64,000 nt of DNA from Isoetes taiwanensis (Eukaryota > Streptophyta > Lycopodiopsida > Isoetales > Isoetaceae): contig JAJEKV010000026.1 of assembly GCA_021234155.1 (NCBI GenBank), forward strand, positions 18,158,617 through 18,222,616. Reading direction: 5' to 3'. Under the pieces are notes generated by a model. The model saw nothing but the letters and a program-made list of their open reading frames with translations. It did no database searches and had not been told where the DNA came from. The position numbers and the translations under genes are program-made. Shown here piece by piece: positions 1-64,000 of the stretch (the first letter of the stretch is position 1; every line of letters begins with the position of its first letter).

Positions 1-64
1 AAATCTTGAGGATGATAGGGGCGGGGATTCAATGGCTTGTGGACTGATTGAAGCAACACTTTAA

Positions 65-420
65 AAAGCGTCATCATCCACAATGATCATGCCTTCCTTA
101 TCCTCAACACCTAGGGCATCCATCATGTTGCACAAGCATTTCACAAATATCTTTTTACATGCCGGTTCTTTAGGGTTTGTGAATGAAGCACATTTGCTTT
201 GATCCCGATGGGCCTTAATCTCTATTTAGCTTCGAGCACTACTTTCAAAACATCCCTGTATATTTCTATGCTTCATAGATGACCAAATTACTGTAAAAGC
301 AGTGAAGGCCTGGTCCAACATCTCCTTCGGATAAGGGCGCGGGTAAACATATTTGGTACGTGTCTCAAATGGTTCTTGCGCATACCATGACTTTTCAAAC
401 GTTGCTTTAGGTAACGTCAT
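65..420 (-). pseudogene. Leftmost coding block of decayed accessory gene
   Basis: This is the most downstream visible part of the minus-strand accessory gene that starts at 5210; it continues off the left edge. From 420 to 226 the translation reads without a stop and includes the motif YPKEMLDQAFTAF. From about 225 to 65 coding continues only in another frame (KEPACKKIFVKCLCNMMDAL), so a frameshift lies near 226. I recognise no domain. Its role is inferred only from sharing strand and order with the blocks at 0.6-5.2 kb. Confidence 0.35.
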
Positions 421-574
421 TCAAATCAAAGACCAGTACTTTTGGGGAAGCCAAATCATTTCTGTAAGGAGAACAATAGCGTATGAGATAAAAGAAATGG
501 AAAACAGCAACGCCGGCGCGATTTCATGAACGATGCATGTCAACATAATTTAAAAATATGATCTCTAGGAAACT

Positions 575-1390
575 CTAAATCGTGCCAGGCGCGATTTCTA
601 TATGCTTGTAGTTTGTAAAATGCATGGATATAAAAAAAGGAAAACTGTTACGATACCTTTCTTCTTCTTCATTCCCCGTGGTGTTTTCTTCCGTTGCATC
701 CTTATTCTGAGTTGTCTCCGGTCTGATAGAAGCACCAACCACATCAGTTGAGATGCATGCGATGTGAACTATGCTTGATAGTTCATTACTCTTTACGCTA
801 ACCTGGCTAGTGTTTTCAGATTTGGAGTCTTCTTCATCACCATTATTGTTATTATCATCATCCTTGTTATCTTCAACCTGTTCTATATTTTTAGGGTCAA
901 GGATGTTCACAGGGATGTCGACAGGTACTTGGTAATCTGGCTGATCTTCGGTTTCATCCATGATGTTGTGGCCAACGAATAGCTTTCTCAATCCTTCCCG
1001 TTCCTTAAGCAAATCTGCAGGTATTTCGACCTTAGAGGTAGAAGCGTTGTTTTTTGCACTGCCGATTGGTCCCCTAGGTGCTTCCTCTAGTACTTTCTCA
1101 AAGAAGAGGTCCAAGAAATTTTTGGCTCGATCATCGGAGAGGCGGCCTCGACATTTCCTTGCTAACTTCAAAGCTTCTCTACCGATGTAACCCCCAACGT
1201 GAAGTTCCCAACAAGTTGTTCCCAATGGACAAAATGCTTCAATGAGATACTGGGAAAGAACCATAGAGAACCCGCTCTTGTTTAGCTTACCCTTATGTGA
1301 AGTTAGGAGCTCATACTTAATGTGGCCCACAAGAATTGGGTCGTCCTCGTTTTCATCCTCTTCTTCCTCTTCTTCCTCTAACTCTTCCAC
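575..1390 (-). pseudogene. Accessory gene block with acidic run
   Basis: A 271-codon minus-strand frame. It opens with a glutamate run (residues 2-11), continues as a mixed domain (residues about 20-150, including PLGTTCWELHVGGYIG) and ends in an acidic, asparagine-rich stretch with a run of D and N (about residues 165-195). I recognise no family. Its true N-terminal continuation is the frame at 1378-1761: the two overlap out of frame, and inserting one base near 1405 would join a lysine-rich segment to the glutamate run. I read this as a one-base frameshift in an old gene. The block ends within the palindrome at 577-597. Confidence 0.45.
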
Positions 1391-1761
1391 GACCTTGACA
1401 CCCTTCCCCTTGTCTTCTTACTCCCGATAGAAGACATTTCGCGATATCGTTCATCTAGCGATAACACTTGCCATGCTAGCTTGTCTCCGTCTGGTTTTCC
1501 CTTGAGCCTTTCATATTCCTTATCATCCATCATGGCTATCATAATTATAAGCACATGAGAAATTTTACTTGTTGTGCTGAAGTCACTGTCCCTGTTTTCA
1601 TCTATGAGGATCGCCTGTCGGATGACTTTCACGCATTCAAGGTCATTTGCAGCACTTAGAGCATATGCATAGGACATGTCGGAGGGACATATAGTGACAA
1701 TTGTGTAGTTCATCTCCGTGGTGAAACCATTGCATATGTTGAAGAGCGTTATTATAGTCAT
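1378..1761 (-). pseudogene. Accessory gene block
   Basis: A 127-codon minus-strand frame directly upstream of the acidic block. It contains the segment ALSAANDLECVKVIRQAI and the charged segment MMDDKEYERLKGKPDGDKLA, and ends in a basic stretch before the apparent frameshift. It looks like real but decayed coding sequence because the joined reading with 575-1390 has smooth composition. No domain is recognised. The sequence just upstream (1774-1960) is also coding-like on this strand. Confidence 0.4.
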
Positions 1762-1773
1762 CAGCGACCATCG

Positions 1774-2580
1774 GTGCCTCGGCTATCAAGCGAAGAGTGT
1801 GATATCATGGGGACCTGCACCCACTTCTGGCAAGGCACACTTGAAACCAGTGGACACTTGATAAAAAAAAGTGGATTCCGTCTCCGGAGTCTGCTTCACC
1901 ATCGCGACTTTTCGTTTCAAGTCGGATGCAACTTTAGTGTGAATCCCAATCGATCTTTGCAGCGTTCTTCAACCTGGCTGCTTGACAAAGTCCTTGGACC
2001 AGAATACCTACCTACTTCTTTAGGTCGTGGTTGGGCGTTATACTTTTGCATGAGTCCTAACTCCGACAACGACCGACCACTCTCCTGTAAGCCTTTGTAA
2101 TTCCTCACCAACCGCCTTCTTGAGCACTCTAATATTCTTCAGCTCGTCGCGCGATGCGCATCTTCAAATGATTCGAGCCTTTCTTTGCCGGGGTTTTCTT
2201 GTAAAGAATTTCCTTTCGATTAACCTATCCAGAATCGGAGATCAGCTCTTGATCGTCAATCCTGAGCCTTCCTCATCTCTCATTTATATGTATATCAAAA
2301 TTGATGTGTCAACGGAGGAAATCTTCCTTGTGAATCGGCAACTTTCTTCGGCGTAGGCATCCCGAAATTCATTCCATTTCTCCCATACCAGATCTGAAGC
2401 AAATACTATCTTGCAGGCATCCTTGGGCACAGTTGGTTCCTCGGAAGCATCACCCTTTTCATCTCCTTTTTTTTTCTTTGATCTGGTGCTCTTGGTTTTG
2501 TCCTGTATTATCGTCTGACTAAGCGTCCTCTCCAACAACTTGAATTCAGCGCTTTTGGACTGGCCATGTCTGGTTGGCAT
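1774..2580 (-). pseudogene. Accessory gene, frameshifted coiled-coil-like part
   Basis: Minus-strand coding pieces in shifting frames. From 2580 to 2284 there is a lysine-rich segment (residues 25-45) followed by KIVFASDLVWEKWNEFRDAY. From 2111 to 1917 there is a charged stretch with SLSELGLMQKYNAQPRPKE. A further open piece at about 1960-1774 contains LKRKVAMVKQTPETEST. At least two frame changes are needed to read through. The charged, heptad-like composition suggests a coiled coil. Function unknown; assigned to the accessory gene by position and strand. Confidence 0.35.
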
Positions 2581-2689
2581 TGGCTTCCCATATTCAATCC
2601 ACTGGTTCCAAGCATGCCGAAGTTGCTCTATATAGGGACTGCAAGGAGCAACCTTGTTAGCTTCATAATCGTAAATAAAATAAATTCTT

Positions 2690-3060
2690 CTAGTTTAAAA
2701 TCGCGCCTGGCGCGATTTCATATTAGAAAGCAAATCGCGCCAGAAGAGAAAACGCTTCCTGGATTGGTAGCCGTTTCTCGTCAAACAAGTAAATCGCGCC
2801 TGGCGCGATTTCATATTAGAATGTAAATCGAGTCACGCAAGAATTGCCTAGCCTGAGGAGACTTGGCTATTAGACGGATAGCCTTTTCTCCTGAGGGTAG
2901 GCAAGTCCCGCGTGGGGCGTTTAGCATTCTGATATGAAATCGCGCGAGGCGCGATTTGCTTGTTTGAGGAGAAACGACTACATTCCAGGAAGCCTTTGCT
3001 CTTTAGAGTGGGCAAATCGCGCCTGGCGCGATTTGTCTTCTGATATGAAATCGCGCGGCG
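2690..3060. repeat. Long near-perfect fold-back (giant hairpin)
   Basis: The sequence from about 2698 to 2870 is repeated in inverted orientation from about 2877 to 3048, centred near 2873. Landmarks match in mirror order: the short palindrome with AAATCGCGCC at 2791-2811 and the one at 2937-2957, the segments CTTCCTGGAT and its inverse near 2756 and 2988, and GCCTGAGGAGA with its inverse near 2851 and 2886. The two arms of about 170 bp would give a long double-stranded RNA if transcribed as part of the minus-strand gene. The element edges have no clear TSD. Confidence 0.7.
2698..2718. repeat. 21-bp palindrome, AAATCGCGCC plus its inverse
   Basis: A perfect palindrome of two 10-base arms around one central base. 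The same unit, exact or with a few changes, occurs at 577-597, 2791-2811, 2937-2957 and 3014-3034. Half or degenerate units lie at 510-528, 2731-2741, 3048-3065, 4267-4287 and 4332-4352. Most fall between coding blocks of the minus-strand gene, probably in introns. Confidence 0.7.
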
Positions 3061-3065
3061 GCGCC

Positions 3066-3753
3066 AAAATCTGAAAATGAAACATAAGGGAAGAGAATTA
3101 CCTTTTTGTATAAGAATGTTTTCCCATGTCATTCGAGGTCGCTTATTTCTAGCTTCGGCGGTGTTGTTGATCCGGCCGAACCGGCGGTTCTGCCGAGTAT
3201 ACGTTTATAGAACAAGCGATGCCCGGTATCTTTGTGCCTTCGATCGGGAACCTTCCGGGCCTCTATTGAATCTTTGGCCATCTATTATCATAAAATGTAT
3301 GTCGATTCTCGATGAAGTCCTCCGACTTGCTCCACATGATTACCTTCCTGGATTACGGTATCGTGCGACACTACATCTGCGGGCATTGGCACTTGCCCGG
3401 ATTTTCGATCATCTTTGTTCACTATCTCCAATGAGTCTTTTTTGTCATATCTTCTACCGATATAAATGGCTTTAGTGGACTGAAAAGCCTATCCACGGAA
3501 TTTGGATGGGTGAAGCTTCGAGGCCCACTAGATACTTGTCGACATATTTTTTGAGCTTGCTCATCGCCTCCAACGCACGGCCTTGTCATCGTCACTTGTA
3601 AGGGCTGCCGTAAACTTCAATGGTTTCCACCTTTAGAGCTTTCTTCTTCCTTATCCCTCATTGCCTGTAAGTAGACCTTTGCCGGGGCCCTCGTGCTAAT
3701 GGCTCGTCGAGCAGGTAAAGCCCCTCACATATTCTTTTAGGAGTCAATGGCTG
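3066..3753. other. Degenerate stretch between accessory-gene blocks
   Basis: No convincing gene. The minus strand holds scattered coding-like pieces, for example EDFIENRHTFYDNRWPKIQ around 3270-3330, broken by stops. The 132-codon plus-strand frame at 3077-3475 has no recognisable domain and lies antisense to these pieces, so I treat it as chance. Confidence 0.3.
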
Positions 3754-4198
3754 CTAACCGTGTCGACCAAATTTGAAGAGGTTATCGGCCATGTCGTCTG
3801 ATCTTAATGCAGTCTCTTTAAAAGAGCTAGCACTGCATCGATTGATCTTCTTTAGGCTCTTCTTATGTTCTTGGCCCACTTCAACTAGCATAGAACAGAA
3901 AGAATCGTCCTGTACTTCACATGTAATAAGAATTCCCTGCTTCTTCATTTGATCAGTCTCTCTTACCCTTGACATGAAGATGAGGTCTGTCTTCCCACCA
4001 GTTTTGAATATCTCCACATACCATTCTGACCCCTCTATAAGATCTTCTTCTGGACATGGAGGTTCCACCTGAGCCTTTATTATTCCAGATGTATCTTCTA
4101 ACGTCAATACATGCTGCAGGTCTGTAACAGTAACATCTTCATCTGTCCTTTGCTTTTTCTGTGCTTGTTCCTCCCTCTTTTGCTTGTCTTTTGTGATC
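3754..4198 (-). pseudogene. Accessory gene exon 2 (putative)
   Basis: Open on the minus strand from an AG acceptor at about 4199-4200 (TTTCACAG, then GATCACAAAAG). It begins with a lysine and glutamine-rich segment (KDKQKREEQAQKKQR), then a compact region with LTLEDTSGIIKAQVEPPCPE and GSEWYVEIFKTGGKTDLIF. I see no known family. The upstream partner exon is at 5086-5210, with the intron 4199-4758. Later blocks of the gene are frameshifted, so the locus as a whole is a pseudogene even though this exon is clean. Confidence 0.45.
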
Positions 4199-4764
4199 CT
4201 GTGAAATTACAGCACATGGGTAATCTTTTAATGCTAAAATATATGCTATGTCGAAACATATGCAACAAAAACGCGCTTGGCGTGACTTGAAAAGAATAAA
4301 GAGCAAGTCCATTTACTTAATTGGAGCTAACAAAAACGCGCTTGGCGCGATTTGAAAAGAATACAGAGCAGGTTCATTTACTTAAAATGTTCAGGACATA
4401 ACTAACTATAAAAAATACAACTTAAATTGTCGAATCTTCATCTCCAAATATAGAAACTAATGTAATGCCTTATTCAACTGCGGCTTTGACACAAATAACT
4501 ATAAACACCACAACTTAAAGAGTTGAATCTTCATCAGAGGACAGAACTAACTATAAAAAACACAAGTACCTACTGAATACTGTTTAGCCACACATTAAGC
4601 ATTTATTTGCATACATTTTTGGGACATATGAACTCTAATATTAGAGGACACATGCTTCTTATCGGAGAATGACTCTATTATTACAGAAAAACATCCTAAA
4701 AACCTAACAAAAAAAGGGACACAGAACATCAATTACAGAACAAAAACAGATCAATTACCTGAGG
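4199..4764 (-). other. Probable intron 1 of the accessory gene
   Basis: AT-rich and without open frames. The donor GTAATT is at 4758-4753 (minus strand) right after CCTCAG, and the acceptor is near 4199. Two degenerate copies of the GCGC palindrome lie at 4267-4287 and 4332-4352. The MITE at 4765-5085 abuts the exon side of this donor. Confidence 0.45.
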
Positions 4765-5085
4765 GGGTAAAAGCATGTTAGGGTGTCCCTTAAAAAGTAT
4801 TATTTAGTGACCAAAAAAGTACCTAAAAAGGTACCCAGGACTGGGTACTGGGTAGCCGTGTAATATCTCAATAAAAGTTACATTTTAGAACTTTTATATA
4901 TATTTTTGTCTCCGGTAGCATTATCTTTATCTTAACTTTGAATATTAATGCGTCCTTGACTTTTATTTTGGACCTTTGTACTAGTTTTAATGAAAATAAA
5001 AATGAGAAAGTACCCAGTTCTGAAGTACCTAGTGTATGTACTTTTGCAGGTTCCAAAAGTGGTACACCCTAACATGCTTTTACCC
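4765..5085. mobile_element. 321-bp MITE, TIR GGGTAAAAGC, TSD GAGG
   Basis: The ends are perfect inverted repeats of at least 20 bases beginning GGGTAAAAGCATGTTAGGGT. The element is flanked by the direct repeat GAGG at 4761-4764 and 5086-5089. The interior is AT-rich and noncoding, with paired GTACC motifs. A second copy with the same ends and its own 4-bp TSD is at 32773-38829, which confirms the boundaries. A 4-bp TSD with these ends does not fit Tourist, Stowaway or hAT MITEs; Sola-like groups use 4-bp TSDs, but I cannot assign the superfamily. Confidence 0.85.
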
Positions 5086-5210
5086 GAGGCGCTTGTTGGA
5101 TTTGTGCTTTCTGCTTGTTCAGCAGCCTCCAGGCTTGGGATTTGTGCTTTGGGCTGTCGCCCACCTCTACCTGCGCCTCGGCCGCGGCTGCCAGATCCTC
5201 TAGACGCCAT
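5086..5210 (-). CDS. Accessory gene exon 1, RG-rich N terminus
   Basis: The start ATG at 5210-5208 is followed by an arginine and glycine-rich segment (GSGSRGRGAGRGGRQPK), typical of nucleic-acid-binding tails, and then about 25 ordinary residues ending near PTSAS. Without the MITE the exon would end CCTCAG at a GTAATT donor (4758). The MITE now separates the last six bases from the rest. The gene is divergent from the plus-strand gene whose first exon ends at 5615, so the two probably share the region 5211-5540 as promoter. Confidence 0.45.
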
Positions 5211-5546
5211 AGAACTGCAAGTGCAGATAATATGAGACTGGGGTTTTGGTTTAAACTTATATGTATGCGTTCATAATCTAGGCCGTCAGATTTACAACCG
5301 TAAATTCAAATTCGCGTCCTTTTTAATTTATACCGCCTTAATTAACCGCCCGTCCCGCTCATTTACAAATTTAAATTGTGTTTTTCTTTTTAGTGCAATT
5401 TCAAGATAACAAATAATTATTAATTTCAAGAAACGCATATGTGGCAATCTACTACCACCTAATCGGCCACCTACTATCAGAGCACCCAAGATCATTCCTA
5501 CTATCAGAGCGCCCAAGAACAATCGACTATCAGAGCGCCCAAGATC
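5211..5546. promoter_or_regulatory. Putative shared promoter with short direct repeats
   Basis: AT-rich spacer between the divergent minus gene (ATG at 5210) and the plus-strand first exon. It contains three copies of CTATCAGAGC(A/G)CCCAAGA at about 5474, 5501 and 5527, spaced 26-27 bp. A further 18-bp duplication, CCTTCAATCCCATTCGAT, lies just downstream at 5558 and 5583. Such reiterated motifs resemble binding sites for an element-encoded protein; this is inference. Confidence 0.35.
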
Positions 5547-5950
5547 TGTCTACAAGGCCTTCAATCCCATTCGATCGAGCCGCCTTCAATCCCATTCGAT
5601 GTCTGCTGAACTATGGTGAGTGTGATTCCATTCCGAATGCATTCTCTTGTTCTCTATTTTTCGTCCTCTATTTTTTCCAATGCATTCGGTTTCTTTATCA
5701 GTGTCGGAGAAGAATGCTATCTTTTAACAGCAAACTTGAAGCGCCGAGTAGGATTGTGTAAAATCGAAGATCTGAATCCATGTTCTATGTGTCATGGTGT
5801 TCCTCTTGGAAAAAGTTTCTGTAAGATTTCCATTATAAACTGCAATTATGAAGATGAGGCTCTTCCAAGAAGACATCCGGGGTGGCGTCTACGGTTGGTG
5901 GTGGCGTGGGCACATTTGTAGCATGGCCAAAAGAACGTCTCCGAAAAAAG
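5547..5950 (+). pseudogene. 5' exons of the plus-strand element gene (putative)
   Basis: A first exon ends at 5615 with the donor GTGAGT. A second exon runs from 5731 (acceptor TTTTAACAG) to 5950 (donor GTATGT). Near its end one frame encodes GGGVGTFVAWPKERLRKK. The AWP core recalls the En/Spm TNP1-like plant transposon family and also occurs in the main exon at about 9070 (VAWPRDS). An in-frame stop lies upstream of this motif in the same frame, so the exon is either decayed or read from a later start. Confidence 0.35.
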
Positions 5951-8155
5951 GTATGTATATTTGGATATTAAAAAAAAATGAATATATCATAACATCTCTG
6001 GCGTGATGTTGTGAATTTTGGATTCTTTGATGTTCTTTAGCCCGTCATATCAACCCCATGAAACTACACATTAATGAAAATATGTAGTTTCTTGGGGTTC
6101 AGTCCTCTTAGGCTGGAGGGCATCAAAGGATTCAATGTTTTCGACATTGCATATAAAAAACATAATAAACTAATGACATAAAAGTATAGTGCAAAATTGC
6201 ACCAGTAGCGAGTTGTATTCATATTCCAAAAAGTATATGTACATTTCTTCTTACGCAAAAATGCACCGGTAGCAAATTCTTTCTATCTCTACAATATGTC
6301 ACATAGGCCCACTTCATCCATTAATACCGTCCCCCACGAACCACTCGATATGACGGGATCCTCATCTTCCCTCTTGAATGTCGAGTCTCCAAACCGTAAA
6401 GGTTGTATCGATCATTGATACTATAAATCAAATCCTCGTTACTTATTTGTTGGCATGAGCCTTACTAAGAGCATGAGGAGCCGCATATGTCCGGAGATCG
6501 CGATGGAAGTGTTCCCATGGCCCCCGTCTGATGGTATCTAATGGATTCTCCAACTCTCTTTGAATGTTTTGAACAAAGCACAATCAAGTAATATCTTGTA
6601 CGGGGTCCGGCATTGATGGTCATCCGGGAAGTGTATTTGAACTAGAACCCGGCCGGTGTATTTTGAACTAGGGGCGACCAATGTATTTGCATAAGGAAAA
6701 TCCATGGCACTAGAGCGAAGAAATTAAGTAATTAGCAAATGATATATTACAAAAACGATTACGAACATACATAATTCAAAAACGCCGCCAGCGGTAGCGT
6801 TTTTTTTTTTTTTCACGGATCTATTTCACACGCAGCGCCGCGATTTGTATAGAACCGTATGAAATAGAAAAGCCAAACTAAAAGCAGCGCTGGCGCTTTG
6901 GTTAACCTAGTGGAAAATCGGAACCCAAAATCGCCATTCTAACATATTATTCTAACGAGAATGCATAATCACGAGAATTCAAAATATGAAGCCCGATGAA
7001 TATGAAGGCGATAAAATAGAATAGAATAGAATGAAGGCGGATAGAAGCGGATATATAATAATAATACTTCTTGTTTAGTTCATTGTTTTAGTTCATTATT
7101 TAGAAGCGGATAGAGGAAGAGCTAGTGAAATAGAATAAGAGCGGTCTGACAAAATCATATAAGCAAGATCATAGAGCGAGATAGATCATAGAGCAAGATC
7201 ATATAGGCAAGATCATAGAGGAAGATCATAGAGCAAGATCATATAAACAATAGAACATGTTTATGAGCAATAAATCATATATGAAGGTGCTAGGGCGCGG
7301 TTTAGGGCCCGATGCATGTAAAAGTCTAAGACAGAAAGCACTCCCCTTGATTAACCCCAAGCTCATATAACGGATAAAGAACGGATAAAGCGGATAGAAA
7401 CGAGAACTTTCAAATACTAGAATAAAAACAAGAATAAGATAAATGTGACTTTAAGTAAAGAACATGAAATGCTAACCTCTGAATACGACTTTAATATGAG
7501 AAGCCGAGAGCTTTGTAGAAACCTTTAGAGCGAATAACCAAAAGCGTAAGATTGTAGAAGCCAAAAAGCCAGAAGAAGCCAATAGCGGATGATTTCAGCC
7601 GAAGAAGCCAATAGCGTGATGATTTGAGCCGAGAAGAAGCCGAAACCTTTGAGCCGAAATCAAAAACCCCGGCCGAAACCTTTGAGAAATCAAAACCCCG
7701 AAGCCGAGAAACCTTTGTAGAAATAAAAAACCCCGAAGCCGAGAAACCACAGAGAAAAGCAGAAGATTGTAGAAGACAAAGCAGAAGATTGTAGAAGCCG
7801 AAAAGCCACAGAGAAAAAGCCAGAAAAAAGCGGAGAAAAGCCGAAAACTCGAAGCCTAAGCCGGAAGCCGGGTTTAAAAATTACTTACCGAAAGCTCGAA
7901 ATGCTTTGGATGAAAGCGCCGAGAAGCGCCGAAAATCAGAGAATGTGGAGAGATTGCCGAGAAGCACACCGTGATTGTAAGCGCACACCGTGATTGTAAG
8001 CGCATGCACCATGATTGTAGAGAGAAATCGAAAAGCAAACTCGAGATAGAAGAGAAAAGTTCGAAATCGCATCAAAAGCTCGAAAGGGAGTGTAAACTGA
8101 ATGTAATAACTACTTTAAAAAATTCGTACCGCGCCATAATAACTGCCGTGAAAAT
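5951..8155. other. Probable long intron, with short tandem repeats
   Basis: No supported gene. At 7140-7255 a unit close to GATCATAGAGCAA recurs about every 20 bases. At 7490-7960 the sequence is built from variants of AGAAGCCGAGAAACC. GCGC-rich motifs related to the palindromes of the left region occur at 6783-6893. If exon 2 at 5950 splices to 8669, this is intronic. Confidence 0.4.
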
Positions 8156-8605
8156 TTATTACAAGGTTTAGAAGTTTTAAGTTCTAAAACTTAACTTTTA
8201 ACCTTAACTTTTAGCCTTAATACTTTTAACCTAAACTTTTAAGCTTAGTACTTTTAACCTTAACCTTAGTACTTCTAACCTTTAACTTTTAAGTTTTAAG
8301 TTTTAAGTTTTAGAAGTTTTAAGTTTTAGAAGTTTAAAGGTTATATTTATTTAAGGTTAGAAGTTTTAACCTTAGAACTTCTAAAACTTAACTTTTAACC
8401 TTAATACTTTTAACCTAAACTTTTAACCTTAACCTTAGTACTTCTAACCTTAACTTTTAACCTATAATAACCTACCTTAAAACTTCTAACCTATAATAAC
8501 CTATAATTAACTTCTAACCTAAAAATTGCTAACCTATAATAACCTCAAAAGTTTTTTCTAAGGTTACAACATTTAAGGTTATTATAGGTTAATATATTAT
8601 AGGTT
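8156..8605. repeat. AT-rich tandem repeat of AACTTTTAACCTTA-like units
   Basis: About 450 bp made of variants of AACTTTTAACCTTA and, in the middle, inverted units TTTTAAGTTTTAGAAG, so parts can fold back. It ends about 60 bases before the acceptor of the main transposase exon. It resembles telomeric CCCTAAA only loosely, because the C run is too short. Confidence 0.6.
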
Positions 8606-8668
8606 AACTCATGCTAGGGATATGTTATTTGGATATGCTAACTTACTATATGTTTTTATGCATTTTAG

Positions 8669-10423
8669 GTCAATGGCATGCAAAATGCTAAATCCCCCAA
8701 GGCCCCCAATGATGCTGATCAAGGCAAGGAAAAATCCCCAACTAATGAAGATGACAAAGATGATGGCAAAGGAAAGGAAAAGACCAGAAATGAAAAGGAT
8801 GATGCCAAAGGAAAGGAAATTGTACTTTATACTTGGGTCGATTGGAAAAACAAAAAGGTCAAGATATTGCATGCATGCAACAGAGAGGCAGTAGGAGAAG
8901 GGATTATTGTTCTAGCAGATCCTATCAATGCAGTGAATGATGAAAGATTAGGGGAGGACAGGTTAGGTGTGGCAATCTCAAAATTATATGACAATTGGAA
9001 GGAAAAGGGTTCAGGCAAACAAGAATGCCTTGCTTGTGTGAAGCAACTAGAGGTTCCAACTATTGTTGCATGGCCTAGGGACAGTATTCAACTGGAGGGG
9101 AACTACACGTTTCCTATAGATGTAGAACCATTGTCAATAATGTTCACACAGTGTAGCAAGAGGCCACTTCCAACTTTCAAACATTATCCCACCAAAAGAT
9201 GTAAGTCAGATTATGATTGTTCTCCTGAAGCCCTGATGCAGGTTAGAGGAAGTGAATGTTGTTGGGCCTCCTGTATTAGAATGTTCACAATAGAGGAGAT
9301 GGTGGTAGCAAGAGCTACATATCAGGAACATAAGTGTGATAGCAGGAGGAATTTCATGTACACCATATTTGGCTATGCAATTCAGGATGAAAGATCAAAG
9401 AAGAAAAGATTCCCATTGAATGGAAAGTGGATATGTTCAAAAGCATGGATGGCTATACATGGAATTCCAACCTCTTCTTGGCACAACTGGCAAAAGAGAC
9501 ATGAAAATGGTAGTAAAATTGCATTGCATGGGAACACTGGCCTTGTAAGGCCTACCTCAAGAACTATAGCTGCAAAGGAAATATTTGAAAGATATGTGGA
9601 TTTCAATCAGTAAAACATGCCACACAAGAGTAAGAAGGATGAACAGGGGTAGAGTTATTGTTGAAAAGAGATTGCCATCCCATTGTACCCGAAGAAGAGC
9701 ATATTAGAGGAAATAAATGCATTGCTTCGGGAACTTGGAGTGGCCTCTATATCCCAGCCCAGTTTTAGTAGGCTATGGAATAAGCATTTCAAGCATGTGA
9801 CCATAGCAACTTCAAACAACTTTGCCAAGTGCAATTTATGTGCTAAGGCTGAAGGAGACACTAGATAAGGCCCCGTGCAACCAAGTCTAAAGGCAAAGAT
9901 AAGGGAACATATGAAGGACCATATGACAGATCAACTATCATGTAGATCAACTTATTGGATGTGGAGGACCTTATCTGCAATGGAACCTAATAACTATCTA
10001 TGTATTATACATGATAAAATGGACCAACAGAAGACTTGTCTTCCACAATTCAAGTACATTCCTAAGTCATGTGGAAGATCATACCCTTTGCAGATTTCAA
10101 TGACTGGGGCAATATTGCATGGGCAGTCTCAGACCTATTATGGCCATTTCAGTTTAGAGTTGTGGAGTGATGGTCCAGATTTTCACATTGGGAGTATCAT
10201 GAGGTGTTTAAGAAACTATGAGAAGGGTTACAATGGTCACCTACAGGATCCTACAGCTAGCCAGGCACTACATAGTGCATTGTTGGATGGAACCCCTAAT
10301 AGTATTGAAAAGTTTAGCAAGGCAAGGTTTAGGAGGAATGGACCTAATGAACATATTGGAGCTTCAACATCTCGTGCTAAACCTCGAGATCTGCCCAGAA
10401 AGCTCCTCTTGCAACTAGATAAT
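8669..10423 (+). pseudogene. DUF7869-type transposase-like gene, 5' part
   Basis: Begins after the acceptor GCATTTTAG (8668). The N-terminal part (codons to about 310) has a lysine and aspartate-rich leader, an AWP motif (VAWPRDS, near 9070) and cysteine-rich patches. After stops and two apparent frameshifts at 9611-9690 comes EEINALLRELGVASISQPSFSRLW and a CNLC motif. An in-frame TAA follows at about 9866. The next segment has HDKMDQQKTCLP (near 10005-10045) and ends LLLQLDN at 10423. The D positions and the LQLDN/GHTHEDVD pair are those of the DUF7869 transposase-like family of plants, which I recognise from memory. The frame resumes at 24074 after a 13.65-kb insertion. Confidence 0.75.
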
Positions 10424-11040
10424 CACAAGGCACCCAAAAATTTAACCACTGTAATGAACCGCTAAAAAACCACTATAGATGTTGCTTTTTATGATAAAAT
10501 TTTTATTCTTAGTAAGAATCACATAACATAGTGGTTTTCATAACGAGTACGTGGTTATTAATGTTGATTTTTATGTTATAATGTGGTTTATTAAAATCAA
10601 TATTAGTTTATTACATGGCTTCTAGCATCAATGGTGGTCATTGATGTTGGTTTTCTAACTTAGTATGGCTTATTAATTCAATCGTGGTTTGTAATATGGT
10701 TTTCAGCATTACTTTAAATATGGCAATGGTTTTTTATGTTGGTTTTGTATTGCAATATAGCGTATATAAGTTGAGTTAGTTTATGACATGGTGTTTTATA
10801 CTAATTTAAATGCCATAGTGGTCATTCATGCTAGTTTTCTATTATGACAGCATATGATATAAAATCGTCATGGTTTGTAGCATGGTTTTCAATACCGAGT
10901 TAATTGTCATGGTAATTATTCATAGTTATCACCTAAAAGGATGTGGCTATTCATAGTGGTTACTCATAAGGCACCCAAAAGACTATTGTCATAATTTACT
11001 GCTATCAAACCACTATAAATATGGTCTTTTGTAGTTTTTG
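10424..11040. repeat. Left subterminal repeat region
   Basis: About 600 bp rich in TGGTTTT and AACCACTATA motifs. A second, slightly changed copy of the terminal sequence (AAGGCACCCAAAA followed by an AACCACTATA motif) lies at about 10968-11015. That makes the terminus partly duplicated. The right counterpart is 23480-24073. Confidence 0.6.
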
Positions 11041-11207
11041 TTTTTTGAAGGATGCCGGATTACTCAAATATCAAGAAAACCAAAACATGTGAAAGCTCAA
11101 AGGCATCTTTTCTAATCTGCATATCCCTCAACACCATACTATAAACAAGAAAGCTAGGCTCATAATACAAAATATACTTCCTTAGGGGTCTCATAGTTCC
11201 ATGCGGA

Positions 11208-11366
11208 TCAGAAGTTATCAGAAGAGGATCCGCCTTCCATAGCCGCAGCTATGGCGGATTCCTTGAGCTTCAACATTCTCTGTGTAATTGCCAGGATGGA
11301 GGTCTGGTCCTTCCGAGCTATGGGTGCCACTTTTTCCTCTGCAATTTCCTTATGCGATTTCCTGCC
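11208..11366 (-). CDS. Probable last exon of an element gene
   Basis: On the minus strand an acceptor (TTTTTTGCTAG, AG at 11368-11367) is followed by an open stretch that encodes a helical, alanine and lysine-rich C terminus with ITQRMLKLKESAIAAAMEGG and stops at 11208. The composition and clean acceptor support a real exon. Upstream exons would lie at higher coordinates, but I could not find them. The GAAGGGAGAT microsatellite at 11386-11462 is directly upstream. Confidence 0.3.
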   Translation of the reverse strand, partial: GRKSHKEIAEEKVAPIARKDQTSILAITQRMLKLKESAIAAAMEGGSSSDNF

Positions 11367-11385
11367 CTAGCAAAAAAGGGAGATG

Positions 11386-12368
11386 AAGGGAGATTCGGCA
11401 GAAGGGAGATGAAGGGAAATGAAGGGAGATGAGCGATGAAGGGAGATGAAAGGAGTTGAAGGACAGATCGTTGTCAGGCAGGGTCTGCGATGCTCCTTGT
11501 TCACCATTACAATTGTGTGGCAAGGGTTAGATCCGAAATCAGGTTATTCACAATATTGTTAGTAACACAGGGTTTTAAAATGTAAATGATAGAGAGGTAT
11601 GCTGGCTATGCGAAAGGGAAATAAAAGCTAGTAAAAACTAAACCTACATAGTGCAAAATCCTTCTGTTCTTGAGTAAATCTAAAATCAAGAGAAAACATT
11701 GGAAGAATGGAAATCTAAAATCAAGAGAAAAAATATGGATACACTCAAGACAAGAAACACTAAAGGCAAAAAAAGGAAAGAAAAGAAAGAAGGAGAGAAA
11801 ATGTAACTAACCATGGGACTCTATTGAAACAACAAGGAAAAAGACTAATAAGAATGTTATTCCAACACAAGTCCTACTATTTAAAAATATCGGGCTATTC
11901 CATTTACCTCTAAATTTTAAACCAAACATGCAACTACTTTTAACATTTGAAGTCTGTTATGCATTAAGGATTGGCACATATTAAAAGGGAACAATGTTAA
12001 AAGCTTAAGCTAAGAATGACAACTTTAACATTTCGATCCCATTTTTCCTTCAATATTGTACGTCATTTATGACATCCAAGTATCTTTTACATAAGGTGTC
12101 TTTTGCATCCAGCTGACCAAAAGATATGTTCGCGGCGGCCTTGACCGTCGCGATAAATTTCTTGTAGATATAAGAATGTGGAGCTTCATGCGAAATAAAC
12201 AACTATTAATGTGAAAAGATACGCACTAGGCACAAACTAGAAAACTCTAGTTTAGTATATGATGCAAATAAGATGGGTGTAGGATACGAAATATTATGTG
12301 CCAAACATGCGCCCATGCACGTAAAGGAAGTAACGACATACATGCATCAACTAGAAGATGGTGAGTAG
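11386..12368. other. Microsatellite and noncoding AT-rich stretch
   Basis: 11386-11462 is a short tandem repeat of GAAGGGAGAT variants. The rest, to 12368, is AT-rich with no convincing open frame and nothing I recognise. Confidence 0.4.
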
Positions 12369-12733
12369 AAAGATGGCCCGAAGCGTCGGAAGCCGGAGGC
12401 CGAATTGTCCCACCGTAAAAACAACCCAACAAGCTTTTGGCATAATGGAAAAACCATTGGGCTTCATTCTGCCTTCCCATCCAATCTTATTACGACACGT
12501 GGCAGGTTTTCTTTATTTGAAAGTCGAGCAAGAACAGCGACATATTTTTACCTTCCTTCATCGATTTTATCCCTCTCGGTTCATGGATCTTACCACGCAT
12601 TCGGTCGATCTTACCTTGCATTCGCCAGCCAGAATGAAGCCCAATGGATATTTTCCATTATGCCAAAGGCCCGCTGGGTTGTTTTCTGATCGGTCAAGCT
12701 AACCTCCACGCTCCATGCGTGGGCCATCTTTTT
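12369..12733. mobile_element. Fold-back MITE with about 105-bp inverted arms
   Basis: The left arm 12369-12471 and right arm 12630-12733 are inverted copies. They share AAGATGGCCC at the tips, then ACAACCCA, TTGGCATAATGGAAAA and CCATTGGGCTTCATTCTG, with modest divergence. The loop is about 160 bp. A further inverted piece of the right arm (GCCCAGCGGGCC) lies at about 12738-12763. No unambiguous TSD. The arms explain the paired open frames on both strands here. Confidence 0.65.
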
Positions 12734-13201
12734 CGGCTAGAAAATAGCCCAGCGGGCCTTTCCCTTGTACGGAAAAAAAAAAAATTACCTTCAATTCTGC
12801 GACCAGATTTTGAGGTAGAATCGGTAGAATCTGGGGTAGAAATAGGCGAATGCACGAGTAAAAAGCGGCAGAATGCATGGTAAAATCGTGTAAAACAACA
12901 AAGATGCGAGATGTTGAGTTTTGTATTTTTAGGATAAGAAACACGGACGTGTCAAAGGCGCTATTGACGGCAAAAAAAATTAAAGGTAAGGATTCGTTTC
13001 GGCATGCAAAGAATGCCCCTTCTTCCAGAGGTTCTATTTTTATACCTTCACTTAATTATTCAAAAGCTTCTTTCTTGCTTCAAATCTATGATTTAGAGAA
13101 CGAAATTAAGAGTAGTGGTTGATAACGGAGACGTTATCACCAAAACCAGAAAGTAGAATGGTAACCCTATGAACGTAGCCCTAACGGCGTGAACAGAGGA
13201 T

Positions 13202-13989
13202 ATGGCGGCCAAGGCGAGGAGGCTGGATTTGATGCGTCAAAACCTCTTTCGGATGCTTATCGTTCTTTTCTTATATTTTTCAGTTTATCAGGTGATCAAG
13301 CCTTATGTTCTTGAGCTGTAAGTATTTCCTGTCTCTCGTCGTAATGATCTAGCATTCTGAATCTATGGATCAAGATATTCTTGCCATAGTTTCCAATTAC
13401 TAGCAGATCCGCGGCCAGGTTTTGCAAACCATGGGCGATTTAATTCGTTTTGTGATGGAGCTCAAAGCCATATTACCTCGCAATTTTGAACCCATATCCG
13501 TAGCCGTATTCTGCAAGGATTCACCACCAAATTCCAGCAGCTTAATTGTGGGAATGCCTATGCATTCTAGATATGCTCTGCCATTGGTATGTGAAAATCT
13601 TAGATCTGGCAACACAGGTAATTGTTGAAGCATTAAAAAGCTGTAAAAAAATGGATGCCCAGGCAGGATGTAAGAGATGCAGCTCGAGTTTACATTGGTT
13701 GTTGGGTTTTGTGCTTAAATCTTTGAAAAATTTGGTTGTTGGAGACCATGTAGTACGCAGAGTTGTAATTACTAAAGTGTTAGAATATTGCCTTGAGCAT
13801 GTAAATAGGTTGTGCTGCAGCGGCAATTCAAATCATAAGGATTTAAAAAACTCAAAATCTGAACATATTTCTTATCTAAACAGTGCAGATATTCTTCAAA
13901 GTAGTGTCTACCTGTACAAGAATGTTTTGGAGAATAAAAGACCTGCCAGAACTTACTATCTTATAGAAAGTGATCCCTATGAGGTTTAA
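13202..13989 (+). pseudogene. Exons of an unidentified plant gene
   Basis: Three exon-like pieces. 13202-13317 starts with ATG, encodes a basic leader and a hydrophobic segment (LFRMLIVLFLYFSVYQVI) and ends at a GTAAGT donor. 13407-13586 follows an AG acceptor, encodes QTMGDLIRFVMELKAILPRN and ends at GTATGT. 13618-13982 follows ACACAG, is in phase with the second exon and encodes LLGFVLKSLKNLVVGDHVV. The first and second pieces do not join in phase as drawn. I do not recognise the protein. Similar small exons at 14352, 20214, 21237 and 23118 may belong to the same gene. A captured host-gene fragment is the likely explanation. Confidence 0.45.
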
Positions 13990-14351
13990 TATTACTTCTA
14001 TCACTTTTAGATCTAATTATCATGCTAACACAGAAATTATGCCATATGCCATTAAGGTTGGCTATGTCACGATTTTCTTATGTCTATTTCTTTATTAAGT
14101 TGTTAACTTTTGCCAATGTTTCTAGCAAATCAGGTTACTGCAGGGTTGTAGATGCAACTTCCATCAGGCAATTGAGGGAATGGAAGGCGCCATCTGGTAT
14201 TTCAATTAGCGAATGCCTCACAAGATTATTCTGTATCATAGACTAGTATTTCTGCATTTATGTTGGAAAACAAGTTTTTGTTTGAAGATTTTATTTGCAA
14301 CTCGTGGTGGTAATCTTGTATATGGAGATCCGGCAAGGAACTTTGTCTTAG

Positions 14352-14456
14352 GTGAAACATGTGCAACTGGATTATGAAATTTCACGTTTCGATATAAATC
14401 TAATTGAAAATGATCTTGAGCGCAGTCAATTGGCTGCTACATTATGCAGCTTTATA
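14352..14456 (+). pseudogene. Small exon, same unidentified gene (putative)
   Basis: Acceptor TTGTCTTAG then 35 codons including DYEISRFDINLIENDLERSQ, ending at the donor GTGAGC. The exon is open and in phase 0 at both ends. Family unknown. Confidence 0.4.
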
Positions 14457-15127
14457 GTGAGCATCAACCTTTTTAATTTGGAAATTTCCGGCATGGCGGA
14501 AAAGTTTTTGGTTTTTTTTCTTAATCGATTTTACTAAGATTTTTAGGTATTTCGTTGCCGAAATTTTTTTCCGTTACTCTAAAAATCGACTATTGGGAAG
14601 TGTTGAAGGGTTTTTGGCCTTCCGTCCATGCATGTTGGAGGATTTGGCCCACGAATCCAAGTCCTGATTTGGCCTACGAATCCAAGTCCTAGGACGTTTT
14701 GCTCCACGAATCCAAGTCCTAGGTGTCCAAGGAGTGGCGATTTTCAGGTGTAGAAGGCCTGCCATCCGAAATTAATGCCGATTGTATAAGAGTGAGTGAG
14801 AATCGAAAGTGATCAGCAGTAGAATTTGAGATTGGAGGTGAGTATAGTTTTGAAAGTTTTCGATTTTTAGAATGGCTGGCAGTTCTGATGTGCAATCTTT
14901 TGATAATGTTCCTTGCTCTTCTTTTCGGTCTTCTGGTGTGCCCCCTTCTATTCTATTGGATCTGATGCTCCATATTCTCATGTGCCCTCTTCTTCTGATG
15001 TGCCCTCTGTTGGATCTGATGCCCCATGTTCTGATCCTCCTTCCTCTGTTCCATGTTCCTTTTCAAGTTGCAGAGAGACTAGGATCGTTCCTATTCGTAG
15101 TTTAAGTCCCTATATCTTTAATTGGAA
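14457..15127. other. Noncoding stretch with short repeats
   Basis: Contains three copies of a CCACGAATCCAAGTCCT-like unit at about 14650-14720 and a start-like segment at 14872 (MAGSSDVQSFDNVP) whose continuation is low-complexity. No family recognised. Confidence 0.3.
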
Positions 15128-15347
15128 GTGGCATTCCAAGAGTAAGCACTTATCCTCTGCCTCACCATAATCAAGGCACAAATTGCATTAAATGCCAACT
15201 GACCTGCACTTAATAATCCTGCAGCTGACGCTGGTAGATAGTTTATTGCCCATGTGGATAATAGGTTGTCTAGAGCAGTTAGGCTTCCCAAAGCGGCATA
15301 CACAAGGATTATCTTCAAGCTAGGTCTTTGCAACCTGACTTTCCTAT
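15128..15347 (-). pseudogene. Purine permease (PUP) fragment, copy 1
   Basis: The minus strand encodes a membrane-protein fragment with YAALGSLTALDNLLSTWAIN, YLPASAAGLLSAGQLAFNAI and the start of another hydrophobic segment. This is the characteristic middle region of plant purine permeases, drug/metabolite-transporter proteins that take up purines and cytokinins. Only about 75 of roughly 350-400 residues are present, with no flanking transporter sequence, so this is a captured fragment. A nearly identical 218-bp copy is at 18188-18405. Confidence 0.7.
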
Positions 15348-15395
15348 GGTTTAGATATTGCAATAGTAATTACATTCTATAGAATGATATGATTA

Positions 15396-17507
15396 TCAGG
15401 AAGGAAATTGCTTTCCAAATATAGTTCAAAATGATATGAAATATGCCCTTTTATATTCCCTCATAGCGAACATCTTCTCAAGTGCTGGGAAGGGGAGTTA
15501 TATAAATGGATTTGTCTTTGGAAACAAACAAAGCAAGGAAGTTTTAACAATCTTAGAGACCTTACCCATGTCTGATGAAGCAACGTTATGATGGATATTG
15601 CATAGGTAAGAATATCAGGAGAACTGCATGGTTATAACATCCTGATGACCACATGCTGACAAGCTGGTTTTCCACATTTCACCACTAAGTACCAGTGATT
15701 GCAAAGCAGATTGTGCATATCATTCTGAGATGCAATCAAGGCAAACTTTCTGCCTCAAGCCATAAGTTAAATTATCACCCTTAATTTGTTGCCAACGATC
15801 TTTTAGGTAATAGACCGCAGCATAGGATGGTTCCAACTGTGTAATGTCACTCTTCAGCGACTTGAAGCTCTAAGGTGTGGAAACTGCATTATATGATGGC
15901 CTTTCCTGTTCATGCATAATACCTTCAGTGCTTTGGATGAAACAAATTTGTAGGATCCACATATTTCATAAGCACTATTAATCCCTGGAACAAGTAGTAT
16001 ACTTTGGTAGGACTTGCACTTTCCATAATTAGTACTTCTCTTCTCAAAAGTTGCAGCGATCTTAGTGCTATTTGCCCAGCTTGCAATAGTAATTCCAGCA
16101 CATATTGACCATCCTAGAGATTGAACAAGAGTATAGAGCCACTTTTTGGAGCCGCCCTACATGAAGTAGAAATGAAGCACGAGGGAAGAAGCTATGAAGG
16201 CAACAAACGTAGAACAGATGCTGATGCTAATGAGGCTTTTGGAGATATCCATCCTCCTGTTGGTTGCTATTTCTTCTGTTATGAAGTAAGACAATGCAGA
16301 GTGGCTCATCTCCCTGGAGGTTATATGAGTTCCTCAGATTTCAAGTTACACTTAAATGTAGTGATACTGTGCAGTGATAAGAGAAATGAAATGCATCTTC
16401 AAGTTTGTTGGTTTGTTTCAGAGAGTTAGTTTGCAAATGGGTCTGAATCTGGACGATCCATTCTGCCAAGGCTTAAAACATGGTTTACCATTACGTTATA
16501 GATTCATTTTGTAGACTGGGGTCAAATGCTTCAAGGACTTTCAAGAAATAGATATAAAGCCAGGCACTGTCATTCACGTGTCTTCTTGCTGCATGCATTC
16601 GTGCAAGTCTGGTGCTAAAAGGACAGATATATTTTAAGATAATGACAGATGGATATGGCATTGTACCAATAGCAGATCATTTTACTTCCATAGTCTATCC
16701 TTTTTCATGCTCTGGGCATCTATTTGAGGCAGTAAATTTACTTGAAATTTTGGAATGTCTAGCTTCAAAAGAAGCATGAATTGCATTGCTCAATGCGTGT
16801 AAAAATTATCAGGAAGGAAATTGATTTTCAAATATAGTTCAAAATGATATGAAATATGCCTCTTTATATTCCCTCATAGCGGACATCTTCTCAACTGCTG
16901 CGAAGGGGAGTTATATAAATGGATTTGTCTTTGGAGACAAACAAAGCAAGGAAGTTTTAACAATCTTAGAGACCTTGAATTTACCCATGTCTGATGAAGC
17001 AACGTTATGATGGATATTGCATAGGTAAGAATATAAGGAGAACTGCATGGTTATAACATCCACATGACCACATTCAAAATTACGACAAGCTGGTTTTCCA
17101 CATTTCACCACTAACTAGCAGTGATTGCAAAGCAGATTGTGCTGAAACAAATTTGTAGGATCCACATATTTCATAAGCACCATTAATGCCTGGAACAAGT
17201 AGTATACTTTGGTGGGCCTTGCACTTTTCATAATTAATACTTCTCTTCTCAAAAGTTGCAGCGAATACCTGTTTCAGAATTCTTTGCAACAGGACATCTT
17301 AGTGCTATTTGCGCAGCTACCATATTCCTCTAGAACACTCATAGCTATTTGCCTAGCTTGCAATAGTAATTCCAGCACATATTGACCATCCTAGAGATTG
17401 AACAAAACTATAGAGCTGTAGGGCGACTTTTTGGAGCCACCCTACATGAAGTAGAAATGAAGCACGGCGGAAGAAAGCTATGAAGGCAACAAATGTAGAA
17501 ACAGAAA
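15396..17507. repeat. Direct duplication, 15396-16222 and 16808-17507
   Basis: Two copies in the same orientation begin with TCAGGAAGGAAATTG and end near GAAGGCAACAAA. The second is shorter because of internal deletions. The minus strand of the second copy encodes FAATFEKRSINYEKCKAHQS and GINGAYEICGSYKFVS (17289-17080), of which the first copy has a slightly different version. That is an unidentified gene fragment. Confidence 0.65.
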
Positions 17508-17641
17508 CAGATCATCCTCCCCCCTATCATGGCCAGCAATTGATCTAATCTAAATTCTGTCATGGAAAAACTAACCAGTCCTAGCAGCTAGAATATTTGG
17601 GCACCATTGCATGTTCAAAAAACCCATTGTTCATGACATAA

Positions 17642-18138
17642 TTAAAAACTATATATGATATTTGGTGGATATATATGATATCTGATGCATGGACGAATGT
17701 CAAAGTCTGTCAAAGTAGGATAAAGAACTTTAAAATCGCTGTTGTTCCCATATTCAAAAACAAGGCTAGGTGTTTTTGAGCATAATGTTTGGAGCTCCAT
17801 AAAGATTTTGCAGAATTTTGATTTCACGCTTCATCTACAAGAAATAACAGAAAAAGTAGTGACTAGAAATCTCCATAGAGATATGGCCGAGAGTACAAAG
17901 TACACTAATTGCTAGGTGTTTTTGATTGCTGAACACGAACTATATCCAGAAGTTCCACAATGTTTGGAGCTCCATAAAGATTTTGTAGAATTTTGATTTC
18001 ATGCTTCATGTACAGCAAATAACAGAAAAAGTAGTGACTATAAAGTTCTGTAGAGACATGGCCAAGAGTATTCTTCACAGGCTTCAGGATTTTAATGATG
18101 CAGCGCTCATTGTTACAAGTGTTAATGCCTTCAAACAC
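17642..18138 (-). pseudogene. Casein kinase 2 alpha fragment
   Basis: Minus strand. From 18138 the sequence reads [20 protein letters not shown], then after a probable retained intron [20 protein letters not shown] and RVQQSKTPS. From about 17770 it reads [20 protein letters not shown] then PTLTDFDIR. These match the N-lobe of the CK2 catalytic subunit: the lysine of IIKILKPV is the ATP-binding lysine and EIKILQNL carries the helix C glutamate. The catalytic loop and C-lobe are absent. A direct duplication of about 160 bp (17727-17890 and 17912-18075) interrupts the exons. Clearly a captured, non-functional piece. Confidence 0.75.
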
Positions 18139-18187
18139 TTCACTATGCAGGGTTGTTGCAAATAGAGCTAGATGTCACTAAAACTAT

Positions 18188-18405
18188 GGCATTCCAAGAG
18201 TAAGCACTTATCCTCTGACACACCATAATCAAGGCACAAATTGCATTAAATGCCAACTGACCTGCATTTAATAATCCTGCAGTTGACGCTGGTAGATAGT
18301 TTATTGCCCATGTGGATAATAGGTTGTCTAGAGCAGTTAGGCTTCCCAAAGCGGCATACACAAGGATTAGCTTCAAGCTAGGTCTTTGCAACCTGACTTT
18401 CCCAT
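18188..18405 (-). pseudogene. Purine permease (PUP) fragment, copy 2
   Basis: Near-identical to the piece at 15128-15347, with a few substitutions (for example ASTAGLLNAGQ against ASAAGLLSAGQ). It lies directly upstream (plus coordinates above) of the CK2 alpha fragment and on the same strand. The duplication must post-date capture of the permease exon. Confidence 0.7.
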
Positions 18406-20213
18406 CAAGCTATTACCGTCTTTTTAGACTATCTGGAGCAGGACTCTGATTATCAGATCCACCTTGGGATTTTCCATCCCATTGTTGGATTTGCAAGCCC
18501 ACTGACAAGCTATCCAGATGTAAACCAACATTGGAGTGAATTTCTGACAATAATGAGCCCCCAGAATGCTGGTCAGCATCCATTAAAGTCTTGCAAGTTA
18601 TAGGTTTTAATATCAAACCCAAAGGTTATTCTCAACATGCACATTGCACTCAACATTTGAACTTTCATATCCATTTGTGCAAGCAGCGCTAGCAAATTCA
18701 GAAACATGACCAAAACATCACGCATGTTGCACTTCAGATAGCGGTGAAAAGAATCTTTTGTTGTGTTCTACCACAGAACCTGCAACAAGTATTTGTTGTT
18801 TTCCATGTCCTAGAATCACATCCTTCTGTGATGACTCAAGCGCCTTATAGCTGCAGCAACCAAAGAAGAAAGGTCGAACTTGCATTTCAACATCAACCAC
18901 CAGCTACTTACTTTCTGTAGACGCCAACTGCCGTTTGCAAGCCTAGCGGAGGCTAGCAGATGTGCGGCATTGCTTTTATAGTTTTGAGTAAGCCATATTA
19001 TTCCTTCGACCCGTTAGTCCATGCAATTGCATGAATGGCTGCAGAATATGATCCATACACATAGACATACTTTGCAAAAGATTTAGAGCCATCAACTTGC
19101 TACTTCTGACTTAGCTAAGACCCTGTCAACTCCAACTACAGACGTGTTTTAGCATATGTTATCTTATTTCATCTTCACATGTGTTATGAAAGATAAATTT
19201 CTAATGTATTATTGTACTGCTGCACTATGATATCAATCTGCATTGTCACTTCTAAACCAATTTTGCTTTGTGTTTGTTGTGACATGCAGGGTACAAGAGC
19301 AAAGAAAGCTGAATGTATTCAGTGAATCTCTACTCACAGGTCTTGCAACATGCAGTTGCATGAGGTACACAGTCCGATCAGTTTACATAAGCTTACATAA
19401 GACTTTGTATAATGCACAGAGAGTTTGTGCATGTTGCTTAAGTGATGGTAACTCTTTTAGAAGTTGTCATGGACGCGACAATGGTCCATTTACAGATTTA
19501 TAAGCCCCGCTGCATTTCTTTAAATAGACTTGCAACTATGATGCAGTCGCAAAGAATGAGCTGTTTTGCATTTCCTTAAATCTATAGACAGAGTCAGCCA
19601 ACATCCGCATTTCCCATGTTCCATATGTTTCCTTTATCTGTCAGTACTGACATTGTCAGATCCCTTAGTTGCTTTGGATGCAAATAGTTCATTGAGGTTA
19701 GCTAAGCTTGCACCATTTCCAGATCCTTAGATACTCTGAAAGTTCTAAGCGTTAATTGCACCTACAATTTCTGAGCCACGAGACTATAAGCATCTTTGAT
19801 TTGCCATGCCAAGTACTCCTGGCCACTAAGAGGATCGTACATATCCTAGCAACATTACAATACTATAGGTGTAGTTTGTAGAAATAGGTCTATAGGTTGG
19901 CTTTAGAGATAGATCCCAGTTTCTGCGCCCATTGGACTTGGTATTAATTCCATAGATAGAATCAGCCAATGTTGCATTAGAGTTATATAGTTCAATAACG
20001 TTAGATAAACTTACGCACTTGCAAGGCATTAGACAAATGGCCTCATATTGCAGGCCTTAGAATTGCAAAAATGTAGCAAAGGCCCACTTTTCATTCAATA
20101 ACAAAGACACTGTAATGTGCCGTAGTCTGAGCTATTCCTAGCAATGATATGACCTATTCCCAATATCCTATATTGTCTCTAATCACATAAGAAGCTTCAC
20201 CATCTTTCTGCAG
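18406..20213. other. Gene-poor stretch inside the large element
   Basis: Minus-strand open pieces at 18413-18622 and 18718-18900 and a plus-strand piece at 19289-19340 (after the acceptor ACATGCAG) are short and unrecognised. The rest looks like intron or unassigned filler. Confidence 0.3.
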
Positions 20214-20317
20214 GTCTCATATTAGGTGATTTGGTGCAGTATATAGCCAAGCCTTTTCATCAAATGATTGAATATGGTACCGTCCAGCTACATGCCTATT
20301 TTAACATTCTGTTTAGG
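20214..20317 (+). pseudogene. Small exon with clean splice borders
   Basis: Acceptor TTTCTGCAG, then a frame encoding LILGDLVQYIAKPFHQMIEY and GTVQLHAYFNILFR, then the donor GTAAGA. Family unknown; possibly part of the gene represented at 13202-13989. Confidence 0.4.
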
Positions 20318-21152
20318 GTAAGAAAGTTATTATTCTAATAGTGCCCTATTTCATGCATTTTTTATTTTTTATTGCAGTCCATGCCATTATTGTTTTATGT
20401 TTCAATGACCTCGCTATTTTTCCCAATTTCAGCAAGGCTTGCCACATAGAATTTACTTCTTTCGAATTTAGTTTATGTTGCGTAGCCTCCCATAGATTGA
20501 ACACAAGCAATGTTTATGGAAAAACTCAGTTCGAGCAGTCTTGGATCTTGGGGAGCTTCTGCACAATCATCACACCCAGTAGGCGAAATGCTACCACATC
20601 ACGAAGGAAATGCAAAAATTAACTCAAAAGCTTGCTCAGCTTATGCATAGGTCCTTCAGGTAGACATGGTTAAAATAAAAGTATGTTTCAAGCAATGTGA
20701 CCTCTTCTATTGCTCAGCTTATGCTTAGGTTTAGGTTGACATGGTTAAAATACAAATATGTTTCAAGCAATGTGACCTCTTTTATGTGCTTCATCCTCAT
20801 ATCTTCAGATGTCTTAAGGGTAGTCCTTATTCTCTCTAGCTTAGATTCCCTGCCATGCTTTGAAGATGAGTAGTGTTGCTTTAGATGAGTTTAAAGATGA
20901 GAGAGCATTTCCTCCATTTTTCTAGATCCTAATAAGAGCACCAGCAAGACATATCTTCCTTCCAAGCATGTAATAAATATCCTCTTTATTTTCATTTATT
21001 TTTATAGCTAAGAAGTCTGTTGCAATAGTAATGACTTATAACATAAAGGACGATGAAAATCTTATTGAGATGGGAATGCATAATGTTACCAATATATAAT
21101 TGAGGTCGACATTCACATATATGCACTGAAGATCAACGCTAGCGGATGTGTT

Positions 21153-21281
21153 TTGCAGATAATGTGCAGCAAATTCATATTGAATGCCATTCACATTTAT
21201 GCACTAAAGATCAAGGCTAATAGGTGTATTTTGCAGATAATGTGCAGCAAATTGATATTGAATGCCATTCTACACCAAAAG
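21153..21281 (+). pseudogene. Duplicated intron-acceptor and small exon
   Basis: The segment TTTTGCAGATAATGTGCAG with following exon sequence occurs twice about 76 bp apart. The second copy (21237-21281) encodes DNVQQIDIECHSTPK and ends at a GTACG donor. A tandem duplication has therefore copied an acceptor plus part of an exon. Confidence 0.4.
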
Positions 21282-22960
21282 GTACGAAACTCCAAAGTAG
21301 AGTAGCATTTGAATTTGATTCTCCATCGCTTATATTTTTATATAACATGGCCCTATTTGATCCTTGCTATAACAAAATAATATGTGTAGCAGTATCCTAT
21401 TTGAAGTCACAACATATCCATGAACTCATTACATGCCCATTTGTTAATGTGAACATATGAAATATAGCGATATATATAGCTTTAGAGTTATTATCACAGG
21501 ATATGGTAATACTGAAAATTGAATGCTAAAATTGACAAAGTTTGCACCCAAGATATATAAAAGCAAATGTTTCTAGGAGGAGTTAGGGTATACTTCAATT
21601 CGGGAGAGAACAAAGAACTCACTTCTTAATATGCAAACACAAAAAGTGAGTCCTCTGTTCACTCCCAAACACAAGAAACACACAAGAGATAGTCTTACAA
21701 GTAGGTGCCATGTTGGAGGTATATTTTGAGAATTTTTGCATATATGTTCTCATTACGGACACTGGTGACTCCCAGACATAAGAAATACAACATTATGTTT
21801 GAGATTTTCTAACACTTATCTCCTATCTTCCAGGTACATTTTGAAGAAGGTTAGACTTTGTTCCAAGCCTCAAAGATCTGCACATTACCACACATAAGAA
21901 ATGCAACATTTGTGCTTGGGATTTTCGCACAACTAGGTGCTATTTTGCGATATTTTGAAAAAGATTAGACTTGCTACAAGCGGACTGAAGGGATTTGGAG
22001 ATACAGGAAGTGAGTTCAAAGTTATGTTTTGTACTATTTGCATTTTTAAAAGAATGGTAGAATTAGGTCTAAAAAATTGCAGTGGCAGTATATTGGATTT
22101 CCAATTTGTAGCTAGCCCATTGTTACGGGTAAAATTTTGTTTGCACTTTTATTTCATATTGGCTAGCATTTATATTGATGATTCTACCTTTCAGTCAGAA
22201 TTGCTTATGAACTAATGAAATTAAAATTGAATTTTATAATTCTTTGCTTTCTCCGGAAAAGAATCTTTTTCTGGTTATTGAATAATGATTCGAGAATCTT
22301 TCGTAAGGGGATTGGATGCGTCTTGAAGATTATGGCAATTTCGCTTTAGATCTCGAATGCCTTTAATATTTTGAGATTACGAACTTGCATATACCCAAGA
22401 TCTCTCAATTTGCACTCCCTCATTGATCACCTACTAATATCAAACATTTATTACAGCTACATCCATCAGTTCCATCCATGCTTGCTTTAGTTCAACATGC
22501 TTTAGGTTCATGGATACATCGATCGCATGATATCCCCATATTAACTAAACAACCTTATCCACTTTGTATGCCCATGCCTGAAATAACACTCTTAATTCAA
22601 ACTTATTATAACTATAGCATGTGAATATCAAAATATTCACTATTCATCGAGCATTGCTCAAAGTACTGTAGCAACAATGTTTACCTTAATCAGCCTATAT
22701 CGATCACTTGATTCAACTAACCATGGTATAGGGCCTAGCTGCAATACCATGGATATGCATCTACAAAATATCTATGCCTTTTTTTTCAAGGAATCTTCAT
22801 TGTATAGATTCAGAATTGCATCTATTACATGACGTGTATCAGGCTTTTAAGATGAAGATGGATTTGTTTTAGGAGGCATGACATGGGGAGATCGTTAAAG
22901 TGTCAACAACCTTTCGTGGCAGTAAATGGCAAATCTCCACAGCCAACTAAAATACTATTC
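21282..22960. other. Noncoding stretch, no gene recognised
   Basis: AT-rich. A possible small plus-strand exon at about 22081-22130 (after TTGCAG, encoding GSILDFQFVASPLLR) is weak. The 5' end of the Helitron that terminates at 23042 may lie here, but I could not locate it. Confidence 0.25.
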
Positions 22961-23014
22961 CACGAACAAAGACAACACGACTATAAAACAACCAACCGCA
23001 TAAATCAGTATAAA

Positions 23015-23042
23015 GCCCGGCAACGCCGGGCACTATAACTAG
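23015..23042 (+). mobile_element. Helitron 3' terminus (hairpin plus CTAG)
   Basis: A GC-rich hairpin GCCCGGCAACGCCGGGC (stem GCCCGGC, loop of three) is followed after seven bases by CTAG at 23039-23042, then T. This is the classic plant Helitron 3' end: hairpin about 10 bases before CTRR, insertion between A and T. The matching 5' TC end was not found, so the extent of the Helitron is unknown. It lies inside the 13.65-kb TIR element. Confidence 0.7.
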
Positions 23043-23117
23043 TTTCTTAAAGTTTTGATTGTGAAATTCTGTAGCTTTGCTAACAAGATACTGGCAATGC
23101 ATATATTTATTTTGCAG

Positions 23118-23164
23118 ATGGATGAGGTATTAGCATCTCCCATTTCATTGAGGTATTTGAAAAG
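23118..23164 (+). pseudogene. Small exon after the Helitron end
   Basis: Acceptor TTTTGCAG, then MDEVLASPISLRYLKR, then the donor GTATGA. A following open piece (KKGIIHRPDDILDNNMYLS, about 23227) may be the next exon. Unrecognised. Confidence 0.35.
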
Positions 23165-23479
23165 GTATGAGCTTTATGATTCATGCATAGCTATGTTTTT
23201 CTTTTGCATATTATTGTGTATCAGAAGAAAGGAATTATCCATCGACCGGATGATATCCTGGACAACAATATGTACCTTAGTACGTTACATGCATTAACAT
23301 ACCTTACATGCAAGCTTAAAGTATCTTATTATTTTTTGTGCAAATTTGATAAACTTGAGTTATGGAACTTATTATTTATGAGTTTTGGAAATGGTAGGGG
23401 GTTCAAATCCCCTTGCTCTCTAATTTTTGAAATAATACCTCAATACATAAGAAACCGTCCACAGTTCTTAATAGTTTTA

Positions 23480-24073
23480 GTCTATTAAACTTGAAATGCT
23501 TCAGACTACAGAGCATTATTGATTATCATAGCGGTTTATAAATGATAACCATGAAGTTAATGCTTAAAAAACCGTGCACATTTGGAGAGATAACAATTAT
23601 AGTAATGGTGACACATTGCAAACCATGTGCATTTAGCCATGCTAGTTTATCACAATAACTAACCACGTTATAAAATTACATGAATAAAGCACCATATTAG
23701 ACCACATCCACAACCAAGCTAGTTTATCACAATAACCAACCACATTATAAAATTGCATGAATAAAGCACCATATTAAACCACATCCACAACCATAACGTT
23801 TATCACATGGATAAACTATACTATAAAACCACTATAACATACCACATCCATTTACCAATATAATATACCACTTTGACAAATTCTACAAAGAAGCCATTTT
23901 CATTAACCATGTTATAATACCACCCTAACAAACCTTACAAGAGAACCCATTACTTTAGCCACATATGGTTTTTAATGAAATTAACCCCCAAAGCTGCATT
24001 GGTTTGGTAGAATGGTTTTCTAGTCATAACCATGGGAAAAACCATGTAGTGTTTTAATTTTGGGTGCCTTGTG
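23480..24073. repeat. Right subterminal repeat region
   Basis: Dense in AACCAC-type motifs (for example AACCACATTATAAAA, AACCACATCCACAACC, AAACCACTATAA) and ends in the TIR TTTTGGGTGCCTTGTG. Two copies of a segment with CACCATATTA(G/A)ACCACATCC lie at about 23690 and 23768. It mirrors the left region 10424-11040. Confidence 0.6.
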
Positions 24074-25210
24074 TAATTGTGCTGGTCAAAATAAGAACAG
24101 GTGGATGTTTTCTTTCCTATCCTACTTAACTGATGTGGGTATGTTTGAAAGAGTCAATTTGGGGTTCCTAATGCCCGGACATACTCATGAGGATGTGGAT
24201 GCATTGTTTGGAAAATATAGTCATGTATTGAGACAACAGACAGTTACCAACTTTCCCAGGCTATTGGAAATATTTCATGGATGTACAAATCCATCTCCTA
24301 TAGGATCTATCATAGAAGAAGTGCCTCCCATGGAAGAGTTTTGTGGATGGTTATGCTCTCTCGACATAGAAGGTCATTCTAGACCTCTTCAATTCACTTT
24401 TTGGGTGAGAGAAGGGATTCCAATCATGCAATGGAAAATGAGACCTTCGGAGGAGAAGTGGAGAGGTGGGGCAGAAATTTGGCACAGGGGATGCAAATGG
24501 CAAGCCTATGATACCTCCCCGGTCAACCAAAAGCTCTAAAACCAACTGAAGAAGTCAAGCAATTGGGATTGACTAAGGATGGCATCAATGACTACATCAA
24601 GCATTGGCAAACTAATTCAGATGAGACTAATGCATTGATAGATTATTGGAAGAAGGTGATCAACTTGTTGGATGAGGTAGACACATCCTCTCGGAAAGAG
24701 CTTGAAAAGAAGGGTGGTTCCCTAAAAGTAAGTGGAAAACATTAGTCGGTGTCTTGACGAAGATGATGGTACCATTAGTAGCATTGTGAAGGCATATGCT
24801 CCTCCTCAACTGATAAACACTATGTTGGTCCTAAGAAGGATAGGCCAAAATATCCGGGCATGGATTGTTATGAACCTTCTCTTGGCGGGAGTGCCACCAA
24901 TTTGTAGTAGTAAAACCAGCAGATCTAGAGACCTATCCAGTGTGGTTGGGATGGACTATCTCGGATATTTGCAAAGAAGACGGTGATGTTAACTTCAATA
25001 AGGTGCGCGTGGAATGGTGGTGTCCAGTACATCAGTTGAGTAATGTCACCGATAAAGAAAGATATTTAGATTGTTGGACAAAGAGGTGGAGGAGAAATCC
25101 TAGTGATCCTGATCTTTGGCTAGACATTGAAACCGTATTGTACTCGTGGACTCCAAAAACTATTCCTAGTAAAACAGCGAGAGTTACAATACCTCAGGAT
25201 GTAAGGAATA
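24074..25210 (+). pseudogene. DUF7869-type transposase-like gene, middle part
   Basis: Coding resumes directly after the TSD: CAGQNKNRWMFSFLSYL, then FLMPGHTHEDVDALFGKYS. The asparagine-rich motif after LQLDN and the GHTHEDVD motif are the hallmark of the DUF7869 family, probably the second and third acidic positions of an RNase H-like catalytic core. Further downstream are WHRGCKWQAYDTSP, an apparent frameshift near 24535, a helical region (KELEKKGGSLK), another frameshift near 24790-24830, and a C-terminal WW-containing segment (VRVEWWCPVHQLSN). Coding continues to 25210, where a LINE is inserted; the last codons are at 31749-31786. Confidence 0.75.
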
Positions 25211-25377
25211 TATATTTTTTTTTTGTAGGCAAGTTCTTTATTTTTTTATTAATATAGTATAAAGGAGATAGTACAATGGCCCCTTAATGGGTATATAGGA
25301 GCCTGCATTGAGCATCTCTGTCCCCTTCAAGTTAGAGGATGTTATTCCGTCCACTTTATGTGACCTTATTCCTATAT

Positions 25378-28300
25378 TCATTCTTCTCCACTCTCATTAC
25401 CAGTAATAGCCCAAGAGGTGACAAAGTAATTGTAGAATCCACTCAATCTGCCAATCTTGTCAAAATCCTTATCATAGGTGGCTCCGTACTTCCTTCTGTG
25501 CGAGATTCCTAGTAAGGCCACCTCAAAGTTGAATGAAGCAAAGATTCTGTTGTGGTCTGCTGGTTTTGTGCCTATGGATACCTCACACCGATGCTTCCAG
25601 ACACACCATAAGGCAATAATGATGAGTGATCTGCAAACCTTGGTGCACCTCCTTGTGAGGATTTGCGGCCATCCTAAATCACTTGTTTCAAGTCCGAGAA
25701 TGGGCATGATCCTTCTCCAAAATGGGCTGATCTTACCGCAGAAAAACATGTGTTCTATTCCTTCTTCACTTGGGCAGCCTAAAGGGCACATTGCTGCTGT
25801 TACCATTTTCCTTTGGAGAAGTCTTGAGAGCGTAGAGATTCCTCCTTGCCATGCCATCCACACAAATACCTGTAATTTCTTTGAGCACCAATTGTCCCAG
25901 CATTTCACTAACTGAGGAATGAGGCTTTCTTGATCTAATCCCAGTTTTCGTCCCACTTTGAAAGGTGCTCTTTGTAGCAGCCTTCTGTATATCCCATTAA
26001 CCTTATATCCCTTGCTGGCATCGCTTTCATCTGCCATAGTCCATTCCTCTGGTGTTCCTTGCTCACCTGAATAGACATCTACTCTTTTAAGGATGAACCT
26101 GTAAAGCTTCCTATTCCCAGGTCCATCCCCTACCGTGTTCTTCAACGAGGACCATGCTTTCCATCTCTGAAGGTCTGAATTCCAGATATCTTTGAACTTG
26201 CTAATTCCTGCGCTTACCCAATTGTTGACCAATCTAGGATGTGCCAAGGCAAGTGGCTGATTTTCGACCCTGCTTACATGGCTGCTCCAGAATATTAAGT
26301 GCTCACCTACTTTCCATGGGAGCTCCTCTTGCTTGAGATGCTTAGCCACATCTGACCATGAGAGGAGGAGATTCTTCATCATTGCCGATATGCCCGTTCC
26401 AATTTCAACCTGATAATATGCTGAATTTGGGAGTACCATCGAGAGAGAAGGTTTACCTTTTGGGTGACATCTTGTTAGTGCATGCCTTATGAACCCCAAA
26501 GCTGGTGAATGATTATCATGTAGGGCTCTCCAAACCTGTTTTGCTCCAAGTGCTAATGCTTGGGTTCGAATGTCTTTAAGGCCAAGCCCTCCATCCTTTC
26601 TGTTTCTGCATACTTCTATCCATGCAAGCTTCGATGCACCACTCCATAGGAAGTTTCGGATGATTTTTTCTATTTGCTTATACACATATTTGGGCCCTAT
26701 AAGGATACTGGAGAGATATACATGTGAGGACCCCAAAATTGCATTGCAGACTGCAATTCTTCCAGCAAGAGTGAGACATTTAGAGGACCATAGACTGACC
26801 TTCTTCTTAAGCTTGTCAAATATAGGATTCCAAAGTCCTTTGAGAGCAAGATCTGGGCTGAGAGGAATTCCGAGAAGGGTGCTTGCTTCCTTTTTTGAGA
26901 GGATTTTCATGTCAAGGCTTAGCAGGCAGGGATCAACTGGCTCAACAAATGGCCACATCACGGAGCATTTCTTGGTATTCAGCTCAATGCCCGAGATCAA
27001 GGAGAACTTTTTTATGAGTTCTATGAATCTAGGAATACTTTGATCATCATACCTTATGAATGCGAAGGTGTCGTCTGCGAATTGCATCAAGGGAAGCTGC
27101 TTGTGAGGTTCTTCTGGCAAGGCAAGCCCTTGTATCAGACCTTTTTGTTGCTGATCCTTCACCATTGAACTCAAGAGGTGTGCCACCAAGATAAATAGGT
27201 ATGGGGCTAACGGGCAGCCCTGTCGCACTCCTCGTTTGAGAGGGAAGACCTTTGATGGACAGCCATTAATCATAACTGAGGCAGAACCAGCCCTCAGGAG
27301 CCCAAGTATTAACTCCTGTGCTCCTTTAGCCATGTTAAGTCTGTCGAGAATTGAGGCCAGTGCATCCCATCGGATCGTGTCGTAGGCTTTGGCAAAATCT
27401 AATTTGAGGAGCACACATTTTTGTTTAGAGGTGACAGCCCAATGCATACCTTCTACGGCAGCTAGATAATTGTCGTGGATTGATCGTCCAGGTAGAAAGG
27501 CCGACTGCTCACACCCAATGATTCTTGTTAGGCTGTTTTTGAGTCTATTGGCTATCGTTTTAGCAAATATCTTGTACAAGGTGTTAGTGAGAGCAATAGG
27601 ACGCCATTCATGGAAGTGAGCAGGCTTGCTCACTTTGGGGACTAGTGTGATGAAGCCAGTGGCTATGGCTGGATGGAGGGATCGACATGCCCAGGCATCC
27701 TTAAGTGTTGCAAGCACCTCTGGTCCTAGAAGATCCCAGAATTCAACAAAAAACTCCGGGGGCATCCCATCCGGTCCTGGAGATTTCTCGCTGGCCATCG
27801 TAGAGACAGTTTTGAAGATTTCCTCTAATGTGAGCTCTTGCATTAATTTCTCATTGTCTTGAGGCGTAAAACTCTCTTGTAGAGTATCAAGAGCCTCTTC
27901 AAGAAAACCCTGCTGAGGCAGAAGCACTGGAGAATCATTAAACAAAGCGGTGTATTTGCTCACAAAAAAGTCTTCGATATGCTTTGGGTCTGATACTTTT
28001 TGGCCGAGATCATTGCTGATTTCTGTGATGCCATTGGAGGCCATTCTGGATCCAGCCATTCTAAAAAATAGTTTTGAGCTTTCCTGGTCTATTTCCACAT
28101 ATCCTCTAGTTTTGGATCGGATAGCTGCCCCTTTGGCCTCTACCTCTTCTAATGCTTTGATTTCATTTTCTATTTGTTCCTCTGCTAGATGAAGTCTGCC
28201 ATCCCTTGGCTTGTTCAAGAGTTCCTGTCTGACCTTTCTTATCTTCCCATAAAGCTCTTCCTTGGTCTGTTTGAAAGCCTCAGCTTTAGCTTTTCCCCAC

Positions 28301-29193
28301 AGTTTAACCCAGTTTTTTATGTCCTTGATTCTCTTGGTCCATCTTAGCATACTCGGAAGGTGGGAGTATGAAGGTAATTTCTGGAAAAAATCTCTGAATT
28401 CAAGGCAGAATTCTTGCTTGTTGAGGAAGCTCGAGTTGAACTTGAATGGGGTATTCGATCTAGGCTTGATTGATTTGCCTTTGAGTATCAAAATTTGTGG
28501 CAAATGATCTGACTGTGTATAGGAGATATCTGAGTGAACATAGCAGCCTTCAAAGGCTTTGGCACCTTTGTTGGCTATATAAAAACGATCCAGCAAACAG
28601 TAAACTCTTTTCTCACCTTTTTGTTTGTTGCTCCATGAGTATAGATTGTTGGAAGGAGGGATTAGGCATAATCCAGTGCTTGCTAGAAGAGCTTCCCATT
28701 CTATTTTTTCCTCCATTGTGAGGTTTCTATTAAGGCCTAGTTTCTGATTCCAGCTGTCTGTCATATTGAGGTCCCCAGCAAAGACCCAAGTGATTGGAGT
28801 TTGCCGATTCATCCAATCCTTTATCTCCCTCCAGAGGCGGGCTCTTTCTGAAGGTGAATTTGAGGCATAAACATTTATAATTCCCCAACTTTGATGCTGG
28901 TCTTCTTCCTGTATCATGATAGCTTGCCATCTACCAGAAATGCTACAGAATGTGTCACTAACCTTTATGTTTTTCCAGAGGATAGAGATTCCCCCTTTGG
29001 TACCTGTTGCCTGCGAGCTGAGAGATGAGTATCCTCTGCCTATCCAGTCTCCCAGGGATCTGGCTCCAAAATTGTCCAGTCGATGTTCTTGAACCAACAA
29101 AATATCTGCTCCCATAGCCCTAATTGCAGTTAAAACCCTTGCTCTTTTGAGGGCTCCACGTATCCCTCTCAGGTTCCATGATGCAATCTTCAT
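25378..29193 (-). CDS. LINE ORF2: endonuclease and reverse transcriptase
   Basis: 1,271 codons, intact. Residues 1-235 form an APE-type endonuclease: N7 in SWNLRG, E36 in VQEHRLD, GDLN at about 140-143 and SDH at 228-230. These nick target DNA. Reverse transcriptase spans about 500-780: KLDFAKAYD (597-605), RQGCPLAP (657-664) and the catalytic FADD (705-708), which copies the element RNA at the nick. The C terminus has a zf-RVT-like cysteine/histidine region (CPLGCPSEEGIEHMFFC). No RNase H domain is evident. The start codon overlaps the ORF1 stop as ATGA, which suggests coupled reinitiation. All catalytic motifs look sound, so the element may be autonomous. Confidence 0.95.
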   Translation of the reverse strand: MKIASWNLRGIRGALKRARVLTAIRAMGADILLVQEHRLDNFGARSLGDWIGRGYSSLSSQATGTKGGISILWKNIKVSDTFCSISGRWQAIMIQEEDQHQSWGIINVYASNSPSERARLWREIKDWMNRQTPITWVFAGDLNMTDSWNQKLGLNRNLTMEEKIEWEALLASTGLCLIPPSNNLYSWSNKQKGEKRVYCLLDRFYIANKGAKAFEGCYVHSDISYTQSDHLPQILILKGKSIKPRSNTPFKFNSSFLNKQEFCLEFRDFFQKLPSYSHLPSMLRWTKRIKDIKNWVKLWGKAKAEAFKQTKEELYGKIRKVRQELLNKPRDGRLHLAEEQIENEIKALEEVEAKGAAIRSKTRGYVEIDQESSKLFFRMAGSRMASNGITEISNDLGQKVSDPKHIEDFFVSKYTALFNDSPVLLPQQGFLEEALDTLQESFTPQDNEKLMQELTLEEIFKTVSTMASEKSPGPDGMPPEFFVEFWDLLGPEVLATLKDAWACRSLHPAIATGFITLVPKVSKPAHFHEWRPIALTNTLYKIFAKTIANRLKNSLTRIIGCEQSAFLPGRSIHDNYLAAVEGMHWAVTSKQKCVLLKLDFAKAYDTIRWDALASILDRLNMAKGAQELILGLLRAGSASVMINGCPSKVFPLKRGVRQGCPLAPYLFILVAHLLSSMVKDQQQKGLIQGLALPEEPHKQLPLMQFADDTFAFIRYDDQSIPRFIELIKKFSLISGIELNTKKCSVMWPFVEPVDPCLLSLDMKILSKKEASTLLGIPLSPDLALKGLWNPIFDKLKKKVSLWSSKCLTLAGRIAVCNAILGSSHVYLSSILIGPKYVYKQIEKIIRNFLWSGASKLAWIEVCRNRKDGGLGLKDIRTQALALGAKQVWRALHDNHSPALGFIRHALTRCHPKGKPSLSMVLPNSAYYQVEIGTGISAMMKNLLLSWSDVAKHLKQEELPWKVGEHLIFWSSHVSRVENQPLALAHPRLVNNWVSAGISKFKDIWNSDLQRWKAWSSLKNTVGDGPGNRKLYRFILKRVDVYSGEQGTPEEWTMADESDASKGYKVNGIYRRLLQRAPFKVGRKLGLDQESLIPQLVKCWDNWCSKKLQVFVWMAWQGGISTLSRLLQRKMVTAAMCPLGCPSEEGIEHMFFCGKISPFWRRIMPILGLETSDLGWPQILTRRCTKVCRSLIIIALWCVWKHRCEVSIGTKPADHNRIFASFNFEVALLGISHRRKYGATYDKDFDKIGRLSGFYNYFVTSWAITGNESGEE

Positions 29194-30788
29194 GGGGTGG
29201 GGGAGGTTGTCGATTCTCCTGCCAAGCCTATCTCAGACTCCTTGCCCTCCATTGTAGCTTCATTATGGCTTACTGAGTTGTCATCCTTGCTTTCAGAGTG
29301 GCATCTCAATTTATTTGCCCTCTCTCTGGCCCTTCTCCTTCTCCTTCTTCCGGCTGCTCCAGAAGTAGAGGATAATGCCACAACCAACTCAATTTCATGT
29401 TCCTCTGAGTGTTTGCCTGAACCTGTACAAGTCACGACTGCAGTTCTCTCATCCATCACATGGGGCTGCACAGCTTGACTGTATGTGCCCTGTGGTTGGC
29501 TGATACGATGATCTTCTTGCCTATCTATTGTAGCTTTAGCTTGATTATGAGGAATACCTGTCACCATCCCATCTGCAACTTCGATAGTTACCACTCCCAC
29601 TGTATTGGCTGCATTCACCTTTCTGTCATCATTTCTTTCCCTCCTTGGAGACCCACTGGCATTTGTACCTGCTTCCAAGCCGTTGGGGAGGGTGGCCTCC
29701 ATCTGTTTATCTTTTGCCTTATCTACATGTTGTGTGGAATCCTTATCTGGCACGATAGTGACCTGCTTATTTGCATACTCAAGAGGAGCCACTTGTGGCA
29801 AGGCCGTGTGGCTCACAGGCAGAACATCCCCAGGCAGAACATCCCCTGGGTCTTGGGCTTGGCCAGCAGGCAGAATATCCTCTGGCTCTCTAATTCTCAA
29901 TCTTCCTCCAGAGGGAGACCCTCTATAGCCACCCCTCCTCCTGCCAATAGACTGATAACCAATGAGCTGGTAGCCATCACTGTCAACCTGGGCCGTTGCT
30001 TTCCCTTTGTCTGTAGCAGAGTGGGTGGGGTAGAATCTGTTGGCAGGACAGATATTCTTACCCACATGTAGTCTGTTAGAACAGACTTCGCAAATTGGTG
30101 GAAGGCCTTCAAATTTAAGAGGGAAAGTGATATTCTCCCTGTGATACCCCTTACAGCTGATGCTCTCAGGCAGTGCCTTCATTAAATCCACCATGAAACA
30201 AACTCTGGGCACTGCTTCTGGACGAAATTCCAGAGCCACAAATTCTCCTACCTTTGAGAACAGGATCTTGAGAGCAGCTTCATTCCAGTATTCACAACTT
30301 AGGCCTATTAGAGGGACCCAAACTGGAAATGGCAGAGAGCTAGGATTCTCAGCATTAAAACCAGACCTCCATTTTTGCAGATAGAATTCACCCACTTCAC
30401 AGGCAATTATCCCTCTTCGTAAGAGTATCTCCACTTCTTTCTCATTGTTGGCCTCCACCACAAAATAAGAACCACCTAAAGAAATGATTCTTGGAAGAGC
30501 CTGGGTCCTGCAGATTCTCTCCATGGTCCTCCTGATTGTTGCAAGGGTGGGAGATCCACGGATGATGCATCCGATGATTCCAATAGCACTTAATCTTCTT
30601 ATCCTGTTAGCCACTACTGCTAGGTGTAGAGAGACATCCCCTTCTTCAACTGCTTCACTGGGGGGGATTGGCTCTTTCACCATTTCTTCCAACAGATTCA
30701 CATCCTGTGCCACCTCTTGTGCTACGACCTCAGAGAACTTTCTGTTGCTGCCCTTAAAATCTGGCTCGGTATTCATTGAAGAGCTCAA
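29190..30788 (-). CDS. LINE ORF1: nucleic-acid-binding protein
   Basis: 532 codons, intact. Residues about 50-190 form a DUF4283-like fold typical of plant LINE ORF1 proteins, with VWVPLIGLSCEYWNEAALK as its clearest signature. A zinc knuckle follows: CEVCSNRLHVGKNIC, C-x2-C-x4-H-x5-C, one residue longer than the usual final spacing. The remainder is low-complexity and ends in a basic patch (GRRRRRRARERANK) and an acidic tail. It should coat LINE RNA in a ribonucleoprotein. The start overlaps the preceding small ORF by 35 nt in another frame. Confidence 0.9.
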   Translation of the reverse strand: MSSSMNTEPDFKGSNRKFSEVVAQEVAQDVNLLEEMVKEPIPPSEAVEEGDVSLHLAVVANRIRRLSAIGIIGCIIRGSPTLATIRRTMERICRTQALPRIISLGGSYFVVEANNEKEVEILLRRGIIACEVGEFYLQKWRSGFNAENPSSLPFPVWVPLIGLSCEYWNEAALKILFSKVGEFVALEFRPEAVPRVCFMVDLMKALPESISCKGYHRENITFPLKFEGLPPICEVCSNRLHVGKNICPANRFYPTHSATDKGKATAQVDSDGYQLIGYQSIGRRRGGYRGSPSGGRLRIREPEDILPAGQAQDPGDVLPGDVLPVSHTALPQVAPLEYANKQVTIVPDKDSTQHVDKAKDKQMEATLPNGLEAGTNASGSPRRERNDDRKVNAANTVGVVTIEVADGMVTGIPHNQAKATIDRQEDHRISQPQGTYSQAVQPHVMDERTAVVTCTGSGKHSEEHEIELVVALSSTSGAAGRRRRRRARERANKLRCHSESKDDNSVSHNEATMEGKESEIGLAGESTTSPTP

Positions 30789-31131
30789 CTTGGACGTTGG
30801 CTCCCAATGCGTTGCAGTGAAGAAGAAAGGAACCTATTGATTGTGGCTCTGGAACTCCAGTAACTCCAACGATACACTCCTTTCTATTTTTCCAAAACCA
30901 AGGGGAAGGGAAAGCTCCCTGGACTGAAAGATAGCGGAATGGGAATTCTTTGTCAACAAAGAAAGATACCCACAGATCCCCAGGAGGTGCAGAAAGCCAC
31001 CCCCAGAGCGTGACCTCGAAGCTAGAGATAAAGGCTAAGTATTTGACGAAACCCCCAGAAGAAGATTGCAAGACCTCAGACCGGGTGCTAGACGAGGCAG
31101 AATGGGCCATAGGACATTGTTGATAAATCAA
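30754..31131 (-). CDS. LINE small upstream ORF, 125 codons
   Basis: An open frame between the first small ORF (16-nt gap) and ORF1 (35-nt overlap). It is serine-rich at the start, then hydrophobic and aromatic (SFEVTLWGWLSAPPGDLWVS, FPSPWFWKNRKEC). No family recognised. Its tight packing with neighbours argues for translation from the same RNA, but it could be a decayed ORF1 extension. That it has no stop in 125 codons within an otherwise intact element is mild support for function. Confidence 0.5.
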   Translation of the reverse strand: MIYQQCPMAHSASSSTRSEVLQSSSGGFVKYLAFISSFEVTLWGWLSAPPGDLWVSFFVDKEFPFRYLSVQGAFPSPWFWKNRKECIVGVTGVPEPQSIGSFLLHCNALGANVQVELFNEYRARF

Positions 31132-31147
31132 ATGGACTAGGTAGAGC

Positions 31148-31468
31148 TCAGTATATTTTAACTATAACTTTGCCCTCAGCCCACTCACTGTGCACGTGAA
31201 AAATTCCCACTGCCGAGGCTTCCCTATCCCCTATATATTCACCCAACCAGCTCTCGACCAGATCATGCGGAATCTCAGGGGTGAGCCCTGCTTCTCCAAT
31301 GTAAAGATGGTCTGGGAAAAATCTTTCTTCTACGAGAGCTTCCCAAATCTCTGTAACCGAGCCCTCAATCCAACCACACTGATAATGGCTACCGTGAATG
31401 ATGATTGTAAAGTATTTTCCTTGCCTCTTCCTCTTCGGCCGCAGTTCTGCAGGTAAAGGCACCCCCAT
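31148..31468 (-). CDS. LINE first small ORF, 106 codons
   Basis: The most 5' frame of the LINE, starting 267 bases from the element's 5' end. It begins with a basic stretch (ELRPKRKRQGKYFTIIIHG) and continues as a compact, mixed sequence with WIEGSVTEIWEALVEERFFP and ends VIVKIY. No family recognised. Known plant L1-like LINEs normally show only ORF1 and ORF2, so the two extra frames are unusual. Confidence 0.5.
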   Translation of the reverse strand: MGVPLPAELRPKRKRQGKYFTIIIHGSHYQCGWIEGSVTEIWEALVEERFFPDHLYIGEAGLTPEIPHDLVESWLGEYIGDREASAVGIFHVHSEWAEGKVIVKIY

Positions 31469-31748
31469 GAACTGGCTGGCTCAGAAGTAGCAGGCAGGCC
31501 CTCTACCGGGGCCTGCAGAATGCTCGCTCAGGGATGATCAAGGCAGGGAGATGGTTGTAGGCAAGGATCGGGCATTTCCAAGAGAGGCCACAAAGACCAA
31601 GGCGCAGGCGCTAGCGTCTTCCATGACTATTCCTCAAGCCGCTCCGGTGTTCTCTTTTTCAATATTTCTCATCATGGATCCTTACCGCGGGCAAATGTTT
31701 TGCGGGCAATGTTTTGTAGATAGAAAGTATTGTATGATGTAAGGAATA

Positions 31749-31786
31749 AGGTTCTCATATCCTTGGGGATGTTGGTGGAAAAATGA
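31749..31786 (+). pseudogene. DUF7869-type transposase-like gene, C terminus
   Basis: After removing the LINE and one TSD copy, the frame from 25210 continues as KVLISLGMLVEK and stops at TGA 31784-31786. This gives the true C terminus and confirms that the LINE interrupted coding sequence. Confidence 0.7.
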
Positions 31787-32439
31787 TAAACAGTTCTATG
31801 TATCAATCACTTTTAATAAAAGTTGTGTACTACTTGAGTTTCATGATATATGATTTTGTAATTTGAAGTTAAGCTGTGAATTTATATTCCCGTGTTTGAT
31901 TATATGTTAACGTCTATTCTAGTCTAAGGGCAACAAAGTTACTAAAAAAGTGAATTTAACAAAGTTACTAAAAAAGTGCAATATAAAATTTATCCCAAAA
32001 TTAAGACATAATCCCAATTTAATTGAATGATGGTTATGAATAATTAATGGCACATTAATTATTCATAAGCTAAGGTTAGCTGTGAATAATTAATTATTAA
32101 AGTGGAAACCTAACCCAAAACCCTAATTCGAATTTAGGGCTTAACCTAATATTAAAAAGGGCTAAAATACCAAATTAGGTAGGCAGCAGGATAAGCTCCA
32201 CAATAATTGTGTGAGTATGCACCAGTAAAAATTGCCTTCCATGTACACTGGGGCTGGTATACTGGTTGTTGCCTAATATTAACCAATCTAGAGCTGCCAC
32301 CTGGCCCAAATCGATTGGGCAAGAGAGAGTTGCTAACTTGGGACCCAAATTGGGGTTTTGTACCCCCATTTGCCCCAATTCGAATTGGGGAAGGTTGGTG
32401 GAGGAGGAGCTACTGTTCCACCTTGTTCCAGCCAGAAGG
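31787..32439. other. 3' flank and AT-rich spacer with palindromes
   Basis: No gene. At 31935-31980 a 20-bp unit (AACAAAGTTACTAAAAAAGT) is repeated. At 32290-32390 there is a cluster of short inverted motifs, including CCCAAATCGATTGGG and CCCCAATTCGAATTGGGG (32373-32390). They lie just upstream of the ATG at 32440. Confidence 0.4.
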
Positions 32440-32479
32440 ATGGCGAACCCGAGCGATAGTGGACCTAGCTACGATTCCG
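32440..32479 (+). CDS. First exon of a putative two-exon gene
   Basis: ATG followed by ANPSDSGPSYDS and a GTTAGT donor at 32480. The proposed partner exon is 39551-39786: splicing would join G to AA and continue in the long open frame there. The intron of about 7 kb contains the composite MITE insertion (32773-38829) and would be about 1 kb without it. No domain recognised; a hypothetical gene or part of a retroelement. Confidence 0.3.
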
Positions 32480-32889
32480 GTTAGTACGTAGATAGCTTGG
32501 ATTCCTAGATAGTCATAGGACTAACCCTTGTATGCTCAAGAGGTAGCTAGGATTAACCCTTATATGAATAGATGTATGGTTAATCTCTATTTTATGTTCT
32601 ATTCGTAGCTATGGATGGATGGATGTATAAGGATAGCTTTCTTTCTGTTCCTCCTGTGTTGTATGGATAAAGGGGGGGTAGAGACCTAAAGGCTATCTAG
32701 AAGTAGAGATGTTCCTAGATAGAACCTTTAAAACCCAGTAAATGCGGCCTGTGCACAAGAGCCAACCTGGCTGGGTAAAAGCATGTTAGGGTGTCCCTTA
32801 AAAAGTATTATTTAGTGACTAAACAAGGTGCAAAGCACTGTGGATTGCCCCCAAAATGCTATTATGAATAAAGCTTTATAAATGTATCT

Positions 32890-33165
32890 TCATGCGTCTG
32901 GTCGTTTAGTCTAGTGGTAATACACTAGGTCTAGCAACTATAGGTCTCGAGTTTGAAACCGCCCAGAATCGCACTTTGAACTGTTGGGTGTCAAAACCCA
33001 CAGACGCAATGTAAAGTGGTTGGGGGCAGGGCCCAACAAAGCAATGTAGTGTGGTCACATGTCCAGTTGGAGTGGTTGGGGGCAGGGCCCAACAAAGCAA
33101 TGTAGTGTGGTCACATGTCCAGTTGGATGCTGCCTAGTGGTGTGACGTTAAAATACTATCTATCT
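32890..33165 (+). mobile_element. tRNA-derived SINE with internal 56-bp duplication
   Basis: The head has an A-box-like TAGTCTAGTGG (32907-32917) and a B-box-like GAGTTTGAAACC (32949-32960), about 31 nt apart, as in pol III promoters of tRNA-derived SINEs. The body contains two exact adjacent copies of a 56-bp unit (33016-33071 and 33072-33127) starting GTGGTTGGGGGCAGGGCCCA. The tail is CTATCTATCTATTATTT. Copy boundaries are approximate. Confidence 0.65.
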
Positions 33166-33705
33166 ATCTATTATTTAAATTATTTAATTATTTTGAAAGT
33201 AGTATAGGAACATGGATGAATCATTTCGTTACATATGTCTTTGTTTTTGCAAGGCAAAGAGGTAAGTGGCCAATATCACCCAAGATGTTGTTTTCTATTC
33301 TCATCCCGTGTTGACAATTCATGTGTATTTTTTTTGTTTTGTTAAGGGTGATGCGTAACTTTTTTTTTTGATGTTTAGATGTAGATTTTGAACATTATTT
33401 ATTAGCATGTGTTTGTGTTGAATGGTTAAGTCCTTTGAGGTGTAGGGTTTGACTTAGTGTTGAATAACATGAGTAACATATGGGATTTGAATTTTTAAAA
33501 TCACGTAAAAGTAAATCATTTATATAAAAGTGTCTAGTTTTGCTTTAAAAAGCAAAAAGATTTCTACAATTATTAAAACATGCATTTAAAGCTCATAGAC
33601 GAGTGTTGATTGTCTAGTTGTTTTCGTACTTTCGATGATTACGCTTTGCACAATTGATTTTGAATATCCCTGTTGGATTTTGTTGAGATACTTGCTCATC
33701 GAATT

Positions 33706-34991
33706 TTAGTGGCGACGCATCATTTCATTATACAATTCTCCATCGTCCATTCCATATGCTTTGTCAAGGAGTTCATTTCGGAAGAGTGCCTTGTATGCTT
33801 TGCTGTATCGATCGTCAGAGATGGAACCAGCAAGTGTTGGTACCGCTTTGATTTGCGATTTCACATCGCGGCGCGAAGTGTTCTTCTTCATAATGTTTCA
33901 GTCAGTGCAATGTGTACAAACGTATCGTATGCTATCGAAATTGTTAGTTTGTGCTTCAAATTTGCCTTTGATCTGCAGGCCATATGTCAATACATACTGA
34001 AATTACTTGCATATATTTGTGATTGGTACAATTGTTTGCTTACCGTTACGTCCTTGCTGTTTTCGACATGACTTGGATACACAATGTCTTTCATGCGTCG
34101 AATTGTTAATGTGTCGTAATTTACAATTGTCGGGTGTGTTTCCTTCTTCTGTCTTCTTCGCGAAGAATGCTAGTGTTGCATTTGATGTGGAGAGACTGCC
34201 AAATGCCTCAATGCGTGACCTGCAAATGCTTTTGAACAAAACTACTGGCTTGTCCCCTATGAAATCTAGATTAGTTTGTATTGTTGGCAATGACAAAATA
34301 AGAAATAGATTTTGTTACCTTTGAAGAATCTGTTTTGCAACTCATCATGTATTGGTTCTTGTTCTTTCCAGAATGTCAAGTTTGCCATGTCCTCTTCTTG
34401 GTTGCCGTCGGCGATTTGTAGCGCCCGCCTTCCTGCAAGATCTTGTGCTCCGATGACGACAGTAGTATGCTTGCATGGTTTGTAGGAGCAAACCGCATGC
34501 TTTCGCCAGATAGACATGCCTTTACTCGCCCGAGGTTTATGATTATTGAAGTAGGCTGCACTTGGGTGATGTGTGTCCCGCTCCAATCTTTATTGTAAAC
34601 TTGTGGTCACCATAATCGCTTTTTGATTTCGATTACGTATCGTGTAACCTGCAGATGGGAACATTGTTAATAATAGCGCAACATTATTCATTTTCTCAAA
34701 TGTTTTAATTTTTTGAAGTGTACTTACTTGGTGATTGAGACCCATGCTCCCGCTTTTCGGTGTTGGTAACCAGCGCTGCTTGGTCTTGAACTGCTTGGAC
34801 TGTAATTGCAGTGATTCCTTCTTCATCTATAATGTCGGGAAAGAGCTACAAATTTTGCTTCTGCAAGGGCGTGTATCTCATTGTTTGGCTTGTTGGACAA
34901 GGTTCTCCATAGCTGGAGAGTGTTGCTTCTTGTGTGTTGGCAAACCGGAGTTGGGTGCAATGTTATCTTGAGAGTTGGTCAGAATGGATGC
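33706..34991 (-). pseudogene. Multi-exon gene remnant, unidentified
   Basis: Minus-strand pieces with splice-like borders. From 34991: MASILTNSQDNIAPNSGLP, later stops, then KQFKTKQRWLPTPKSGSMGL ending at a GTAAGT donor (near 34733). Then 34580-34320 with ASKGMSIWRKHAVCSYKPCK and LAGRRALQIADGNQEEDMAN. Then 34265-34060 with VLFKSICRSRIEAFGSLSTS. Then 33891-33706 with ISDDRYSKAYKALFRNELL. Stops break it. The layout recalls a nucleic-acid-binding plant or transposon gene, but I cannot name the family. Confidence 0.35.
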
Positions 34992-35278
34992 CATTTGAGT
35001 GTGGATGTTGGAAGAATGTGAATGAAGAGGCTTGATGATGAGTGTGATGTAATTGTGAGGATGTGAGGGTTTGTTATCTTTTTATTGTAGTGTGTATCTA
35101 ATTTTATGCTTGTTCTAATTACATTCTTTTGATGAGATTGAGGTGGTTTATGAGCGTGACGCAAGACCGATGAAAAACTATTGATCATGAATAATGACCA
35201 TTTAGAATTGCAATATATATATCCCATGAGAAATGCTTGTGGCTTTATAAGGAGAAGGAAGATAGAATATAGTAGAAG
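34992..35278. other. Spacer upstream of the nsLTP pseudogene
   Basis: AT-rich, may contain the promoter of the captured nsLTP gene (TATATATAT at 35212-35220, 59 bases before the ATG). Nothing else recognised. Confidence 0.3.
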
Positions 35279-35549
35279 TATGGCAAAGGCACTTGCAATA
35301 TGCATGGTGCTAATGTTTTTAGTAGTTTGTGGCGTTGAAGGGCAATGCAACTCTGTTGTGGCACCATGTATTAATGTCGTATTGTATGGTACCTCCCTTC
35401 ATCCAGTTGTTGTAGTGAAGTCACACGTTTAGGAGCAAAAACACTTTGCTCATGTATTAACCAACTCCCATCTAGTTATCTAAGCAATGCTTGAAATGTT
35501 GGCAAGAAATGTGGACTCACCAACATTCCATGCTAAAGGCTAAAGGTTT
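35279..35549 (+). pseudogene. Non-specific lipid transfer protein pseudogene
   Basis: ATG at 35279 opens a signal peptide (ALAICMVLMFLVVCGVEG), then QCNSVVAPCINVVLYGT with the first two cysteines of the eight-cysteine motif. The frame then shifts; in the next frame come CCSEVTRLGAKTLCSCI, then an in-frame TGA, then KKCGLTNIPC with the last two cysteines. The order C, C, CC, CxC, C, C is the nsLTP pattern; such small secreted proteins bind lipids at the cell wall. One frameshift and one stop make it non-functional. It keeps upstream sequence and looks like a captured nearly full-length gene. Confidence 0.75.
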
Positions 35550-36088
35550 CTACTCTCACTTGTTTTTTTTACCATTTTTTTAATTTATTCTTAAAAGTAG
35601 TCTAGAAAGTGTTCTTACAAATTTCTTTCTTTCATGCAAAGATCAAAACAATTGTTTCTCACTTGATGATGTAATACCTAATATTTTGCATCTTAAAAGA
35701 AGGAGAAAAGAAAAAGCAAAATGACATTTCATATATCTCTTCCTCCGACATGTACTATATTTGAAAATTATATATTTGAGAAAGATAATACATTTTAAGT
35801 ATAACAAACATATTTGTGCTTATTGGATTGGCACTTCTTTTTAGATAGTTGGTTTGGGCATATTTTTAGCATATTGGGCCATCTCTAATGGCTAAGATTG
35901 CTTGGTGTTTGGCTATTTTTTTTAGAAAATGCTTTGGTGATTTCTTAAGTGATAGGTCTTTTTCCTTTTGTGTATAAATATGCTCCTGAAAAAAATGTGG
36001 TCGTCCAAAACGCCAAAAGCAATTAAAAAAAAGGGGGGAGGGGGATTTCTGGTCCATAGTCACGAAAAGAAAAAGGAAACAAGAGACA
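35550..36088. other. Noncoding spacer
   Basis: AT-rich and without open frames I can support. It may include the 3' end of the nsLTP pseudogene. Confidence 0.35.
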
Positions 36089-36650
36089 ATCTCAAAGATT
36101 TACTTTCAACATCAAGCCCGAGGAGATGTTATTGATGTAGAAACAAAATTGCTTATTGTGGGCATACTTGAAGGATTGATGGATCAAATGGAAAAATGCA
36201 TGGCCCATTTCCCGGCAAAAATCAAGCAATAGCAAGTGAAGCTCCCTCCCAACTTCCTTAATTGTATCCAAGTTCACCATTTGCTTTATTAAAGACATGC
36301 TTTCAAGAGTCCAAGCCAATCCTTAGGTAGCTTGCATATTTAGCTTCAGCCATTGCATCTCAAGATTTTTCTTTCAATCTCAAGATTTACTTTCAACATC
36401 AAGCTTGAGGAGATGTTATTAATGTAGAAAGAAAATTGCTTATTGAAGGATTGATGAATCAAATGGAAAAAGGCATGGCCCATTTCCCGGCAAAAAATCA
36501 AGCAATAGCTCCCAATTGAAGCTACCCTCCCAAGTGAAGCTCCCTCCCATTTCCTTAATTGTATCCAATTTCAATTTTTGCTCTATTAAAGACATGCTTT
36601 TGGCAAGAGCCCGTGTCAATCCTTAGGTAGCTTGCATATTTATCTTCAGC
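36089..36650. repeat. Tandem duplication of about 280 bp
   Basis: 36089-36358 and 36372-36650 are direct copies with indels, both starting AATCTCAA(A)GATTTACTTTCAAC and ending TTCAGCCATTGC. They lie at the 3' side of the PPR remnant on the minus strand and encode YAHNKQFCFYINNISSG-like sequence, possibly the end of the PPR gene or its 3' UTR. Confidence 0.65.
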
Positions 36651-36689
36651 CATTGCCGCTATGACAACACCCCCTTTCATGTGGGTTTG

Positions 36690-38323
36690 GCATAAATATG
36701 CTCTTTATTATTAGCACGCACTCTTTGAACATGAATCCAAGATGCCAACTTTTCCAAAGCATTCCCTTGCTAGTGAGAAGTTGCCATGCATTTTGTCGGG
36801 TAACCGAGCGCGTGATGTCCATCCAAAGAAATATTGGGTTGTCTTAAACTTCTATTTATGTTTTCTCGCTTCATCAAAGTGCCCGCACGACCTAGGAGAT
36901 CGATCATGCAATTATAATGAACCACTTTTGGTGTTACACGATGGGATTGTGTAGTGGATCTAAAATACCTTTGTCCTTCATCCACAAGACCGCATGGTCG
37001 CATACACTAAGAATACCAAGAAATATCGTATCATCAGTTGAATACCACTCTTATGCATCTGTTCAAACCACCGGATGGCAAATGTTGTATCTCCAAGTCA
37101 TTTGCATATCCCGCAATCAATTTGCCCCACAATACAACATCATGTTTGAGAGATTTGTGAAAGACTATACATGCTTCTTCCATGTTTCCACACTTTGCAT
37201 ACATATCAACAAGGGTGCTCCACATAATTATATCCACTTTTGGGTGGTAGTTTGAAGTATCTGCCATGAATAGATCTGCCCGCGACTATGGCCCCCCCAT
37301 TACTACACGCCTTCAAAGTGCTTAACAATATTACTCTATCTCAAGAACCGTGCCTTCAAGTCGCATATTATCAAAGCATTCTAATGCGAGGAGGCCTTCA
37401 CCATGCCGGGCGATCCGCAATCATTACACTCCATGAGACCACATTTGGATTTTTCAATGAATTGAAGATGCTGCATGCCTCTCTCACATATCAACAAGAG
37501 CGCCCCCCACATGAATATCTAATTTTAACCCGCTTTGTAAAATCTGCTCATGGATGTGCACGCCATGCTCTAAAGCTCCAATGCCGCACAAGCTTTTAAT
37601 ATGCCTAAGAATGTGGCCCTATCCGTTCAATGCCCCAAGAGTGCATATTGTAGAAACATTCTAAGGCAAGATGGACCTCTTCATTTTGGGAATATCCTCC
37701 AATCATGGCTTTCCAAGAAACCGTATTTCTATTTGGCAAATTTTCAAAGACATTTTGTGCCTCTTCAAGGCTACCGTGATTTGGCATACATGTCTACAAG
37801 TGTGCTGCGAGATACACATCAGAGAAAAAGCCCATTCAAGATGATTTGTTTGTGTATTAATCCACCTTTTATGAAGATCTAACATTAAGGTGCACATCTT
37901 TAGTAATGAAAGAAAAATAAACTCATCCATTGTCATACCTAAGGCCGGCATTCTACCATGCAACAAAATTGCAGTCTGGACATGCTGAAGTAGTGTCTGA
38001 GAGGAAATAATTGCAGTCCATGTATAGATGCTAGGCTCCGCAATCCTGTTGAATGTCTGATTTACTTCTATCAAGCAGCCGCAGGAGGCAAAGAAGCGGA
38101 TAATATAATCCCCCAGAATGGCAACCGAATCGATTCCATTTTGTATAAGACATGACCGGATTCGCAGAACAAATTTGAGATCTCTTTTCTTTGTGCATCC
38201 CTGTAAAACCGTAGGGTTAAGAGATAAAGCAATACCTCGCTGCAACGTAACATCATCAAGTGCCTCTTCCGTCGCCCATGCTTCCATAAATGATCCGATA
38301 TCCCGCTCAAAAAAAAAAAACAA
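36690..38323 (-). pseudogene. PLS-type PPR protein pseudogene
   Basis: Reads right to left. 38300-37960 encodes QNGIDSVAILGDYIIRFFAS, EPSIYTWTAIISSQT and LGMTMDEFIFLSLLKMC. 37787-37605 encodes EEAQNVFENLPNRNTVSWKA and MIGGYSQNEEVHLALECFYN. 37230-37080 encodes IIMWSTLVDMYAKCGNMEEA and DVVLWGKLIAGYA. 36960-36880 keeps VVHYNCMIDLLGRAGTL, as at the end of a repeat tract. These are degenerate 35-residue helical repeats of land-plant PPR proteins, which bind organelle RNA. Many frameshifts and stops separate the repeats, so the copy is dead. It lies inside the 32842-38604 insertion. Confidence 0.8.
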
Positions 38324-38604
38324 AGATACATTCTAAAAAAAGGAATCTCTAGCCCAAAGGTTAAAAAAACCAATAGTTTTTCACAAAAAAAAACGAGTTT
38401 CCGATCGCCGAAAAAATAATTTGGCGTCCAAAACACGGAAAACCTTAGCGTATATTCATACGCAAAAAAACCAAAAAGTTTTTCACCGCCGGAAAAACAA
38501 TCAGTAATGACGGCCGTCAGATTATCAGATATACCCCTGATATGCCGAATATGCCAAAACCAACCCTCCCCTAATCTAATTGCCCCCCATAACGGGGGCA
38601 ATCC
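38324..38604. other. GC-skewed right end of the insertion
   Basis: Contains repeated AAAAACC and CCGGAAAAAC motifs and the hairpin-forming TTGCCCCCCATAACGGGGGC. The minus-strand open frame at 38071-38601 runs from this end into PPR sequence and is probably fortuitous. Confidence 0.35.
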
Positions 38605-38833
38605 AAAAGTACCTAAAAGGTACCGGGACTACCGGTAATCGGGTACCTGTAATATGTCAATAAAAGGTACATTTTAGAACTTTTATATATATCTATCTAT
38701 CTATCTATCTATATTTATCCTAACTTTGAATATTAACACGTCCTTGACTTTTATTTTGAAGTTTTGTACTATCTAGTGTATGTACTTTTGCAGGTTCCAA
38801 AAGTGGTACACCTTAACATGCTTTTACCCGGCT

Positions 38834-39550
38834 GTTGATGCTATGATGTGGTTCAGCACCAGACAACGAGTATGAGGGTGAATCGGGGGTCCTGCCTACC
38901 GCGACCTCGGGACTCCTACGGTGTGGCTAGACTCATAGCCGGGTCAACGGTGTGGGCCGGGTATGGGTCCTCACTCTGGGCGGAGGATGGGAGCCTATAT
39001 GGCCGTCTTGGGCTCGAACGGTTGGTGAGCTGACCTTTAGATTTAGAAGAGTAAGTCGGGTGCGGATGCGGGGGTTACGGGGGGCACGTGTTCTCTAGCA
39101 CACACTCGGGGATCCGTCCATACTCGGGAGGAGGCGCCTCTCCGAAAGCCTCATTGGACCCGGGAGATGTAACCCGAGTAGTCGAAGGGTGATTCCTTGG
39201 GATTGCGTCTCCGGAGGGCTACAAGCACGTCATAGTATGAGTCAGCCTATCTGCAAAGTGTACACAGGAGGGGCGGATGGAGTGGACTACCCTAGCCATT
39301 GTCTTATGCCAGCTAACACCATGTTATACCTCTATCCGCTGTTATCTTGAGGCCCACGACCGTGATCCACCTCCATGGAGTCTCGAGCACATATAGCCCT
39401 TAGTTATGGTGTATTTCCTTTGTTATGTTAGTATTCTGTTGTTAGTATATCGATGATGATGGGCCACCCTTCGTGGTGGTATATTATTTATTAGTATTGT
39501 TCCTAGGTGCTAACATGTATGTATGCTTCCGCTATATAGGATTCCCGTAG
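38834..39550. other. GC-rich single-copy-looking stretch
   Basis: No supported gene. GC content is higher than in neighbours and CG dinucleotides are common. The stretch would form the remainder of the intron between 32480 and 39550. It could be an LTR-retroelement remnant, but I found no LTR pair, primer-binding site or pol motif. Confidence 0.3.
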
Positions 39551-39786
39551 AAGGCGTGGGACGAATGACACCTCCGTGTCCTTCACCCGGACACTTGGCC
39601 ATCACAAGTGGTCCGAGTCAAACGGAGGGCCTTTCCATGGTTATGGATTCGCCATGGGAGGGGAATTTCCCGTATTTATATGATGAGAGCATCGTACGGA
39701 TTCGGGGAGCGTCCACGGTGAATCAGAGCATGATCTTGGTAGACCAGATCATAGCACTGGCCATGTCTAACTCGTTAGACCGTTAG
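39551..39786 (+). CDS. Second exon of a putative two-exon gene
   Basis: After the AG at 39549-39550 the frame encodes GVGRMTPPCPSPGHLAITSG and continues open to TAG at 39786, including PYLYDESIVRIRGAS. Joined to 32440-32479 it would give a protein of about 92 residues. No domain recognised. Confidence 0.3.
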
Positions 39787-40212
39787 ATAGTAGGGGACCT
39801 CCACTGTAGGAAACTTACACCAAATCCATAAGTAGGATGAGTTCTAGCCTAAGTATGTGAGGATTGAGCTAGTTAAGAAGGAAAAAAAATAAATTCCAAA
39901 TATTAAGATGAAGTTACGTTCAGTTTCGGCAGAATGCAGTCCCTTTCTTCTGGAGGCCATAACTTTCTCTAGGTAACTCGGATTGAGGCGATTTTTATTC
40001 CAACACGTCGGGCATGGTCCAAATACCCTAGTGGGGTCGTCAACCGGCAGCAAAAGGCCGAGCAAGGGGCCCAAAACCCAACAGCGGCGCCGCTCGGGTT
40101 TGGTCGCTCCAGAATCGCGAGATAAACGCGTATAACCTGAGCAGCGCCGCTCCGTATAAAATGCGTATTTCTGTCGTATAAAATTTTTTATATTTTTTTT
40201 TATATACCTATT

Positions 40213-40290
40213 TTTTCGAAGCCTCAACCTAGATTTGAACCCATGACCTCTCAACCCCAAACCTAGATGCTTACCACCACACCAAGCTCT
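40213..40290 (-). mobile_element. tRNA-like SINE head
   Basis: On the minus strand TGGTGTGGTGG (40284-40274) is an A box and GGGTTCAAATC (40242-40232) a B box, 31 nt apart. Acceptor-stem pairing is poor, so it is a tRNA-derived SINE head or decayed tRNA, not a working tRNA gene. Downstream on that strand is an A/T-rich run. Confidence 0.5.
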
Positions 40291-40609
40291 CTTGAATGTA
40301 ATATATATGTTTCACATATCTTAAGTTGCTACAGGGGTTCTGTAACCACCACAACAAAAGTTTAACAATTTGGCTTGCATAAATCAATTTATGAGCAAGG
40401 TGGCCTACCTAGATAGTGCGATGGCAGTTCTAAGCAAGCAGATAGATAGCGGTTCCGCTCAGGTGAGGCAAGCGAGTACAGGTGAGTAGGCGATGAAGCA
40501 GAAAGCCTATACCGTAAGGCATTTTACCTTATCCGATCCCCAAAGCAAGAAAAAAAAAAAGAAGAAGAAACAAGAAAAACTAAATCGGTTAGATTAGGGT
40601 ATTGAGACC

Positions 40610-41046
40610 CACTACAATTTACATTCGTATTACTAGTTAATTAGTTAGCGATATAGTCCCAAATTTAGTTAACTTTTTAACCAAAACACTACCTAAACTT
40701 ATCTTCGCACATTGTTCGGATTAGTTAGCAAAATTAACTAAAAATTAACTAAATTAGAAATTAGCACTATAGAGGTCACTTTAAGTTTAGTTAATTGTGC
40801 TTATAATTTTTATGCATTTGGTCGACTTAACTAGACATGTTCAAATAATTTAGTTAATTAGTTAAGTTATTTTTTACCAAAGCTTTTAGTGCGAATTAGT
40901 ACTACATTAAGTTAGCCTAACCTATTTTTTTTTAACTAGCACCGTGTGAAGGGAATCATCCAGCCATCGTTAACTTAATCTAGCCCTAGCTACCTCTAGC
41001 TAAAACTTACAATAAACGGAACTAAGGCCAACACCTGGTCCTCCCC
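40610..41046. repeat. Candidate left end of the large CACTA-like element
   Basis: CACTACAATTTACATTCG at 40610 is followed by TTAGCGATATAG and then about 250 bp rich in TTAGTTAA/TTAACTAA motifs. The nested relative at 50970 begins CACAACAAGA and has TTAGCGACG about 20 bases in, so the layout matches. The right end is outside the window, so the TSD cannot be tested. CACAACAAAAG at 40350 is a weaker alternative. Confidence 0.35.
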
Positions 41047-41110
41047 ACTTTCATGCGGTGGAGCCACCATGTCCTTGCCAGAGCCACATCTACCTAAGAA
41101 TGAGAAGAAA

Positions 41111-41405
41111 GGTGGACTTGGACCCCATTACCTAGTCCTCTCCACGCGAAGGTGGAGCCGAATTTGCCCTTTGAACAAGCCACTACAATTTTATTTTAAA
41201 CCTAAAAAATAACAAGTGGAACTGGAAGTGGACTTGAACCCGGGTACGTGGTCCTCTCCACTCTAGGTGGAGCCGACCGTGCCCTTGAACAAGCCACTCA
41301 TTAACCGCGGGAAACATTTATGATTGTAGTGAAAGTGGACTTGAACCGCCGTACATGGTCCTCCCCACTCTAGGTGGAGCCACTCGCGCCCTTGAACAAG
41401 CCACT
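41111..41405 (-). repeat. Three tRNA-like pol III-promoter units
   Basis: Units at 41111-41184, 41227-41298 and 41334-41405, each about 72 bases. On the minus strand each starts AGTGG, ends CCACT (able to pair) and has a B box near the end (GGTTCAAGTCC in units 2 and 3). Part of another unit is at 41028-41089. The same triple occurs at 51951-52243. They resemble tRNA-derived units but lack a clean cloverleaf. Confidence 0.6.
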
Positions 41406-41802
41406 CCATCAATTTTTTTAACCTACTTAAAACTATAAAAATAAAATGCAAGTCGATCAACTACTTACCAAAAGAAGGACGCTGCGGTACAAGATCCCGC
41501 CGGGTCCAAATCGTAATAGAAAGTTGCAACAGAAGTAACAAAGCATTAGGGTAATTTTTTGTTAGTGGTACACAAAAAAGCATGTCGCGACATTGGTGCT
41601 GGCGTGGTGCTTTTTGCCCTTCATCGAATTTCTTCATGCCCGTCACCTATTTTTTCAAGGCGCCGTCCGCGGTTCTTTGACACCCCGCCAATTTCCTTCC
41701 CATCATCCTGAATCCGTTGATCGCCAGCCATCTCGGCAATCCTAATCCTCAAGCCATCTCATCAATCCATCTCATCGATCCCTAATTTGATGCCGGAGAA
41801 TC

Positions 41803-44800
41803 ATGGCTTCAATTTTGAGTCGGTTGAAAGATTGGCGGGCAATTGAGATAGAATGGGCGGGCTTCCACGCTTTATCTTGTTTCGTAATTGATGTGCTTTC
41901 TTTTTACTGAATTTACCATGAATTGGGAGGAAAGATTTCTCCAATGCGCTTCAAGCATAGTGTCACTTTTGATGCTAAAGATTTCATAAGCGTGATCCTA
42001 ATTTGGAACAAAGAATCGGAGGAAATTTTATGCTTATACTCCCGTCTGGCAGATAATTTTCTCCAGTCAGTTCAAAATTGTCCTGTTGTGGAGAATGCAG
42101 ATAATTCTTTTCTTCCTGCTGGCGAAAGAACTGCAAATAGTGAGGGGGAATTTATTTTCACTTCTTATAATGGTAATATCTTGAATTACTGATCAATTGC
42201 TTGCAAATTATGATAGCTAACAAGTTAACCTCATTTTTCGATGAAGGTGAGGCCAATAGTCAATTCGGACCAAATGCAGACAATTGGAATCTTGTTTTTG
42301 GTGAAAGTACTGGAAATTGTGAAGAGGATTTTCGATTGAACACTCAGTCTCATGTTTGTGATGCTACCACTGATGCAGAGCCACCAAAGACATCCAATTT
42401 TGAAACAAACTGTGATGGTTTTGAAGCATTTTGTGATCTACCTACAAATTCTGGTAAGTGCTTGAAAACTGCTTTTAAATGTTAAACAGTCTTGAAATAC
42501 TAGTTTGCTAATTGTTTTAAAGGTGGTGTTGAGGTCCAGCATGAACATGGGTTTGAAGATCAGGAATCACTCTATAGAAAATTGCATGCAATGAAAAGGA
42601 GAGAACAAAGAGCAAAGAAAAGAGCAAGAGAAGCAGACTTACAGAAAGATGTCTCCAGCAGTGGACTAAGCAAGAGAAGAAAACAACAAATTTCAAAAAA
42701 AATAGCATTGTATAATAATAAGGTATGTGCAAATGCTTCACAACAAGACAGGGAAGACATTCTTGAAGGTGCTGCTAAAAGACTGCCAGAATACCAGGTA
42801 TTGAAATTGAAAGAAGTGAAAACAATGTCAACAATAGTGGAAAATTTGAGAAAATCTTTGGCTCAACATAAGTATGATAGGAAAACTGATGTGGTCAGAG
42901 CTCGAACCTCAGCAATGGTTTATGCTGTTGCCTCAGAGAAAACCAATCAGAAGGCTATCCCCGAATGTTTGAATTTGAACAGAAAATATGTTACAACAGC
43001 AGTACATAGAAGAGCAGCAGCAGAAATTGGTGAAGGTCCCTGGTCAATGTTTAAGAGACAAACCAGATGTGACAAACTCACTAATCAACAGCAAAAGCTT
43101 GTGGTTGAGTTCTGGACCAATAATTCAAGAGTGTCTCCATGCAAGAAGCATGTGATTAAAATTAGGATTGCCAAAGGCAATAAAATATTGCATCCTCTAC
43201 ATTTTTTGGAAGAGACTGAGGTTGGTTTATCTAATTTCCTTTTTTTTTTTTTTTTTTTTAAATTTACCATGCCTACAATGCTTATGGTTTTAATGCAGGT
43301 TTCATTTTATGAAAGATTTCGAAGAGAGTTTCCAAAATTCGAGGTGTCTTTCTCAGCTTTTCATGCACTGAAACCTAGCTTTGTAAGGAAAGTAAAGGAC
43401 AGGGAGACATGCTGCTGTGTATATCACATGAGGTTGGATTATGTTAGACAAGCAATTAACAAAATGAGGTTGGACACAAAGATTCATGGAAGTGAATGTA
43501 ATTGTACATGTGTTGTTTGTGGTCCTGGCCTTAAATGTGAAGCCAACTTGAAGACATACAAGTCATCAAGTGACATGTGGAGGTCATTGGTTTGTGTCAA
43601 AGATATAGCAGATGAGTGGTATCAACATAATTGCATGCTATTGAAATGCAATTCTTGTGGTCCTTCCAAATTGCCTATGTGTCCAAAGGAGTTGAATAGA
43701 GGTGCTTTGGTCACACAGCTTGATTGGAAGACATTTGATAGAGTAAACCCTTTGCATTATCTACTTTAATCTCATTGCTGTATTGGAGAATCTTTCATAC
43801 TCATTACTAAAAGAGTTTTATGTAAAATTACTGTGTTTTTGAAGCATCTACCTAACCCGATGGAACTGGAGCTTTGAAAGTAGTACCAAAACCAATAGTT
43901 AAGCTCGCTTACAAGAAGTAAAGTACTAATCACTGATATTTTGGAGTATGCTAAGAATGTATTGACAGATTTTATTCCTCACAATTATGAAGCCAGATGG
44001 CAGGCTAAATGTTTTTTAGGGATTGCTTAGCCACTTTTCCAAAAGACACCTGTTGTATCAAGAATAGACTTTCCGAGAATTACACATTCAAAATACAGCA
44101 AGAGATCCAAAGTTTGCATTGGAGGAATGATCAATGCACAATACCGGGTGCACATCACATACGTGCATGCAAATCTCAAGCAGAGGTTCAAGAAAATTGT
44201 CTAAGTAAGTGTGGAGAGGAACATCATCAAAGAGACACACTTTTATGTCTCGGATGACGTAGAGAACATGATACTCTTTGTTCAACATTGTCTTAATAAG
44301 CATGCTAAGTTTCTAGGCCGTAAAAGTGTGGATTACACCAACCATGTGATGTGGTCTGATGGTTGCTCACATCAATTCAAGGGTGCAAGAACATTTTTCT
44401 TCATTGGTAGATTTTTAAGACCTCTGAATTATTCCAATTAACTCGAATTACTTTGCCTCTTACCATGGAAAAGGTATGCCAAAGACTCCAGATTTACTTC
44501 AATTGTATGTCTCCAAAGTAAGCTTCTTTTTTGTTTGTAGGTGAACATGATGGGGTGGGGGCGTGATTAAAAGAGCACTCACACATGAAATGTTAAAGAG
44601 GAATTCTAGACCTTTAAGAGATGCTCATGATGTTGTCATATTTTGCCAGGAACACTTCAGTAATTCTGACAAGCACAGGTAAATATTGTGTTCATACTTA
44701 TATTTGTAAGCACCATTTATGAACTCATTTATTTGGCTGCAGATTCTTTTGGGAAATAGGCAAAGACGATGTGTGCAGGGATGAATTGTTTGAGTGTGCT

Positions 44801-45746
44801 ACTTTGGTAGGATCTAGCAAATTCCATAGCATTAGACCAGTCAACAACAAGGACCCTACTATGGTTGCACACATGAATTATTCCTGCTTCTGCCACCACT
44901 GTTGGTCTGCTAAGTACAGCAAGTGTATTAATAAAGAAAGAATAGGATCATGGGTTTTTTCAGAATTAAGGCCAGGAATCGAGGAGGAAATAGAAGCTTG
45001 TGATGGGCGGTGTAGGTATGAAGGTGATGCCGAGTGGAAGTCCGACATCATAGACATTGAGAGAATTTTTATTGTTGTTGCTCCAGCCAGACAATAAGGA
45101 GAAAGTTGATTTTACATTCTCAAATGTACTCGACACAAAGCATGTTGTTGAAAAAAAGCTTTCAAGGATCCCCGGGGACAGAAGTTTGGTAGGAGAGAAG
45201 TTGTAGTAATCGGTAAGTTTTATAAGTTTGTAGGTGATAATAAGTATGAACTTCTAAGACATGAACCGGATCAGTAATGTGTACGATCATTTGGTTGTAT
45301 CATGCAACTTCTGATGGAAGATATGGGAGGTAACATGTATGAGTTACAAGAGGAGGTCCATGAGCACATTCTAGAAAGTTTGCAAGCTCAATCTTCAATT
45401 CTAGCCCGTCTGTGATGCAAAGAAATAACAATAAGCTAGCGGGAGCAACAACCAAGGCCAATTCAAGAAAAGCAAAGAAAGTTGAAAAAGGAAAAACCAA
45501 GAAATGCAAAGAAAAAACAAAGCAGACAAGAAAGATGTTTGTAGGAAATTCAACAAAGCGGGGTTGCAAGCAAGGTCGGTGGTAAGGCAAGCAAGAAAAA
45601 TAGTGAAACAAGAATTAAAAAAAAATAGCAAGAAAGCCAGGACAGCAGAAAACCAAGAAAAAAAGATGTTGCAAAAGTCGAGTAAAGTTGTTGCAAACAA
45701 AACAACTACTAAGAATGGCAAGAACATTCTAAAAGGAAAAAGTTGA
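41803..45746 (+). pseudogene. DDE-type transposase of the large element
   Basis: Early exons: 41803 (MASILSRLKDWRAIEIEW), 41930-42168 and 42247-42455 (acidic), with GT/AG borders. The long exon from 42522 has a basic nuclear-type region (KRREQRAKKRAREADL) and continues to 43769, spliced over a T-rich intron (about 43222-43298). Cysteine pairs (ETCCCVYHM, CNCTCVVCG) suggest zinc binding. Beyond 43769 frames shift repeatedly: DFSENYTF-like sequence near 44070, SDGCSHQFKG near 44355 and GEHDGVGA near 44540 are the spaced D, D, E positions of a transposase family seen in many eukaryotes. The lysine-rich tail reaches 45746. Stops and frameshifts make this a pseudogene. Confidence 0.7.
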
Positions 45747-46687
45747 TGAATTAACATTCAGCACAATGCAAGCAGTGATGTATACAAATCAATTCATTCA
45801 ATATACACATTCTTTAAAACCTGCAGCTTTTAGAGTTGTGTTTATTTTGGCAAAAAATTACCCATTCAACACAAATCTAATTATACATTATTTAAAATCC
45901 ATCAAACCATTTGATTTGTGTTAAACTTGCAACAAGAAAAAGGAATGCAGAATAAACAATTCACATTAGGAATAAAACTTAAACTTTCTTTGTATTACAA
46001 AAACGCCCATGTGTGAGGAGTACATTACAAAATGCATTATGTGTATAACATTAGCATCATAAATATTAATGCCGGGTATAACAACAAAGCTCTTTCACCG
46101 ATCAAGAGCAAACTCATTCATCCGCTTGGTAGCGTGAGCCCCGATACTTCTTCAATTCAGCAAGCCAACCTACTTGGTCAAGTGTTATGTCAGTGTTTGG
46201 AATCACATCCTCTTCAAAGTTGCTTCCTCATCCTTATTAACACCTTTTCCATCATTTTGTGGAAACAACCTCAAAAACAAAACAAAAACTCAATTTCGTG
46301 GAAAGAAGTATAAAAGGAAACAAATATATTGTTAAAAAGGTTTTTAACCTTTTCTTGGACTAACATCCTTCATTTCATTGTTGTTTTGTGGACCAAATCC
46401 TGCTCAACCTTTATTTGCCACTATAAAAGATAAAAAGGAATAGATTAAAAAATAATACATCACTTATCCAAAGACCTAGTAACACTTTTACCTTCCTTAG
46501 CAGCCTGCATGTTCAAATCTGGTGCATCATTCTTCTTTGCTTTTTGAAGAGGAAGCATAGTGAGTCATCTTGATCGACCTGGAGCTTGTCCACATCAATA
46601 AGATCAACTGGGCGAAAACACCAAAAAAAAACATCATCAAAAAAGAAAAATAACACATGTAACAATTATAAATTCATTATACCTGTA
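45747..46687. other. Noncoding spacer between convergent genes
   Basis: AT-rich. Probably holds 3' untranslated sequence of both convergent genes. No open frame I can support. Confidence 0.4.
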
Positions 46688-48250
46688 TCACATCTTCTCA
46701 TCTTTTTGTAGCACTTCCGAAAGTACCAATGGTCCTCTTCCCAGCCTTCCTAATAGGTAAAAAATCTTCATCAATTTTTTACCTCTCCTTGCGCTTCCAA
46801 GACTATCTTCAAATTTCCTGGTTTTTTTCACTATCTGTTTCTTGGGAGTTGTATCTTCAATTTCCTCATCTTCTTCAAATTCCTCATCACCATCCTCCTC
46901 TTCAGCATCAGCATCTTCTTCACTCTCTACCGCCGCCGTGATCGCTTTGTATCCCAGCTTTTTTAAAAGTGCTTGAGGCACTTCAAGACCACGATTCTCG
47001 AACTATGCATGCCAGAGTTTCCAAAGACTATACTAAAGCAATACACATGATACTTGTGCTGGCAAAGAAAGCTTAACATGCATTTCATAATCAGTAGCAA
47101 GCACCAAACCCACCACGACATTGCATACCTCGTCATGCATTAGAGGAATGTGGTACTCCCCATGGTTACTCCTCGACATGCCTTTTGGACTTCACATGCT
47201 GCTGCATGAACTGCACATTTTTACAACACTTGTGCCAGTACTCCATTTTCTCTTGATACCTTGCAACATCCATCTTCAGCTTCTCAATCTCCTTTTGGAG
47301 TGCAAAATGCTGGGTTCTGTCGACTTTGGCAAGCGACCTCTCCAGCATTTCCCTTAACAACTTCTCGTCCCTTTTAAGGGTCTCGATGCATTTCTTTATG
47401 TCATCATCCGGTTCTATATGTGCTTCCATTGCTGTCCAAAGATTGTTTTTTATCCTCAATAGCTTCCAGCAGGATAACAATTTTTGTCGAAGACCTTGTA
47501 CAAAGACCTTCGAAATTCTCAACAGATCCTCTTGTTTCTTCAGTATGTTCATTTCATCAATTTGTTTGAGCTCGTTCAAGCTGTTTATGACATGCAGAAT
47601 GGCCTCTATGCTTTTATTGAAATAAGACCCATCATTTCTTGACCTCTTGTCCATTGAATCTCTCAGAAGCCCGAGCTGCAAACGGCCCAATTCACCTTGT
47701 ATTTCTCCTCGATTAAGACGAAGCTTTTAACAGTGTTTTGCCACACAAAGGCATTGAGAAAGCCGAGTCCTACACTCATTGTTGGTGAGGCCCCTTTGAT
47801 ATATCTTGGAAATCGATCTTTTAGCTTGGTGGCATAATCGCTTTCGAACCATTTTGACATGAATCTTCCCTTTAACCAAAGGGGCTTTCCATATCTCATT
47901 CCAATCACGGAGAAACATCTTTCCACTTAATTTCTTTCGGCTTTGTGCCAAGACTACATAAATCTCGCAATGAAACAAACTCACCTCCGAAAGCAATTTT
48001 CATCTCAATCAAAAGGAAAAAATAATCGGTTTCATAACAGAAAAAAAACAGTCTTCAAAGCTAATTCACAGGGCTTACCTCCTTAACTTCGCTTTGCCAT
48101 GGCCTTACAAACAAAGTAATTTAAGAAATCGGGTGTAATCGAGAAGATGAAATAGCGCTTCTTAAGAGGAACAGAGATATCGGGCTTTTCAAGAATACAC
48201 CAAAAGGGGTCGAATTTGAGATCAAACGGCTCGGTCTACTTAATGAATTC
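46688..48250 (-). pseudogene. Coiled-coil accessory gene of the large element
   Basis: Minus strand, convergent with the transposase. Pieces in order: about 48245-48090 (FDLKFDPFWCILEKPDISVP), 47926-47690 (GRFMSKWFESDYATKLKDRF), 47690-47166 with a long coiled coil (KKCIETLKRDEKLLREMLER; EKLKMDVARYQEKMEYWHKC) and 46981-46688 with an acidic run (EEEDGDEEFEEDEEIED) before a basic stretch. The frames at 47690 overlap out of phase, indicating an intron or frameshift. Coiled coil plus acid/base tails would suit a DNA-binding partner like TNPA of En/Spm; this is inference. Confidence 0.5.
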
Positions 48251-48508
48251 CTGATTGTGGGATGAATTATATGTCAATTCACTAGATCATACTCATTTCT
48301 TTTGATAATTGGCATGATGGGATTCAGACGCCTTTTCTACCAAAGACTTCATTACACACATCCCGACTTCATAGACCATCATGAACCCTTCAACTTGGCA
48401 CCCTTCACTTCTTCATTTCGCCCACCGAAAAAAGCGCTAAAAAAAGGTGCTGGAGACGTGCTAAAATTTTGTTTTTTTGTATACCACTAATATAAACATA
48501 CCCATTAG

Positions 48509-49316
48509 AAGAATAAGAACAAAGAAGAAAAAGATCGAAGAAGAAAGAAAGGAAAAAAAGGGGGGGATAGAAAACAAGAGATAGAAATAAAACAAGAGAA
48601 AGAAATAAGAGAATACAAAGGAAGAAATAAGGATAGAATAGAGAAGAAATAAGAGAAAGAATGAAGAAAAATAAGAGGAAATAAGAGAAGGGAAGGGAAT
48701 AGAATGGAAGGAAGAAATAAGGGAAGGGAAAGAAAAGGATCCAATGGAAAGTGAGGAAGAAATGTGAAGAATAAGAAACAAATGAAGAATGAAGAAATGA
48801 AATTAAAAAGAATGAAGAATAAGAAATGAAAAAAATGAAGAATAAGGAAGGGAAGAGAAGAAAGAAATGAAGGAAGGGAGGGGAAAGAATGAGGAATGAG
48901 AAAGCATGAGAAAGAATGGAAATGAGAAACAAATGAGAAAGCATGAGAAAGAAATGAGAAAGAAATGAGAAAGCATAAGAAAGAAATGAGAAAGCAAGAA
49001 ATGAGAAAGAATGAGGAAGAATGAGAAAGAGTGAGGAATAAAGAATGAGAAAGCATGAGGAAGAAAGAAATGAGAAAGAATGAGGAAGAAAGAACGAGAA
49101 AGATGAGAAAGAAATGAGGAAAGAAGAAATATGGGAAGAAAGAATGAGGAAAGAATGAAGCATGGAGAAGGAGGAAGAATGAGGAAGAAATGAAGCATGA
49201 GGAAGAAAGAAGGAGGAAGAATGAATGAGGCATGGAAGAATGGGAAGAAAAAAAATCAAGAACAAAGAAGAAGAGGAAGGAAAGGAAACCAAAAAAAGAG
49301 GAAGGTTGGGCATGCA
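48509..49316. repeat. 800-bp polypurine (GA-rich) tract
   Basis: The plus strand is almost all A and G, built from variants of GAATGAGAAAGA and GGAAGAAAGAA. The long open frames on the opposite strand (F, S, L-rich) are a by-product. A shorter homologous tract is at 52378-52700, at the same relative position in the nested element. Confidence 0.85.
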
Positions 49317-49720
49317 CCATTCAATCCAAAAAACCTATTCAATCTAAAAAACATGATATACTAACCTTAGAATAGTTGCTTGCAGGTAGATCAGGGTACT
49401 AGCGCCGCGGATCGCCCAAGAACCTCGAAGAAGTAGGGGAAAAAAAAGTTAGGGAAAAGCCGGCGCCCAGCTGGTTCAAAATTACGAGCGTCAAGATAAA
49501 TGCGCCACGTCGCATGCGACGTTATTTCAAACCGTGATAAATAGGTTTTATGTCGCATGCTTCCATGCGAATTTTTTGTTATAGCGACGTTATTTTTGCA
49601 TCTTTTTTAATGTGATGCTCATTAAAGTTTGTCCCTAGGCTTATTTGAACAGTCCCGAGGCATGCATGCAAATAATCACATTCGGATTCTATTACTACCA
49701 AATAAAAATTTTGGTGGCCT
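49317..49720. repeat. GCGACG block shared with the nested element
   Basis: Shares ATTCAATC(C/T)AAAAA, CATGAT(A/C)TACTAACCTT, GTTATAGCGACGT and the following AAAGTTTGTCC segment with 52715-53192. Contains ACGTCGCATGCGACGTTAT (palindromic, 49506-49524). In both copies the tandem array starts soon after. Confidence 0.65.
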
Positions 49721-49849
49721 AAATATATCTACCGAACGTGAAGTTGGTTTTCCTAAATATCGCCATGAAAAGAACAATTATTTGTATGAGCGAAGTCGAA
49801 TCGCCAAGTCCTCGGGACTACGCCTCGAGACGCTTTTACGATTTGACAG

Positions 49850-50969
49850 ATCTCCCCGAGCAGTCCGTTGAACAAGGGCATTATCTCTATCCATATGCCT
49901 TGATAATCGAAACACAAACCATCATCACAAGCAATCAAATCTAAATCCCCCAACCCCAACCCGTCTTTTGCTTTTCTCAGAATCATTTATCTTCATTCTA
50001 GTAGTTATGATGCTTTTCTCAGAATCATTTATCTTCATTCTAATAGTTATGATGCTTATATTCTCAATGCAATCTTAGACCAAGTATAACGCCCAAATGA
50101 GCCAAGGTCAACCCCAAGTACAAACGATCCCACAAACTCCATTCCTTTGACCTTAGCTAACCCTTTGACCTAGACCTTCTCCGAAAATTCCCAAAATTGG
50201 GCTATGTGGGCCGAGATGAATTAGAATTCAAATGGCAAAAATCAGAATTTATTTTCAGAAATGCATTAATTACTTAATTTATGAATGTCTTGCCCACTTT
50301 GCAAAAGCGCCCGACTTCTACTTTTGCCACATCGGAGGAGGACAGGCTCCAAACTCCCGCCCGTCGGCCCCCTTGTTCAGATTCTCGGCGCAAACTTCTG
50401 CCCAGTCCCAAGCGTAACAGACCAAGTCTCGCCCCCAAAACGCGAACCCTTCTAGAACCTCGCAACCCACGTGGTTTTACGTTTTTGAGGCCCTCTCCTT
50501 TGTCGATTCGACCGGGACCTTGCGCGTGACTTGACGTGGGAGTGGGGGTGTTGACGCCTTGAGCACGGACCCTAAAATCCCCCTGGTCGCTGCCCCGAAT
50601 TTCCCTCTCCCCAAGGCCTCTGGGATCCGACGGGCGACCTCCCCTCTGAATCACGATTTGGCTCGCTTAATGGACTCTAACGTCGACATTGCCCTAGGGA
50701 CCAAGTTCCGGGCCGGGAAGACCAAAACTCGCCCCCCAAACGCAAAAACCCTTCTATAACCCGACAACTCCGTGGTTTTACATTTTCGAGGCCTTCTCCT
50801 TGTCGATTTGGTCGACCTTGCGCCGCGTCTTGACGTGGAGTGGGGGTGTTGACGCGAGGCGGGACCCTAAAATCCCCCCTGGTTGCTTGCCCGAATTCCG
50901 CCCATTACAAGTTAATTATGCCATCCATGTCAAATAGCTTTAGGAGCAAAACCGCTGAACAAGGGCATT
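49850..50969. repeat. Start of the outer 1.1-kb tandem array (type B)
   Basis: Part of one monomer, then a monomer with the phase mark GCATTAATT at 50263 that is cut at 50969 by the nested element. It holds two related 150-bp segments (about 50400-50565 and 50715-50870) around GTCTTGACGTGGAGTGGGGG. Array continuation is at 57822. Confidence 0.75.
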
Positions 50970-51217
50970 CACAACAAGAAAAAGGGTCATTTAGCGACGT
51001 CTATAGCGATGAATCGAACGACGCCTATGCGACGCCCGACGGCGTCGCCGCATTTACGCCTCCAATACGACGTTGCGCATTATCGCCGCGATCGCGACGC
51101 ATCCGTGGCGTCGACGTCGACTTCGCCGGCGCCGTGGCAAACGTGGACTCGTGATGCGGACTTCGACCGCCGGCGTCGCTCAGAGCGTGGACGCCGCGCC
51201 GCACGGCGTGGGTGGAC

Positions 51218-51278
51218 CAAAAAAAAAAAAAAAAAAAAAAAATTAAAAAAAAATTTAAAAAAAAAAAAAAAGGAAAGA
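51218..51278. repeat. Poly(A) tract
   Basis: A nearly pure A run of about 55 bases with two short T interruptions, directly after the GCGACG-rich left end. It may be the tail of a retroposed sequence or simple expansion; no TSD found. Confidence 0.6.
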
Positions 51279-51318
51279 ATTTTAATAGTTAGTTACAATA
51301 TCATATAAGAAGAGGCGC

Positions 51319-51764
51319 TTAGTAGTGGCTATCTTTACGGTTCCCCGTTAGGGGAAAACCCGTGATAGCCAATTCTATAACAATACGACCAATATTAGAC
51401 AATGACATTGAAAAGTTAACGTGAACTAAGAGTTTATAGCACTTACTTAATCTATTTCGGCCGCCAACCCAAGTGAGACTAATTGCTTTTGCTTGAAGTT
51501 GCCTTGGCGAAACGGGTGAGGCGTGATTTTTCTTGGAATCCTTTGCACGCTCGAAAGTGATCCGATTGCAAGGAATACAACATGACAAGTTAAATGTCTT
51601 ATTTCTCGAATTGAACGAATGGCAACAAATAACAAATACCTTGATATCTTCCTTATGGACATTAATGGTTTAGGGACCTTTGACCAATCGCCTCCCAATT
51701 TTTGGGCATTCGACTTCAATTTTGCAATCACTTTTGCCTTTTCTATAAATCGATAGATTAACAC
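51319..51764 (-). pseudogene. Gene remnant inside the nested element
   Basis: Minus-strand coding pieces in two frames: KAKVIAKLKSNAQKLGGDWS then VPKPLMSI (51764-51650), and ERAKDSKKNHASPVSPRQLQ with SNIGRIVIELAITGFPLTGN (51588-51320). No counterpart is visible in the outer element and I recognise no family. Likely a remnant of an element gene. Confidence 0.35.
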
Positions 51765-51950
51765 AAAACAAAAGAATAAAAATAAGACTATGACTAGGTC
51801 ATGTACCTTCTTTTTGAAGCAGCCCCCATCATCTAAAATGAGCCCCTTCCAAATCCGGATTAGTCGGATTAAAAGCTAGAGTTGGCTAACATACGCTTTT
51901 AGGGTTATAAGCTTGTGATTTGGCCACCTCTACCTAAGAATTACAAGAAA

Positions 51951-52243
51951 AGTCGACTTGGACCCAAACACCTAGTCGTCTCCACTCGTGAGTGGAGCCT
52001 ACCGCGCTCCCTTGAACAAGCCACTACTGCCATTTTATTTTAAACCTAAAAATAACAAGTGGTCAGTGGACTTGAACCCTGCACGTGGCCCTCTCCACTC
52101 TAGGTGGAGCCTACCGCCGTCTTTGAACAAGCCACTCCTTAACCTAGGAAAAATATATGATCGTGAGTGAAGTGGACTTGACACGGTACATGGTCCCTCC
52201 CCACTCTAGGTGGAGCCGACCCGCGCCCTTGAACAAAGCCACT
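51951..52243 (-). repeat. tRNA-like triple repeat, second copy
   Basis: Units at 51951-52025, 52065-52136 and 52171-52243 match those at 41111-41405 in order, spacing and intervening sequence (for example the spacer TTATTTTAAACCTAAAAA(A)T). Homology continues right to about 52375, then jumps to the polypurine tract, so about 6.9 kb of gene sequence is missing relative to the outer copy. Confidence 0.65.
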
Positions 52244-52377
52244 CCATCAATTTTTTTTAACCTGCTTAAAATTATAAAAATAAAATGCAAGCGTGATCAA
52301 CTTACCAAAAGAAGGACGTGTGTAACAAGATCCTGAGGGTCCAAATCGAAATAGAAAGCAACAAAGAGTTAGAAGAA

Positions 52378-52700
52378 TAAGAACAACGGAAAAAAAAGAA
52401 AAAAAAAAAAAAAAAAGATGAAGAAATAGTAAAAAAAGAAAGAAAAAAAATGAATGAATAAAAGAAGAAGAGAAGGGTGGAGAAAGAAGAGAAGGGGAAA
52501 GAGGAGAAAAAAAAATTAGGGAAGAAAGAGAAGAATGGAAGAAATAAGAGAATGAAATGGAAGAAGATAGAAGAATGGAAGAATGGAAGAATGGAAGAGT
52601 GAAATAAGGGAAGAATCGAAGAAAGAAATGAGGAAAGAAGGAAAAAGAAGAAGAATGCAGAAACAAGAAGAAGAAAAAGAAGGAAAGAGATAGAAAAAAA
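52378..52700. repeat. Polypurine tract of the nested element
   Basis: GA-rich, about 320 bp, the short counterpart of 48509-49316. It explains the F and S-rich frame on the minus strand here. Confidence 0.8.
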
Positions 52701-52714
52701 AATTTGAAATCTAC

Positions 52715-53192
52715 ACTAAATCATTCAATCCAAAAAACCATTCAATCCAAAAAGCATGATCTACTAACCTTAAAAAGAGTGCTTGCAAGTCGCTCAAGGT
52801 CAGAAGCGCCAAGATCGCCCAAAATAGTCGATAGAAGGAAGCCTAGGAATGGTCCCTAAAAGACGGCCATTGTGGATCAAAAAACACGGCCACGACGTCA
52901 CGCGACGTCAAGATAAGTAATTTTTTGAATCAGATATACGATTTTGAAATCGATATACGATTTTCAAAATCGTATATACGATTTCAAAATCGTGATATAT
53001 AACGTCGCGATGCGACGGTCCGCTGACGATATTTTGTTATAGCGACGTCTAACACTTTTTAATTTTTTGGTGCCTTTTTTTCATCTGATGGTCATGAAAG
53101 TTTGTCCTTATGCTAATTTGGACATTCCCGAGCCATATATGCAGTCAAAATCACATTCTGGATTTAACCAATCTTCTATTGCTACTACTTAC
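52715..53192. repeat. GCGACG block of the nested element
   Basis: Counterpart of 49317-49720. It includes four alternating CGATTTTGAAATCG-type palindromic units at about 52930-53000 and GTTATAGCGACGTCTAAC at 53035. Confidence 0.65.
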
Positions 53193-56100
53193 GAATGTTT
53201 GAGCCCTGGGGTGGCATGTTTGAGCCCAGGGTGGCGGTTTGATAAGTTCTCCTGACGATGTTGGATTTTTTGGCCCTTATCGAACGAGGGCCCTTGAACG
53301 AAGGATTCAAATCTCGGATAGGGGAACCGAGATCCTGGAGTGTGGTCTTTAGCGCCGCGTGGCCCCCGCCGCCAGAAAGGCTGCCTCTGGGAAACTTTTT
53401 GGGGCTCGCCTCTTGGGTTCGGACTCTCCCTCTAATGAGACCGGCCTTGCAAGGTCCTGGCCTTGTTTGACTTTGGGCAAGTGTGCAAAGCTACCGTGCA
53501 AACGCCCAACAACAGTGCCGTTTCGGACCGCTCTAATGCAAACACTTTGATCTAAACCTTGTCCGAAATTTTGAAAACCGCATGTATGTTGGCGATAACT
53601 TTAGGAAGCCTCCGCACAAAAAAATCAGAATTTAATTCCGTACTATGCATTAATTACGAATTTATGAATGTCTTGCTACCGCAAAAAGTCGCCTTTTACT
53701 TAACCGCCACAACGGGAGGAGTACAGATCCAAACTCCATTCCGGCCAGGCCTCTTGCTTCTCTCTCAACCGTATCTTATCTACCAAGTCCCAAGTAAAGG
53801 ACTGTAAACTCGGCAAGACCCAAAACGCAAACCCCCGCTAGAACCCTCGCAACTCATAGGGTTTACGCTTCGAGGCTCTACCTTGTCGATTCGACTAGGA
53901 CCTTTGCGCCGGTCTTGACGTGAGGGGGTGTTGACGCGAGCACGGACCCTAAAACCATCCGAAGGCGCTTTGCCCCCAAAAGTCCTCTCCCGGCTCCCCG
54001 GGCGACGGACGGGCAACTTCCCCTCCTCCCATCGTGATTCGCTCGCCAATGGACTTAACGCCGACATTGCTCTAGGGACCAAGTTTAATGGCCAAAAGAC
54101 CACCCCTCTCGAGGTAGCGGCCAAACTATCTCATGTCCAACACACTTCGTAGTCAATTGGCCTAGGAGCCGGCACCGGCCGGTCAATCGCAAACGTAGGG
54201 CGTAAGTGTTTTTCTTTCTTTGCAAAACCGACCGCGGCAACTTGGTCTCTAGGGTAACTTCGCCTCCCTAACGATGTGGCGAAGTCGAATCGCCATTCCG
54301 AGTTCCGCAATGTCCGAACGACAAAACACTTTGGTTTCTACACGGCCGACCGCTAGACGCTTTCGGGTTTGATAAGTTCTCACCGGACGGATGTTGGATT
54401 TTTTTTTTGACCTTATCGGTGATGGGCCCTTTGAACGGGCGGATTCAACGGCCGGATAGGGGAACCGAGATCCGGAGTGTGGTCTTTAGCGTCATCGGCC
54501 CCCGGGAGCCGCCTGCCAGAAAGGTCGCCTCGAAACTTTTTGGGGCTCGCCTCCCCGGGTCCGGACTCTCCCTCTAATGAGGTGGCCTTGCAAGGTCTGG
54601 CCTTATTTGACTTGGGCAAGTGTGCTTTTCGGGCGCCCAACAACAGCTGCCCTGACCGTTCTAATGCAAACACTTTGATCTAAACCTTGTCCGGAAATTT
54701 TGAAAACTGGCCTCAGTATGTTGGCGATGACTTAGGAAGCCTCCGCCGACAAAAAAATCAGAATTTAATTCCATACTATGCATTAATTACGAATTTATGA
54801 ATGTCTTGCTACCGCAAAAGTCGCCTTTACTTAACCGCCACAACGGAGGAGTACGTATCCAAAATCCATTCCGCCGCCAGCCCTTTGCTTCGCGCTCTCA
54901 ATCGCATCTTATCAGCCAAGTCCCAAGTGCAAAGGACCAAAACTCGGCACCCAAAACGCAAACCCCTCGCTAGAACCCGCAACTCATGGGTTTATGTTTC
55001 GAGGGCTCTATCCTTGTCGATTCGACTAGGACCTTGCGCCGCGGTCTTGACGTAGAGGGGGTGTTGACGCCGAGCACACGGACCCTAAAACCATCCGGAA
55101 GCAGCTTTGCCCCAAAAGTCCTCTCCCGGCGGCCCCGGTGACGGACGCAACTTCCCTCTCCCGAATCATGATTCGGCTCGCCAATGGACTCTAACGCCGA
55201 CGCTGCCCCTGGGACCAAGTTTCATGGCCAAAAGACCACCCCTTCGAGGTAGGCGTCAAACTATCTCATGTCCAACACACTCGTAGTCAATTGGCCCTAG
55301 GAGGTGGTCACCGAATCACCGCAACGTAGGGCGTAAGTGTTTCTTTCTTTTGCAAAACTGACCGCAACTTGGTCTCTAGGGTAATTTCGCCTCCCTAAGA
55401 TGTGCGGCGGTTGAATCGCCATTCCGGAGCCTCCGCGAATGTCCGAACGACAAAACACTTTGGTTTCTACACCTGGCCGACCGCGGGGACGCTTCGGTTT
55501 GATAAGTTCTCACGGACGGATGTTGGATTTTTTGACCTTATCGAGACAAAATTCCTTGAACGGAAGGATTCAACGGCGGATAGGGGAACCGAGATCCGGA
55601 GTGTGGTCTTTAGCGCACGGCCCCCCGGGAGCCGCCTCCTGAAAGGCCTCGGAAACTTTTTTGGGGCTCGCCTCCCGGGGTCCTGACTCTCCCTCTAATG
55701 AGGTGGCCTTGCAAGGTCCGGCCTTATTTGACTTGGGCAAGTGTGCCGCCTCACCGCCCAACAACAGTCGCCCCTGACCGCTCTAATGCAAACACTTTGA
55801 TCTAAACCTTGTCCTAAAAATTTTGAAAACTAGCTTGTATGTTGGCGATGACTTAGGAAGCCCTCACCGACAAAAAATCAGAATTTAATTCCATACTATG
55901 CATTAATTACGAATTTATGAATGTCTTGCTACTACAAAAGCCGCCCTTTACTTAACGCCACAACGGGAGGAGTACAGATCCAAACTCCATTCCGCCGGGC
56001 CCCTTGCTTCGCGTTCTCAACGCATCTTATCGGCCAAGTCCCAAGTGCAAAGGACCAAAACTTCGCACCAAAACGCAAACCCCGCTAGAACCCGCAACTC

Positions 56101-57240
56101 ATGGGGTTTACGCTTTGGAGGCTCTATCCTTGTCGATTCTCGACTAGGACCTTGCGCCGTGTCTTGACGTAGGGGGGGTGTTGATGCCAGAGCACGGACC
56201 CTAAAACCATCCGAAGCAGCCTTGCCCAAAAGTCCTCTCCCCGGCCCCCGGCAACGGGGCGGGCAACTTCCCTCTCGGAATCATGATTCGCTCGCCAATG
56301 GACTCGGAACGCCGACATTGCCCCGGGATCAAGTTTCATGGCTTAAAAGACCACCCCTTCTCGAGGTAGCGCCAAACTATCTCATGTCCAACACACTCGT
56401 AGTCAATTGGCCTAGGAGGTGGTACCGCCGAATCACCGCAACGTGGGGCGTGTCAGTGTTTCTTTCTTTTTTGCAAAACCGACCGTGCAACTTGGTCTCT
56501 AGGGTAATTTCGGCCCTCGACGATGTGGCGAAAGTCGAATCGCCATTCCGAGCCTCCGCGCAATGTCCTAACAACAAAACACTTTGGTTTCTACACCTGG
56601 CCGGCCAGACGCCAGCGGTTTGATAAGTTCTCCTGACGGATATTGGATTTTTGGACCTTATCGAGCCGTGGCCCTTGAACGGCGGATTCAACGGCTTGAT
56701 AGGGGAACCGAGATCCCGGGAGTGGGTCTTTAGCGCACGACCCTCCCGGGAGCGCAAGGAAAGGTCGCCTCTGAAACTTTTTGTGGCTCGCCTCTTGGGG
56801 TTCGACTCTCCCTCTAATGAGGCGGCCTTTGCAAGGTCCTGGCCTTGTTTGACTTGGGCAAGTGTGCCAGCTCTACGCCCAACAACAGCCGCCTTGACCG
56901 CATTTTAATGCAAACACTTTGATCTAAACCTTGTCCGGAAATTTTGAAAACCGGCATGTAATGCTATTGGCGACTTAAAAAGCTCACGACAAAAATCAGA
57001 ATTTAATTCCTTACTATGCATTAATTACGAATTTATGAATGTCTTTGCTACTTGCCTAACAACAGTCGCCTAGACCGCTCCAATGCTACCTATTTGATCG
57101 AACTTTATCCGAAATTCTAAAAATTTGCCTCAGTATGCTGGGGATGACATAGGAAGCCAACCGACAAAAAATCAGAATTTAATTCCATACCATGCATTAA
57201 TTACGAATTTATGAAGCATGAATGCAAAAGAACGATAACT
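53193..57240. repeat. Inner tandem array, 1.12-kb monomers (type A)
   Basis: Phase mark GCATTAATTACGAATTTATG occurs at 53647, 54780, 55900 and 57018 (spacing 1133, 1120, 1118), then prematurely at 57194. Other marks repeat in step: GGTTTGATAAGTTCTC at about 53237, 54367, 55496 and 56619. Monomers are alignable with the outer type B monomers but form their own subfamily (TTTGATAAGTTC against TTTGACAAGTTC). Short open frames recur once per monomer with no protein similarity I recognise. Confidence 0.85.
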
Positions 57241-57540
57241 AAAAAAATTCTCGTGATCGAAAAAGGTGGAATTTTGACAAGCGGTTACGCGTGCGGTCAT
57301 GGACATGAGAAAACATTTCACTAGGATATGCAGTGTTGGTGCACGATGAAATAGCTCGAAGTCTTCCGTAGCTCACATGTCGCCACAAAAGTTCTCTTTA
57401 ATGAAGGCCCCGGCGATGGACGAAGCAATTTCCCCTCTCCAAAACCATGATTTGGCTCTTCCAATGGACCTCGTATTATCGACATTACCCCGGGGACCAA
57501 CTTTCGCGGGCCGAAGACCACCCTTGTTCTCCAAAAGAAC

Positions 57541-57821
57541 AAAGTACACTAGACGCCCGCCAGACGTCCCGCCGACGACGTCACGTCGCCGCGACGCGAC
57601 GCCACGCCGCACAAAAGTGACGCGACGCTGCGATGCGACGTGGTGCACTGGCGCGTGATTGATCTCCGCCACGTCATTTGTCGACGTCGCGACCATTGAC
57701 GCCGCATGCGACGTATGCGCGCGTGACGCCGCATTGACGCCGCATGGTCGCACGTATTTGCGACGCCACGCCGCACGGGCGCCGCAAGCCCACGCCGCTA
57801 AATGTCCATTCTCTTGTTGTG
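57541..57821. repeat. Right subterminal GCGACG region and TIR
   Basis: CpG-rich, built from GACGCCGC, GCGACG and CACGCCGC variants, mirrored by 50990-51200 at the left end. The last 29 bases are the terminal inverted repeat. CACTA transposases bind such subterminal motifs in known cases. Confidence 0.7.
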
Positions 57822-60800
57822 ATTCTCTCTATTCATATGCCTTGATACCTGAAACACAACCATCATCACAAGCAACCAAATCTAAAACCCCCCTCCCCCC
57901 CAACCCGCAGTAGTCTTTTTGCTTTTCGTAAATCATTTATCTTCATTCTAGTAGTTATGATGCTTTTCAGAATCATTTATCTTCATTCTAATAGTTATGA
58001 TGCTTATATTCTCAATGCAATCTTAGACCAAGTATAACGCCCAAATGAGCCAAGGTCAACCCCAAGTACAACGATCCCACAAACTCCATTCCTTTGACCT
58101 TAGCTAACCCTTTGACCTAGACCTTCTCCTAAAATTTTCGAAAATTGGGTTGTAGGCTTTGGAGATGGATTAGGAATCGGTGGGCAAAAAAATCGAAATT
58201 TATTTTAAAACAATGCATTAATTGCCAATTTATGAATGTCTTGCCATCAAAAAAGCCCAATTACATCGGAGGAAGATGCACCAAACCCCTCGCTCCGTCA
58301 GTTCCTTGCTCAGTATTCTCCGGCCGCGGCTTCTTACCCGATTCCAAGTGCAACGGACCAAGTCTACCCGCCCCCAAAACGCCAAACCCTTCTAGAACCC
58401 GCAACCCACCGGGGTTTACGTTTTGGAGGCTCTCTCCCTTGTCGGTTCAAAGGGACCTTTAGCCAGTGACTTGGCGATGGAATGGGGGTGTGACGGCAGA
58501 GCACTAACCCTAAAATCCCCCTAAGCCGCCATCCCGGCCTCTCTCCCAAGGCCCTCGGGGCTGACGCGCGACCTCCTCTCGAATCGCTGATTTGGCTCGC
58601 CAATGGACTCGAACGCCGACATTGCCCCAGGGGACCAAGTTCCTTGGCGAGAAGACAACCCGACCTCCAAGAAGCGCCAAAGTAGCTCACTTCCATCACA
58701 CTCGTAGTCAATTGGCCTAGGATGTGGATCTTGGGGATAATTGTCGTGGGAGGGTGGAGTGTTTCTTTCTTTTGCAAAACCGACCTTGTAACTTGCCCTA
58801 GGTAATTTCGCCATTCCTCGACGATTTGGCGGGTCGACCGCCATTCAGAGCCTCCCCTGCGTGCCCGACGACAAGACACTGCGGTTTCTACAAGGTCAAT
58901 CCTCGGGCGCCCAGGTTTGACAAGTTCTCCTGACCGATCACGGAATCTTTTGGGCCTTCCCAAAGGGGCCCCCGAATCGGAGGATCCAACGGCCGGATAG
59001 GGGCAGGGCTCCGGAGGGTGGTCATTAGCGTCTGACCCGGGGGGCGCCGCCCCAGAAGGGCTACCTCGAACTTTTTTCGATCCCGCCTCTTGGGGTCCGG
59101 ACTCTCCCCTCTTGTGAGGGATCCCCCCCAAGGTCCCGGCCCTCGCTTGACTTGGGGAAGGGTGCCTTGGCTTCGGTTGCCACAGCGGGCTGCCTGACCG
59201 TTCTAAATGCTAACCCTTTGACTTAGACCTTCTCCAAAAATTTCAAATTGGGGTGTCTTTGGAGATGGACTAGGAATCCACGGCAAAAAAAATCAGAATT
59301 TATTTTCGTACAATGCATTAATTGCGAATTTATGAATGTCTTGCCAATTGCAAAAGCGCCCCCCGACTTCTACTTGCCACATCGGGAGGAGGACATGCCC
59401 AAACTCACTCCGTCAGTTCTCCTTGCTCCGTATTCTACGCAGCTTCTCGGCCGGGTCCCAAGTGCAGGGACCAAGTCTCGGCCCCAAAACGCAAACCCTT
59501 CTAGAACCTGGCAACCCACAGGGTTTACGTTTTGGAGGCCCTCTCCTTGTCAGATTTGGCCGGGACCTTGCGCCGTGACTTGACGTGGAGTGGGGGTGTT
59601 GGCCTTGAGCACGGACCCTAAAATCCCCAAAGCTGCTTGCCCCGTTTCCTCTCCCCAAGGCCCCGGGGGGCGACGGCAACCTCCCTCTCCCGAAATCATG
59701 ATTTGGCTCTGCCAATGGACTCCCAAACGCCGACATTGCCACAGGGGACCAAGTTCCGCGGGCGAAGACCAAAACTTCGGCCCCAAAACATAAACCCTTC
59801 TAGAACCCGACAACTCCACAGGGGTTTACATTTCGGAGGCCCTCTCCTTGTCTCCATTTGGCCGGGACCTTGCGCCATGTCTTGACGTGGAGTGGGGGTG
59901 TTGGCCTTGAGGCGGGGACCCTAAAATCCCGGAAGTTGCTTGCCCCGAATTGGGTTCATTACAAGTTAATTATGCCATCCATGCCAAATAGCTTTAGGGA
60001 GCAATCCGTTGAACAAGGGCATTCTCTCTATCCATATGCCTTGATACTACACACAAACCATCATCACAAGCAACCAAATCTAAAACCCCCTCCCCAACCC
60101 GCTAAAGAGTCTTTTGCTTTTCTCAGAATCATTTATCTTCATTCTAGTAGTTATGATGCTTTTTATGTAATCATTTATCTTCATTCTAATAGTTATGATG
60201 CTTATATTCTCAATGCAATCTTAGACCAAGTATAACGCCCAATGAGCCAAGGTCAACCCCAAGTACAACGATCCCACAAACTCCATTCCTTTGACCTTAG
60301 CTAACCCTTTGACCTAGACCTTCTCCTCAAAATTTCAAAATTGGGTCATGTCTTTGGAGATGGATTAGGAATCCAAACGGCAAAAAATCAGAATTTATTT
60401 TCGTTACAATGCATTAATTGCGAATTTATGAATGTCTTGCCCATTGCGCAAAAAGCCCCCTAATTACATCGGGAGGAAGACATGCACCCAAACTCCGCCC
60501 GCCGGTTCCCCTTGCTTCTCAGTATTCTCCTACTGCAGCTTCGCCCAATTCCAAGTGCAACAGACCAAGTCTCGGCCCCCAAAACGCAAACCCTTCTAGA
60601 ACACCGCAACCCACGGGTTTACGTTTTGGAGGCTCTCCTTGTCGATTCGGTACGGACCTTTGCGCCGTGACTTGACGTGGAATGGGGTGTTGGCCGCCGT
60701 GAGCCACGGACCCTAAAATCCCCAGGCTGCTTTGCCCAATTTCCTCTCCCCAAAGGCCCTGGGGCCGGACCGAATACCTCCGCTCTCGGATCGCGATTGG

Positions 60801-63800
60801 CTCTGCCAATGGACTTAGAACGTCGACATTGCCATAGAGACCAAGTTCCTTGGCCGTAAGACCACCACCTCCAAGAAGCACCAAAGTAGCTCACTTCCAT
60901 CACACTCAGTAGTCAATTGGCCTAGGATGTGGATGCTGGATAATCTTGTCGTGGAGAGGCATGAGTGTTTCTTTCTTTTGCAAAACCGACCTTGTAACTT
61001 GCTCCCTAGGGTAATTTCGCCATTCCTGACGATTTGGCGGGGTCGATCTGCCATTCCGAGCCTCCCGCGTCGGCGACAAGACATGCGGTTTCTACAAGGC
61101 CGACCTCGGGGCCGCCCGCGGTTTTGACAAGTTCTCCGGACCCATCCGGAATCTTTTGGGCCTTCCCAAGAGGGGCCTCCGAATCGGAGGATCCAACGGT
61201 CGGATAGGGGACCCGGGCTCGAGAGGGTGGTCATTAGCGCAGCAAAGGGAGCGTTGCCGGAAGGGCTACCTCGAACTTTTTTTCATCCCCTCTTGGGGTC
61301 CTGGACTCTCCCCTCTTGTGAGGGATCCCTCAAGGTCCCGGCCTCGTTTGACTTTGGGAAGGGTGCCGGCTTGGTTGCCCTGCAACGGGCTGCCCCGACC
61401 GTTCTAATGCTAACCCTTTGACTTAGACCTTCTCCCAAAATTTCGAAAATTGGGTTGTGTGCTGGAGATGGACTAGGAATCCAGCTGGCAAAAAATCAGA
61501 ATTTATTTTCGTACAATGCATTAATTGCATTTTCTTTCAATTGGCCTAGGATGTGGATGTGGGATACTGTCGTGGAGGGCGTGAATGTTTCTTTCTTTTG
61601 CAAAATCGACCTTGTAACTTGCTCCCTAGGGTAATTTCACCATTCTGGACGATTTGGCAGGGTCGATCTGCCATTCGAACCTCCGATTTTTCGAGCGACA
61701 AGACACTACGGTTTACGCAAAGTGACCTCGGGGCGCCCAGCGGTTTGACAAGTTCTCCCGGACCCGATCACGGAATCTTTTGGGCCTTCCTTGAAGGGGC
61801 CCTGAATGGAGGATCCAGCGGTCGGATAGGGGAGCCGGGCTCCACCATGAGGGTGGTCGTGGCGTCTACGGCCCGGGGGGCTGCTAGGGAAGGGCTGCCT
61901 CGGGAACTTTTGGATCCCGCCTCTTGGGGTCCGGACTCTACCCTCTTGTGAGGGATCCACAAGGTCAGTCGGCCTCGTGGCCTCGTTTGACTTGGGGAAG
62001 GGTGCCGGCTCGGTTGCCACAGCAGGGCTGCCAAACCCGGCCGTAATGCTTTGACCCTAGACCTTTGACCTAGACCTTCTCCGAAAATTTGAAAATTGGG
62101 TTGTGTCTTTGGAGATGGATTAGGAATCTAGGCGGCAAAAAATCAGAATTTATTTTCGTACAATGCATTAATTGTGAATTTATGAATGTCTTGCCACCCT
62201 CGCGCCCCCCGGACTTCTACTTGCCACATGGGAGGAGGACAGGCCCAAACTTTGCTCGTCCAGTTCCCCTTGCTCCATATTCTCGGCTGCGGCTTCTCGG
62301 CCAGGTCCCAAGTGCAACAGACCAAGTCTCGCCCCCCAAAAACATAAACCCTTCTAGAACACAGCAACCCACCCGGGGTTTACGTTTTGGAGGCCCTCTC
62401 CTTGTTAGATTTGGCCGGGACCTTGCGTGCGTGACTTGGCGTGGAGTGGGGTGTTGACGCTAGAGCCACGGACCCTAAAAATCCCCGGCCGCTTGCCCAA
62501 TTTCCTCTCCCCAAGGCCACAGGGGCCCGGACCAGGCGACCTCCCTCTCCCGGGAATCGCGATTTTGCTCTGCCAATGGACTCGGAGCGTTGACATTGCC
62601 ACAGGGACCAAGTTCCGTGGCGGAAGACCACCCGACCTCAAGAAGCGACAAAGTAGCTCACTTCCATCACACTCGTAGTCAATTGGCCTAGGATGTGGAT
62701 CTGCGGGATCTTGTGTCGTGGGGGGAAGTGAGTGTTTCTTTCTTTTGCAAAACCGACCTTGTAACTTGCTCCTAGGCTAATTTACCCATTCGGACGATTT
62801 GGCGGCGGTCGATTTGCCGATACGGAGCCTCCCGGTGCGAGCGACAAGACCTTGCGGTTTCTACAAAGGCCGACCTCGGGGCGCCCCAGCGGTTTGACAA
62901 GTTCTCCGGACCGATCTGGAATCTTTTGGGCCTTCCCAGAAGAGGGGCCCTGAGCAGACGATCAGCGGTCGGATAGGGGAACCCGGACTCCGGGAGGTGG
63001 TCATTAGCGTGCAGACCCCGGGGCGCTGCCGAGGAAGGGCTGCCTCGGGAGCGTTTTGGATCCCGCCTCTTGGGAATCCGGACTCTCCCTTCTGGCCTCG
63101 TTTGGCTTGGGAAGGGTGCGGCTCCCGGTTGCCACGCAATGGGCTGCCCGACCCGTTCTAATGCTAACCCTTTGACCTAGACCTTCTCGAAAATTTGAAA
63201 ATTGAAATTTGTGTCTTTGGAGATGGATTAGGAATCAATTGGCAAAAAAATCAGAATTTATTTTAGTACAATGCATTAGTGCGAATTTATGAATGTCTTG
63301 CCAACCAAGCGCCCCCGACTTCTTTGCCACGCCGGGAGGAGGGCTGAGGCCCAAACTACGCTCCGTCGGTTCCTTACTCCGTATTCTCATTTGCGGCTTC
63401 TCGGCCCGATTCAAGTCATGAGACCAAGTCTCGGCCCCCCAAGCATAAACCTTCTAGAACACAGCAACCCCACGGGGTTTCGTTTTGGAAGCCCTCCTTG
63501 TCAGGTCGGCGGGACCTTGCGCCGTGACTTGGCGTGGAGTGGGGGTGTTGGCGCGAGCCACGGACCCTAAAATCCCGGGCGCTTGCCCCATTTCCTCTCC
63601 CAAGGCCACAGGGACCGACAGGCAACCTCCCTCTCCCGGAATCGCGATTTGGCTCTGCCAATAGACTCAGGCTTGTCGACATTGCCACAGGGACCAAGTT
63701 CCGTGCCCCGAGAGACCACCCGACCTCAAGAAGCGCCAAAGTAGCTCACTTCCATCACACTCGTAGTCAATTGGCCCTAGGATGTGGATGCGGGATACTG

Positions 63801-64000
63801 TCGTGGAGGCGTGAGTGTTTCTTTCTTTTACAAAACCGACCTTATAACTTGCTCCTAAGATAATTTCGCCATTAGGACGATTTGGCGGTCGATCGCCATT
63901 CGAGCCTCCGGTGCCCCGACGACAAGACACTGCGGTTTCTACAAAGGCCTCGGGGCGCCCAGCGGTTTGACAAGTTCTCCCCGGACCGATCTGGAAGCTT
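57822..64000. repeat. Outer 1.1-kb tandem array (type B), to the edge
   Basis: Phase marks at 58215, 59315, 60411, 61518, 62165 and 63273 give spacings of 1100, 1096, 1107, 647 and 1108. The 647-bp monomer (61518-62165) has lost about 450 bp after its phase mark. Two monomer kinds alternate irregularly: one with the TTTGACAAGTTCTCC half, and one (59315-60411, and the interrupted 50263 monomer) with GAACAAGGGCATT instead. No gene recognised; the open frames are short and recur with the monomer. Confidence 0.85.

Follow-up and report, generated by a model that had tools for sequence, protein, structure and literature searches.

Evidence for 1.1-kb tandem arrays inherited within a large CACTA (En/Spm) transposon family of Isoetes taiwanensis

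The window, a stretch of 64,000 nucleotides of Isoetes taiwanensis DNA, very likely holds part of a large CACTA (En/Spm) family in which tandem monomers of about 1.1 kb form an inherited internal module. Element ends, target duplications (TSDs), TNP2 transposase remnants, arrays inside the ends, shared monomer types and, among the matches listed, co-location of array and element were shown, and both subfamilies, the outer and the inner type, carry the array. The earlier note had proposed that the array is built into a CACTA-like element and that the element disperses such arrays. The former is borne out by two TSD-bounded relatives of the outer type, by all three inner-type elements read at both ends and by the co-location, and the latter by TSD-bounded, array-carrying copies together with the co-location among the matches listed.

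Structure of the Window

Feature coordinates are collected in Table 1. As described earlier, the modules follow the same order in both copies (triple repeat, polypurine tract, a short GCGACG stretch between tract and array, and the array itself), and the monomers of the outer and inner arrays can be aligned (about 68-74% by BLAST). The triple consists of three repeats, each about 116 bp long; the counterpart in C985 is split into pieces at 95% and 84%. The former label of the triple, tRNA-like, is unsupported and was rejected on two grounds: ARAGORN made one tRNA-Ser call in the outer triple and none in the six fetched loci holding the relatives' triple, and Rfam gave nothing at gathering score in 40500-64000.

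Table 1. Features of the window and their coordinates
Feature	Position	Strand	Remarks
Left module of outer element	40525..41082	+	Internal to family; homology to relatives begins at 40525
Outer triple repeat	41083..41523	+	90-93% over about the whole length in 7 of 8 fetched relatives
Unrelated nested element, 6953 bp	41550..48502	+	TIR GGTA...TTAGTGGTA, TSD CATTAG; interrupts outer copy
Outer polypurine tract	about 48510..49290	+	
Module linking polypurine tract to array	49250..49870	+	Degenerate monomer remnant inside; 82-87% in 8 of 8 relatives
Outer array, first part, left of inner insertion	49858..50969	+	
TSD ATT, left copy	50967..50969	.	Unoccupied counterpart in an outer monomer, about 60011-60040
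Inner CACTA element, a short derivative of 6852 bp that carries an array	50970..57821	+	TIRs CACAACAAG...CTTGTTGTG, TSD ATT
Left TIR and GCGACG subterminal repeats, inner	50970..51210	+	GCGACG/CGTCGC: 5 in first 300 bp
Inner triple of about 116-bp repeats	51923..52358	+	84% to 41083-41523
Inner polypurine tract	52390..52700	+	
Inner tandem array	53236..57215	+	Three complete monomers, each about 1.12-1.13 kb, followed by incomplete ones covering unit positions 1-444 and 269-433
Right GCGACG subterminal repeats and TIR, inner	57560..57821	+	GCGACG/CGTCGC: 8 in last 300 bp
TSD ATT, right copy	57822..57824	.	
Outer array, remainder	57822..64000	+	Five anchor positions, partial and rearranged units included; reaches window end

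As read earlier, TIRs and a TSD enclose the inner array, and the inner element is an insertion in its outer relative's array. An uninterrupted outer monomer represents the empty site: the left flank aligns to it as far as 60024 and the right flank from 60021 onwards, the overlap consisting of the three TSD bases and one chance base. Two relatives of the inner element align with it at about 86-87% and have TSDs AAC and TTT, and the three inner-type elements read at both ends (TSDs ATT, AAC and TTT) all enclose a homologous array. Inner-type arrays at 11 loci contain 1 to 8 full units, and the same two partial end units recur in seven of these loci, that of the window included.

The outer copy is interrupted between its triple and its polypurine tract by the unrelated 6953-bp element. 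Two test segments of that element had no match in the fetched stretches of eight relatives, and its segment 42700-43700 occurs in at least 39 further places at 87-98% (40 of 604 candidates scored). The first suggestion, that the outer element has its left terminus at CACTACAATTT near 40610, was rejected: relatives align straight across that point and, where reached, extend about 5.4 kb further left than 40.6 kb to a CACAACAAG terminus. The outer copy is broken at 40525, a position that is no terminus. Its missing left part was not found in window positions 1-40524 on comparison with C1041 (E 1e-10, pieces longer than 100 bp). A dispersed repeat was also noted; it occurs at about 40 further sites, its main matches being at 77-89%, and in many of them it ends at about 40319. 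The window end adjoins a run of 38,007 N, which puts the end of the outer array out of reach, and the 1993 bp read on its far side resemble neither the window nor the loci fetched by then. The earlier assignment of the outer array to the outer element stands in so far as the array is built into this CACTA family; the window copy, broken on the left and meeting the N run on the right, offers no terminus or TSD for the check proposed in the earlier note, and its doubtful wholeness was counted against the best explanation.

Complete Relatives and CACTA Membership

Two complete outer-type elements with CACAACAAG inverted ends were recovered, C985 (27,321 bp, TSD GGG) and C1067 (25,047 bp, TSD TAC), in which the array makes up 30% and 25% of the element, respectively. 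One B monomer (see below) had no match in the short fetched flanks of C985 (533 + 146 bp) or C1067 (1146 + 807 bp). The five elements with both ends read have a 3-bp TSD (GGG, TAC, ATT, AAC and TTT) and short CAC-initial TIRs, CACAACAAG being present at both ends of each. The literal CACTA motif is absent at their termini, the ends being CACAA; variants of the terminal motif occur within the superfamily. The two 300-bp ends together hold 13 (inner element), 16 (C985) and 21 (C1067) copies of GCGACG/CGTCGC, against a background of 0.8-0.9 per kb inside the elements (0.8 per kb in the rest of the inner element) and a shuffle maximum of 3. It was the CACTA motif that gave the superfamily its name, according to a passage of PMC4158355.

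The TNP2 search covered C985 and C1067, both of the outer type. Above cut-off, C985 contains Transposase_21 (PF02992; E 2.2e-8 and 7.5e-8, in two frames) and DUF4218 (1.3e-7; five of six frames searched), on the minus strand to the right of the array; C1067 matches both domains more weakly, under the curated cut-offs. All these TNP2 matches lie in broken frames of a decayed transposase, and present-day mobility is for that reason unproven. In a search for a TNPA-like second protein, none of the six frames of the C985 left region matched a Pfam family up to E 0.01. Read along the transposase strand, the complete relatives consist of the right TIR with GCGACG subterminal repeats, host-gene-like fragments, the TNP2 gene, the array, the polypurine tract, the triple repeat, the left region and the left TIR, the array lying some 2 kb past the DUF4218 match with which the TNP2 gene closes. 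The module order is identical in all eight fetched relatives; as these were chosen by array matches, the presence of the array in all eight proves little. At C908, two elements lie on the same strand with their modules 19.66 kb apart. A recent tandem duplication of a whole element at this locus, a possible route from transposon to satellite, was rejected, the compared part being 90% identical over 2.6 kb.

Monomer Types and Genome-Wide Distribution

Two monomer types, A and B, recur in all outer-type copies and have an identity to each other of 0.694 within one element (90 pairs). The arrays of all eight relatives begin with A, six of them consisting of an A run followed by a B run. The average identity, calculated without any of the window rows, was 0.878 within elements (47 pairs) and 0.891 between elements (253 pairs) for type A, and 0.882 (66 pairs) and 0.867 (462 pairs), respectively, for type B. 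Monomers are thus nearly as alike between as within elements, and the array accordingly travels with the element; the slightly greater likeness of B monomers within elements was counted against this explanation. The monomer tree was built from 65 rows, one of which (57029-58226) crosses the right end of the inner element and is no true monomer. A survey of array length in other copies, as proposed in the earlier note, gave 3 to 11 monomers where both array ends were measured, beside the full-unit counts of the inner-type loci. The six frames of one B monomer had no Pfam match up to E 0.1, tnp2 included.

Co-location was counted from exact word matches among the matches listed (the first 100 places per word), a procedure that misses diverged copies. 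Among the matches listed, 79 of 95 A words, which are not independent since several come from one array, are preceded on their own strand, at up to 20 kb, by a word of the left module or the triple, as compared with 8 of 95 downstream and 0 of 95 on the opposite strand; the remaining 16 have no exact left-module or triple word upstream. Five of the 100 A places, all on contig C1026, were left out of this count. An exact A word follows within 20 kb downstream of 43 of 96 left words and 29 of 50 triple words among the matches listed. The 100 exact B words among the matches listed form 34 clusters, the longest spanning 13.3 kb, and an exact left-module word lies within 30 kb upstream of 13 of these clusters and of 11 of the 20 that comprise two or more matches. 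Downstream of left-module sites, an array word was present within 25 kb at 12 of 16 and within 12 kb at 10 of 16 among the matches listed, in a count that omitted some inner members of B clusters and kept both cluster ends. The assembly contains 5184 exact B words, 272 left-module words and 239 triple words; the B words exceed the number predicted from counts in the fetched elements, a further point against the best explanation. Classical-satellite arrays, element-independent and tens of kb to Mb in length, were absent among the matches listed. Array-free members and a long ordinary satellite, the two findings that would have told against the original proposal, were not seen among the matches listed. 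Truncated or array-free members and element-free arrays may exist beside the array-carrying elements.

Alternative Explanations

An ordinary dispersed satellite, in or beside which CACTA elements merely insert, is a very unlikely account of the array. In its favour, an array did receive one inner element, there are about 19 B words for every left-module word, and 21 of the 34 B clusters have no exact left-module word within 30 kb upstream among the matches listed. The array nevertheless lies between TIRs and TSDs in five elements, the module order is constant in the eight relatives, co-location is specific for strand and direction, and no cluster among the matches listed exceeds 13.3 kb; the satellite was rejected as the main explanation. 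Amplification of each array from one monomer after insertion of the element is most unlikely, given that A monomers are no closer within elements than between them, that all eight relatives have both monomer types, A being leftmost, and that seven of 11 inner-type loci have the same end units in common, although array length varies between copies, B monomers are slightly closer within elements and the tree places several of the C1041 B monomers in one group. That types A and B are shared speaks against such amplification as the main process; it can still adjust array length.

A different question, of origin only and compatible with an array inherited within the CACTA family, is whether an unrelated satellite was captured once by the family ancestor or the array was born from the element's own sequence. 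Capture is given slightly less than an even chance. The array has a G+C content of 0.535 and 0.556, as against 0.42 in the rest of the element, and the absence of a Pfam match in the B monomer points the same way, whereas a source satellite standing on its own was not found; the degenerate pieces of monomer that flank the array inside the element fit either origin.

Proposed Mechanism and Significance

In the best explanation, a TNP2-type transposase acts on the CACAACAAG ends, moves the whole unit and leaves a 3-bp TSD, so that every insertion seeds a ready-made array at a new site, of 3 to 11 monomers in the copies measured to both array ends. Monomer number would then drift from copy to copy, the simplest means being unequal recombination, slippage or excision-gap repair. 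The inner element is a short derivative that retained the ends and an array without the long coding part, and the array it entered belongs to a larger relative. Short elements are probably moved by TNP2 supplied in trans, and the host-gene-like fragments in the complete relatives were probably captured.

A more speculative and rather improbable reading is that the array is a maintained working part of the element and not cargo. It is suggested by the fact that two subfamilies, with monomers about 75% identical, keep a multi-unit array at the same place, and by end units that recur even in 7-8 kb derivatives without the long coding part. If true, the array could be a spacer, a transcription stop, a chromatin boundary or a binding platform on which transposition or escape from silencing depends.

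The family offers a clear case of a cut-and-paste transposon shipping tandem arrays round the genome, based on whole elements flanked by target duplications, on a pair of diverged subfamilies and on the occurrence of a left-module word at 272 places in one assembly. Whether satellites are dispersed by way of transposons can now be tested, by dating insertions and comparing the lengths of their arrays and the trees of their monomers.

Comparison with Known Systems

The novelty implied earlier for arrays carried by mobile elements has to be reduced, since satellite DNA arrays inside CACTA elements are already in print for Chenopodium (PMC8978399). No report was recognised in the full-text literature for the present family, in a search by which a species-specific report could be missed; the family is an unusually large and well-preserved example of a repeat-carrying element. 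Beyond CACTA, CgHINE Helentrons of oyster can propagate their central tandem repeats (PMC9659126), and the Tetris foldback transposon of Drosophila virilis is likewise a DNA transposon linked to satellite-like tandem repeats (PMC4079207); these belong to other superfamilies.

Within CACTA, PMC7320549 attributes the tandem Afa and TM-2 repeats of Triticeae to deletion derivatives of CACTA elements, and describes the CficCl-61-40 minisatellite as having a 40-bp monomer from a tnp2 fragment of Jozin. The latter resembles the present case in tying tandem repeats to a CACTA element, and differs from it in that the B monomer examined here has no tnp2 match and that clusters reach at most 13.3 kb among the matches listed. 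Another close parallel is Jozin itself, a CACTA-like element of 16.5 kb in Chenopodium quinoa with 32.5 units of a 171-bp monomer, for which PMC8978399 reports arrays in CACTA-like elements on four scaffolds and proposes capture of the satellite by a CACTA element. According to the same paper, it shares with the present family Transposase_21, a satellite array in the 3' region of the element, gene fragments in the 5' region, and an array in several copies for which spread by the element was proposed. The elements described here are in contrast 25-27 kb long, their 1.1-kb monomers fall into two types, and the array is kept by both of two diverged subfamilies, a short derivative included. The layout, with 5' gene fragments and an array past the 3' end of the transposase, repeats that of the Chenopodium report (PMC8978399) and suggests that tandem arrays are tolerated or favoured in the 3' part of CACTA elements.

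Module order and nesting

Self-comparison of the window (G000:C1030:18158617-18222616 in the 1.66-Gb assembly) gave two module sets in identical order, outer and inner, and the inner array is enclosed by TIRs and a TSD, both as the earlier note had read them. The flanks of the inner element were aligned with an uninterrupted outer monomer, the left up to 60024 and the right from 60021, and the overlap of the two alignments consists of the TSD ATT plus a C shared by chance. Since the flanks thus join on an intact outer monomer, the inner element was inserted into the array of its relative, as had been proposed.

Homology between the outer copy and its relatives starts at 40525 on the left. The left end earlier placed near 40.6 kb was not upheld, because the relatives align on through 40610, which is internal sequence; their left terminus CACAACAAG, where reached, lies about 5.4 kb left of the equivalent point. 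On the right the window is adjoined by 38,007 N, and the outer array was read only up to 64000. Positions 39700-40319 belong to a dispersed repeat present at about 40 places elsewhere (main matches 77-89%); many of the matches stop at about 40319, next to where the outer element is broken on its left.

The outer triple (a threefold repeat of about 116 bp) is separated from the outer polypurine tract by a further dispersed element, of which a searched 1-kb part recurs at 87-98% identity in at least 39 further places. The plus-strand frames of 41600-46002 matched no Pfam family, and the sole match in the minus-strand frames of 45901-48452 was PUB2_N (E 0.093, below cut-off). This is possibly an undescribed DNA transposon family.

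Features of the window (modules from self-comparison) and of related loci on other contigs of the assembly; L037, L038, L040 and L041 are stretches of C985, C1067, C907 and C1031
Feature	Position	Length	TSD	Remarks
Outer triple	41083-41523
Separate dispersed element	41550-48502	6953 bp	CATTAG (6 bp)	TIR GGTA...TTAGTGGTA
Outer polypurine tract	from about 48510
Outer connecting module	49250-49870
Outer array	49858-50969 + 57822-64000
Inner element	50970-57821	6852 bp	ATT	ends CACAACAAG...CTTGTTGTG
Inner triple	51923-52358
Inner polypurine tract	52390-52700
Inner array	53236-57215
Outer-type element	C985	27,321 bp	GGG	array 8,264 bp (30%), G+C 0.535
Outer-type element	C1067	25,047 bp	TAC	array 6,158 bp (25%), G+C 0.556
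SET and SNF2-related fragments, C985 element	L037 about 1689-2030 (-) and 5607-5813 (+)
B3 fragment, C1067 element	L038 5817-5978 (+)
Inner-type element	C907 (L040)	about 7.95 kb	AAC	array longer by one monomer than in the window's inner element
Inner-type element	C1031 (L041)		TTT
Inner-type loci	C1030 (window), C908 (two), C1031 (two), C1029, C907, C1041, C1067, C1040, C1048

Complete relatives and superfamily assignment

Eight outer-type loci, picked through array matches, were fetched; left module, triple, polypurine tract, connecting module and array follow in this order in all eight, and both ends were reached in two (C985 and C1067). The array lies inside these two TSD-bounded elements, in agreement with its description as a built-in part of a CACTA-like element. 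Outside the arrays G+C is 0.42 in each, and one monomer of type B (see below) was unmatched in the short fetched flanks (533 + 146 bp for C985, 1146 + 807 bp for C1067).

Right of the C985 array, two minus-strand frames retain pieces of the TNP2 transposase (Transposase_21, E 2.2e-8 and 7.5e-8), and a DUF4218 match (1.3e-7) lies on that strand about 2 kb from the array end; both families were also matched in C1067, with weaker scores that stay under the curated cut-offs. Counted over both 300-bp ends together, GCGACG and its complement total 13 in the inner element, 16 in C985 and 21 in C1067; inside these elements the density is 0.8-0.9 per kb. On the TNP2 remnants, subterminal GCGACG, TSDs and CAC-initial TIRs, the family belongs to the CACTA superfamily, although its termini read CACAA rather than CACTA itself. 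The right part of the C985 element also contains SET (1.3e-4) and SNF2-related (8.1e-6) matches, both just above cut-off, and that of C1067 a B3 match (4.1e-8). Read on the transposase strand, TNP2 has these fragments, apparently captured host-gene pieces, on its upstream side and the array past its 3' end.

With one inner monomer as query, inner-type arrays of 1 to 8 full units were found at 11 or more loci on nine contigs, a lower bound as 11 of 5184 first-look candidates were scored. Seven of the 11 share an identical pair of partial end units (1 to ~444, then 269/291 to 433). Two further copies were fetched, both TSD-bounded with the array enclosed.

Genome-wide co-location

Short probe words, searched with at most two mismatches, gave 506 (A monomer), 5184 (B monomer), 239 (triple) and 272 (left module) matches genome-wide, and reversed-word controls gave zero in all searches. 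Co-location was tested on the first 100 matches listed per search, all exact; for A, 95 were used, five on contig C1026 being left out. A left-module or triple word lay within 20 kb upstream on the same strand for 79 of the 95 listed A words, downstream for 8, and within 20 kb on the opposite strand for none. Among the matches listed, an exact A word was present within 20 kb downstream of 43/96 left words and 29/50 triple words, and upstream of 2/96 and 2/50. On contigs up to C107, 16 left-module words were listed: 10 of them have an A or B word downstream within 12 kb and 12 have one within 25 kb, and an upstream one was present for 1 of the 16. Of the four misses, two are 2.6 and 8.3 kb away from the contig start on the side where the array word would lie.

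The first 100 listed B words form 34 clusters (longest 13.3 kb), 20 of them with at least two matches; a left-module word was listed within 30 kb upstream of 13 of the 34 and 11 of the 20. Many clusters lack a word of this sort, and the B word outnumbers the left-module word by about 19 to 1; some B arrays therefore probably sit in diverged, truncated or array-only contexts.

Two same-strand elements at G000:C908 22138841-22173050 have modules 19.66 kb apart; the right region of one breaks off into the left region of another, with 90% identity over the 2.6 kb compared. The sequence CACTACAAG, which other CACTA families have at their ends, occurs in an interruption of the second C1059 array (L022, L023 and L039 joined, position 19639), around which monomer anchors are 8.9 kb apart. 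Arrays may receive further CACTA insertions.

Monomer types and array age

A tree was built from an alignment of 65 monomers, each delimited by a shared anchor; one row (window 57029-58226) spans the end of the inner element and is no true monomer. The tree separates types A and B, each present in all eight outer-type relatives. Within B, the window's inner element has a separate clade made up of its three full monomers, whose identity to the closest outer-type monomers is 0.75-0.76. With the window rows left out, mean identity of A monomers over the eight relatives was 0.878 within elements (47 pairs) versus 0.891 between (253 pairs), that of B monomers 0.882 (66 pairs) versus 0.867 (462), a slight within excess, and A versus B inside one element 0.694 (90 pairs). 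An A run precedes a B run in six of eight arrays; the exceptions are C908, which goes back to A, and the first C1059 array, which alternates (AABABABAB). In the latter (G000:C1059 3617000-3636999; L020, L021), nearest-relative identity is only about 82-84% for B units and about 89-93% for A units. Array length was surveyed in other copies as anchor counts, which were 6 (C1067), 8 (C985) and 11 (C1089); counts elsewhere are lower bounds or irregular, because at those loci the array is interrupted or runs past the end of the sequence fetched. As both types are common to all relatives and within- and between-element identities are nearly equal, the array is most likely older than the spread of these copies, among which its length differs.

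Mechanism and comparison with described systems

The best-supported account, on anatomy, TSDs and co-location, is that the CACTA transposase moves a unit already holding the array; array length would then drift after transposition or during excision repair. The array is kept in two subfamilies with about 75% monomer identity, with end units that recur, and also in the 7-8 kb derivatives; this hints at a possible role for the element but may reflect plain inheritance.

A general full-text search, which could miss a species-specific report, recognised no literature on the present family. CACTA elements with internal tandem arrays are already known as a kind. In Chenopodium quinoa, according to one study (PMC8978399), a CACTA element of 16.5 kb has 171-bp monomers arrayed over 5,550 bp near its 3' end, and elements of this kind hold gene fragments in their 5' region; the study proposes array capture and spread by CACTA elements. 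The satellite array inside a CACTA element found here has its likeness there. Parts of other reports mention a 40-bp satellite derived from tnp2 and the Afa and TM-2 repeats in Triticeae (PMC7320549), and tandem repeats in Helentrons and further elements (PMC9659126). New here are the long monomer, the two monomer types, the very large elements and the keeping of the array in two subfamilies.
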